Source: Neelides folsomi (Eukaryota; Arthropoda; Collembola; Neelipleona; Neelidae). Taken from it: a DNA stretch of 64,000 nt. The stretch's first letter is position 1. Every line of letters begins with the position of its first letter. The notes below the pieces were generated by a model. The model had not been told where the DNA came from. It saw only the letters and a program-made list of their open reading frames with translations, and searched no databases. This document shows positions 1 to 64,000 of this stretch, piece by piece. Location: assembly GCA_034687125.1 (NCBI GenBank), contig JAQGBZ010000003.1:372001-436000 (forward strand), in the 5' to 3' direction. The position numbers were made by a program, and so were the translations under genes.

Positions 1-2332
1 CAATTTTCCATTTAAATATCCCTTTTATTTTTAAGCTTATAAAACACACTTGACCCAATTTTAATAAGCAACAATTGCATTTACAATTAGTTTATTTTGT
101 TTACATTATTAACGAAAATATTAATTTATTGATTTTAAGCATTGATTTAAAGAGGAATAAGTAAAGTTTTTTCTCTGGAATAATTCAATTGATGACAATG
201 AATATATACCATACATGTATTTGTATTGTACTATGTATGTGTATGTATACAGTTAAAATTTATTTATAATTTTCCTTTTTGCGTAGTTTACAATCTAGTT
301 TAATAAAAATTAATACGGAATAGAAGACTTGGTTATTTCATTGAACCAGAAGAACTTCTCCTTTGATTCTTCTCCAATAATAAAATCGCGAAGAGAGTTT
401 TAATTTAACTCGGTTAAGCAGAAGGAAACTTGGGTGGTTCCAATAAAAAGGAGAGATATACCTAAATAAGAATAGAACTACACTGTGACACATTCTTCTC
501 CAACCAATTCCATTTCACTTTTACTTTGATGTTGAGTGGAAATCAGGAAGGCGTCGACGTACCTATCTCTTAAAAGCAGAAAGAATTAATCTAGGGGCTT
601 AATAGTATAGGTCATACAATATGTAATATGTTATACATAGCACTGCTATATAGCTATTTATGCAGATACGCTTATTTTATGTGTGTACATATAATACATC
701 TATAGATATTATGTTACCTACTTATATACATAATGTATTTATAAGATGTATTGGTAAATATGCATTGTAAATATGTAATATATATATATATATATATTAG
801 AAGCTAGTAACGTAATAAATATTTAGAATTGTTATTTAATACAACTTTTCTATTTAAATCCTTACCCATTTCAAGTGATTTAGCATATAGCTTTGCATAA
901 CTTATTTTCAAATGTAGTTAATGAATAGATAAAATTTGTAGATATGCGTAATTATTTTATTCAAAAATAGTGCTTAGGATCGTTAAAATATTTTATAGGA
1001 CCATATTCATTTTAATTAATATGATAAATACGCAAAAAATGCTCAATCAATGTTCTTGCAAATTCAAGAAATTAGGTGTTGATATTTTTTAAGCCAATTC
1101 TCTTTTTTGAAATCAGGATATATTATATATACATAATTATATTAAATACCTAACTACTGATTATATACCTACTACCTAATATGTATGGTAAATATATGTA
1201 GCTAAAACTTAAATATAATTAATAAATAAATGTTAGTATTTCTATTATGTTTACATAGATAGGTACATATCAATATTTTCATAGGGTATATTGTAATATG
1301 CTTGTGACAACGGGTTAAAAACTCTTCATTGATTTTTCAAATTGAATTTGAGACTGAAAATTGGATTCGTGACATGGCAAATTGTCGTTACAAGATCTCG
1401 GAAGAGATGATAAGCAATTTCTATTATCAGTACCATATATTGCGTTTTATGGAATACTGCACTAGTATGTTTCGAGATGTTTGTTTTTCACACGTTTAAT
1501 AATTTTATACATAAATCTTTTGAAAGATATGAAATTTATTGTATTGATATCGTATTTATCTTGTCAGAATGTAATGTATTATGATGTAAAAGTATATTAG
1601 ATATTGTATAATATATAATAATAATGAATATACCCAAGGATAATCGAAGAGATAGGGTATACTACCCATGTATATTTCTGAAATAAAAGTTTTCCAAAAT
1701 ACCATAAGATTTTGTAGAGATAAAAGATGAATGTTATATATCAACTTTCACTTATCTTTTATTTAAGTACTTACCTATCTTAGATTACCTATACAAAACA
1801 TAGTTATACTATAGTATTAGTATTATGTAAATAAATATTTATTACAGTAGGTATGATACATAGTAGAATATGGTTTTTCCTATTTATTCAAAGTATGTAT
1901 GTAATTCCACATTGAGCACATTGATCAATCAGTGATTTATGTGAGCATGTGGGCTCTTTTCTTTTTACTGATCACGCACCGAACCCACACTGTCCATTTA
2001 TCTGTCAACAAAAACAGCAATATGCATATTTTATAATACCTAGTATGTATAGTAGATGCTGTATGTATGGATCAAAGCACATACCAATAATGTATGTATT
2101 CCAAATCTAGTATAAATTATGTAATATACCTATATATTACATTAAACCGATCTGTATGTATTTGGTAAATTATAAATCTTAACTGTACTATATTTTGTAT
2201 GCACTCAAAGTACCTACTATGTTTGTGTAGCTTATCATATTTATTAATTTAAATTAAGTCATTTATAGGTAAATGAGATTAACTAAAGCATAGGTAATTA
2301 AAGTAAATGTATTATCCTGTTGTTTCATTGAA
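1..2332. other. AT-rich non-coding stretch, no gene seen
   Basis: No open frame here has coding character. The minus-strand frame near 1556-1744 is Tyr/Ile/Leu-rich, as expected of chance translation of AT-rich DNA. The stretch is full of TATGTA/TACATA/TACCTA low-complexity words and has an (AT)10 microsatellite at 778-797. It could be intergenic or the 5'-most intron of the gene read downstream; the sequence does not decide. Confidence 0.6.
778..797. repeat. (AT)10 microsatellite
   Basis: Twenty bases of uninterrupted alternating A and T are visible within AT-rich DNA. It is likely to vary in length between individuals, and no function is inferred. Confidence 0.9.
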
Positions 2333-2359
2333 GCAGATTCCGTTCCGTGTTTGAGTAGA

Positions 2360-2585
2360 ATGAGTGGTTGGAAAACTGGAGGAGAAGGAAAACCTCAGCT
2401 TTGGATTCACGTTACGAGCGATGAAGAGAACACGGATCCAACGAGTCCATATTCCCACAGCCAGAAATCTGAAGTTGGGTACGGAGAAACTAGTTTCGAG
2501 CGAGAGGAGGATCATCGTGATGGAGAAACTTCCCCACCTTCTGGACCGCGAATGAAGAAGCGACGATCCACGACTCTAAATGATT
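2360..2585 (+). CDS. Exon-like first coding exon, hydrophilic N-terminus with KKRRST motif, phase-1 donor; gene uncertain
   Basis: From ATG 2360 the frame gives 75 complete codons, then a strong donor (ATT|GTAAGA) with GT at 2586-2587, just before the frame closes. The peptide is hydrophilic, rich in Glu, Ser and Gly, and opens MSGWKTGGEGKPQLW. Its end carries a basic patch, RMKKRRSTTLND, whose RRST fits a PKA-type phosphosite. Local GC is well above the flanks, as in the other four exons of this window. The donor leaves one base of a split codon, whereas the four PDE4-like exons leave two, so it cannot join the same acceptor in frame without a linking exon. The frame is also open upstream of the ATG, and an AG at 2336-2337 could be an acceptor, so it may not be a first exon. 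It could be a further PDE4 N-terminus, an exon of a neighbouring gene, or chance. Coding nature is moderately supported; gene identity is not. Confidence 0.45.
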
Positions 2586-3872
2586 GTAAGACGAATCGAT
2601 AATGAACGAACTACTAAACATTTTAATGACTTCACGTCTCTCTCTTCCTAGTCAGAATTTAATAGAGGAAGTATTTAGCAATTCCCGATTCTTCCGTCCC
2701 ACCGAGGCTTTAGAATATCACAACTTCTTTGTGGAGTAAAACTCAATATTCATCTAGCTTATCCTTCATCTTCACTAGTATAGGTTAATAATATGAGGGT
2801 TGTTTGAAAAAATGCGATGGTTTAAGTTTAATTGGATAATTTCTAGAAAGTTTTTGAGGCAATAGAGGAGTTTAGCATTCCTAACCAATCTAAATATGCA
2901 GAGTATGCAAATTATTGTTTGTTACATACAGGTGCCTATAAATTATACAGGCCATGATAAATATATATATATTAATATTACATATCTAGCATGATTATAA
3001 ATATGTATAAACTTTAATGCTTATTTATCATATTTGTCCTTTTGTAGATACGTGTGTGATAAAAAGTAGATCAATTAGGAGGGAATGAAAATGATATAGC
3101 CACATCATGTGATTTGAATTTTCTAGAGTTTATGGAGTTTGAAAGTTTTTCTCATTCTGTTTACATGCTTGAACTATACCGTTCTCATTTCCCTGCCTTC
3201 AAAGGGAGGGAAAAGTTAAAGGATTTACAGAAAAAGCGAGGGAAGAGGAAATTAAAGGGTACTCTTGGAAATAACTTTCCCTCCAGGAGTTTAATTGCCA
3301 ATTTGACTCAACATGGATGAATCTTCCTGTCACGAGAACGAAATGATTCTCAACATTCTTTAGCTTCAATTTGAAATGCATTTAGAATCAAATCTATTTC
3401 ACTATTCCATTCGTTTATTAATCTTATACTTTGTAATTGTTTATTTGTAAGCGGTACTTAAGTATCTGTATACCTAAATGACAACCGCTTTAAATTGATT
3501 TGATCAAGCATGCCATAAAAATGAATTGTCAAGCTTTAACGTTATACTATATGTATAGGTGTGTATATATGAGGAGAAGATTGAGCTATTTACCATCCAT
3601 TTATTTACAATTACAATACAATAAAAAAATTTTCATTGTTAAAATCGAGCAATGTAACATACTGTTTATCATGGATATTCTACTCAACTATTAAATATTA
3701 TATACGGGATACGGGTATTGGATTCCGATTATTGATACTTAAACATAGTAAATACCCACCACGGCAATATAAATTTTACTTGAAGACAAGTGAATGCAAA
3801 TTTCCATATTAGTATTTCAAGTTTGAAGACACGGTGTGAAATTGTCATTTCTATTGAACAGATTATGGGTAT

Positions 3873-4060
3873 ATGTATCCTGGGGAAGCCTTTGTCGTCG
3901 GCCGACCTGCGACCCTCCGATTGGCAATTCCAATTTCTGCACCCGGGGGAAATCCAATTGGCACCTTCAAACATTCAACTTTGAGAATTCCAGTCTTGAG
4001 TGGGAAAAGTGCCTCTGCACCTGCTTCAACCGATGGCGAATGGCCACTTAGAAGGTCACG
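3873..4060. other. GC-richer segment open on both strands, possible exon remnant
   Basis: This segment is roughly half G+C in surroundings near 30%. On the + strand an ATG at 3873 opens a frame with VGRPATLRLAIPISAPGG. On the minus strand about 70 codons without stop read LFPLKTGILKVECLKVP and on to a TAA, but contain no ATG. I recognise neither peptide. It could be an old exon, a retrocopy fragment or a regulatory island; the strand cannot be chosen from sequence alone. Confidence 0.2.
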
Positions 4061-7039
4061 AATAATTTCTTTCTTTCTTCACTCACACATAAATTTGCAA
4101 CTGCTACAACTCATGTAGGAAATGACCGTAAAAATCATTTGCACCTTATGGTATCATATTTTACATCATAATATGAATTATGTTCAACTTGTCTCCAAGA
4201 ATCCATTTTGACTGATCATACTATAAGCAATGCCTTATGTCATTTAACTCATTTATGCACTTACCAAGTTTTAATATTTTAATTATTAAAACTTGCAACT
4301 AGCTAACACACAGCTCTATGTACATAGTATATTACTTTCATTCACGCCAATTTGAAAAACTCATTTGCTTAATTTGTTTTGCTATTTGCTATAATTGACC
4401 ATTCATCATTCATAATAAAACCAAGTTTATGTTATGAACATTTTAGCAAAGAAAGCTTATTAACAACTTTCATCCTGGATTGGAAATTGACATTTGCATA
4501 AAATTTTAAATTGAAATAAGGTGTGAAGTGTTTCATATAACGAGCACATGATATAACATTAAAGTTAACTTAATGATATAGACTAATTATTTATAAATAA
4601 CTATAAACAAAAATATGACAAGTGTAAAGGGAATGCACTGTTGGCATTAATCTCATTTCATGTATTGGGTATAGGAAATTTGTTGGGAAATAAATAGGTT
4701 CGCTTTCTCTAGATGGAACTCAGAGTGCTCCTTTCTCCTTCTCGCTTTCACCCTTTCCCAAACACCAAACAGAACCTTTCACTTTCCTTCCATTCTTCGT
4801 CAAATTAGTTTTCGTTTCGGCTCTTTTACCGCCCTCACACATGTGGGACACTTATTGAAGATGCAACTTTCGCACCTTTATAGTGTATAAATTAGGCTAT
4901 AACTTTATTGGTATACTCTTTACAATAGCATATATTGTATTGCAAAAATATGGTATATGCTATATTTTACATGTTTGCGTCAGCGAATAATTGGAAAATT
5001 TGGCAATATATTGGACACTCCTTATATCTAGTATAAATTTTATACATATTTGTGATGCATATTATAACAACTATCTAATATACTTTCACAAAGTCGATGA
5101 AGCTTAAGTCTTAAGACCTTGTTTAAAACTTTAAATTAAAATGAATAAATTTCAAAAATGGATGTTGAGTTGAAAGAAGAATGGGAAGGAAGGAAGTTAC
5201 ATTATAAAAGTTAGTATGAAGCAGTATAAAGGCTTTCCACGTTAATTTCTCACTGATTTAAAGTTTCATACGTCATTCCATTTTTACTTTGGTTTCAACC
5301 CTTTGTGTTTTTCTTTAAAGGTGGAAAGTAAAATTGGTTTAAATTTGATTTAAATAATTTAATTACGACAACAATTTTTAAAGGCGCAAATAAATATATT
5401 GTTTATGCATGCAGCTTTAGCCGTAGTGGTAAAATGGAAATTTTAGGAACTCGGTCTGTAGTGAGTAATTTGCATGAAAGTGGTCACTAGTTTGGTAAAC
5501 ATTTTCGTGTTTGCATGCATTCTTGAAGTACTCAGGACATCCCTCGTGCCCAACTTTAGCTAAGAATTTATGTAATTGTAATACAATACATGTGTAATAT
5601 TATGCAATTTGATGACCGTATCTTTTACATCTCCACTTTCTATCACCACATATCTATCTTTTCCGCGCTTTTGTCCAAATTAACTAATTCCAATAGTAAA
5701 TATTTCAATAAATCAACAAAAATTACACAATATTACTGAAATACTGCTTCTTATCCCTGTTATTTAATAGGTACATAAACATAGTACATATTATACAATA
5801 TAGTAAATGTAAACATTATTGCTCTACATTTACATAAAATAAAGTATGGGTATATGGATAAATAATTCACCAAGACTTGTATCTTTTGTATAATTTTACA
5901 ATATAATTACACAGAGTTTGTTTATTGAGAATGCAAAATATTCTTTCTAGAATAATGCTGGATTCCCAAAAATTACAAAGCGAATGTGTGAGAAGCAATT
6001 TTCCATTTTAATATGGTCATATTTGAAAAGATAATAATATCTTTAAGCATCAATAAAGTTAGAGCTACGATTGTTTGTCACATTAAGGTCAACCCATAAT
6101 TTTTCGATGGTTATTATAGATTTCACAATAAATAGTTAAATGCTATAGAGTGTCGATCTGAATAGATATAATCTATGAAGTTCATTCATATTTCAAAGAC
6201 TTTTCTTGATTGTCCTTTCCTTTGAGCTTTGTATACATAAATATAGACTTGCTTTCCTTTTACGTGTTAAATCTCTATTCTTCACATCATATTATTATCG
6301 ATCAATTTCTGCATGACATATTTAAGAAATAATTCTGAGAGTTCAGCATTGTTCTCAAAGACGTGTATGGTTTCTCTGTACTTTGCTAAAATTCTTGGAA
6401 CCGCTGAAAGCAATTTCCTTACGTCGGTAATTATCATACGAATAGCACAGAATTTAAGATTAGATATAATTACATTCGTGTTCTCAATGTTCTTTCCCCA
6501 CTAGCTCTACTTTAAATGCTAGAGTTTCATTTATGCCTTGTAACTTCACCTGAATCTTAAATACCTCTTTCTTTCTTAGAAAGTCTTTTATTCTTCAAAG
6601 ATCAAATGAATTTTTGTAAAACTCAAAATAATTGCTTCCTTCGTAAATACTTTTCAAAGAACTTGCACGAGTTGAATGACCCATTTATAGCTTTTATTCA
6701 GACAGTCTAATTTTTAATATTAATTCAAAAAACAATTGCGGTTCAAATCAAAATTGATCGAGGAAAAGAAGTGGAAAACTTTGGCTCTAATTACTTAAAG
6801 TTGCAGTTTGGACAAATATTCTTCTCGTTGTAAAGAAGCGACTAAATTAGCAGCTCAGAGTTGTGAAAGAAAACATCGGTTTTCACTTGAGTGAACAAAG
6901 TTGGAGTCAATTGTGGAGGCGAAGATGGCTATATAACACATCTCACCCATTTATACTGAAATGTATGCCAGTAGTCGTTGTTGGATAAGCTCGAAGGCAT
7001 TTCACTTTTCTTACTTTTATGCATTGTATTCCCTTGGAT

Positions 7040-7338
7040 GGGCGTAGAAAAGTATACATGAGTTTGAAGTGGGAAAAGTTGGCCGTGTTAGGACTCGAGA
7101 AGCCCGAGTAGGGCAATGTGTGTGAGCAGAGTATTGGAATTGGCCGGGAGTTCCGTATTTGTGTTGAATGTTAGGGGGAGGTAGACTTGGATTTTGCCCG
7201 GCTTGTCATGACGCCTGGCTCACTCGTCGAGTCGTTTAGGTTGGCCTGGGCTTCTTACGGATTCAATCCGTTCTCCGGAGTCGAGGCGGTTCCAACACTC
7301 TCGTTCGCGTAAATCCTCTCTGTTCCACGTTGGGTCAG
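7040..7338 (+). promoter_or_regulatory. GC-rich, stop-filled island ending at a donor-like site; possible promoter or non-coding first exon
   Basis: G+C and CpG content rise sharply over about 300 bases (for example CCGGGAG, CTCGTCGAGTCG and TCCGGAGTCGAGGCGG). Stops in several frames argue against coding. The island ends at GGTCAG|GTGAAT, an acceptable donor with GT at 7339-7340. A non-coding 5' exon with its promoter would look like this, but no TATA box or initiator can be fixed, so this is an inference. Confidence 0.25.
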
Positions 7339-9220
7339 GTGAATTGATTGGCTCAGGACCTATCTTCTCTCTCAACATAAAACAAATATTAGTGACGTTC
7401 CGCTACTCTCTTACTCATTTCTATCACGTGGAGAGTCATTCCTCAATGTCAACTTTTCCTGACAATCCTCGGGTCCTTTTATTCCCAATTTCTGAAATTG
7501 GAGAAACTTTCGAGCATTTTCAAGGATCTCTTGTTATTACTTTTATTCGAGCAAAAGATCCTTTAGAAATTGTAAAGTTTTTGAAAGGAATAATATGCTC
7601 TATCGATTTCATTCCAAAGTGAATGAAAATGTTCATAACTTGATTTTCAAATTGTTAAAACGTGAGCGGCAAAGTGGAAAAACTGTTCAACATTTTTCAT
7701 CTTCCACTTTTCTTAACACTATTTGAAAGTAAAGATGAATAGTTTGAATAACAATATCAAAAATTTTAGACAAGAGTGAATGCAATTTGTCCGTGTAAGA
7801 TAAAAATAAATAAACAACAGCTATGCAAGCAGACTTGTTTCTATCAAAAGCCCTTCGACGTGTGATGTGGTCTTAAATTTTTAAGAAGTCCACGTGGTTT
7901 CCCATTTGCTAGTTTGCATTAAATATTACATAAGTGTTATTAAACAATTTAATTAATTAATCTACGAATTCAATTAACATAACATACGTAAATATTTCTT
8001 AAACTTTGAGAAGGCTGAACTTGTGAAATTAAAATTATTGAATTATGGGTAAACAAAATAAGCTAATAGGATCCATTATGTTAGAGAGTGAAGCAGTGGT
8101 AATGTTATTATCTTGTGAAAAGCATTTAAAGCAAAGACTTCCAATGCAATAAATTGAACCTCACTCGTAGAAGTTACCAATTTAAAATAAACCTCTTCAC
8201 TGGCAATTTAAGAGGAAAGTGAAATTGTTTTCCGCTGCTATGAATTATGAAATGAATTGGAAGTTTCGGAGCGATAAAGGTATGGTGTTAATATTGATTT
8301 TACATATTGCCCATTTCCTATTTACTTTTGCTTTTAAAAGGTTACTCGATGTTGATAAGAAAATTGGTAAAATGAAAGGCTTTGATTTAGTTACTTTTAA
8401 ATTAATCAATTTATGAATACGACAAATAAAGTATGTCCATCTGAGACCGAATTAGAGTAATTTAATGATTCTTTTATTAATATTCAATATTCATTATCCT
8501 GTATAGTACCTCAAAATGTAGTTGTAGATTGATCCATACTGAATAGTCAAATGTATTTTACACTATACAAAACTATGTTGAGTACTGACAAGTGTCACTA
8601 GCATGCAATTATAATTTTACTCTAGATAACTTTTGAAGAGCTCTTCACATGGATTTACTTTTGTAGTTAAATGAGCTGGATTTCATCTTGACATGACATA
8701 AATCAAATCCCATTGTTAGCTAAATAACCCAAGTTTCACTCAAAAGTTCATATCACATAACTTTTAACTTTTAACATTACATTTTAACTTTTTACAAGTG
8801 GATTACTATGCCGCTTTAGTAAAACATCTTCCTATGTGTTGTATGGTATGTAACTTATGTAGAACATTACATATTAATATTTATTTCATGTGCATTAAAA
8901 GAAGACAATTAACTAAATATCATTGCACAGTAATGTCTATTATTTATAATTTATAAATAATATGGTTGAAATGCTATCAATATTAGGTTTTGATATTTCA
9001 ATTGCATAAACAAATATGTATACTTCATACTTTCTAAAAAAATTTATATTAAAAAAAATATCTAACATTAACAGTACGTTTTTTTAAAGTTAAATGTATA
9101 ACTACCTATATTACCGTAATGGTTAAAATAACCGCCCGGACGCTTAATTGGGCTCGACCCCCGGCGTTTAATTGAGCCCGGCGCTTAATTGGGCCCGGCG
9201 CTTATTTAAATAATTATATT

Positions 9221-9289
9221 TATACCTCATTCACAACCAAAGGTAACGTGAGTTTGAGATGCCCTGGCAAGAGCATTAATGAAAATGCA
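9221..9289 (+). repeat. Left arm of the internal 69-bp inverted repeat
   Basis: Begins TATACCTCATTCACAACC and is the reverse complement of about 9350-9418 with two mismatches (TAACG against TTACG, and GAGCATT against GAGTATT). The low divergence suggests either recent insertion or gene conversion between arms. Confidence 0.9.
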
Positions 9290-9349
9290 CAAATAAAAAA
9301 TTGTATTTTTTGCTTAAATTTGGTAACTAAACCGATAAGGCCCCAATTT

Positions 9350-9418
9350 TGCATTTTCATTAATACTCTTGCCAGGGCATCTCAAACTCACGTAACCTTT
9401 GGTTGTGAATGAGGTATA
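9350..9418 (-). repeat. Right arm of the internal 69-bp inverted repeat
   Basis: This is the partner of 9221-9289. Together the arms could fold into a long hairpin if transcribed within an intron. Confidence 0.9.
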
Positions 9419-9717
9419 GTAATTGTTTAATTATAATTTCTGTAGCTTCTCATCTATGATTCTCGGCATATTTCAATACTTTAAGTTTAAATTCTACTTT
9501 AAAATTCCTTTGAGACAAAATTAAATAGCGTTTTGTTGTAAAACTCGCTTAATTAAGTATCAGATATACCCTATAGCAATGAATAGTGACCGAATTCAAT
9601 TTGACCCGGCGTTTATTTGAGACCCAGCGCTTATTTAAAATCTCATGTCCCACCTCCGGCGCTTATTCGAGCCCGGCGCTTAATTGAGCCCCGGCGGTTA
9701 TTTGGGCCATTACGGTA

Positions 9718-12361
9718 CATACAGGTACAGGTATTTACATACTCATAGATACTTATTTTATTATAATAATTTATCTTTCGACAAATTAGGTCAATTATCT
9801 ATAGGTCTTCATGCTAATGTTCACTCTATTAATTTTCTTAAAAGCTTTCTCTAACTATAAGTTGTATTGTTATACGCCTAACATTACTATTTACATGATA
9901 GTAGGCATGTAATACTTATAGGGATGTATGTAAATATAAGTATTGTAAAATCATGAACTAATATTATATTATTACAAGTTGTTATTATTTTCTGAATCTA
10001 CTATCAATATAATACTATTAAATATTTATACCGTAAATAAGGGTTATGAAATCTACAATTTCTTATCTTTTTGAATTTTAATTGAGAACCTTTAGGAAAT
10101 ATTTAGCCATCCTCTACTAAAAGTTATAAACACTAGTAGTTTTCACAAAAGCTTAAAAGTATTAAAATCTACCATATAAAATGGGTATAGGTCTATATTG
10201 AATTTTAAAAGGCTACTCTGTCAAATACGTTACATTTTGAATTTCTTCGATGGACATCTTGGAGAAAGCTAGTATTTTAGAATGCAATTAAGTCTTCATG
10301 AATAAGTCAACCACGAGAACTCGCCATAAGGTTCACTCGTTGAACAATATATTTATAGGAAAGTATACATAGTATTTACTCTACATACCTACACAGTATA
10401 TCGATTCATATAAAGTTAGCGTAAGTAAGAATAAGCAAGGAATATAACAAAAGAAGCTTACTGGATTTGATGAGTTTGAAAACAAAGGTATTATCAATTT
10501 AGGCAGCGTACAAACTTTATTTTAATTTGATTGTGAAAACTGATTAGGTAGTTAGGTATGTTTAATGTTTTCTTGATTCGAATAATTATATATTTTATTA
10601 CAAAAGAAGGATATTACTTTTATTCATCATTACTTCATAAGCAATTTGTATTTAAAATTAGAAATTTATCCCCAATTACAATTAACGATTTATTGGGCTA
10701 ACTTTGATAATTTAAACTGGCAATCGTAAAAGTCACTTGAGAAATTGCCATTTTTTAACATGATATCACCTATCTTGAAAATTAATTAAAAATCGTTTCT
10801 AATGTAGGACAAGTGATTTTATTCTTTTACTTTGAAAGTCTCGAAAAGTAAACAGTGAGCCGTTGTGAAATTGGACGTATGAACCATAAAAAGTAATTAT
10901 TTTAGATTACGTTCAGACGTGCGTAGATTTTCTCTTGTCCCTTTTCTTTCTCTTGTTAAAAAGAACCAGGGGTTTGTTGGTCGTTGAGGGATTTATGAAA
11001 CTAATCAGGTCAGATAGCATTTCGGATCATATCTTATTTCTTTCTCAAAGATCGACTCTCTACAAAGGAAGTAAAATAATACGTCCTAAACATTGTCTAA
11101 AGAACTAATTAGGTTGAAGATAAGACATGCCAATCTAATGCTTTAATCAATATTAATTTTATTCTCGAGTAGTTTTTATTGTTTGCTTAATACCTAAAAG
11201 TATTTATTTATTGATGATTGTAAAAAAGCTTATAATAATAAATAATTGAAATGCCATTGCATATTTAATATAGTACATCCGTATATAACAAATTAAATTC
11301 ACACGCTCAATGCGATCAAGAATTACGATCAAGTTATTTTCAGCTATTATTCCTAAATGCAACGGTCGTTTAAGAATGACATTTTCCTCCTTTTTTAAAT
11401 GTGAGAAATGCTATTCTTTTTACTGATTCACGTTGAGAAAGTTCAGTGTGTCTGTTATAACAACCTTATGGTTGTAATGGCCCTTTAAACCCTTTCATGG
11501 GTCTTTCCAAAAAGAAGATAGGAAAAGTGGAATCATTCCTATCTTCGCAATCCTTGTTCATTTCATGTCCATAAAAACGAAGCATTGGAGGATTTAGCTA
11601 CAATGGTACCATTGAGAGTTTAGGATTCTCTCTGAGGTTAGAGTAAAAACCCTTGTAAATCCTTTCAACTCACAGCCATCAAATGGGCTAATAAGACTTA
11701 ATATATCTTCTTTAAAAGAATATTTCTTTATAGTCTATCTCTGCAGGTCTAGCTAGGTATTTAGATAAGTACTATATGGTACTATATGTTGTATTATGCT
11801 TAATATTACATTTTGGTAAATTATCAATAATTTTTTTGCTCAAATGTTTAGCACTATTTGAACCGTAATTTTGTTGATTATATCATATATAAATACAACC
11901 GACCCGTTTAGGGTATTAAGGGATGATAGTTTGTTTAAATTAAGTATGCAATTGGGTGGTACTTTAAATCGAATGATGTGAATGGGTGTAATTAGTGTAA
12001 TTGTAAATATTATCGTTGCATGCTTAGTCAACAAATATTATACATTCACAATTTTCAATTAACATATAGTGATCTTCTTTGATTAAATTACCTAATATGT
12101 CATAAGCTTTCAACTGGTAATGGCTTAATATGTAATTTTACACAAACTTCGAATTTAAAGGGCAAAGAAATACTTTAAATTATTTTTTCGATATGTCTTT
12201 TAATTTATTTTCAAAGTAAATTCTGTTGAAAATTATATTACCATTTTATGTACTACTTCAGTTCTAAATTAACCAAAATTGATGAAAAGACCAAAGTTGT
12301 TTTATATTGTAAATAATTGGATTTCAATGTAATTACAATTTTCCTCGTGGCTTTGTTTTAG
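9718..12361. other. AT-rich non-coding stretch ending at a possible 3' splice site
   Basis: No gene-like frame is seen. The right edge carries a pyrimidine-rich run, TTTTCCTCGTGGCTTTG, then TTTTAG with AG at 12360-12361. This is a plausible acceptor for the exon holding the ATG at 12560. Confidence 0.5.
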
Positions 12362-12559
12362 GATTAAATTATATTATGTTGATCAAAAGGTTTGATCCAG
12401 ATCTGTGTGGTTGTGTATTAGGAAGATTTGAAGAGATCCAGAAGAGATTAAAGACTTTCACGTGTGTTTCGTATTAGCAAAACATTGATTTCTCTAGAGT
12501 ATACTTGCGCCAAAAGAAGACCCGTGCTTAAGATAATATAGCGGAAGATCGTTGATCGA
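12362..12559 (+). other. Probable 5' untranslated part of PDE4 N-terminus A exon
   Basis: This lies between a plausible acceptor AG (12360-12361) and the ATG at 12560. An in-frame TAG eight codons before the ATG (TAG CGG AAG ATC GTT GAT CGA) shows the coding frame does not extend upstream. If the acceptor is used, a non-coding exon lies further 5'; if not, transcription starts nearby. Neither is proven. Confidence 0.35.
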
Positions 12560-12948
12560 ATGATGGATACTTCGGTGACACCTGAAGTTGATTTGGCTCA
12601 GTCCAATCCCAATACTTCACCCACTCCAAGCATTCCTGAAGAAGTCTCCTACCACTCGGATGAGGAGGAGGAAGAAGAGGCCGAGGAACACGTGTCAATG
12701 GATGTTGAGTTCCTCAAGAGAGTCCTTCTCGGAAACGACGTTAGCCCACCAAATAAGAACAGAAGGACCCTCAGTTGTGAGCAATCTAATTCCGCTCATT
12801 TGTGGGCAAATAACCCAAGCAGAGTTTGCAGACTCAGTCCAAAGAAGCGAACTTCAGCTCCTCAATTCGGGAGGACAAACACTTTGAGGAATACTGTTAT
12901 ATTGAGAAGTAGGCGTTCATGGCCGGTTGCGCCGCCTCGAATACGAAG
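12560..12948 (+). CDS. dnc: PDE4/dunce alternative first coding exon A (SRRSWP...RIRR type)
   Basis: Proposed N-terminal exon of a cAMP-specific 3',5'-cyclic phosphodiesterase 4, the enzyme that hydrolyses cAMP to AMP. It gives 129 complete codons plus two bases of a split codon. Residues 34-43 are almost all Asp/Glu. Basic Ser/Thr sites lie at 68-72 (RRTLS), 95-99 (KKRTS) and 116-122 (RSRRSWP), and the end reads PPRIR plus a split codon AG|x, Arg if x is A or G. In human PDE4D4 and PDE4A long forms the corresponding segment has SRMSWP or TRMSWP and then RR just before F(D/E), so both motif and position agree. The donor is AAG|GTCGGT (GT at 12949-12950), a weak site but in the same phase as exons B, C and D. 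An in-frame TAG upstream fixes the ATG (MM, so 12563 is an alternative). The core exons are not in the window. A different gene with a similar tail is possible but less likely. Confidence 0.68.
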
Positions 12949-13499
12949 GTCGGTTTAATTCTGTTGACATTCGCTTCATGCACACATAAGAGCATTTTCA
13001 GCATCAACTATTTTATGACATGTCATTCATACTCACTCGTAAACATTACAATTATATATATTTTGAATAACACTCAAAAAGGAAGAAAGAGCGAGCTTTT
13101 ACACTTAAAAGCTTGATCTCAAAGGGAGCATTTGGATCGTGTAAGGTAATTTAGAAGATATTTGATGCGTTCAACATTAAAGAGATGTAGTGAAATCCTT
13201 TCCGCAAATTCATCATATTTCATATTTTATTAACTCAAAGAACACGAATCCCCCTTGGTATAAACTTCTTATCCCATTACAAAATAGATTCTAACAAACA
13301 TATCTTGTATGTATGAATGTATGTACTCGTAAGTATATAACATAGGTACTTATGTTTAATAAAAGAAAAAAAGTGAGTTATTGCTTCAGTGTATATACAT
13401 AAAGCTATCGATCGGATATTCTTCATCAGTTTATTCTTATCTCATGTGAGGTGGTACCTAGAGAATTGATGTTCTATAAATGACAACGTACATAGGTTT

Positions 13500-13655
13500 T
13501 GGATTTGATGGAAGCAGAAGAACGGTGCTATAAAATGAATCGTAGCTTAGAGCCTATCATCCCAATTGAATCCAAGCATCCAAAGACCCCCATAGATCAA
13601 ATGGGAATCGAACTCTAAAAATCAGGCCCAGTAAGAGCAATGAACTCGGCCTAAT
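13500..13655 (-). mobile_element. Candidate tRNA-derived SINE remnant
   Basis: Read on the minus strand, this GC-richer block has a box-A-like GGCCGAGTTCATTGCTC and then, about 30 bases on, GAGTTCGATTCCC, a near-consensus RNA polymerase III B box, followed by an unrelated body. The acceptor and T stems do not pair properly, so it is not a working tRNA. This is the pattern of a degenerate tRNA-derived SINE head. No A-rich tail or target duplication was found, so confidence is low. Confidence 0.3.
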
Positions 13656-16600
13656 TCTAATATATAGAATTACTGAAGTAAACCTCATTTCCTTTTCATT
13701 TTCATTCAATATTGGGGGATCTGGCGGACAAATTGCTTATTTCATCGTAAATTTCCTTCCAACTCAAATCCCCAAGATTCCGAATTTTCATTATACTCCT
13801 CAAATGACTTTCATGCGATCTTTATATTCACTTTTCTATCATACCTAATTAGCCTATTATATACCTTTGATATGTGTACCTTAGGTTTATACTAAAATTC
13901 ATCCGGGCAAAAATTCATAAGAAAAGATTTGCTATACTTGATTATATAACATATTATATATAACCACTTTTGTAATTTAAAATTTTACCTCATTTCGCAT
14001 CGGTTGTGACTTCGCAAAATTTTTTTGAGTAATGGCTATGCATGTTCATTTACATTTTCGTAAGGATATAAATATGAGGACCCATTCCCTTTATGTAATG
14101 TGCAGGTATATCTAGTAAATGACCTTTACTTTTTTAAGAGTCCTTCATTTAATTAAGAGTCAACTTCTTGCTTAGAATGAAATTAATCCTTGATGTATAA
14201 TTGCCATTTCCCAATTTGTTGCTCTCTTAATATTAGATTATACTTGACTTTAATTAACTATTTTCCTCCTGAGACTGCCACTAATTACAAACTTGTAAAG
14301 CTAATCACATTCCATAATATGGTAATACATTTACATGTATTCCGGTTCAATTAACAAAATAATTTAGTCTTTCTCTCTTATCTTTCGATTTAAAATTTAT
14401 TCTAATGTAAATTCCAATTTATCAAAAATATAAATTGATTAAATAATATTATATAAGTGCCTGTATTTAACTTTTTTTACTACTTTTCGGTATAATTAAA
14501 TAATACAGGTAAAATAGGGGCGTGTATTCTGCTATAATTTATCCAGTAAATTATAGAGTTTGAAAAGAGTATTATACCTATTTAAGAAAGTCAATTTCTA
14601 AGCCAATTTCTATGCGCCCTAGTTTGGATTAAAATCAAAGAGGCTCTTGAAGGAGAAGCTGTGATACGTATCTTTTGTCTTTTCTATTCAAGTGTTGATC
14701 TTCTAAAATGAAGTATAGGCTATAGGTTGTGCATGTAGAGGTGTTGAGATGGATCGATTCCCTTTCTCTACTTTCACCATATGATATAAACGTTTCCCCG
14801 CGTTTCGAGTCCCGCGCTCTAAAGGATGGGATTCGCAATTTTTCTATCCCTTTCCTTTTCCTTGTTCATAGCTTTCTGCTGCAAGAGGTGACGCTCCATG
14901 AGTGCTACATATAAGCTAGCATCTATTACCGAACGCGAACCTAATATGCTTTCTCACAACATGCATTTATCTTGGGTTCTTCGTTGTGATTTCATACCAT
15001 GATTTCATAACGAAAACTTTAATTCGTTACAAAATTAAATTGACGGTTGATTTTATGTTCATATTCTAACTTTAAGTATCACTTGCTAACAATAATACAT
15101 ATTTCCATTTTTCATGGTTTAAAGTTTAAACTAATAATATGGTAAATGATTGATAAAAAAGTTGAAACATTTTATCAAAATTTAAGACACTTTCACTTGA
15201 TGGAGAACCATAACTTTGTATTTTATCAAGTTTCGTTTTGAAATATTTAATGGGCAGGTTGAAAGTAGGGAGCAATGATGTTTTTTTTGATCCTGAGTTT
15301 GTGTGTTTATGAATACCTATGTATCTTATAACACTTACATACATTTAACATTAGCCGAGTAGGATGAAACATTTAAGTAGTTTTAAAATATTTCACTTAT
15401 GAAGTTATGATGAATGAAATGCTTTAGAAAGTCAAAAGTTCCAGAGTTTAGCATAAGTTCATATAATCCGATAAAAACTTTTTTTGCCTTTTGAACTGGA
15501 AGATTATAATAAAGCTTTTGGAAATTTCAAGCGATATATGTATGAAAAAATTCATGAAGTTGAATTTGGAGCACTTGATATCGCTGGAATAACTATCTGT
15601 ATGCTCGTTAAAAGATTAAAAATCGTTCCTAAAATAGAAAAATGATCCTCTTACTTTACTAGGTTTTGATGTTTTATGTAACTTTATCTCCTTATTTTTT
15701 CCTTCAAGTTTTGCATTAGTATAGTGTAGACATGTGCGACTTTCGATTGATTTTCAAAAAATTATCTTTAAACGATTTAAGTAAGTTTTAAATTTCTCTC
15801 CCTGAAATTTTCAATTTTCCAATTTGCATGAATATTATGAGTTTATAGAGTTTATTTTGACGCTGAAGCTTAATTTCCCTATGTAATTATTTTTAAACCA
15901 AACTAAATAGATTTCTTTATGTTTAAAGACCAAAAATTGTTTTTCTTTATTAAATCCAGATATAATGAATTTTTGCAAAATTCAAAACAATTTCTCATTA
16001 GGGGTGCAGATAATGGAATAGCCAGAGGCTTTTTTTCTGAAAGTCGAAAACTTGATGATTATCTTGAGATCCAAGTTGGGAAAATTGATAATAGGTTTAT
16101 CTTCTATAATATTAGTTGAGCAAATACCCAATAATATAATAAAGGATCTACCTATATTTGTTTTTATAAAGTTAAAGAAACTATGTATGTCTCATACTTC
16201 ATACACTTTTGAAGTACATAAGATAGTAGTATAATATTAATCGTATAGGATAAGGGTATAAACTATATAAAAAGAAGTGAGTTATTGACTCGCAAGATTG
16301 AAATGTCAAAGATCCTACAGTCTGGTCTTCCATCTTTTTTCAAATTTACTTTCTTTTCTCCTTTTTATTAAATATTATACCAATGGTATGCTTCTATTTT
16401 TCATATTATTAGCTAATAAATATGGTATATATTAATATGAATGTATTTATTTAAATACATAAAAACATAAAAGAGTATATAGGTAAGTGCCTTTAAATTA
16501 ATATAATTTAGCCGTTGGCGCATTCTCCGAGTTAACTGGACCAAATGATATATGGTACATTTACATTACATACTAGGTACATAGCATAAATACAAGTATG

Positions 16601-18664
16601 TATGTAGTTATGTATGTGCATACACCATGGATGATTTTTCCAATGGTTCTTGAATTAGAATTTTTATAGAATATTTAGAATACTTTCCTTTCACCTTTTA
16701 AAAGAAATTAATGACTAAATTATTTATTCTTTTGTGCCTACTAACTATTATGACTGATATAACAAGTTACGTGACTAACAAGCTGAATGTATGGAATCAA
16801 CGTTGACTTGCCTTCATTTGTACTAACTACTTATTAGATATATTCTTCATTCTGAAGTTTAATAATAATGAAACGTGAAGGGATATACTCTATGCATGTG
16901 AGGTAGGAAAGATTTGAGACCTGTAGTAGGAGCTGAAGGACGCAGGATGTGTAAGGAGTTCCACATGCTTTTGATCGTTATATGAGGTTGGCTGTGGAGC
17001 GGAGCTCCGAGAAGGTATGAGAGAATGTGAGAAATAAATACCCGGCTCCGGTAGCAGACAAGTGGTAGTAGGGTTGGTGAGGGAAGAAGGGAACCATCAT
17101 CAGAAGCAACGCTGCTCGCCCATTCCTTTACCAACTAGAAGTACCTAGAAATCGGTTCTGTTAGCCAGTGACTTCCACTACCTCACTACGGAAAATAAGT
17201 ATCCTGGTGAGATTCCTCTTCTCGACTCAATCTCCTTGTAACTTCTAATTAAAAGTGACGTGTTACGCTTTTGGAGCTTTGCTACTATAATACCTCTATT
17301 TCATCCACGGCCCTTCGTCCTCAATTTTGTGATCCCAGTTTAAATCTTTAATCTAAAACACTTTTACACAAGACTCGAGTTGACTCGTTTTATGTATTTA
17401 GAATCTCCTTTCCCCCGCGTTTCTCGACTCACAATTTGACTGTGGTCGCGCTTGTAGAAAAATCATCTGAATAATTTAAATGGCTTCAAATAACTCTCAA
17501 AAGTGGGAAGTCAGAGAGGAATTTCATTAAAGTTGTTGATGGAATCATATCGTTGAATTTCAATTAAATATCCATTTGTTTAGTCGACTTGCTGTATGAA
17601 GACAAATAATGACGAGCTCTAGTTCTGTTGATTAAAATGAAAATGAATAGAATTTTTCTTCAAAGGCGACTTTGTTCAGATTTAACTGTTGCGGTCTTTC
17701 CGAGTTGTTGGGTTCTCATTTTGTTCTGAATTCTTCCCATTGTGGAGTGAAGAAGTTGAAGAACATGAGAGAGTTGGATTGGAAATATAATGAAAAATCG
17801 TTGTTTGGAGTGTGTCCCCTCCTCTCATATACTCTTACGTGCAAAGAAGAACAATTCCTCACATTTCCCAACTTATCGTCAATCTCTCTCCTGATATAGA
17901 AATGTTATAGAGGGCGACGACGAGGACGAGTTTATATATTATACATAGGTGATAATAGCATGCGAAGAGTGACTGTGAGTTGAACAGATAGTCGGTCGGA
18001 TATATTGGCAGAAAGGACAGTAAAGTTTCCATGGGCAACATCGGGATTCTCTTCTTCTATCTTCACGACCCTTAATAGTGAGACTCTTCGGGCCATTATT
18101 GAGAATCGAAATCTGACTTGAATCTTTATTGATTTCCCAATAATACCTCATCGTCTAACTTTCCATATCATATAAAATTCCTCCCATTCAAGGGTTCGAG
18201 AGATAAAGATGGTAATGAAGGAAATCTCCTGAATATTCAGCAGGGAAGGATTTCTCCTGCTCATGGCCCACGTTCAATCCACTGTACTAATTCAATAACT
18301 TAATTCCTGAAGACTTTGATTCTGATTAGGAATTATTTTGTAATATGAGAATTGGGGCTTTTAAAGAGACACTCCAATTCCTTTGTTCACATTCTGCGGT
18401 CATTGGGCATGAGCTGACTGCGAGAGGAGCGAAGTAAATGAGATTGAAAGTGAGTTGGAAGTTGGAATTTAATTCGCCAAGGATGTTTACGAACAAACAA
18501 GAAGGGAATTGTATCTGTACATTTAAACTTTTGGTTTAATAATGAGACGCAACATGGAAGACCCGACTTTCCACCAGCACCCATATAATATATCGTAATT
18601 ACTCAACTATTAGTGAATGTGTGTGATGGTGGAATGAAGGCGCCTTTAGTTTTCTTCGAACAAG

Positions 18665-18672
18665 TGACGTCA
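18665..18672. promoter_or_regulatory. Perfect cAMP response element octamer (TGACGTCA)
   Basis: The full palindromic CREB/ATF consensus occurs in intron-like DNA between PDE4 exons A and B. About 0.5 copies are expected by chance in 64 kb at this base composition, and two are present. A role in cAMP feedback is inference only. Confidence 0.3.
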
Positions 18673-21600
18673 AAAGATGATGATTCGAAATGAGCAAGTA
18701 GCATGCGATTGATAATATAATACGCTAACTTCGTAATTCCTCACCTTCTGCGACCATTGGAAGAGCCCATCTTTACCTTTCTTATTAACATGATTAAATA
18801 GTAGAGAAGTCATTCCAGAATAAGAAAACTTCAATACAATCGGGTTGTGTTATTCCTTTCAAGTCTCCGCTACTGCGTCTAGTTACAACAACCTGCGTGA
18901 ACCATGAGGAATTATTAAGCTTTAAATGGCAATTGGTCCTCTAGAAGAAGAAAATAATACTTTCTGTGACATGTATTGACCATCCTGAAGGTTATTTAAC
19001 ATCAACAAGTAGTAAAAAGAAACTATTTAATAATTAATTTCTTGGTTTATAATGAAAATTGCCAACCTTGTAAGAAACTTTTGAGGTTACCATTCGTCAA
19101 GGCTGAAGAAACTTTTATTTTTCGAACAAGTTCAACTATGTTCAGTAATTGTGCAGCAAAGTTGGGATTTATTGAGGATTTTTAGAAAATTCAATTCAGT
19201 GTTCTTTACAAATAGACTTGTGAGGCAAAATGCAAGGGGAAAAAGGAAGTTTGGTTGATTTGCAAAAATACCACACTCGGTTCGCCAGGTCTCGCCGTCA
19301 CACATTGGCAAATGTTTTACGGTAAGATTTATGTGAAATTACTACACGTATTTTTAATTTTGAGAGAAGCATTCCTCCAATTTCTCATGAATCATTACTC
19401 CATATTACAGTCAACATTGATTTATTTCCTTGTTCATGAAGGTTAGACCCGAATCTCAAATTATTAGTTATTTGAACCGAATGCACGCTATGCCATACAT
19501 TGTCCCAATTTTTCATTCTCCTTTTTATTTTAACATACCAATATATCATACATGTTAGAAAAACTTTTCTCGTAACCAAACGTCCATCGATCATCTGCGC
19601 AATTATAGTTTTAATTAATGTTTATTATTTAAAATGACCTCAAATCGCATTTCATAAAGGTTCACTTGATTCAATTTTTATCAAGTTACAAAATGAAAAA
19701 TGACGAGCCTTTCCCAAATTACTCCATATCATGCTCATTTATAATGAATATCATTTAATTAATTTAAAGCGTATTTGCATGCTTGCATTTTTATTGGCAG
19801 TTCAGTTCATTATCTCTTGAAATAAGAAAATAGAACGAACAAAGATTTCATCTATTGTCAGTTTCTTAAATCGCATGCTTGGATTCGGGTTGAACAATAT
19901 TTAAATGCAAATGGTGAGAAAATGAATGGCTGAACTGAATCAAACTTTTGATTCATCCTTTGGGCCAACTCGGTCTTGAGAAGTGCTCTATTGATATAAG
20001 AAAAGTCTTATAAAAATACACATCGTTTGCTCTCATAGTTTGCTCTCCTTTCTTTCACTCACTCATTGAGCTAGAGCCGTGTGGACAGATTGAGGAAAAA
20101 AGTGAAGGAAACGAATGTTTTTCACGACTGCTTCCTCCTCCTTACTCAATCTTGATAGGGAGACGTATGTGGATGTAAAGTAGATTGAAGTGCGGTGAGA
20201 GCGTTGAATCTTCGACTAACATACATTTTTCTATTCTTAGTTTTCTTAGATGCTACAAGTGCCCTTTTGTTTTCTTTTTTCCTTATTCTTCTTCCTCTGT
20301 AAGCTGTCGTGTCGAGTGGGCATTTTCGTCGCCTTCCATTCCTCTGATCATTTGATTAAATTATCACAAATGTGACTTGGTCCCACACTCTCTACCTTTT
20401 TTCACACCCCGCAGCTTGCGAAAATAAATAGAAAAAGAAAGGGAACGGAGGATGCCAGAAATAGAACCTACAAATGAGATTGATCACGGTTGGATTGAAT
20501 AAAATATTTTAATAGAATTTCCCACAACCTGGAGATCGAACTTTGAAATGTACCTAACTTTGTTGTCGTTTAAAAAACAATTAAATTAAGTTTACAATAC
20601 TCCATAATGTATCCAAATAATAATGAGAGTTTGAATAGAGCTTATGCAAAGAAAAGAATCGGCTTTCTAGTTAATTGAAACATATTGAACAAGAGGTTTG
20701 TTTTGTCAAAGCAAACAATGAGGAAAAGTAAGACATCTTAGAAATTACAACATTGAATTTCAGAGAATCCTCAGAGGAATGAAAGGAAAATTTTCTTTGC
20801 TTCAACAGAACTCCTCATTTCTCCTTTTATGACCAAACAAAGAAATGTATCCTTAATTCAAAAGTACATAGAACTTTGAGATTAAAATTCCCTATTTACA
20901 AACAATTTCATACAAAGTTAAACTCCTCAAATAAAAGTTTTCAAACACAATTCTCAATTGCTATTTTTGTTCACTTGTTAATAAATGATTTTACCTTTGA
21001 GAATAAAATATTTAATAAAAAGTTTTGTGGAAAAATGTCTAAACACGACAAAGGAATCCCCACAAATTACAGACAGAATTTGGTTTTTTAAAAAAATGTT
21101 TAACTCAGGATGAAGTAAACAAATTAAAAATGGAGAGGAAAGTAGGTGGATAATCTGATTCAACTAGTTGACATTTTTGAATACAGTGCCAGGATTTTTC
21201 ATTTAATGCAATGACAATAATAATACTGTATGAAACCCCAACTTGATACAGAGATATAGTAGCAAAGAGTCATTGCCAAGAAATCAGGTGAGGTTGTTGA
21301 ATTTAAAAGAGAAAAATCAGCAGTTGGCTGCATTGGTTTTTCTAATCCTAGGCCAAATGTAAAATTACTGCGGTAGCTGTGACCGGCCCTGAATGAATTA
21401 TCCATCTATAATATTATAAGCTTTACTTTGCTATCTCAAGATTCAAATTTTGCCAAATTGGCAAAGGATTCTGATCTAATAAATTTCTCTTTCATCTTAT
21501 TTCATCATTTTCAATATTTTTGGTTAAAGTTGCTATTTCGTATAAATGTGAGCCACATAGTTGTTTAATAGCATGACAGAATGAGTTATATACTATAAAT

Positions 21601-24600
21601 TCGCTTTGCATCTTCTATAAGAGGGTGGTCAAAGGTCATAAAGTGTTTTATACCAAGTGTTTTAAATTTTTACCAATTTTATTATAAAGTAAACTTATTG
21701 TTAGTTTAGGTAGTTATAAAATCTGGTTAATATTTTGCTGAGGATCAAGGAAAACCTTTATTTAAATAGATAATTGAGCAATTGAATAATAATAATGGTT
21801 AAAAATAAACACTCGTTATCCACTAATAGACGAATTATTCATGTTATAATAATACGAGATCGAACAAAGTCGAACTTTGTGTGCTAGAATACATATTATT
21901 CTAGAATAGGTGTATGCTAATTCAGCTGATTTGTCTATTAAACTTTTCCTTAATATTTATTCTCAAATAAGATTTCCAACATTTTAAGATAAAAGTCTGA
22001 ATTATAATTAATTAGTATATATAAATACCTTCCCATTTCATTTTATGTTCAATACGCACGTTTGAGTTAATTTTAGCTTATTTGAATATTTTCCAGTCCT
22101 TACTTGTGATATCTGGTTTTACGTAAATGCAAAAGCGAAGCAATTTCTTATTGATTTTTGCACGTTTCCTTTACATGCATATTTTGGTACTTTTCTTTCG
22201 ATTTTGTCGTTCGCGAATGAAATAAGGCTAAGGTCACTATCGAAGCTTTACCAAATAACCCTTTATTCGAATTTCTCAATGAATTCCCACTCCCACAAAT
22301 ATGGCTCGTTTCATATAATACGTACTAGAGAAAGTTCAACTTTATATATGTGGAATACTAACATTGCAAACATGAAGCATAACAATAAAATGGCTATGTC
22401 CTAGCATAATGGGACAAATTGTTTATAATGTACCATATGTATAAGCAGTTCTTGTTCTAAGATCTTATTATAACAGTCATTCCGACTATAATATTGTGTA
22501 CTTGTGGTCTGGATACAAGTAAAGTAGTTTAATGGTCTGGTGAGATTGATTCGGTATAAAGTATCTGTATTGTATGGTATTGTGTACTCCTTTCATTCCA
22601 TCCTTGGGCATCTAATGGTCTCTAAAATGAGGTGAATCACGGAAATGGTCAAAAAGGATTTTCTCTTTTGGGTTTCCTTTTTCTACTCCGCTTAGCTTTA
22701 GATTTGGAACAGGAAAATGTGGAGTGGAGGGGAGGCGATGTTGAATGTTCTAAATGTCGATTGTCATAAATAATTCTCGCGAAAGAGATAATAATGACCT
22801 AATGGGTTAGAAGCGAATTTCGGGGAAAAGTATGTCGCTTTTATCGGGATTTTGACCTTACCCTTTTATGACTCTCTAAAATCCTCACAAACTTCTGTCT
22901 TAAAACGAATTACTTTGTTTATCGCAACTTTACAACGGTACACGAACATCATTTGAAGTGTTATAGACTTTATATAAAAAGTACTAAATATAAAAAAGGC
23001 TCTAAAACGCAATTTATTCATTTGTTATAAATTAATAATTTAAGCCAGTAGTAAACCTGTTAAAGATATTTAGGTAATATTCCCTAATTCAGTTCATTCA
23101 ACATTAATTCATGGTTATTCTCGTTTTCATATTTTCATTTCATCATTAAAAAGTATATTGAAATTTTGTAATGTCTGTTGTTAAATGTTAAAATGACAGA
23201 GTTGTGTAAATGTTTAGCCATTTGAAATTCAAATAAGAATTAAGAGTTGAAGCAATTGAAATATCTTCCCCTTTATGCTTAATAATAATACTTAATTGAA
23301 TAAAATGGTTGAAATTTCAAATCAAAGTTGGAACCTCAAATGAGATTCCCTCATTAAAATCTGCGGTTTGTCGCGCATCCTCATTTTACCGTGTTCGAAA
23401 TCGAGGTCGACTTTCTATGTAGTAATTAACCACTAATGATTTTCCACCAATTGTAATTAAAATAATTTTGCTCTTTTTAAAATTACCATAAATTATTTTT
23501 TCCAATTGAATGAAATTTTTTATTTTTCCTTACCCAAGATGATTAATTATTTATACTTGAAATACCTTCTTGAATTTATTAAATATCTAGAGTTTCTAGA
23601 GTCCAGAGTATTCAGGTCCAGATATTTATAACTACAAACTTTTTGAATGTATAAAACTTAAGTAGCTAAAAGATAACGTTTAATACATTAACGCATATTT
23701 CATATGGTACAGTGGCAAATAGATCATATACAGTACTACAGACATGTTATTATTTTCATAATTTAGCATTTAATATAATTAGCATTATATCAAAGTAATT
23801 TATTATTATCTTCTAAGGATGAAACGTGGGTATGATGCATATAGTGATTTACCATAAAGTTTTGAAAACTTGGAGATTTTGTGACGTGTTTGCCCAAATA
23901 TATTCATTCATGTTAAGAAAGTCTCCGGGGATCCTTTTCAATGATTTATTATCAAGAGAAAAGCCAACGCGTCGTTTTATTAATTTAAACTCAAATATTT
24001 ACAGGGATTCATAAGAGTAATCAGTGGTAAAGTGGTTAGTTGGATTAATCAGAATTACTTAAAAATGATATTTAGAATTTATTGGCGTTTTACCGCTTTA
24101 TGATTAGCTTCAATTTACATCAATTCTAATCGAGGCAACATTAATTTGAAATATGTTGAAATTATAAATATTACATCATTTAATGGATTAATCTAAATTC
24201 CACATATTTTACAATCCTACATATTATACTTATGCGTGTAGAAGTATTCGTGTACAATGTACATTCTGTAAAAGTATTTACTTTATAAGGAGTTTAAAGA
24301 AATTTGTATTTGTACGGATGTAATTTACAATGAGATAAAATGTATTTTCGAGTGGTTTTACGAAAGAAAAAGATTAATGCTGAAAGAGTGACAAATGAAT
24401 TTATGGCGATGCTGACTTAAATATAAATTCAACTATTGTTTCAAATACTAGAGTAGAAAGTAAAGTAGCCCAATAAGAATATTTGATTAGGGATGTGAGA
24501 GTTGTTTTTTAAGAGAGAACGAGAAAGAGCTTTCATTGTTATCATGTCCTTGCTATGTTGAAATAATTGAAGAAGAAAGGTTCCATTACATTACACAATG

Positions 24601-27600
24601 AATATTGTTAGTTAGAAGGCTTTTATTTTCTGGCTTCTCCATCCCACTTTTCATTATTTGAAGTGAGGACTATTTTTAAAAAATTCAACAATATGAATGT
24701 GTTTTGTCTCGTAAATTATTTATAAACATTATTTTATATCAAAGACTTATAACAATATTGTATAATATGTAGGCATTTGAGATATTTTTCATTATTTAAA
24801 TTAAAATTAATATTAAACATAAAGCCTCCAATTACATTCATTTTTTAATTCAATTCGAAATTAAGCGAAGAAGAATTCTTAAAGAATGCTATAAAAGAAA
24901 TACGTAGTAATCCTCACCATTGCATTATAATATAAAGTATTATACTAAATGAGAGGTATGTCCTAAGGACTTTTGAAATACATATATGATCTCTTAGATA
25001 GCGTTTGTATTTGATTTAATATTTGAATAATATTCTCATTAAAGGATAGTGTGAGTATATTGGATACATAATTTTTGAGCCTTATATTATTATTTCGCTG
25101 AGAGGTTTTGGATACAGCTGCGATAGCTTGTGAGCTTTCTCAGGACATTGATGGATCGAGGGGAAGTAAGAGGGAGATAGGAAGGAATAAGAGCACACAT
25201 CAAGTTACTGTACACAATCTCCTTTTCGGAGGTTGTTTCCTATGTGTGGTAGGCGGAGTTGGATAGAAAAAATCGTTGGAGAAATTCAGACCTTCTTTTA
25301 AGTTTGTCTTACCTAAGGAAGATCGATCTGTTTTAAGTCTTCCGTTCTTCGTGAATGAAGAAAGAAGAGAAGAAAATAAGAGAAGAGGGAAATGAAAATG
25401 GAATTGCCATCCATGGTCTCAAATTTGATCTTCTTGATCCTTCAATGTCCTCAATCTTTCGACTTCTCCTTAATTTATAACAATAACAAATGTGTTGAAG
25501 TTCAGAATACAGAGCAACACTCATGTACAGTTTTATTAAGAGTTAAAATGGAATGTAATCTCACTTGGTAAATACCCATTCTACACACATATATGGTAGA
25601 ACTACATTTGTGGGCGAGAGAAAATTCTAGGTATTTAATTAGCCATTATGTAAGATATACTTATCTTAATGTTAGTTGTCTAAAATTGCTTCTATAAATA
25701 ATATTTTTAAAAGAAAGCTCGTGCAGACATACATTTTTTCCAAATTAATATTTCTCAGTCTCGCGAGAATATACTGTAGAATATAATAGTAGAGAAAGCT
25801 AAAGCATTAATAAATATACCTCTAGTACAATTCCTTTAACTGATTTTGAAGTATGCCTTTGTTCCAGGTAAAAATGTTACATAGGTACACTACAATAAGT
25901 TGCATCTTCAAATATACAATATATAATATTATAAAATATATTCACAGTATAGAATCCTTGGCGCAACCTTTTTATATTTTGTGTTGTTGTATAACAATAA
26001 ATAATAATAATATTTGAAGAGAATTCTTGAGTTTCAGAAATTCCCTTCTTGGGTGTGGCAAAAGGCAACATGCTTTTTCTATTATTGCCTTTTTATTTTA
26101 CGTTCTCATAATAATTTTATATTTTATGAGACGTTATGTTCAAGGATCTCTTTCAAACTTACTTTTTTGTTATTTTGACTAAAAAATCATTGATTAGATT
26201 GAAGTAAACATACTAATCCCATTTGAAATCCCCTATTGTAACAACCTGTCTAGCTGAAAAAGATACGTGATTTATTATTTAAGAGGATACACGTTCAACT
26301 TCACATTAGTAAAGACAAGCTTTTAGAAATTTGCATTAGACCAAGTCTAATTTGAATGATAAATCAAAATTTGCATATTTCAGCAGTTTCACTTTTGCTA
26401 AATAAATCCCATTTAGAAATTTGGAATGACATTTTTGACGGGGACTTAATTTGAAAGAAATATAAAGTCAGAAGCTAATATAAACTTATTGCTTCTCATC
26501 AAAGATGTAAAAATGGATCTGTCTTCGCCCATCTCAATTTAACGATTATCTGCCTCATATTTCCACACCCGCATATTGTTTTCTTTTCCCTATTTATTTA
26601 ACGATCTTTGGAATAGTGTATAAACTTACAGCTAAATCAATATCAAGACCCATCATAAATTACAGAACCGCTAATGGCGTTTGTGCATACTAGAATAGAA
26701 GGCTGGGTCAGAAAATGTAATACATGAAGACATGAACAAAGAACTTCATATTATATTTAATGCGGATATTAAATTTTAGGGAAAACTTTATTATTCGTTG
26801 TCTATTTTGCTATGTGCGGTATGTAAATGAAACGGTAGCGGTTAAGAGACTTTCCGGTGCCGAAGAAGATTTGGCAGATGGAAGCGAGTAAAGTTGACTT
26901 TGACTTGACTGCTGACAGGAAGTTCGAGGTCGACTTTTTTCTCTTGGGAAATTATGGTCCTTTCAATTTAATATGCAAGAAGGAATGGATCTATAAAATA
27001 GGCTTAATGTCGTGAGTAGGAAACCTTGAAATCAATTCCAAATTCTAAATCTAAATTCGACTCAAGTACTTTCAAATTACCCTAAGTATTTTTTATATAA
27101 ATATTATTTAGGCAAACTTCCATAAAGTTTCGATTAAATGCGCGTTTTAATAACGATTCCAATTTAAGTGAATTTATATTCATTTAATTTATATTGCTTA
27201 TATTCCGCTGTAAATCCTAAAACCCACATGTTTGAACGTGATTCAGCTCACTCAGCATCATGAATTTATTAAATAGAGGTGAATGGTAAAATGGGCTATT
27301 CATTCCCCAGACTGTTAAAATTATATAGTATTATGAAATTATGAGCTTTCAACAAACAAAATAAAATATAAGAGTTACACTTTATTTTGCTAATTAGATA
27401 AATTAGCCCTAATATGTAAATTGTACTGCAATGAATCATCTTTCATCTTGGAAAGGAACAGGGTTATTCTAGCTAATTGTAAGTAGAAAACAAAAGGGTG
27501 ATAGGTTAAAAAAGGTATATTCTTATCTCAATGTTTATTTATCTCCCAATGCCTTATAATTATGATGCACCACCCTATTAATTTAATTAAGAATATAAAC

Positions 27601-28390
27601 ATAAGAGTTAATTAATATCAATAAAGCTTCATGCTTAAGAAAATTAGACATGAAAGGTTGGGGTCTTTTGGAAAGTAATTTTAGTAATTGGAAGTGAATT
27701 TGTTTTTAATGAGCTTATGCCATATAATACAAAACACAATACTCAAATATAATATTAAATACAATTTATGTTAAAATTGTATCTATTTTATTATTTACTA
27801 TACTATACTTGCATAGGTACCATATGTGTGTGTAATAAAATTGGACATGAATCCATAGGATGGCAGTTTAGGGATAATAAATGAAAGACGAAATTAATAA
27901 CGATTGACCTTGTCGAAATCCATACATCTCAAAATGAAGCAAGTTTACATGTACATGTAAGTACGTATGTAAAATCGTTCTCAACCGTGGTTGAGCAAAA
28001 TACGCAATCAAAATTCTAGAGTATAAAATAAATGTTGCCATTATACATTTTCTAAATGCTCAAGCGAACAGAAATAAGTACCATATAAGATATCTAAAGT
28101 GCGTTGGATTATTATTAATCATTATTATCAAGCACTATTTTAATTAATTTAAGAATTGCAAAGTGTTTATTTATTGCTTCATTTTAAAAAATAAAGCAAC
28201 TTTTGACGCACTCACATAACATAAATATGTATTGTACAAGTGCCTAAATACTTGAATAGACACAATGAAATCAAGTATATTTTGCATTACTACTTGATAA
28301 AATCAAAGAACGGTTTAAAGTTGATAAATGGAAGTTAAAATGTGTGAACATTTAAAAAATAAAGTCCAGATTGATTTTAGTGAAGGTTGA

Positions 28391-28732
28391 GTGGCAGATA
28401 ATTGTCATATTGAATTGACGGAAATTGTAGTTGTGTGTGATCTTGAATACACAAAGGCATCCGAATCTGGCCCCGACAGTGAAAAGATTGAAAGGAAAAG
28501 GTTTGGTTGGGCAAAGAAAGTTTTCCATATCTTCACTTTGCGAATCTTTCTCCCTCTCGAATCGTTCTTTTCGCAACTCTGCCATCGACTTTCTCCAAAT
28601 GCTTTCCTTCGTTCCCTAATGGTGGAGCTCAGATATGGAATGAAGGGAAAACTCTTGGTTCTATTACATTGCAAAATTCTACCAGAGGCAGAGAGAGCGG
28701 AGAAACGAAATGCTTTGGATGCTGCTTGTTAA
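28391..28732 (+). other. GC-richer island open in several frames, not called as a gene
   Basis: One + frame stays open for 113 codons (GTG, no ATG at its head), while other + frames and the minus strand are also open over the same bases. Translations have no recognisable domain and no clear donor in the phase used by the PDE4 exons. It is better read as a compositional island, perhaps regulatory. Confidence 0.25.
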
Positions 28733-29500
28733 AAGCAAGGTTAACGTTTACCGACTCGTATTTCACAATATGCTTTATGTAAAATATTACAATTAACTTT
28801 TTTAATATTCTCATCAACATTAATTATTCTTTATAATGGAGGATTGTAAATATAATGGAGATTTTATCAATAACTTATAAAAAGGTCACTTGAGATTCAA
28901 ATCAAAAAATTGCTTTCACATTGACATTTATAAGAGTAAAATCAATAGGAGAGATTTTCTCTCTTCCCCCTTTCTTTCTGAAAAGAGCAATTTTATACGT
29001 AAATGGAAAAAATGTAATATTCTCGCATGGCTGCTTACTTACCTACTCAAACTTACGCAACGTGAACCGTGAGGATGATCCCTCCAATCGCTTCATACCA
29101 TTATATAATTCCCTGCTTAGCTATCAACTTTTTATTCATTTCAAATTGAGAAATTTATACAATTGGGGATATTGGAATTTAAAATATCGTTACATTTGAA
29201 ATTGGACATTTATGTTAGGTTCAAAACCGTTTAAAGAATTTTTTAATCATATTTTTAAACAAGATTCACTGATACAAATGTTCATGCTTTTTGTTTGAGA
29301 TAAATTTATCATTGAATTTCACCACTAATAAGATGCTCATTTTATTCTTATTACCTTGAAATGGATTCTGTAGGCCGTGCGAGATGCGACATTGTAAGAG
29401 AAAATGGGATGGCATTATAAAGATAGGTAAAGGGAATTTGCATGTCTTTGTTTGTTATCATTTAGTTAGGAGGTTGGATGTTAAGGGTTGCAGGGTCTGT

Positions 29501-29508
29501 TGACGTCA
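29501..29508. promoter_or_regulatory. Perfect cAMP response element octamer (TGACGTCA)
   Basis: This is the second full CRE palindrome, embedded in a GC-richer G-rich stretch (29460-29540) with an ATTTGCAT octamer some 70 bases upstream. Such sites are known in mammalian PDE4B/PDE4D intronic promoters; the link here is inferred from motif and location only. Confidence 0.33.
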
Positions 29509-32500
29509 GAGAGTGATAGGAGGTGGGACTCAAGTGGCTCTCGAGCATTTTTACAAGCTTATCATCTCCCGGGTATTCCAAGTCTTTTCTATTTCGTTTT
29601 TCATTTTTCTCTCTCACTTGCCGCTACTTTCGATCGAAAATTCTGCCACATTTTAAATTAGAATTCTGGGTAGTGGAGAGCGTTGAAGAGAATGTTGAAA
29701 ACTCTGACGCCTCTTACGTCCATTCACACCGTATAAAATGAATTGCCAAAACGGAAATTTATGGTTGTTTAACCCAACTTCATGCCCTGATTCCCTATAC
29801 GCAATCCTTCCGAAATCCTTTTCCATTCCTCAAAAGGACCTTGGACATTTTTGATCATTTTATTCTATAAATTTTAAAGTCAATGATTTTTATTTATGAA
29901 TCAATGTTCAAATTAATGGGCTTTTTAGAAGAAAAATAAATCTGAGTTTTGACCGTGAGAACTATTTTAAATGCTAAGACCCTCAAGTAAATTTGCTTTA
30001 GAGCTAAAAGTAATGGCCAAAGATGAAAAACAACAATTTTCTTTGGATTCAATTTGAGGTTGAGATGGAACAAAGAACGTCTTGAAGAGTTGAACTTAAA
30101 TTCCCGAGTGAGGAGAAGCTTATCGGGACCATACGCTGAGTATTTGGCAAATGGGGCTTTGGTAAATAGTACCTACTAGAAAGTAAATAATAAAAGAAAG
30201 AAGAAAAGCAATTTAAAACTTTGTCTTTCCCATTTTGGAAAAGTGAGATAAAAAGGGAAAGTTATTTAATTCTCTTCAAACTCGTTATTCCATATTACAT
30301 TATTTGCAATTGATATAAAGGATCATTTTAGATTTTTCACAAGTCGAGCAAGGTTATGCCATAATTTAGAATTTTAAATTTTTATAAAAGTCATTGATTT
30401 GGGATTCAATGTTGAATATATTATGGTAGAGAACTTTAAGACTCCCATTTGGTTTTGATCTTTGATATAAATAAAAAATATTAAATCACGTCCGCTTAAA
30501 AAGTGATTCTTCCCAGGAGCTCCCCTCGACTTTTTAATTTTTCTTTTGTGAGAATTGAAAAGACGTTAGGTCGAATGGGAGAGAATTTTAGGATTTAGAA
30601 AATCGATAAGCTTTCTTTCACTTTCAAAGCAAAGGGGTGAGTGTGAGTTGAAGTAAAGTGCGATTCATCACGCCGGGAGAATCATCAAAGGAATGCGAAT
30701 ATTTTTGGGTTGATGCCAAAACCAGAGGAAACAGTTCCTATTCATCGATGTTACACAGCTTCCACCTTAAAGTACTTACATAGCTACTTACTCCATTTTA
30801 CCATAAACCTTTCATATCCAACCGCATAACCAATTCTATGATAATACAATTTGAGATCCCGTGGGTTTAACGATAAAGATTATTTGTTTAGGTGAGAAAA
30901 TGTTTGCCTTGACTGATTGCAATTATCTGACACTTAAAACTCTTGTTGAGATTCCTATTATAAACCTCTTAAATGATAAAGGGTTTTCTGACGAACGTTT
31001 TATAAGTCACGTTAAGTGAGTTTAATTAATTAAATTAAACATTTGCTTAATCTTGATAAACACATTTTTATTTGACCCATTTATTTTATTGTTTTATTTA
31101 GGGATCAAAGTTTTCCAAGCGTTCATTTCCAGAAATCAATTAACATTTCTTGCTTAATGCTTTCTCGGAAAAATGTGAGAAATGATAATTGTAGCAATTT
31201 GTATTGTTTGTTAGAAAATTGAAGGATGAGAGGAAGACGGGGAATCAATCAATAAGATGAAAAAGTATATCATTAATGTTGAAGGGCTTTAGAAAGTTTC
31301 GTATCCTTCGATGAAGACGAGGAAGGCAATTTCCTATATCTTGGCAAGATAGTTATAATGTAGGATTTTTTATATTTTTAGTCCCGCATAGAAGGAATCT
31401 TTCAGAATGATTAATTATATGAGAAAATGCTACCGCAAGATGATTCTCCCTCGTCAAACTTTTACATCTCTTCTGTTTTCTATGGGACAAATTTTCTTTG
31501 CTTCCGCTATGACCTCCGCATCTTCTCGTCAAACTTTCAATTTTTCAATTTCTTTCACATTCCCGTTAGTTTAAGGATATTAAAACCTTAATATCTGTAT
31601 TTAATAATGGATAATATTTTTAATATGAATATTCTTTTAGATACTTTAATACCTATAAAAATGGAATTGAACTATGTATAATTAAAATAATGTATTTTTA
31701 GAAATCAGCTATTAAAACTGCTGAATATTACAAACATCTTAAAACAATATTTAGTTTCTTCATGAATCTGGGCCAATTAAAAAGAATTCGGGGATTGTTC
31801 AGCATGATTTTTTAATATTGAATGACTTTGGAATTTATAGAATCTCTCATGATTTAAAATGATTCCTTTATTGAATTTAATATTTTTTCGACCATTAGCA
31901 TGCGAATTCGTTTAAAATCTTTTATGTTAGGTAATTAAAATATATGGTCACAAAAAACGATAATATAAAGAGTATTGTTTTAAATTAATTATAATTGCAA
32001 TTGAGGGTTTTCAGCATGCAGTTTTAATATTAAAATGAATGAAGTCAATTTGAAGTTTATTTTATGGTAGTAGGTAATTGAATATTTATCATAATTCTTA
32101 TAAGCATAATTTAATTGGTAATATTTGTTTTAAGTTAACGTATCTGTATATCTAAAAAGGAAGGTCATCTATCTACAGATGCATTGTACAAGATGGCAAT
32201 ATTGAATAAGATTCTCAATTGGAGAGTCACGTAGAAAAAGTTGAGAGATGAAATGGCATGAATACAAAAGGATCTTCTATTCATTCCACTCCTTGTGCAG
32301 ACGTATCCTAACGAGCGTAAATATGCACGGAGTTTTTGAGTGAAACTTGAGCCTAAAGGGAATGTAAAAGAACAATAGTTGTTATTGTATTATTATTATA
32401 CAATTTATACAATTTCATTCTCTTATATTTTCTATGTATGTAATTCATAGAACTACGCTTCCTTTTGTTAACCTATTCGCAAAAAATGAAAAAGCTGCCT

Positions 32501-35041
32501 GTACTATGAGCAATATTCATCTTCTATAAATATTTTTAATAGGAGTAATAGAGGAGAATAGTAGTAAGGAAGAATGTGTTTTCTGCGCGATGAAGGCAAG
32601 AGTCCTCCATTCTCTAATATTCTCACTGTCGTGTGCCAATTTTTGCGCCTTGCTATTTTATTTTCTTGACTCCTTTCCTAAACTCGATTGTTTTTGCCAA
32701 ATGGGCCAAAAATAATTCGGTGACCCTATCTTGTAAATATGTAATTCTCAATGGCAATTACACAAAAATTCATTTCCCTGCATTTGTTTATGTCTATTGC
32801 CAGCGGATGATAATAAGCATAAAGCATCCAATTCTTGTATACCAACACATTGCAAAATGATCAAATATCTCTGCATTCTGCAAATTTTTTACCGTTCTTT
32901 TAAAATTTTTTCAATAACTTGCATTTTTATAATAGTTTACATACATTCATAAATTACTTCCAAGTAATTTGAATAGAAAAGTGAATGTCTGTTCGTGGAA
33001 AGTGTTTATTTAAAAATGTTTACTTTTAAAATATTAAAAACACCTAGGTATGCTATATTCGCATATGGTGCATACAATAACATGCATGACAGCATGCTGT
33101 TTAAATAATGTTCTGCTATTTAACTATTTAATCAATTTACATTTTTTCTTTAATTGAACTAATTATTATTCAGTTTTTTAATAATAAAAAATTGAGAATA
33201 AATTAAAAATTAGAGATAATTAACGACTTTTTAACTTTAAGTTATCTTGTTAAAAATTAGGAAAATACTCCATGAATAATAATTAGGATACTTAAAACTA
33301 CGAACTAAATGAAGCTCTGTCTTATGGTTTTTATGGAAGTTTAAGTAATTGGAAGGGAAGTCGTTTTCTTAATTGGTGAGCAAATATTTTTTTCCTATAA
33401 TTAAAAGAGTTAACGATTGACACTTTAATTAGGTTAGAAATAATTCTTTAAGAAGGCGAACGAGTTTCTTGATGAGACTTTTTTCTTAATTTAATATCCA
33501 CTATACTCTTGTTATAATTAGATTATAAGATTGAAGCTTATTAGGTACCTACTTTGATATATTAGTATTTGCATGTACGTACATACTTATACCTTCAGAT
33601 AATTATGTTTGTATATTAGAATAATTAAGCATTTAAGTATGGGATACTATTTATTTAGCAGCATCTTCCATTTAATGTATGTTAGACAATCAAATATATC
33701 AAAATCATTGCGTAAAAGTACATAAAAAGGTAGGCACGATTAAATTTTGATAAGTATTGCCGACATATTATAGATCCCATACATGTGTATGGAGATACTA
33801 GTTAGTAGATATACATTAGGTATATTCAAATAAATGACAATACGATTTTATGACATCATATACTTAGTATTTATGTATACTAGTACTTAGTATTTAAATA
33901 TAACATTATAGAGTCTTGTGCTAATTATGTTGTCATTCTTTAATTATTAGCATTAATTGTACACGTAATATAATATAAGATACCTAGGTACAATATACAA
34001 ATTAGTTATTTGTTCATTGTAGGATTATGAGGAATAATACATTGTTACTATATTAAAATTTCATCATTTTCGCGACTTAAATGGAAGCTAAGATTTAAAT
34101 ATTCGTGATGTTGGGCTTATTTCATTTAAGCTTTAATGGACTCTTGAATTGATTCGCGATAACAATTAGCACGTTTCTGTTGTCACACTCTCGCAATTTG
34201 CAAGAGATTTGTTGTTTGAGTGCAAAAAAGGAAATAAAAGTAAATTATAATTTATTAGTATGGGTGCGAAGTGAGGAGATGAGGTTGAATAATAGCAGGC
34301 ATAAATTACAATTAAGGGTTCAGGATCCCCTGGAGGGAGTCTCAACGAAATCAATTTAATTGGCGACTTGAGTTATTTAATGTCTTTATATAAGAGAGAC
34401 TTTTGCTTATCCTTAATTTACTTTTTTTCTTTCCTTTATTTAAATATATTCACAATATTCTTGTGTGTATCTTCGAGGCATTTATTTATTCGCTAGGAGT
34501 GTATTGTAGAAGAGTGAGATTAATAATAAGGTATAAGTTACATAAGTATTTGTTTAAATATGCTTTTATTTTACACTAATACCTAAATATTACAATTATT
34601 CATTCAGATCGAGTTTTAGTTCGTTTGTGAATATGAAATTCATCAAATGTTCTCATTTTTAAAAAATTAAAAAACAAGAAATGCTCATATTATGTTTACC
34701 ACATACTATGGTAGAGCTAAAGTACGCATACATTTTACACAATGAATGGATAGAGATAGATTTTTATTATATAAAATGAATCTCGTCTCTAGCGAATGGT
34801 TATTCAATAACTTTATAGATATGGTCCTTAGTATTCAGGATGCATAATAATGGAATCAGGATGAACCGCTTTAGAATTAGCATCATCCGAGTTTTGAGAT
34901 TTCGCGAGGCCCAAAAAGTGAGAAGTTCTTTGAGTTCAATTTCGCCATAGCACTGCAATTTCTACATTTGAATCCGTTGTTGAGGTCTTGCGAGATGAAG
35001 AGTCTTGATATGGAAAAAGTAACTGCCTTTGTGATCCGGTC

Positions 35042-35520
35042 TCATTCGAAGGAATAGGGAAATACATTCGCAATAATAATTCTATTTAATGGTTTGATCG
35101 AGGATCCTCCTTCCGCATTATATTTTTCTCTTTTCGCATTTTCTCCCTTTGTAATGGAGAGAATGAAAAATGGAAATGGGAAGGGAACAGAAGACTTCTG
35201 AGGGCCCGGCACTTCTCTTCTATTCACTGTGTGAGGAATCTTGAATTGAGTTAGCCGCATGTACCGCAAAGCATAATAATTTGAAGTGAAGAAGTTAGTT
35301 GAATTGTGGATGTGCTGAATGTACGGACGTTGTAGTACTACGGCGAAGAGCATTCTAAAGAGTGTATAAGGAATAGGAATCGGAGGCACATCGCACACAC
35401 ACACATTCACCAACTGACTCCCATTCCCATAAGAGCAAGGAAGGAGTCTTCAGTGTGGATTTGGTTGTGGCTTCGAGAGGATCGCCCTCGAGGACGGTCC
35501 TCCCTCCCTTTCAATTCTTA
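35042..35520. promoter_or_regulatory. GC-richer island about 0.5-1 kb upstream of PDE4 exon B; possible promoter
   Basis: Raised G+C (for example GGATCGCCCTCGAGGACGG near 35480) lies upstream of the exon with ATG 36032. The minus strand is open for 123 codons (35042-35413), but the frame begins at TTG with no ATG until well inside and shows no domain, so I do not call a gene. A promoter region for N-terminus B is a reasonable alternative. No TATA box is assigned. Confidence 0.25.
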
Positions 35521-35988
35521 TTAACCCCGCCAACGACACTCATTTCAAAAAAGAGGAAACAAATAAACAACCACACTAATCGCAATTTGTTAGGAATTGT
35601 TAGTCCTTCTGTTTTGTGATATCATATCAAAAATCCTTAAAAGACAAAAAATACATTATTTTTATTCAACAAACTGGAAAGATATTGGGAAAATTTATTA
35701 AATTGTGCTAAAATGATCAAATCAAGTAATATAACTACAAATACTTCAAAGTCTTTGAATTAAATTGATTTCAATTATCCATTAAAAGAAAATTATTTGA
35801 CATTCTGTTAATTGGAATTTCTCAATAATTGGGATAAGTTTTATGAAAATTAAATACAGCTTTGAAGGAACTAAGAATTCAATTGGCAAAGTTTGTGAGT
35901 GAGTTTTGAGAATATTGAGAAATGGATTGAAAAGGATGAGGGATTGGAAGTGAGATCTTGGATTGACAGCTGTGTTGTAAAGAAACGG

Positions 35989-36105
35989 ATGAAGAGCAAA
36001 GGACCTCCGAGTCCTTCGCCTTCTCACAATTATGTCACACGAGAAGAGAGCGATCCCCGAGCTGCGAGTTGTAAACGAGTCGAACGACGACGAGGACGAG
36101 GATAG
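35989..36105 (+). CDS. Overlapping uORF (38 codons) upstream of PDE4 exon B start
   Basis: An ATG at 35989 opens a frame reading MKSKGPPSPSPSHNY and on to a TAG ending at 36105. It starts 43 bases before the main ATG at 36032 and runs through it out of frame. If transcription begins upstream of 35989, ribosomes starting here would bypass the main start, so this would lower translation of N-terminus B. Two tiny uORFs (two and five codons) lie further upstream. Whether they are in the mRNA depends on the unmapped start site. Confidence 0.35.
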   Translation: MKSKGPPSPSPSHNYVTREESDPRAASCKRVERRRGRG

Positions 36106-36252
36106 GGACAACGATGACACTGACACGGAACAAGAGTCTGGAGCTACAGATGCCCCAAGTGGGTCGTCAAGTGGGAAATCCCGACCTTTCAAGGCTCCAC
36201 TCCTCTCTGTCCCGGCTGGGACAACGAGAAGGAGACACTCTTGGGTCTATGG
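36032..36252 (+). CDS. dnc: PDE4/dunce alternative first coding exon B (RRHSW type)
   Basis: Proposed N-terminal exon of PDE4, with 73 complete codons plus GG of a split Gly codon. Residues 15-35 form a very acidic segment (many Asp/Glu), residues 42-50 are Ser/Gly-rich, and the end reads RRRHSWVYG. In human PDE4D3 the unique N-terminus is short and ends RRHSWIC directly before the shared FDVDNG. The Ser in RRHSW is its known PKA site (Ser13), so motif and exon-end position both match; here it is Ser70. The donor TGG|GTATGT (GT at 36253-36254) is good and leaves two bases, as in exons A, C and D. In-frame TGA and TAA codons upstream show 36032 is the first usable ATG in frame. The acidic extension before RRHSW is longer than the vertebrate form. 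UCR1 and catalytic exons must lie downstream of the window. Confidence 0.78.
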
Positions 36253-39200
36253 GTATGTCCATCAACTCATTTTCTTTCCACTCCATTTCCCTTTGCTCTT
36301 TTACCTTATAATCCGGATTATAGGGCCCCATTCTAGAGCATAATAAGGAGAAGAGTATGATATTATATACAAATCAATGCATTGAAACCTTCTTTTATCA
36401 TACGTATATTACAGCCTTCAATGAATTGTTAATATAAATTTTTAATGTGCATTTGACTTATGGGTCATTTCTCTTTTAACGAATGTTCATTAATTCATTT
36501 CCATGCATAAGTTGAAACTGGCCTATTGAATTCCTCAATCATTTTGAACCTCTCTTGTGTTTTGCGTATCAGAAGGTTTAAACCTTTAGACTTGTTCTTT
36601 TGATACACACTCTAACTAATTTATTTATTATCACATGTGAATTACGGAGAGAATTTTTAAAAGACTGGGTCCATACTAATGTACAAATCATAAGATGCAT
36701 AGTGATATCAGTGATATGTATTAGTATTTTACCATTTTGCACCATCAAGTATACATTTCCCTCATGGATAATTAATTTATTTCTTACACTCGCTTAATCT
36801 AAATTGCATTCTCTTGTTATAAATGATTCTCTTCCCATACTCAAAAGCCGGAATTCCTTCACCTTTTTCTCCAAATGATGTAACTGAATATTGAGAACGG
36901 CCCACGAAATGCCTATTCCCTTTCTCATGGTAATTGGCCATTTAAATTTTTTCGGCTTGAAGGCTTCTCTCACCACCCATCAGGTAGAATGAGATGACAA
37001 ACGACTCCTTGCTTACTTCGTTGTGCAGTGGAAAAGAGAATAAAATTTAACGACCCTCACAACTCACGGATTACATGTGATGACAGTGACCTTTGAGCTT
37101 CAAATTCAAATCGGATTCTCGACCTGCCTTCCCGACTTATTTCCTTTTCCATCAGCCCTTTTATTTGCTCATTCTAACTACTTATTGTATATAATAATAT
37201 ATTACTTACATGTAGCTAGTATGAAAGTATATTATTACATGCATGTAATAAGTAATCATAAAAGGCATAAACGATTGAGTCAAGTTCGACTGTTTGGTCA
37301 GGACGGTATTTAAGCTTCCTTTAATCCTCAAATACACTACCATAAATACATGTACTTCGGCAATGTTTGCCGAGAGATTAAGATTATTTCTTGACCGATT
37401 AAATTCTTCCTTTCTTTTCCCATTCCTTCACAATGGTTCTTGAAACAAAAATTCTTTTCAATGTCATTTCGTCTTGAGAAATCATTGTGGTTGTATATGT
37501 AATAGATATCTATTAATTCGGGCTTAAACCGGAACATAAACCCTTTTTACGTTATTTGACTTTTACAATATCTCTCCTAATCAACTGTTTAAAATGTTGT
37601 TGAACATTTTTTTTCATTCAGAGACCTTTACACAATTTGTCTAATGATTGTATTTAGAATATTACAAACTTGTTATACACTCCCATGATTTTCTTTCAAA
37701 AGAGCTTATCAGGTGAATCGTAATTGTACAAGCCTCTCTTGACAATTAAATATCCCACTTGAGCCTTCGAATTATCTTTATCTCATTTTCTCATTAATAT
37801 AGATAGATCCCAAACGACTCTTCAATCCAGTCGTTGTCTAAATTTGGTCATTTATGTTTAAAGGCTCTTCCCCCGTTCGCTCTTTGTTTCACTTTTTCCC
37901 TCAACGTGTAAAGTTCTGTATTCTAAACTAGCTAACAAAAGATTTCAATCGTCGCCGATCCTTTGCACTCACCACTGCTCTAATTGTCTTCATTTTCTTT
38001 TTGTGTGTTGAAAGAGTCGCCTTTTAATGCTTCTTCTTATCTTTTACCCATCGTAACGAATATAGGGAACCCTCATAAGGATTTTTATGGCACAATTGCA
38101 GTAAAGGATAACTTATAATATTGGAAAAAAGTAGATAAAGTAAATACTTAAGTAGGGCACGATAGTTAATGTTAATTACAAAAGTGATATGAATTTTTTC
38201 TCTACAATTAGAATAAGATACAATGTGTCATTATATTGTTGTTTTAACCTGATATTCCATTTATTGCAAAAACTAAACAGCTCCACTACTGCGTACTTAC
38301 AAATACATAGTACAATAATGCCAAATAAAATCATAAATGTAGAATTACCTTCATACCCATACCATGTATTATTTCATATTTGCCATATGGTAGAAGAATT
38401 ATGTTTTTTTCAATATAAATTCCTGCAAATAAGTACAAAATATTAGTATCAAATAGCTCATTATTGTTTCTCATATTTCAAATGATATGGAACAAAGAGA
38501 TATGAAAGCGGAGTAGGAATTATGCGAAGGTGTAAACGCCTCATGTTTCTCATTCACCAGCAGACTCTGCATAAATACGAGACTACGAGAGAGGCGTGTC
38601 GATTTGAGAATTAAACAATTATTGTATTAATAGATACTCCATAGCTTCATACACCATCATTGTTGAGGATTTTCCGAGGGAGTCGTAATGAAATTAATAA
38701 TGGTGGTAATTGTGAACACAGATGCTCTGATGGAATGGGAATGAAAGCTTGCACTTTCTCACTCCTCTTAAATTCGAGTCACACTTTTACTTCCACATTT
38801 GAATATATTTATTTATTAGTTCATGGTTCATATGATGATTCAACCGTTTCCTACTGTACTTGTATATGGGCACTCACAGTACTTGAATCAATTTGCGACC
38901 GTATAAATGCATTAAATATGAATTCATTGAACATTGTTTCGAATGAGACAATAATTCACTCTTTTAATAGAATATCATTTGGAAATCAGAGAAGATTTTT
39001 TGCAATCATATGGACTGAATATTTATTTCGTCTGTCCTATTTAACAGCTGTCAAATTACAATAAATTCTTCATCTTTAAAAGTTCCGATGAGTATAGCAC
39101 AAGTTTAAAAACAATGGGCCTTTGGTATGTGGTATAAGGTTAAGCCTCTTTTAATAATTCTGCTCCCATACTCCGTTAATTACCCATAACTTATATTATA

Positions 39201-42200
39201 GAGGAATCTGCCATTGGAATATTAAATTTATTTGAGATGTATAAGCATTTGAGAGCACGTGGAACAGAAGCTACTTGAAAAATTCTAGCTTTGCAATTCC
39301 ATCGATCTTTCATTATAAGAGCTTCAGAATTAAATTTGACTCTTGGTAAATTGAAATGAGTCTAGCGAATTTATGAATTCTCTTTCATGTTCAATCAATT
39401 TTGATTAGACTCGAGGTCTCGAACTTCTACTTTGAGAATTAACGTTGGCTCATAAACATCCGCTCAAATTGTTTTAACTTTTTACCTCAACGTAGAGAGT
39501 ATGTCCAAATCCAATGAAGTGATTCGGTTAGTGGTTTCAAGTAATGAACTTACTTATCATCTCCACTTTACATGCTGAGTGAGAGATGCTTCTATCATTT
39601 TTCTATAAAGCAAAGCAATAGAAAATCCTGATTCGATCAATTAGATTTTTTAGAACATTGGATTGATTTTTAATTTATTTATGCAGTACTTTCTCAAAAT
39701 TCCAAAAATATATCTTACATTTAATTGATCTTAATGATGAAAATTGGTGTCTTTACATGCACATTAAATTTTATGGTTTGTATTTTAGTATGCATTATCG
39801 CTAAAATGGACTACTGATAAAATGATATTCGAAAAGTATCATCTGTGCATTTATACCTATGTACATCCATACTACCCACTTATATTATGGTATATACATA
39901 TTTATGTAGTTGATATTTGCATAGCTCAGGACTCATCTCTAGAGATTGTGTTTATTAGTATACTTCTTAGTGTTTTTCTTGTAATTTTAATCCTTGACCT
40001 ACGATTCACATGAACGTAACGTAAGCCATATTTTTATTAACGTAGTGCAAATATCAACAATAGTAATCAATCAGACGAGACGCGCATTTAAAAAAAACTT
40101 TATGTAATATTAGATTTAAATAGCCGAAGTAATGGATATTCCCATTACATCAAACATTACATCTCAAGATGATCTTGACCGTGAAATTGCTTATAATAAT
40201 GAGATATATTGCTAATATAATATTAAATCATTTTCCATCCAATCAAAATAGTTGAGTATTTTTAATACGCATGTTATGTTTTCATCAAGCTCAAACCTGT
40301 GCTACGATTTTTGTCCTTTTGGACATTCGACATCGAGATTTCACAACATTGAGGGCGTTTGGATCAATGCTAAATGTCAAGATTAAATTAGCATTTACAA
40401 AATATAAGATTTTTTATGCAGTGTGACTCTGATTGATGAAAATCTGTTTGTCTGGAAAGTTTATGAATAAATGATAAAATGAGTGAGATAGGATATTCGA
40501 GCTTGGATGCCTTAAAAGTTGAAATTTGATCTTTTGGAAGTTGGGTTGAAAGGAAGATCTTATTTTTAAAGCGATTCCGAAGATGGATCAAATATAGTAC
40601 AATAAACGAATCATCCACTTGAAAGGATCTTATCAGTGATATCTCATATGGTTATACATTTCAAACTCTTACATTACACTATATACCAATTCCCTTAAAA
40701 TATCTCTTTTGCCTAATAGATTCCAATTCTTTGAACATAAATTTTCTGACTGCTATAAATATCGTGAAGATGTTTTCAATGTATTATCATCGAATAAGCT
40801 TTTTAGATGATAGGGTATATTGGTATATCGACATCCCGTCATGCTTGATCTTAATGTTTGTTACGGTTTGAGATTTCGAGAGTGTCTTATAAGTGCAAGA
40901 TGGCCATTTTGCCATCAACGAGAGAAAAGTAGAGAAATCTATGTGAATCTCCTTTTAATAGTGAAGCTTTTGCACGAGATTGAGAAAGCAGAGTGATTTG
41001 TATACAAGGAACGTCTTTCGTGGGATTTCTTTATAATGGATCCAATATAAATAGATGAGAAGAAGAGAAGGAAGTTGATGTGTGTGGAAGTGGGCAAATG
41101 AGAATTTAAGTTTTCAGGGAAGCGCAACTCCATTTTCACTCTTAGATTATTGAGAATTTGAGAAGAAAGGAAGAAGAGGATGGCTATGCAATATTATTTC
41201 ATATACTGATACTTAGCGGTCTACGTCAGAAGATATTTGCTTGTGTGAGGTGAGGAATGAAGTATCATGATGAGTTTCATCAGGTCCAGAGTTTCATAAT
41301 AATAATCATAACAATATGGAGACTTTTCTGGATTAATAGCTCAAGAGACTTCGGTAAAAGAGAAAATTATGTGAAACATAATAAAGTTCGCTCTGGGCGG
41401 TCTTTCTCCCATTTCAGATTCAAATCAAATCTATTCCACGAATATCCTTCCCCGTATAAGTAGCATTAGACCTTCATCTCCCAACCTATCGACTTTCATA
41501 ATGAAAGGCAAAGGAAAAAAATAGAGCTGAATCCGTCGGGATCATCTAAGAGCGTCTGTGTACTACAAACTCCTTTGCATAATAATAAGATATGCAAAAG
41601 GAGTGAATTGGCAAATACGTAGTTTTTGGAATGTAAAACGAGATTGAGTCTCATCATTCATATAAAGTGAAACGAGGAGGAGTCGGCTCGAATCTTTTGA
41701 ACAAATAAGTAGATCTTTATAGCTCCTTTGATTATTCAAGGAATTTCGTGAAAGACATTCCTTGTATTCTTGCTCCTTAGAATTAATAGATTCTCTCGGG
41801 TATATTTTTTCTCTTGCTCTTATTCTGTAATCCTCCTTTGGCTTCAAAGGGAAGCCGAATCAAAGTTAAACTCGAAGGTGGAATAACTTATTTTGCGAGC
41901 TAAATTCGCGACTTCTTACTATGCGGTTTTAAGTTATTTCTCAAATTTAGGATTTGGTTGGGTGAGAATCACGAGGTCCACGTGGGTCTGTGGGTGTCGG
42001 AGAAGCTAATTGAACTTTTCCCCGCACTTTGACCTCAAACTCCTTTCTCAACGTCGCTTTTTCAAAAAGGATAGTAGCTTAATGACCCCGATGAAATAAG
42101 ACGGGAATTTTGAAACTCTTCAAATTACTCTTCTATGGCTTGATAATAGAGAAGTCGTTGAAGAGAACATTGAGGAAATTGCATTAGCATTTTCCAGAGA

Positions 42201-42933
42201 CAGTCGAGGAAAAGAGATTCGATCCCCACTTATATAAATTTTGGGAGCAAACCCACTCAGATTCACATATCTCTAAAGAAGGAATTGAAGGGAGTCTCTC
42301 AGACACATTGCTCCAACACTAAATTTCAGGATCTGCTCGAGAACCTCCCTGAATGTAAGGCCATTATTGTAAATTCTTCTGTCACATTATGGTCCTCGTT
42401 TCCTGACACCGTTGTCTTGAGTGAATGCTATTCGAACTACATAACATTATGACATTCGTTCTGCTTCCATTGACCCTTTCATTCTTCTAAATCTTCCTTG
42501 CTTCACGACATTTCCAACCTCATTTTGCTATTTTAACTCTTCTTATTACCGGAGTTTAATTAAATTGTTCTCCTGTTAATGTGTTCTTTAGACCTTTTTT
42601 CTAATTCTTAATTTTAATTACTATCATAATTGGAAGAGAAAGTCAATGTTATTTAAAATAAATTAGAATAGTTACTTTATATAAACCGGGAAATGGGATT
42701 CTTTATAATGTTAAAAGCCGGTTAGGTAAATTCACAAAACAAAGTGACGTATTTTTAGCTATTATTTATACTTGAATGTCAAATGGCTAAATGTGATTGA
42801 GATTGAAAGTGTCGTCATTTATAATCGAGAGAAGAGTCTGAGCTGTGAGATGGTGAAATGGTGAAACCAATAAATTGAACTTCTCTTTGTGATAAATGGG
42901 AAAAATTGACACAAGGAGGTGGTAAAATGATTA
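36253..42933. other. Intron-like stretch, no gene seen
   Basis: AT-rich unique DNA with scattered 60- to 130-codon frames. The 38660-39064 and 41563-41847 (minus) frames lack recognisable domains or convincing start contexts. Slightly GC-richer DNA occurs near 37860-38060 and 41880-42060. No repeats above about 20 bases were spotted by eye. Confidence 0.5.
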
Positions 42934-43314
42934 ATGATTTTGAGCCTCTGTATTAAAACCTCTTTGCCTTTTTTCTCCAATGCTCCTACTCCGACGTTCC
43001 ATACACACCATACACATGATATTATGTATGCACATGTACACATAGAAAAAGAGTGTAAGTTAAGAGGAAGTAAGAAAGAATTTGCATTGAGAATCGATAA
43101 GTTGGGGCGGACGGTAAGAAAAGCTAAACGCTTAGCCTTAATGAAGTTATTATCATCTAATAAGGTAAATTCGCTAATAGAGTTATGGATGGATGGTAAA
43201 ATTGTCTGTTTATTTATACCGGCCTCTCCCTTTACATTTCATTCAAATGAGAAGGCCTGTGCTGGAACACGTTTAACTAATATAATAGGGGCAACTTCCT
43301 CGTTCATTTATTGA
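42934..43314 (+). CDS. Hypothetical 126-codon ORF, weak
   Basis: A true ATG at 42934 opens 126 codons ending at TGA 43312-43314. The middle part (about residues 42-90) is lysine/arginine-rich and looks helical: KEFALRIDKLGRTVRKAKRL. The first third is His/Thr/Pro-rich. No family is recognised, there is no signal peptide, and codon use follows the AT background. It converges tail to tail with the minus-strand small ORF ending at 43308, overlapping it by seven bases. Length alone is only mildly unlikely by chance in 64 kb, so I keep it as a weak candidate. Confidence 0.15.
   Translation: MILSLCIKTSLPFFSNAPTPTFHTHHTHDIMYAHVHIEKECKLRGSKKEFALRIDKLGRTVRKAKRLALMKLLSSNKVNSLIELWMDGKIVCLFIPASPFTFHSNEKACAGTRLTNIIGATSSFIY
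43307..43312 (-). terminator. AATAAA polyadenylation-type signal at the stop of the nested minus-strand ORF
   Basis: The hexamer reads AATAAA on the minus strand and overlaps the TAA stop codon. The hexamer is common in AT-rich DNA, so on its own it is weak support. Confidence 0.25.
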
Positions 43315-43484
43315 GTTCGTTCTTCAGGATGAGTTGGAGCTAGGCGGAGGTTGTTGAGATCCTTTAGGTAATTTTCCATCGAGGAAAATTCACCCATCTG
43401 CTTTGCATTTAATAGCCACTTCTCGAAGTCTTTCTCTGCGTTATGGAAATTGAGTTGGGGCGGCGGCTGGCGGGTTGAAGGCAT
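43308..43484 (-). CDS. Hypothetical small protein (58 aa), possible nested gene
   Basis: On the minus strand ATG at 43484 gives 58 codons to a TAA. The peptide starts MPSTRQPPPQLNF, followed by a charged, probably helical part (NAEKDFEKWLLNAKQMGEF and MENYLKDLNNLRL) and a hydrophilic tail, APTHPEERTQ. Composition is balanced, with Trp, Met, Pro and Glu, quite unlike chance translations of this DNA, and G+C is locally raised. A polyadenylation-type AATAAA overlaps the stop codon. The frame stays open about 12 codons upstream of the ATG, so it could be the last exon of a spliced gene or a retrocopy instead of a complete gene. I do not recognise the family. It lies inside the presumed PDE4 intron on the opposite strand, an arrangement known for fly dunce, whose large intron contains other genes. 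Confidence 0.35.
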   Translation of the reverse strand: MPSTRQPPPQLNFHNAEKDFEKWLLNAKQMGEFSSMENYLKDLNNLRLAPTHPEERTQ

Positions 43485-44103
43485 ATTTTTCAAGAGCCTC
43501 CTCTTCTCTCTACCTACTTATCCCCTCTTTTATGAGATATCATTATTATTATTCCTCGTGTTGGAGGAGAGTTAGAGGAGGAGAGTAATTTAACGACCTC
43601 GTAAAAATTCTCTTACATATCCCTCAAAAAGCGACCGTATTGAGACGAACTCTCGACGGATCCCATTCAAACCTTGTATAACTAATCCCTTCACTCCCTC
43701 TTATTTACATGTTTGTATCAAAACATGTAAGGAGAGCATGTAGATTATTAAATGTATGTATGAGTGGTGTAGCAGAATTTTTCCTTACAAGATTTTCAGG
43801 TCGGAATTCTTAAAGGAAATTGCCAAGTTAAGCGATATTTAAAAAGGCATTGTGCTCAGGATATTAAAAACAGTCCACTTGACCTTATAATGAAAATCCT
43901 AATGGATAAATTCAATAAATGTTGAATTATTCCATTACGTTGGAAAATAAAATTTAACAATTCAATAGATGAGTGCAGAAATGTGTTAGAGGGTTTGTTT
44001 AGTCAACATTTTGCTTCAAAAGTCAATACATCTAGAGCTTAATACATTCATGAACGTGCTCTTTCATCCTTTCGACCTATGAATGTTTGACTTTAAATTC
44101 TAG

Positions 44104-44361
44104 TCAATTTTTAGAATTCATTGTGCAAATATGAAAAAAATGAAAAGTTTTCCATATTCCGTATAAATTATTGTCTGTTCGTATTCGCCATTCGACTGTT
44201 CGTGACGCGATTAGGGCACTATTGTGTGTGACTGTCTGGATAGCACAATTAGTCTCAATCACATTGCCTGGCGACTTCTGTATGATGTCTGGTGTTGTAT
44301 CATTTTCTAGTTTATTTTGGTTTATTTTCACAAAATCATTTAGTTGAAAATGCCTCAGCAT
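44104..44361 (-). CDS. Hypothetical 85-codon ORF, possible fragment of an old element
   Basis: A true ATG on the minus strand opens 85 codons. The middle, around DIIQKSPGNVIETNCAIQTV, and the following Arg-rich part, ASRTVEWRIRTDNN, look more protein-like than neighbouring frames, and G+C rises locally. The end degrades into Phe/His-rich sequence. I recognise no family; a decayed transposable-element or retrocopy fragment is a guess. Confidence 0.15.
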   Translation of the reverse strand: MLRHFQLNDFVKINQNKLENDTTPDIIQKSPGNVIETNCAIQTVTHNSALIASRTVEWRIRTDNNLYGIWKTFHFFHICTMNSKN

Positions 44362-44446
44362 CTTTACATAGATTTAATCATAAGATAATTCTATTTTTAA
44401 GAAGTTAATGAAATCTTGTATTTCATTCAGTGATGGAGGAGACGGT

Positions 44447-44508
44447 AATGAAATGAAAGAAGGTTTTGGTTACTTGAAATGAAATGAAAGAAGGTTTTGG
44501 TTACTTGA
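44447..44508. repeat. Perfect 2 x 31-bp tandem duplication
   Basis: The unit starts AATGAAATGAAAGAAGG and ends GGTTACTTGA. Copies at 44447-44477 and 44478-44508 are identical base for base. Absence of divergence suggests a recent duplication by slippage or unequal exchange. Confidence 0.95.
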
Positions 44509-46139
44509 GACTAACAATGAGATTTTGCATGCGATCATGTCACTCTTTATAAATAACATTAGTGTGGTTCTCCAAACAGGCGTTTCCACATTCGCGTTTC
44601 TTCTCCTTTAATTTACGGTTGATCAAGTGTAAGGAAAACGCGTGTGTATTTATGATTTAAGACTATTGGCATTTACGCAATTGGCATAATGTGTTTTGAG
44701 GACATTGGCGGTGTTCCACAGACTCCGACTGAAGATGTAAAAAAATCCCACGCAAACCGCCTTAATGCCAATAATGTCAATATTAAATTTTATCATTTTA
44801 AAAATAATAATCAATTGAAGGTCGTTTTTATGCCAATCTTCAGACTGGTTTAAAACACCATGATTCAAAAGGACTTTTTAGGTTAATTCCCAATGTGTAA
44901 AATAAATGAATTGCTTATGGTTGAAACTATAAAATTGTTTATAAAATATTAGCTAATATACTACATAGCTTCTTATTCTTATACAGATATTTTTCAAAAG
45001 TCTATAATAAAAAACGATTCGATACAATGTTATGCAAGTTGTTGGCAATTTGATAGAAAGACATCATGAGAATCTGGAGACGTGGGAAGTTGTGATCATC
45101 ATGAAATGCTAAGAAATGTGCGGGGCGTTTCCACATTACTATCACGCTGTTTGGTGGTTCGAGGGGTTTAAGATAGTAAAGATGGCTCTTATCTTTCCAA
45201 ACTTAACTTGGTCCTTCAAATCCCAGCTGTAAAAGTCATTTGGAAGTTAAGGTGGCGTCGTGAGGAGATCCGCCACCGTCGTCCACAACTTTCAAGTCAT
45301 TTGCCATTAAATTCGGCTTATTTAATCTCACCGACTCCGACTTGAATTTATTACTATTCTGAGACCTCGAGGTTTCTCTGACATCTTTTTGCAAAAAGGC
45401 CCAAGAGCAGGAGGAAAGGATAGTAATATTCGTATGCTACCATTTGTAAATTATATTGCTTCAACAACCGAGGATTTGTGGTTGGCGTCAATCCCTGTTA
45501 TAATATGAATCTCTCATATCTTATTAAACTTTCTTTTGCTTATTATACGTTTAGGGGCATAACATAAAGGTCTAAAGGTATACTATACCTAGAAAGCTTT
45601 TAGAGGGCATAAATATTAATAATTTTAAAGACCGCCGATTTTAACTTTGTAGGTGTTTACATCACTATTTTCTATTATAAGGATCTCTTTTTGAGCTCCG
45701 TTTAAATTCAAAATTAAATAGGTACTCTAATCCTCACTTCAAATTGAATAAATAAATACAATAGTTAAATATGCGTTATAATCCAAACAGTTTCCTCCAA
45801 TCTGTACTGTACTGTGTTACAAGGTTTTCCAATTAATTTCCTCTTCTTATAATTTATTCAGTGACCCATTATATGGATTGAGGTAAAACTTTTGAATACG
45901 AACTTCGGGGTACAAAGTTTATGCCTATTCCTATATGAATAAAGACTTGATAAGTGTTAACACGTATTTGAGGCTTTAAGTTATTTGAAGAATAAATCTC
46001 GTAATTGTCCTTTAAATCTTTTCTTCAAAGGACCTCGTTACTCACAGGGCTTTAGAACTTCATCTCAAGATGAGATGTAAGGAGTGTTTGAGAAATTCAC
46101 TCAATTATCTGTGGGCGTGAGTGTAAGGTGATGTGATTC

Positions 46140-46665
46140 ACCAAATCACCAACTGGAAGAAAAAGTTGGAGTGAAAAGAAAGACGTCTAGCCGAGTATTT
46201 TGATAATAGGACCAATGGCGGAAAATGAGTTTTGGGGGAATGTGGTCTAGAAAATTTAGCGAACGGACGGCGCGGGTGAAAGTTTCAGCTAAGAGAAAAA
46301 GAGACAATGCATCTCTGAAGCTTTTGGCAAGGGTCAGACGTCCCAAGGGGAAAATTGGGAGTGGGAAGTAAATTCGGGGTAGCGGCAGTGGTCGTAGGAA
46401 TTGTATTTCCTTCTCTTTCAATTCCTCCGAGTGTCTTCTTCCTTCTCTGTCTGTGTGGATTAATAGAAAGCGGCTCTTTCGCCCTTACAAGGTTCCCAAT
46501 GACGTATGTTCAGGAGCCTCCGAGAACTATGGCGGTTTTCGTATCATTCACCGAATGGAGCATATTGCTTGCGGTCAGAAGATCGTAAATTCTCTTAAAC
46601 CCACCCAAACCTGCACACCGCTCACTCAGCGGCTCTCCCGGAACCTACAAAATCAAAGTTTATAG
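46140..46665. other. GC-richer island open on both strands; possible promoter or exon
   Basis: G+C is clearly above the flanks. The minus strand is open for 91 codons (46146-46421) and two + frames for 70-77 codons (46355-46665). One + frame reads SENYGGFRIIHRMEHIACGQ before a stop. No domain is recognised and no donor in the PDE4 phase is evident. Openness on both strands argues for composition rather than coding. Confidence 0.25.
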
Positions 46666-47393
46666 TTAAGGTCAAACGGTTACTTTATTATCTATGAAAT
46701 TGCTTCCAGCTTACACTGACTTTCCTTTTCACAAGTTAAAAATGTCCCAAGACTTTTTTTGCAAACTCGCCACTTTTTCCAATATGTTAGCATCACGAAC
46801 CTCGAACCATTCAATATCCCACATTTAATTTAAAAGGGAGTTTTGACTATGTATTGAATTTCTACCACAAAAACGATCTATGTGTCATTTTGAAAATAAT
46901 TACATGTCACACAATATCTTTTAATGACCCTTAATTCAATGATGAAAGTGAAGAGAATTGGGAAATGAAATGGGAAATTGGATCTTTTATTATTTCCTAT
47001 GTTCAGGTTTATATGATGGAGAATTTGAGTTTAGAATCTCTTGTTTCTCTTCTTTAGTCCCTTTGCTCAACGGCAGCTCATAGATCGTATTAAAGTTCGA
47101 ATGTGATTCGGGAGTTCCTTTAGAGGTCGGAGGCCGGTCACGTAGAAGGCAGCTAATATATTTAGATAAACGAGGTTTCCACTTCCCTACATCTCCCCAT
47201 GCATGTTGCAGGACTCCACAATGTATAGCTCACACACACTTTGACGACGTGCAGAACGTGTACTCTTATTCCCTACACGTTTTCGCATAGTTCGCCGTTC
47301 CGCCTTACATGCATGGTTAGTATATCTCAATGTAGGGTATTAGTAGGAGGATGCGGGGTACATTCTTACATTATAGAAGCTAAAAACTTTTTG

Positions 47394-47407
47394 TCTCTCT
47401 CTCTCTC
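47394..47407. repeat. (TC)7 microsatellite
   Basis: Fourteen bases of alternating T and C follow a T-rich run. This is simple sequence with no inferred role. Confidence 0.85.
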
Positions 47408-47776
47408 CTTTCACTTCATTGACCTTCGTCCATTACTCGACATGTTTGTGGTTTAAGAATCTCTATTTCCTTTTATACTTGGCTTTGGCAGAGGGGAAAG
47501 TAAATCAACATTATGGGCAGTGAAACCTATTTTGCAGGAAAAGCATGTGCGGAAAAGTTTGGAGCCTTCGAACAAGTAGGGGAAAGCAAAGTTCTTCATT
47601 ACAACTTGACCAAACTAAATATTTACTAAACACTGAAATCTGTCAGTGTATAGTACTTGAAGACATAATTTTACAATTATGTAATAGGTATATGAATATT
47701 TTATATTACAATAGTCATTTTTATACAGAATACAGATACACTTATTATCATTACCTATATTACATCTCTCATATAG

Positions 47777-47801
47777 ACATCTGTACATTATGTACAGATG
47801 T
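47777..47801. repeat. Perfect 12-bp inverted repeat with one-base loop
   Basis: ACATCTGTACAT at 47777-47788 is followed by one T and then its exact reverse complement, ATGTACAGATGT, at 47790-47801. It lies within AT-rich low-complexity DNA inside a long but probably non-coding frame. Confidence 0.9.
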
Positions 47802-48017
47802 ACCTAATTTGATTATTACCATCTTTAAATTCAAATTGTTGAAAGCTCCAATAAGTACACCAATTGTCCTAAGGGCCTATTCAATATATTCTAAACTCAG
47901 AGTGAAAGTAGGCTTATATCTTATTTACGAGTATTCCTATCATTGTCTGAAGCTGTTGAAAGGGTCAAACTGCCTTTCTATGCGTTTATATAATTTACTT
48001 ACTAGTTGATAAGAGAG

Positions 48018-48112
48018 TACTCCACCGCGGCGAATGAATTGACAAAATCCCAAAATGCAATGAACAGTAGTCGAACCAAGGATTTTGTCAATTCATTCGC
48101 CGTTGGGGAGTA
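48018..48112. mobile_element. 95-bp hairpin element, 33-bp arms and 29-base loop (mini-MITE or hairpin RNA)
   Basis: The arms at 48018-48050 and 48080-48112 are inverted with three mismatches, and the inner 23 bp are perfect (CGGCGAATGAATTGAC and on to AAAATCC). Ends read TACTCC and GGAGTA, so TA flanks both sides, as expected for Tc1/mariner-type MITEs with TA target duplication. A six-base match to such ends is weak evidence. The size and stem also suit a microRNA-like precursor, though near-perfect pairing is more typical of a palindromic element. GC of the arms is above background. Confidence 0.6.
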
Positions 48113-51100
48113 GGTATAATATATCACCCATTATTTAAAATGGACTCAGCGAAGCGGAATAAATTTTAGAAAGTTAAGAGGAGGCTTGTATGGGTAATAA
48201 ACTGAACAAAATAAATTGCAGCTTTAGAAATCATTATTATACTTGACTTGAACTCAATAAAGCCGCAGTGATCTACCAAAATATACGATCATAAGTCTGA
48301 GGCATAAAGGCGATGCTAAATATTTAGTATTATCAAATAAAAGTATGTAGAACCTTCCAGGGTGTATACGCTCGGTTCAATGAAGAGTTGGAGAAACATC
48401 CTCTTCTACATCACAGAGCTTTAATGAATAGATTTATTCATTTAATTTACCACTCTTCACTCTCCTCCCATTTCCCCATCCCCTCTGTTGTACAGGGCGG
48501 AGTGTGGAGGGAAAAGAGAAAACAAATTTCTTTTTACTTTCGCCGCCCCATGGTTCAACATGATTTTTCTCCTTCTCTCAATTTTTAATTCTGTGCACTC
48601 TTTTGAGTTTTTTTATATTCTCCATTTTAAATCTTCACAGTAGGAAAAATCTATGAATCTGGTTGAGGCCGAGGCAAATTTCATAGCTGTGCAGTGGAGA
48701 CTGCAGTGTCGTGCAGAGTTTGTATATTAAATACATGGCGTAATAAAATCTTGGTTCGGTTCGTTAGGAACTTTCCTCGCTTTTAAGGTTGAGTGTGGTA
48801 AAAGAAAAGTGGAGGCGAATGGTCTCATTTTCTCTTCTTCTTCGTAAAATTTAAAAGGCGGGTATAGAACTCCCTTCATTTCCATTTCCTATTGCGAGAA
48901 AGTGGTTTATTATCCACATTTTTCTCGCATTAAAATAACTAAAGGGCTCCCTACCCAACCTCTACCACCCATTACGACCCATTTAATGCTCAAGGCCAAT
49001 TGAGTCCGAATTTCATTTTCTTAGAAAAAATTTTTGTGGAAGGATATTGACACCATAAATGATGAAGGTGGACATCATAGCCTCTGGAAATATGCTCGTT
49101 ATTGTCGTAATTATTGAGTGGAAAAATTGAGGAAGACTTGTGAATTGAAGGACGGCATAGAATTCTTATGGTTTTTACGCATTGTAAGTATAAGGGATTC
49201 GCTTCAATAATGGTGTGACTTTATTTTATGGGAAAAAGTCTGAGTAATAATGCGGCCACTTTCTTGGGAAGTTAAGGAACTTTCGACTTGCCAAACTCCA
49301 ATAATATTTTTTATATCCTCAAACTTTCTACGGGATCTCAATCTGTATTCTATATAATAATAACACATTTTCCCATTTTGTTATTTTTCGCTCCCTTCAT
49401 ATTGTAGGTACCTTATTTATGGCCTAGCTGATCATTAAGTATGGAGAAGGCAATTCAATTCATTAAAAAGTTGAGAGAAATGAAACATGTCATTTTTCAA
49501 TTGTTAACATTCGTTATTCTTCAAGGCACATTTGGTCGATTGACATGGTTGGAAAACTGCGAGTAATGAAATTTTGAGTCAAGGCGTGTGATTCTCAAAT
49601 TTTATTTTCTAAAGTTTAATCGCTTATACTGTTTAATGAACCATTATATAAAGTAATGTGGTTGACCTTACGCCTTCGCCGATAAATGTGTACTTGTGAG
49701 AAGGAGAAATGGTTAAGAGCAAATGAGGAAATCAATTTATTTTCAAAAGCAAGACTTGTGGGCTGCCGTTGGGCTTGACTCCTTCAACTTTTGATTAGTA
49801 AGCCGTGAGGGATTTAAAACGAAGCAATTCCATACTCGGTTAAATCATAATCTCCATACTTAAGAACAAAACATGATACGAGAAAAACCTTTTAACTCAT
49901 TCATGTACTTTTACCCTGGCATTAGGCATGTGCTGATGGGAATCTACTGAATCCCATCTCAAATTTTACATTTCATATGCTAATGGAGAGATGATTTTTG
50001 ATATATTCAGATTTGATATTTGATTCTGCCTTTCATTAAAGCAAGGTATTTGGTATGCAATTGCACACTTACATTTAAATACCTTGTTATATTAATTTCA
50101 GTACAAATCGTGATCTGAATACGCATGTTTCATATTACCAAATTACAATTGTATTTAATACCTCGAGATTCTCATTAATATCGTTTCTCTCACTGTCTTG
50201 TAGATACTTGCACATATGTTCGAGGACCTCTAATTCAAAGTTAAATGCGTAGTTATTCGAGTTTCATCGTTGTTAACATCCCAATCATTAAAATTCCAAT
50301 TTCGAGCCACGGAGTAATTCGAAATTACAAGGAATGTTAGGAAATTACAAGGATAATAAATGTATCATTTCATTCCCAATTGGATTTAATGAAACAATTA
50401 GTGTATTCCAATTCCTATTGCACGGATAACTAGTTCTCTTTGATAATTCTCCGAATGAAACTCGTAAAGTTGGGACGAGTGAAATTCCACTCACATCCCG
50501 TCGTTTTAATACCATGTTTCCTTTTTAGTACTCGTAACTTTCCCTATTTTGGTCTAAAGTTTCTTTTGAAATTGTCCTTAAAATATTTTGTTTGAGACGA
50601 GTGTTTTGAGTTTATTATAAATATTAAGATCCTTGTAACGAAATTCATTTTAAATAAGACTTTACTTATTTATCCTGTCATTAGGACTTGAAGCACGCTC
50701 ACTTATTTAACCAAGTTTTACTGTTAAAAGGTTAGAAACTCTTCATGGCCATTAATATGAAATGGTATTTTAAAGTGTATTTAAGCCTTGAACTATTAAG
50801 TAAATAAGTATGATACTAATCATTAACAATTATCATAAATGTGAATAATGGTATATCGTGGTGCTTTGCAAAGAAAGGGACTAGAGCAATTTGTTCATAT
50901 AATGATTGAATAATATTTCAATTTAAGACATTACATTCTTCGCACATTTCCTCAAACAGTCATTAATTTGAAATTCACAATACCACTTTTATACTCTTAT
51001 TAAATAATTATATAAGCTTATCAACGCTTGAATTTCATTTAATCATTGATTTAACTATTTGATACTAAAAATATTAGGAATTTATACATTCATTGTAATG

Positions 51101-54100
51101 TCATGTTAAATATTAGCTTCAATTTTAACCTTCGAAATTTTCATTCATTTTCAATGGCTGTTGTGAGCTGTAAGTCGGTTATTGTTATAATTCGACCTGT
51201 CAAAAGCAGTTACATGACTCCCTCCAACAAAGTTTTAATTCCATTAGCTACTTTTTTCATAAATTACAATGTCTACATAATAACTGCACCACACTCATTT
51301 ATCAATATGTGGCTTCATTCTTATCTCATTCTTACATGCGACAATGAACTCGTAAGGACTGGATTTGTGAACAACGCTCGACATAACTACATTGCTTATA
51401 ATGGGCTTTACTGATAAAAATTCTCAAGTCTTTGTATTAAAAGTGAAGAGACTCACTCAGAAGTTAGAAACAAATGTAACAGACAGAATGGAGAGTTAAA
51501 CATTATTACATTTCATTCGGACATTTTTTCGAGAGAACATGACCCACTTTCTCCTAGCAATCCCTCAGAGTCCAAACGACTTTTGCCATTTGAGCTGAAA
51601 ATGGAGAGGTGGAAAATTGAGCTTTTATTTTAATTGCTATTTCACTCTCGTGGGGCTATCGAAAAGTGGCATGGACATAAGTTTTTAAAATAAGAGGAGA
51701 ATTAGTGAAAGCAGAGAAAATCTTATTTTCATTTGGATGGACGAAAGGGAGAGAACAGATGCTTTCTAAGAGATAATAATGTTACTTTCCGGGCATTTGT
51801 GGAGCCAGCGAGGGACCATATGATTCGCATTCTTTCTCTCTGCTGCTGCTCTTGTAAGCAAACATACCCATCCTTATATACTAACTCGCAGATTTTTCAT
51901 ATCTGGTTCAAACGGGTACTTTCGATTCAAGGAAGAAAATGGTGCATAAGGAGAATGTCCTTATATTTAAATGTTAGTTTTCTTTCAAAAAGGTTGTGGA
52001 ACATCCTTTATGTAATATGAACAATACGTGTAATACGTACTTTATGGTAGATACTTGTACTACTTACAATACATACAGATATTTATATTATGTATGGTAT
52101 TCTAAATGTATTAGTATAATAGGTATGTACAGATATGTTCATTGTACTTTTGCGTCTGTATAGTATGTATTGATTCAATTCATTCATTCCAAATTATTTC
52201 ACATGTTTCTTTCATGAGTTCCTTTAAAGTATGGAATTAAAAGGAGTATCAGAGATATAATATGTATTCTGTTCTGTTTGATAAAATAATATTGTATAGA
52301 GAGTTACATTTAGAGTCAATTTCTTGTATTCCTATGTATGGGTCAAAATGAGTAAAGAAATTGAGAATGGAACAGGAGGAGAATTAAAGGAAGAGACCTA
52401 TTTTACTTCAACTTGAGACTTTTTCTCTCATTCTCCGGTTTCTTCTTGAGAGACATTGAATCACATACACGAACGTGGGATTGTGAACCTAAGTATTAGT
52501 ATATATCTTTGCCCCCTGAGATGTTTAAATGGCTAATGGCGTCTAAATCCGTGGATTGAAGTTCTTGTGGAACCTGTTCCGTTCCCGAGGTTCTTTCTTA
52601 TTTGAAATTACATTCGAGAAGACACTCGCGTCTATCCATAATCCGCTTCTGTCTCCTCTCAATCCTCTGCATGGACACTTGAATTAAAACTTTCTGCCTT
52701 TCCCTCTCATCCTTTCTGCCTTTTCGATAAAGGTCCATTTTCAGTTGAATTTAATTAAAGTTACCTTTATTGGATAAGCTATTCTTGTTGACTATGAATG
52801 TTATAATGATCATTATATGGACTAGGAAATCATTACAATTATATTACATATTACAACTATACTAATAGATGCTAACTATACATTGGAATGAAAAAAAACT
52901 ATTGAACTATGTATTTGTAATCCGACTACTAATAGTCAAAATAGTAATGATGTCCAATCTTCAGTCACTAATGTGATTAGCAAAGAGTTTACTCAAACCA
53001 TTCATCTGTTCACTTAATTTTTAATTTTCTTTGATAGCTAATGACTTACCAAATACAGAAGGAGGTTGGGATTTACAATATTAGTAAATGTAGAAAGGTG
53101 AAGGAGAGAGTTCATTAGTAAAGTGGAAATAGTGAATGATTGTAAACATCGGAGAGAGATGGGATTTAATCAGCCTTCTAAAATTCCTCTTGCCCTAACG
53201 CGTCGTTCCATCTTCCGAATGAAGCAGAGTTGAAACGTTAACGTTCATTTATAATGTCTCATCCGCATCCGTGTATTCCTTGTTGATTAAGCCATGGAAT
53301 AATCGTGTAGTGTAGGAAAAGTTTAATGAGATCAAATCTCAACTCACTCACATACGTCATGTTTGAAGGAAATTTCTGAATTTGCATTTAAAGTTCATCC
53401 ACATACGAGTGTATTTCTACATTGTTCATGTGTTTATCAGAGTTGTTTCCATCTACCTAAATAGTTGAATCGAACAAGATTCGAGATTTGTTCTACATTC
53501 GGCTACTTGAATAATACTACTCAAATTGTTCATTCATGATTAAAGTTTCGATTTTTGATTTGGTTATAAATGATTTGGTCAAGATTTTTTTTGCCCAACT
53601 TTCGGCTTTTCAATTGAGGCGATGTGCAAGGAAGGTCGTAAATTTGACATGGACAAGTTAAATGTGAAATTTGTAACAAGGTTGAGAACGGGTTCAAGAG
53701 GAGTGGTTGGAAAAGGACATGATGTGTTGAACAAGTAATTGGCTTCCTTAATTCCTCATCTATTGGGAGAGTTACCGGAGGATATATGCTACTAAATACA
53801 TATTGCTAGACTTTTTCACAATGCGCAAAAAACATATGGGAGAGAGAATGTAGATTCATAAAGGTTTCTATATGTTCGATTCTTTTTCCCTTCTCAAGCA
53901 CTTTTGAGTATTTGGAAAATGTCCAATAAAGAAGAGGAGTCGAATTTCTATTCTCGATTCATCATACTTCACTTGCCTCTCAAACTCACATTGAAGATCT
54001 TTATGCTCACTACTTGAGGATCAAACTACGAACTTCAACATTATTTGAATTATTGGGCGGAGAAGCAAAGTTCATCTGAGATGATGAAGGGAGGAGACGT

Positions 54101-55848
54101 GGAATGGCAGGGCACAAGTGTGGGCTAAGGTCATAAATAAAATCTCTTTCCTGCCCTCCCAAATCCCAAAATAAAGAGAGAATCTAATTTGAAAGTACAA
54201 TGAAGGCACAGATGTTTGGAAATCCATTTCCTATAATAATACACATAATTCTCTGTTCCAATTCAATACTTTACCTATCATTACTTTAGATGCTTCTATT
54301 GAATCGATTTTTATTAAATCCAAATGTTCATTTGTTATTGAAAAATGGATGAGAAATGGAAGCAAGGCATTTTGATTTGCTTACTCAGAGTCCATAGGGA
54401 AGGATTTTTTGATTTATCTAGAAAAACTTGGTTTAGATCAGAAGAGTTAGTTTGATTATTACCAAACTTGATAAATAATTTATGATTTTTACTATTGAGG
54501 AAACTTAATTGATAATTTGGCAAAAATGCCAAAAGTTTTTCTTGAATTGTACCATATCTAGGAGTAAGGAGTAAGTATAAATGGAAGCTCAGTTTCACGT
54601 AGGTGTTTAGACAAGGTTGATGCGTTTACGGAGGTGGATCTCTTTCTCAGAATATTCCCAGTTGACATCTTCAATGATTAAAATGATAAAAAATGAAGGA
54701 GAGATCTCCATATATAATTTTGGCTCATGCTGAGCCCCCGTTGAAATTAGGAAAAGGTTGGTTCGCGTAAGTACACGGTGGAGGGTTTTTGAAATGTCGT
54801 AATTGTATCCACCTGTAGGCAAAATATGAGAGAATCTCAATTTCATACTTCTACCTACAATGCGTATAATAGAAGGGCTTTATAGTTCTAAACATCCTTC
54901 CTATTTGTTTTATCATTCACTTTGGCCGTTTCAAACTTTGTCTATCAGATGTTGGCCCTCGAGAGGGTAACTCATAATTTAAAACGAGCTTTCTCTATAT
55001 TCCACACATGGTACATCTTCCAGGTCTATTAAGAATGTAGATGCGGCATGGCAAGTGTATTAGTTATATGCAAATAGTTTGGAGGCATAGATCAGAGTTT
55101 TGGCGAGATTAAAGTTTGCACATTCATACCGCTTATAAATTCACTAGTGACTATTATATTATCTATATGCCCAGTTTGACTTGCGTTTGACTTGCATAGT
55201 AGATGAGGATTTGAGAGAGGATTTTAAAGTCGTCCAAGTTTAACTTGCATCGAATTACCATTTGGTGCGAGGACTATATTGAAATAGGCATCATCATCTT
55301 CACCATTCCAACATTACCTCCAAACTTTTCGTCTCTTCACCATATGGGAGAATTGGATGAGGTGGAATGGGTTCCACAACACACAAGGCAGTCAGTGTAG
55401 GTTATAAGGGGTAATGAGGATGAGGGAGACAAGAGAGGAGCAATGGATTAGAATACATGTAGTTTTCGATGGCCCGCCGGTGATATAGGTCCTCTTTTTT
55501 TAAACTCCACACTATTCCGCTCCACCACTTTGATTCTCTATTCACATTGTTCTTCTGTTATTCACCAGTCAAATAAGATCCTCTCCAAAATCCCAATAAT
55601 CCTCTATTTTTAAGTCGAAAGAACACTACCAAATTCAAAAATAAGTAATTAACATTTAAATATTATTATTAAGACCTTTACCACTCTGAATTTATTGTAA
55701 TACATACTGTAAAAGTGATTCAAAAGAGATAGAAGCATATCTTTGAGAAAAGATGTTTTTTTATTTACTTTGAGTATTAGTTAAATGCGATAAAACATCG
55801 TGCCTTAATTTTTATATGCTTGTTGGGTAAGTGAGTGAGGGTTAAGAA
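48113..55848. other. Intron-like stretch, no gene seen
   Basis: AT-rich DNA with short frames lacking coding character (for example 51103-51414, 51733-52020 and minus 54335-54846). A GC-richer patch near 55380-55560, with GATGGCCCGCCGG, lies about 300-450 bases upstream of PDE4 exon C and might hold its promoter. No TATA box is assigned. Confidence 0.5.
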
Positions 55849-56504
55849 ATGGAAATAGAAGAAGTGAACACGACGTCGACGAAGGACGACGAAGGGATTA
55901 AAGATTCCAATGAGTCAGAAGGGATCGTTTCCTTTTGTCCTGACTCTGAACCAATGACTCCAAGTGGAGACTTGTCAGGTGCTATCCTCCCCACAGTGAC
56001 CACGACAGCTGAGTTCCATGAGGGAGGATGTGGATTAGCCGGGGTTAAGAGTCTCTCCGTCACCCACACGACTCATTCAGCCACCCGTACGAAAAGAACA
56101 ACGAGGAAGGTCGCAACGAGAACAGTAAAGATTTTAAGAGGAGTTGGAGGAGAAAACAAATCAGAGACTGTCATTGAGAATGAGGAAGAAGCGGGGAGTG
56201 TGGCAATTACAAGTGTTGGAACAAGAAACCAGGCAAATACATCACTAGCTTGTTCCTCTCCAACATTAACTTTTGACCTTTGTCCCGATTTGAACGTGGA
56301 AATGGAGGCGAAAGAAACGAGGGAAAAGAGGGAAACTCAATTAGTGATAGTTGGAGACGAGAGCGGACGAGTACGAGTCCAACAAACTGAGAGTAAGAAG
56401 CAACAAGTGAGCCATCAGCATCTTTTGGCGGCCGCCGGAGGTCATTCTCCACAACTTATGCTTTCCAAGAAAACCCGCCAGTTGCGATCACATAAATTAT
56501 TCAG
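55849..56504 (+). CDS. dnc: PDE4/dunce alternative first coding exon C (218-residue N-terminus)
   Basis: From ATG 55849 the frame gives 218 complete codons plus AG of a split Arg/Ser codon, then the donor CAG|GTTTTA (GT at 56505-56506), five bases before the frame closes. TAA GAA directly precedes the ATG, fixing the start. The protein is hydrophilic and probably disordered. It has an acidic Ser/Thr-rich head (residues 1-43), a Thr/Arg/Lys block at 80-95 (RTKRTTRKVATRTVK), an acidic patch at 110-116, a charged part at 151-163, and a basic end (LSKKTRQLRSHKLF plus the split codon). The assignment rests on strand, position between exons B and D, the shared two-base donor phase, and a basic end like that of long PDE4 N-termini. 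There is no motif match to a known isoform, so this is inference and an unrelated nested gene is possible. Long open coding of 219 codons is very unlikely by chance here. Confidence 0.62.
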
Positions 56505-59500
56505 GTTTTAAAATTTATCATTTTAAATGCGTAATAGACCTTACTCGCATTAGTATTAGCTCATTTTCATTAAAAGTAACTGCAAATTGTGACGCAGTGG
56601 GTTGTGGAAAATGGAATGGAAAAGAGAGTAACAAAAAACAGTCTAATATAAGAGGTTTAAATGGGGTTGTTGTTTTAATAACATTCTCAACTCGACGGAA
56701 CATCTCTTGAATGTTAGTTTAAAGTTTCATCGTCTGCGCTTACATTTTTCAATCTATATCCTTCGATTTATTTCACCTACTGATATTATCAGCATAAAGA
56801 AAGATTTACAACTTACAACACTCGTCGTAATATAAAAAAGTTTGATGGTCCAATGCGAAAAGACATTTTATACTCACACGTTTTCTTGGCGAAATCCGAT
56901 TTCGCGTATTAGAGGAAAATTCCAACTAAAGTAGACCTTTAAATTCAACGCACTTACCAATATAATTCACTTTTATTCATACGCTTTAAACTTTAATTTC
57001 AATGCAAATGGAGAGGAATGAAAAAGAGAAATTTAAACCCTCAATTTCATGAAAGGAAAAAAACCCTTTTTTGTTCGGTGTTTATGGAAAGATGAGACTA
57101 TTATAAGGATTATGGATCATATAAAACCTTTTTTACTGTCGCACGTAACCGGTAATGGAATTGTTATATAAACCGTTTATTCTTCCATGATTCCATTTAA
57201 GAACTCGGGCCTCCGAGCAAGAGAGATTGTAAAATGTTCCATAAGGGATGATAGAGTGCGCTTACCTCTTCGGCCTCAACGTTACATCTCATAGCACACA
57301 CACGACCTTTTCATATTTGGAAATTGGAAACGCTTCGATCCGATTTTTAAATTTCTTTTTGGAATAGGGATTTTGGGAAATTCACATTAGCCAAGTTTTA
57401 GCATAAATTCGAGGTAAAAGAAATGGTCCGAATTTATTGGAATTTTTCTGAAAAAGTGGGATATCAGCATTCTATATTACAAGCCATGTAATGTAATAGG
57501 AAAATCCATCCTTCCGTTCATTTCACTCCATTTGTCTCTTCGTGTCTCACCGGATATCTTCAGGAATGGTAGCGAGGCAAATGAAGATTTTCGCATTATT
57601 TGTCGTAAGAATTCAGCGAGGTATATAAAGGTTGACTAGGGAGTATGGCGAAAGAAGATTTTTATCTTTTTATTAATGGCATTCCTCAAGCCCGCTTCGC
57701 CTCCTGCCCCGTGACAGTTCCACATTAAAATCGGCTCCTTCCCTTTGCAGACCTCGTATCGTGAGTTTCGGAACTTTGAAATTAATGTGGTTTAGATATG
57801 AACATCCGTTCATTATTAATCACTTAATCCGCTAACTTATTCTCTTTAATTCAATTTTTCCTCGGCCTACATAATTCGGCTAACTAATAGCCCTAATTTT
57901 AAAACTTGAACCTAATTAAATTCATATTGATAGAATATCTCCTTCATAAACATGTGTGCCTCACTACTTTATTAATGAACTATTCTTGTTCCAAAATCTT
58001 GATCTATGTTCTGCCCAGTGTGTTAAAAAAATCTAAACTATTCCTTCAATTAAAGTTATATTTAGCTAAGTGGAAAATTAAGTAAATGAGTCAAAATTAA
58101 TATAAATTATATTATTTATAACTTGCATGTTATATTCGTCATGTTATATGGAATGTTACAAGTTTACAAGTAATTGAAAAGTTTGGAAAATATCATTGAA
58201 ATTGAATATAATATCTCAATTACTTGTGGAGTGGAGAAAAATTTACATGTAAATACTTATGTTTATGGGTTTAAAAATTCTTCCGCCCGTTTATTCCAAC
58301 AGGTAAAGTATGAATGAGCAACAAGGTTGTTTAAATAATTTTAAATTATTCTGCCAGCTAATTATCATAGGGTGAGTGTAATGTGCTCCAAGTCTTCATA
58401 GTTCTCATTATTCTCCATCTTCACGCAAGCCTATAAATTACCATTACAAATGAGTATCTCAAGGCTCTGTGAATTAATTTCTTTTAATTAGCTTCGAATA
58501 TAATGAATTGACTAAACGGTTCAATTCATCATCACAACTCTTTTCCCATCTCTTTAAGTTTACCACGTCTCAATCTTTTAATACAAAATAACGTCATATT
58601 TGTATAATCTTTAAGTTTATGAGTATGAATTTCGCTATTTGCAATGACGTTAAAATTGATTAGTTTAGCATCTTCATTAAACACCTCTCTCGTGCTAATA
58701 GAATAAGTATGGTATATTAGCAAAATTAATAAGACTAACCCAAACCATAATGGTATTACATGTTTAATTACATCATCGCCCACCGATCGAAACCATAAAA
58801 AACGTGGTGCAGATGTTATTTCTGCATTCTTCTGGATAAGGAAGTAATGATTAAACCCCAAGCATCCATATGTATTTTATAAATTACGTTGTAAAAACAG
58901 ACTTCATAAAATTCGCACATGTTAATGGCGATTTGAGATCCCTAGTTGAATATTGATACATTTGTGTTAAAGAAAAAGTCCAGAGAAATTGAATCATACA
59001 TAAATCCAAGATAAGTCAGTTCGGTTCGGTTATTCTGCATTTAAATAACCCAAGACGCTGTTAGTTCGTAGTTGAATAAATAACATTTATGTAATATTCC
59101 TAATTTCTACGACGTTGTTAAAAATTCTTTTGTAACTGCTTCAGTCTCCTGCAACTATCTAAAGAGTTCGCCAGTCGTCAGAGAGAAAATAGTTTTGAAG
59201 TGCGGTTGCATCAACTCCACTTGACTCACATTGTGTATTTTAAACATCTTTGAATTGAACCGGAGGTTTTAACGACTTCCATTCTCGTTTGTGCTAAGAT
59301 TAGACCCTCAACAAGAGAAGCTGAGAACACAGACGAAAGTGACGAAAATGTGAGGGGAATGTTTGTATGGACTTGAATCCTTTTGTGTGAATTTCCTCCT
59401 TGTGTAGTTATCGATGTAGTAGATATAGGGTTAGTAGGACTAGGACCAAGAGGAATGACGATGAGTTGATGAGAGAAAAGACAAAAAGAATTTTTCCTTT

Positions 59501-60357
59501 ACCAATGCTATCAGATTCAAAAGCGGTGTTCTTTGTTCGAGAGAACAACACTTCCTCTGTGTGACAATGGTTGAAGTCGAGAGCAATTAAGTGTTCCAAA
59601 ACAAAATCATCAAATCCCTCAAGATAGAACTGTTTACAACAAACTGTATAAAACATTTGAGTATTGACTCTTTTATTCACTGGAATTTAGTGAGATAAGA
59701 AATTATAAATATTGAGTAATTTTCAGGATTACTTTTTATTAGACCGTTGACAAAAACTGAAGATAAGATTCGATTTCTTATACAATTTAATCATTTACCC
59801 TCATGCAAACATTACCTTCAAAGTTATATTAATTACGTATAAAAGAACAGTGTAAACAAAATGAAAACTGTTGCGAAAATTATTTTGGAGTAAATTAAAG
59901 TTTGCTAATTTTAATTTCCTGCATCTTCAAACAAGATATTTCAAGAGCCTTCTGTAGTGGAAGTTTCCTCCATTTTACATCCAATATATTATGTATATTT
60001 TGTTGTTCAAAGTGGTTGTTTGGGAAGATATACTATTTGCTCTAAATAGAACTTCTCATCTTTCACGTTCAACATAGTTGCATAACTAATTAATTATCTT
60101 CCGTTTATCCATCCCTCGAGGAAAATTAACTTTTCGAGGTTTAATAACTATTTAATTCAAATTTATCATATGTACGAAGTGAATGAGGGTCCTTTTAACT
60201 TAAATATGTCCAAAGTGAGTTTGAGAGAAAATATACTTAAGAATTCAAGAAACTTTAAACAATTCATGCAATTTGTATAATAAAGAAGAATTGTGGATTC
60301 TTAGCACTTAACAATAAGAATATCCACATTGTTCTTATCCCAATTTAAGCCTTCTTC
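56505..60357. other. Intron-like stretch between exons C and D, no gene seen
   Basis: AT-rich with a GC-richer patch near 57640-57770. Frames such as minus 58532-58861 and minus 59408-59680 are hydrophobic, AT-driven translations without domains. No repeats or elements were recognised. Confidence 0.5.
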
Positions 60358-60393
60358 TTAAATACAAAAACAATATTAAGTACAGTCTCATTC
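60358..60393 (+). promoter_or_regulatory. TATA-like and initiator-like pair upstream of PDE4 exon D
   Basis: TTAAATAC at 60358-60365 sits about 31 bases before the A of TCATTC (60388-60393), the usual TATA-to-start distance and a near-match to the arthropod initiator. Both motifs are common in AT-rich DNA, so the spacing is the only real support. Use of this site would give a 5' leader of about 137 bases containing a uORF. Confidence 0.22.
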
Positions 60394-60429
60394 ATTAGAG
60401 TTTTGTGTCTTTGGAGAAAGTTCTCGTAA

Positions 60430-60513
60430 ATGTATGGGATTAAATCTCCTTGTCGACTCCAGCATGTCCATAAGTCCATAAGGACATCCCAAGTTGTTTT
60501 GTGTGTTGTGTAA
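60430..60513 (+). CDS. uORF of 27 residues in the leader of PDE4 exon D
   Basis: ATG at 60430 reads MYGIKSPCRLQHVHK and on to a TAA ending at 60513, 13 bases before the main ATG at 60527. If included in the mRNA it would require reinitiation or leaky scanning to reach the main start. Peptide content is probably unimportant. Confidence 0.3.
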   Translation: MYGIKSPCRLQHVHKSIRTSQVVLCVV

Positions 60514-60526
60514 GACCAAATAGGAA

Positions 60527-61029
60527 ATGGGCGAAGTTGAGAGAACGTTGCAATATCTTGAAGTGCAGAACGATCCGTCCGAGGATTTTGGTAAGGGGAA
60601 GCGAGAGACTCTGCGGCTCAGCATCGAATCAATTAGCGAGGAGCCTGAATCGAATGACTCCATAATTCCCGACACAGTGTCACCAACAAGGGCGGAGACA
60701 CGGAGTCGAAGCGAGGAGCGTAAACAACAGCATTTCTCCAAGATACAACGGCCGTCTCCTCTTAAAATCCCCCTCAACCTCTCGAGCCCTGATTTCCCAA
60801 GGGCGATCGGCGGCGGGTCGTCGAGTGGTGGCGTCTACCAACACTTTTTCTCTGGCCCGAAGGGGTTAACAATCCTCAGCCCTCACACACCAATTGAGAA
60901 TAATATGAGTCCTTTTGTCATGCAGCCCTCGCACTCGTACAGGAAGAGGAAGAACAACGTCTTTTCCTCTTATGGACGGGTGGCCAAATTTCACCCATTT
61001 TCTCTGTCGAATTCTTTCTACCTCGACGA
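60527..61029 (+). CDS. dnc: PDE4/dunce alternative first coding exon D (167-residue N-terminus)
   Basis: ATG 60527, directly preceded by TAG GAA, opens 167 codons plus GA of a split Glu/Asp codon. The donor is CGA|GTAAAC (GT at 61030-61031), whose own TAA would end the frame. In order it has an acidic head (MGEVERTLQYLEVQND), a basic KGKRETLRLS patch (23-32), a Ser/Glu-rich part (33-49), an Arg-rich stretch (55-66), RPSPLKIPLNL (75-85), a Gly/Ser run (95-102), SPHTP (118-122), RKRKNN (139-144) and a Phe/Ser-rich end, SNSFYLD. The RP(S)PLKIPL part faintly recalls the RPTSLPL segment of vertebrate PDE4D7/PDE4B1 N-termini, which is suggestive only. The phase equals that of exons A, B and C, supporting a shared acceptor downstream. 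It is the exon nearest the missing core exons. An unrelated gene sharing the phase by chance cannot be excluded. Confidence 0.62.
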
Positions 61030-61031
61030 GT

Positions 61032-64000
61032 AAACAACTTTTGTTTTAATTGCTCCTAACTTCCATACTAATTACTATACTTAATTAATGCTTTGACTTT
61101 GCTTTATGGCGCGGAAAGGATAGATTTTAACAAGGGATGGAATATTTTTTGAGTTTATTACCTCCGTATTACAAGTTAATTGTTTAAGGAAATTTCTTTG
61201 ACCATTTTATGGAGAAACCTTGAGCATAGGAATTACATTCAATAAAGGATGGAAATCACAAAGGAAAATTATTTTAAATAAATTCAAGAGGAAGTTGTGA
61301 AACTTAGAAGGTGTTTCAAATTACTTTGTTATTTTTACACTTCAAGCTTGAATCTGTTTGGACTTCTCATTAAAATGATAATTTGACTGTCAATTTTCTT
61401 ATTAACTTTAACGTTTGCATTTGGTACTTAATTAAATAGAAGACACTATCATGCACTATCTACCCAAATTCTTATTTAATAAATGGTAATAAAAGCGGAT
61501 TTTATCTTCTCGATATTAAATTCGCATTTTCGATACTACTTTATAATAATACAAAATTATCTCATTTGATGATAAAACTTATTATGATTTCCGCATTATT
61601 ATTATGTTGTTTTACTCACTTTTTTATTCACATTCAGAATATGTTTTAATTTTATGTACTTTTGGATAAACTTACGTGCTATATCGAATTATGAAATATG
61701 AAATATGAGAGCTTACGATTGCTACATGGATATAATTTTAAATGAAAAAAATTCATTTGTTTTTACCTGTGCTTATGGTATAAATACATAGGTATAATTC
61801 ACTAATTAACATACTTTACTTTTAAAAGTTGAAACTTCCAATCTCATTGTCAGTTTAATTATTTAGAATGTTTGGCACATTTGTTGAAGTGGGTATTTAA
61901 ATTTGGATCAGTTTATTTGCAAAGCAATCTAATTTATTTCCGGGTATAAACTTTTAAGCTATTAAGAACATCGTTTGATAATGACGGGGCAATGCGGACA
62001 TTAAACACTCTGGTTCTCTGCAAGTTAATTATTTATTGAAAAGGAGATAATCTCTCAATTAGGCTCATATTGAGTTAGAATGAATAAATAAAGCGTAAAA
62101 AGTGAGAATTGAAAGCTTCTTTCGTGTGGTTGAGCACGAAGAGCCTTTCATCTCTTTACTCGTTTCTTGGAGAGACAATCTACTTATGTTACCCCTTCAC
62201 ATCAAAGTAGTACAACATTACTTTAATCATGTCTTCATCTAATATACTTTCGATACATTCTCTCCAAGTCTTGTATGTCAAAAGTAAAAAATACAGAGAA
62301 TTCTTAGACAATGTTTGACAACTTTTACACATTTTTTTAGTATTAATTGGACCAATTTCAATGATGCTTTGGACCATTTTTTTACATTTATATCAATTAA
62401 TTGAATTAAACTGCTATTGAATAATTTAACATTCAGAAAAGTATGTATTGAATAACGCAACACCCATTTAATTACTTACTATTTATTATTTTATAAGCTG
62501 ACTTTATTGAAGTTGTCTTATCGAAGAAAGTTCGAAGTTTCGTGTAAGGATGTTTAAGTTGATTAGTGGCCGCGGTTGAACCTCCGAGACACTTTCTCCC
62601 CCATGTTTTCCTTCAGCGCATAAAAGTAATTAAATAATTAATTATTTATCCATTAACCTCCCCCCAAATGGCCTACTAGAAAAATAGTTTATTAGTCTTT
62701 TCCGCATTAACCCTGTCGAGTCTGGTTGGTAATAATATATTATAGTATAGAAGTAGGACTCGGAAGCTCGATTAGACATAGATTAAGATTGAGCCGCCTT
62801 TATTTTGAGAGGAGATGCCTGATGACTAATTAAAAGGAGATGGGTTTTAATTGAATTTCCACTAAACAAATATATTTCTCTATTACATTATCCACTTATG
62901 GTCTTTTCTAAAATTTTGTGTTGACTATTCTATAGATTAAGATCTTTAAAAGTTGAGAAAGATACACTCTTATACAAATAGATATTTGCGATGTTTCCTC
63001 GTAATATTCGTGTTCATTTTATATTTGCATAGGATGGATAAACATCCGGAATATGAAGAGGGAGGGTTCATAATCGCCATTAATATAAGAGAAGATTAAA
63101 ACGAGAGACTCCATTGTTTTAAGAGTGAATAATATTGTTTTATATTATTTCGGCTCGTGCGTTTCTCAACTCCACTTTCTCTACTTTATGTTTATACACG
63201 TCGGGAGTAGGAAAGGTTTCTTTTGTCCGTTATCTGTATCGATTTACTCACCCACTCACTTTCAACATCATACACACAACCTTCAAACTCTCAACACCGC
63301 CGCTGCTCTTATGCATAATGCTATCATTAATTCATACGTGGTGATAGGGGGCATTAAATCTACATTAACATTAAGAAAGAAAAAGGTCGAATGAAACATG
63401 TGAATTTATGGGCCAGACGAAAAAGAAAAGGTTTAAGAAGTAACGAAGAAGTGATTGACGTTTCCTCATTTGGGAAAGTTGATATTTCGGCAGTTTATTT
63501 TTCTTTAATAAATGTTGACCTCAATTTATTTGTTCATGACCGTTTCATTTTACAAGGCTTCAAGTTATTCTACCCTTAATCAATTTTTAATATTTATTTT
63601 CCTAAAAATTGATTCTACAAGATGAATATTCAAAAATAATAATTCTTTAAAGATTGTTTGCTATCATAACTGACTGACGGAATCTTAACAAATATCTCGA
63701 AGCTTAAATTTTAATAAAACTGAAAAATATTCTATAGCTAATACTTATTGTTTTCAATTAAGTAAATACAGTGATTTTTAATAAAATTCCTTTGGACTAT
63801 TGTTGTTAAAACAGTAGCACTCTGATCTCCTTATGAGTATCTTTTCATTTAAAATGAAGAGTATCGTATCTCTATGTATTACCAAGTTGGTAAATAGGTC
63901 TCGAGTGTAGTTGAGAAGAAGACTATGAGTTTGAATTAAGACTCAACAATCTTCATTTTCTTTTCTGAGCGGTGAGTCGAGGATGTTTGAAGGTGCTTGT
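61032..64000. other. Intron-like stretch to the window end; shared PDE4 core exons not reached
   Basis: AT-rich DNA. A 62-codon frame at 63391-63579 opens MKHVNLWARRKRKGLRSNEE from a true ATG and has an Arg/Lys-rich head, but its donor-like sites (for example AGAA|GTAACG) leave one base and not two, so I do not call it an exon. I find no sequence encoding the FDVDNG start of the shared PDE4 exon, or UCR1, in this interval. Confidence 0.5.

Follow-up and report, generated by a model that had tools for sequence, protein, structure and literature searches.

Candidate alternative first coding exons in the 5′ half of a PDE4 (dunce) gene from an arthropod genome

Four open reading frames on the + strand of a 64,000-nucleotide stretch of a 75 Mb arthropod genome raise the question of whether they are alternative beginnings of a single gene. 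This stretch (hereafter the window) comprises positions 372001-436000 of the forward strand of contig JAQGBZ010000003.1 (hereafter C3); positions given without the C3 prefix are those of the window. A sequence-only reading had proposed that the four frames are first coding exons of a PDE4 (dunce) gene, that they share one splice phase, and that they are joined to a common exon located beyond position 64000. Our analysis indicates that the only PDE4 gene found in this genome probably has the window as its 5′ half, with first exons that are alternatives. Multi-promoter PDE4 genes are already known, and the gene described here would be a further instance of that arrangement.

Evidence for the identity of the gene comes from the DNA downstream of the window. 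A common exon begins at C3:447850 on the + strand, 11.85 kb beyond the window, and opens with the residues FDVENG. Its acceptor, TTTCCACAG/C TTT GAC (a slash marks the splice junction throughout), takes two bases from the preceding exon; both the exon and its acceptor phase are as predicted. This exon also carries the motif RRESF, a predicted PKA-type site (by motif only) at the start of UCR1. Exons for UCR1, for UCR2 and then for the catalytic domain follow on the + strand. A profile search of the genome with PF18100 (UCR) identified exons at C3:458884, C3:460993 and C3:470688 (+ strand), which are the only three matches in the whole genome at E values up to 10, and all are in the PDE4 gene. 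Likewise, a profile search with PF00233 (PDEase_I catalytic domain) located exons at C3:481579-483438 on the + strand, and further catalytic exons were read by eye. The HD motifs HNSLHAADVAQS and IHDVDHPG are both carried by the catalytic exons.

Thirteen core pieces were joined to give a protein of 668 residues, which is approximate in that a few residues are absent or taken from intron bases at several junctions. Its best match is human PDE4B with UCR1 and UCR2 (4wzi, E 3.1e-238), which is far stronger than the matches to PDE1B (E 4.4e-72) and PDE8A (E 1.3e-63). The expected regulatory regions and HD-type catalytic domain therefore are present up to a stop codon at C3:483681, and the absence of + strand PDE4 core exons, which had been named as grounds for abandoning the proposal, is not what we observe. 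With the core located downstream on the same strand and a span of approximately 99 kb from position 12560 to the stop codon, the assignment of the window to the 5′ half of a large dunce gene is supported.

The four frames themselves were evaluated by using a coding score trained on the codons of 23 of 41 search loci (18 of 30 kinase loci, 5 of 8 PDE loci, and none of the 3 PF18100 loci), whereas donors were scored with a generic matrix. A six-frame control compared the best segment in a frame with the best among the other five frames. The ATG codons at 12560, 36032, 55849 and 60527 are correctly placed, with in-frame stops upstream (the open frames begin at 12542, 35993, 55846 and 60524), and the GT dinucleotides at 12949, 36253, 56505 and 61030 leave 129, 73, 218 and 167 codons, respectively, each followed by two bases. 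Together with a stretch near C3:445 kb, these frames are the five best + strand coding loci in C3:372001-447849 among the best 45 of 185 segments. Pfam scans of the four frames revealed no family above the cut-off.

Candidate first coding exon A (12560..12948, + strand) ends in SRRSWPVAPPRIR(S)/FDVENG. Its donor (12949, AAG/GTCGGT, +3.1, phase 2) has the top GT score in its frame, and its own frame wins the six-frame control (20.0 versus 12.1). The coding score peaks at 17.9 bits to position 12776 and drops over the last third of the exon, to 10.0 bits at 12948. Candidate exon C (36032..36252, + strand) ends in TTRRRHSWVY(G)/FDVENG, scores 26.5 bits and wins the control (28.8 versus 19.3). Its donor (36253, TGG/GTATGT, +2.3, phase 2) is 88 bases upstream of the stop codon of the frame, and a GT at 36159 in phase 1 scores +3.6. 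When exon C alone was compared with PDB, seven matches were obtained (best E 0.29) across an acidic stretch, and its end joined to the common exon gave a single match that starts within the common exon.

Candidate exon D (55849..56504, + strand) ends in RQLRSHKLF(S)/FDVENG and scores highest of the + strand coding loci that precede the common exon, with a clear win in the six-frame control (40.3 versus 17.3). Its donor (56505, CAG/GTTTTA) is weak at -4.5, and a phase 0 GT at 56407 scores +4.7. The final candidate of the original four is exon E (60527..61029, + strand), which ends in SNSFYLD(D)/FDVENG. It scores 25.8 bits to its donor at 61030 (CGA/GTAAAC), which is also weak (-1.6), and other GTs in this frame score +4.0 (60591, phase 1) and +2.1 (60980, phase 0).

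The array may extend beyond these four members. An uncertain candidate first coding exon that was not among them, exon B (19230..19321, + strand), has 30 codons plus two bases, ends in RSRRHTLANVL(R)/FDVENG, and has a phase 2 donor at 19322 (ACG/GTAAGA, +5.2). It has a coding score of 4.0 bits and loses the six-frame control (6.7 versus 7.2). A further and less secure candidate first exon lies beyond the window at C3:445339-445736 (+ strand). Its donor at C3:445737 scores -4.4 and it loses the control (22.2 versus 31.3). All six joins to the common acceptor (from exons A through E and from the C3:445 kb frame) read into FDVENG without a stop. This is also true of an uncertain ATG frame at 3873..4054 (+ strand), which ends at a phase 2 GT (AAG/GTCACG, +0.3), scores 11.2 bits, loses to the opposite strand in the control (12.8 versus 18.7) and yields no match in a Pfam scan. 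Another uncertain, protein-like ATG frame (2360..2585, + strand) ends in MKKRRSTTLND before a GTAAGA site. Because this site is in phase 1, splicing from it to the common acceptor would shift the reading frame, and 2360..2585 was rejected as a first exon with this donor. It also loses the six-frame control (15.8 versus 18.9), and a phase 2 GT at 2479 scores +2.7.

How much weight can be placed on the shared phase? All four named ends fit the downstream acceptor, and this part of the original claim stands. However, in three of the four frames better-scoring GTs exist in other phases. The best coding-plus-donor end, when chosen without supervision, is in phase 2 only for exon C, and 15 loosely filtered + strand pairs of open frames and donors are distributed as 5, 5 and 5 among phases 2, 0 and 1, so that phase 2 is not overrepresented. 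The odds of 1 in 27 that had been offered for chance agreement presuppose that donors were chosen blind to phase and are not upheld. Phase agreement alone is a weak argument, and the argument from shared phase stands because a matching acceptor was found downstream.

We therefore envision an arrangement in which the four named exons, and perhaps two more, would lie in series over approximately 61 kb (position 12560 to C3:445736). Each would supply its own start codon and be spliced to the common exon at C3:447850, with all later first exons skipped. Long-form cAMP phosphodiesterases would result that share one regulatory and catalytic body and differ at their N-termini; judging from mammalian PDE4, these N-termini might anchor the enzyme at different sites in the cell. 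Each first exon would have its own promoter. A search for promoter elements upstream of seven starts revealed no excess of initiator or TATA sequences (TCAGTY, 2 found and 1.2 expected; TCAKTY, 8 and 9.8; TATAWAWR, 0 and 4.4). The status of the frames as first coding exons is based on an ATG and an upstream stop, and UTR or intermediate exons may accompany them.

A narrower version of this arrangement is the most serious competitor, and we judge it to be somewhat unlikely. Perhaps only exons A and C, and possibly D and B, join the common exon directly, whereas E, with or without D, is part of other transcripts or reaches the common exon via small exons from the better donors at 56407 and 60980 (both phase 0). 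The donors at 56505 and 61030 are not only weaker than GTs in other phases but also score below all 10 of the 12 core donors of this gene that were scored (-0.8 to +8.5); those at 12949, 19322 and 36253 score from +2.3 to +5.2. Exon E is suspect, given that the opposite strand ties with it in the six-frame control (27.4 versus 27.1 for its own frame), that its score peaks at 60985, near the alternative donor, and that no human isoform end resembles it at p<0.05 in the comparisons described below. Moreover, N-termini encoded by two exons have precedent in PDE4A8, as described in the part of PMC2929239 that we consulted. Against these points, D and E are both open to their phase 2 GT, and the coding score of D continues to rise past 56407 (29.5 bits to 56406 and 36.0 bits to 56504). 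No other + strand segment stands out nearby among the best 45 of 185, a comparison in which small exons are invisible. Furthermore, a core donor at C3:478941 whose position is fixed by homology (CAG/GTTACA, -0.8) is of the same weak CAG/GTT type as 56505, yet is used. On the main reading each named donor, including 56505 and 61030, would be used, and E would be a member of the array.

Two other explanations fare far worse. That the frames are successive coding exons of one long transcript is very improbable: they do lie on the same strand of the same gene, but every one has an ATG with a nearby in-frame stop upstream, and the named ends match the phase of the common acceptor. Equally improbable is the notion that the frames are open by chance or mirror genes on the opposite strand. 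The weakness of phase agreement by itself and the 148-codon opposite-strand open frame that equals E in score might be cited in its favor, but the frames of A, C and D are clearly the best of six, the best opposite-strand ATG-plus-donor total is 10.2 (coding 6.7) versus 13.1 to 31.5 for the four named frames (the top coding score is 7.0 among the 20 opposite-strand candidates listed), and the core and acceptor are found where they were predicted to be.

If the first exons are indeed alternatives, are any of them related to those of mammals? N-termini are the main difference among PDE4 isoforms and are believed to determine where within the cell the enzyme is placed. We take the end of human PDE4D4 to contain SRMSWP eight residues before FDV, that of PDE4D3 to be RRHSWIC, and that of PDE4D5 to contain RRFTVAH; the other human isoform ends in these comparisons are likewise taken as given. 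In a test anchored at the junction (six exons by seven ends, or 42 comparisons), three pairs emerged at p values of 0.0012 to 0.0024, where approximately 0.1 would be expected. These are SRRSWP of exon A with SRMSWP of PDE4D4, both eight residues ahead of FDV (p=0.0012), RRHSW of exon C with the PDE4D3 end (p=0.0014), and RRHTLAN of exon B with RRFTVAH of PDE4D5 (p=0.0024). Exon D with PDE4D9 gave 0.014, and no other pair fell below 0.05.

A local test (seven exons by eight ends, or 56 comparisons, with 400 shuffles) gave nine pairs below 0.05: A with D4 and A4, C with D3 (0.002) and B1, D with D4, the C3:445 kb frame with D8 and D9, and the 2360 frame with D4 and D5. Some of these pairs we do not believe. 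Because the pairs include A and C, and none involves B, the local test supports the first two likenesses and not the third. It is possible, though this is a tentative proposal drawn from short residue likenesses toward which we do not yet lean, that exons A, C and B are orthologous to the mammalian PDE4D4, PDE4D3 and PDE4D5 exons, respectively. The strings RRHSW, RRFTVAH and RMSWP are absent from PMC7460819 and PMC5290487, and RRHSW is absent from the part of PMC13095499 that was examined. Literature searches found no paper for PDE4D3 with RRHSW or for dunce with copepod or crustacean, and in three of four papers matched by PDE4D3 with Ser13 the matches were to other residues, such as Ser133.

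If this orthology is true, then D3-, D4- and D5-like first exons in an arthropod would place N-terminal diversity in the common ancestor, and the promoter array and its anchoring N-termini would be older than the arthropod-vertebrate split rather than mainly vertebrate or mammalian in origin. A single anchoring motif could then be tested in both fly and mouse. In the portion consulted, a study of PDE4 evolution that drew on 162 ESTs of 15 species, the sole invertebrate among them being Ciona, describes distinct long-form N-termini as arriving largely with tetrapods and expanding in mammals, and the PDE4D long forms other than PDE4D9 as primarily conserved in mammals (PMC2929239).

The overall layout resembles that of mammalian PDE4A-D, for which the consulted portions of three papers describe upstream 5′ exons for different N-termini, followed by a shared UCR1 that has a PKA site close to its beginning and then by UCR2 and catalytic exons (PMC2929239, PMC12565116, PMC7460819). 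There are also differences. One gene is present here, with UCR matches at a single place, whereas mammals have four. At 129-218 codons, exons A, D and E are long, and none of the candidates was established as a short-form exon. As a single very large PDE4 gene, the locus is like Drosophila dunce, which is mapped to 3070.4-3237.8 kb of the X chromosome (approximately 167 kb) in the consulted part of PMC4379497. A chitin-binding frame sits inside an intron of the PDE4 gene described here, much as genes are nested within an intron of Drosophila dunce according to the portion of PMC10835880 consulted.

The four candidate first coding exons of this PDE4/dunce gene (A, 12560..12948; C, 36032..36252; D, 55849..56504; E, 60527..61029; all on the + strand) stand as described in the sequence-only reading: for each, the ATG, the in-frame stop before it, the GT and the two bases left over all agree in position and letters. 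That reading also predicted a common acceptor beyond position 64000 encoding F-D-V-D-N-G. Such an acceptor is found 11.85 kb past the window end, at C3:447850, where TTTCCACAG is followed by C TTT GAC GTT GAG AAT (FDVEN). Because one base stands before the F codon, the upstream exon must leave two bases, and by the sequence letters a phase-0 join would give an immediate Leu-stop.

The UCR and catalytic exons that were expected farther downstream on the + strand are present as well. PF18100 matches three UCR exons (C3:458884-458973, C3:460993-461115 and C3:470688-470834, all +), and has no others anywhere in the genome at E values up to 10; PF00233 matches catalytic exons on the same strand. 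PDE-like matches also occur on nine other contigs. When 13 core pieces read with their splice sites were strung into a 668-residue query with approximate junctions, the top PDB match among the best 60 of 151 was human PDE4B with UCR1 and UCR2 (4wzi, E 3.1e-238), with PDE4D next; far weaker were PDE1B (4.4e-72), PDE8A (1.3e-63) and then PDE7A, PDE3B and PDE9A. The core exons read to a stop codon at C3:483679-483681 (+), so that the gene, counted from the ATG at 12560, spans about 99 kb. An open frame at C3:470274-470435 (+) containing MEEEMSSRESSSTATQVGPDDVDVARQNELEIVLRF lies upstream of the UCR2 exon, which starts FKRMLNKE at C3:470742; a short PDE4 form may have its first exon there.

The G+C content of the four open frames is 47-51%, against 26-38% across the 2-kb steps of the window. 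The training set for codon preference comprised 18 kinase and 5 other PDE loci, 23 of the 41 from the searches; loci with multiple stops or an uncertain start were left out. On this measure the frames score 10.0 (A), 26.5 (C), 36.0 (D) and 25.8 (E) bits up to their named donors. A scan of 154 kb on both strands gave 185 open segments of at least 10 bits. Among the best 45 of these, D (40.3), C (36.3), a stretch at C3:445 kb (34.8), E (27.8) and A (24.0) are the top five distinct loci on the + strand from C3:372001 up to the common exon. In a six-frame control, the proposed frame is the clear winner for A (20.0 versus 12.1), C (28.8 versus 19.3) and D (40.3 versus 17.3). The common exon, an established exon of the gene, gives 19.0 versus 16.0. 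Exon E ties at 27.1 with the opposite strand, where a 148-codon open frame lies at 60391-60834 (-) and minus-strand frames score 22.0 and 27.4. That frame may be a shadow of E, or E a shadow of that frame.

Donors were scored with a generic metazoan matrix typed from general knowledge, by which ten core donors fixed by homology range from -0.8 to +8.5. The sites at 12949 (A, +3.1) and 36253 (C, +2.3) fall inside this range, 61030 (E, -1.6) is slightly below it, and 56505 (D, -4.5) is far below. The weakest core donor, CAG/GTTACA, shares the CAG/GTT kind with 56505. Off-phase GTs outscore the named donor at 36159 in C, 56407 in D, and 60591 and 60980 in E. When coding and donor scores are combined blind to phase, only C ends best in phase 2; D and E end best in phase 0, and A in phase 1. 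A and C are therefore well supported as first exons, D is likely and E is possible, the 3′ ends of the latter two being provisional.

Further candidates are less certain. A scan found exon B (19230-19321, +; 30 codons plus two bases), with donor ACG/GTAAGA (+5.2) and the join RSRRHTLANVLR/FDVENG. Its donor, phase and exon end make the case for B, which is uncertain: its total score of 9.2 shows no excess over the best opposite-strand candidate (10.2), and its frame is not the best of six (6.7 versus 7.2). Another candidate, at C3:445339-445736 (+), lies 2 kb short of the common exon and would join as ...SRRTSQSRRRKRIKSHS/FDVENG from a weak donor (-4.4); over the same bases a different + frame outscores the proposed one (31.3 versus 22.2). 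The + strand ATG frames at 2360 (15.8 versus 18.9) and 3873 (12.8 versus 18.7) are likewise not best in their six-frame controls and are uncertain as first exons. The former (2360-2599) is protein-like, gave no match in a Pfam scan, and ends MKKRRSTTLND, followed by a phase-1 GTAAGA site; it may belong to another gene or form one of two exons of an N-terminus.

The exon ends were also compared with seven presumed human PDE4 N-termini, by aligning the last 15 residues before FDV without gaps, anchored at the FDV boundary, and with a shift of at most 1 (42 comparisons). With these presumed sequences, the best three pairs involve three different exons (A with PDE4D4, p 0.0012; C with PDE4D3, 0.0014; B with PDE4D5, 0.0024), and D pairs with PDE4D9 at 0.014. 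Neither E nor the C3:445 kb exon has any of the seven ends under 0.05. A and C, but not B, were also supported by a cruder local test, which in addition raised pairs that we judged not credible. The resemblance of A, B and C to PDE4D4, D5 and D3 is a lead rather than proof of orthology.

Alternative first exons are an established feature of vertebrate PDE4, and fly dunce is known to be very large, covering about 167 kb in a figure-legend gene map (PMC4379497). The gene here is of that kind. If individual first exons were shared with mammals, this would conflict with the view in passages of PMC2929239, whose sole invertebrate is Ciona; such matches between arthropods and mammals may already be familiar to specialists, the literature covered here being open-licence. 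Passages of PMC2929239 and PMC13095499 describe mammalian long-form 5′ exons as each having its own promoter, with N-termini thought to position the enzyme by way of its binding partners. Long forms respond to PKA phosphorylation at UCR1, which inhibits them according to passages of PMC12565116 and activates them according to passages of PMC2929239. The RRESF site lies within the common exon, so all products of the array would contain it. In exons C and B another RRxS/T site stands shortly before the junction (RRHS and RRHT, respectively), which suggests that their isoforms might receive a second PKA input.

The window is bases 372001-436000 of contig C3, which is 678,073 bases long in a eukaryotic genome of 75.1 Mb and 840 contigs. 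Two features mark this genome as that of an arthropod: the cuticle family Chitin_bind_4 has 39 matches in it, and it holds TTAGG arrays, where a five-fold repeat is matched exactly 22 times forward and 6 times in reverse, with some overlap, and its reversed control has no match. Inside a PDE4 intron, an open frame at C3:449423-449815 (-; L012:3423-3815) carries the chitin-binding domain Peritrophin-A (CBM_14, 29.3 bits; cut-off 22.1) and is a candidate nested gene, a parallel with fly dunce. A protein-like frame at 43314-43517 (-), MPSTRQPPPQLNFHNAEKDFEKWLLNAKQM..., has no Pfam match above cut-off. Two short arrays at 9160-9204 and 9656-9708, about 450 bases apart, share a closely similar G+C-rich unit of 17-18 bases (CCCGGCGCTTAATTGAG and CCGGCGCTTATTTGAGCC). 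An Hsp70-like gene, identified by eye from its translation, lies past the end of the PDE4 gene at C3:490920-492200 on the opposite strand (-).
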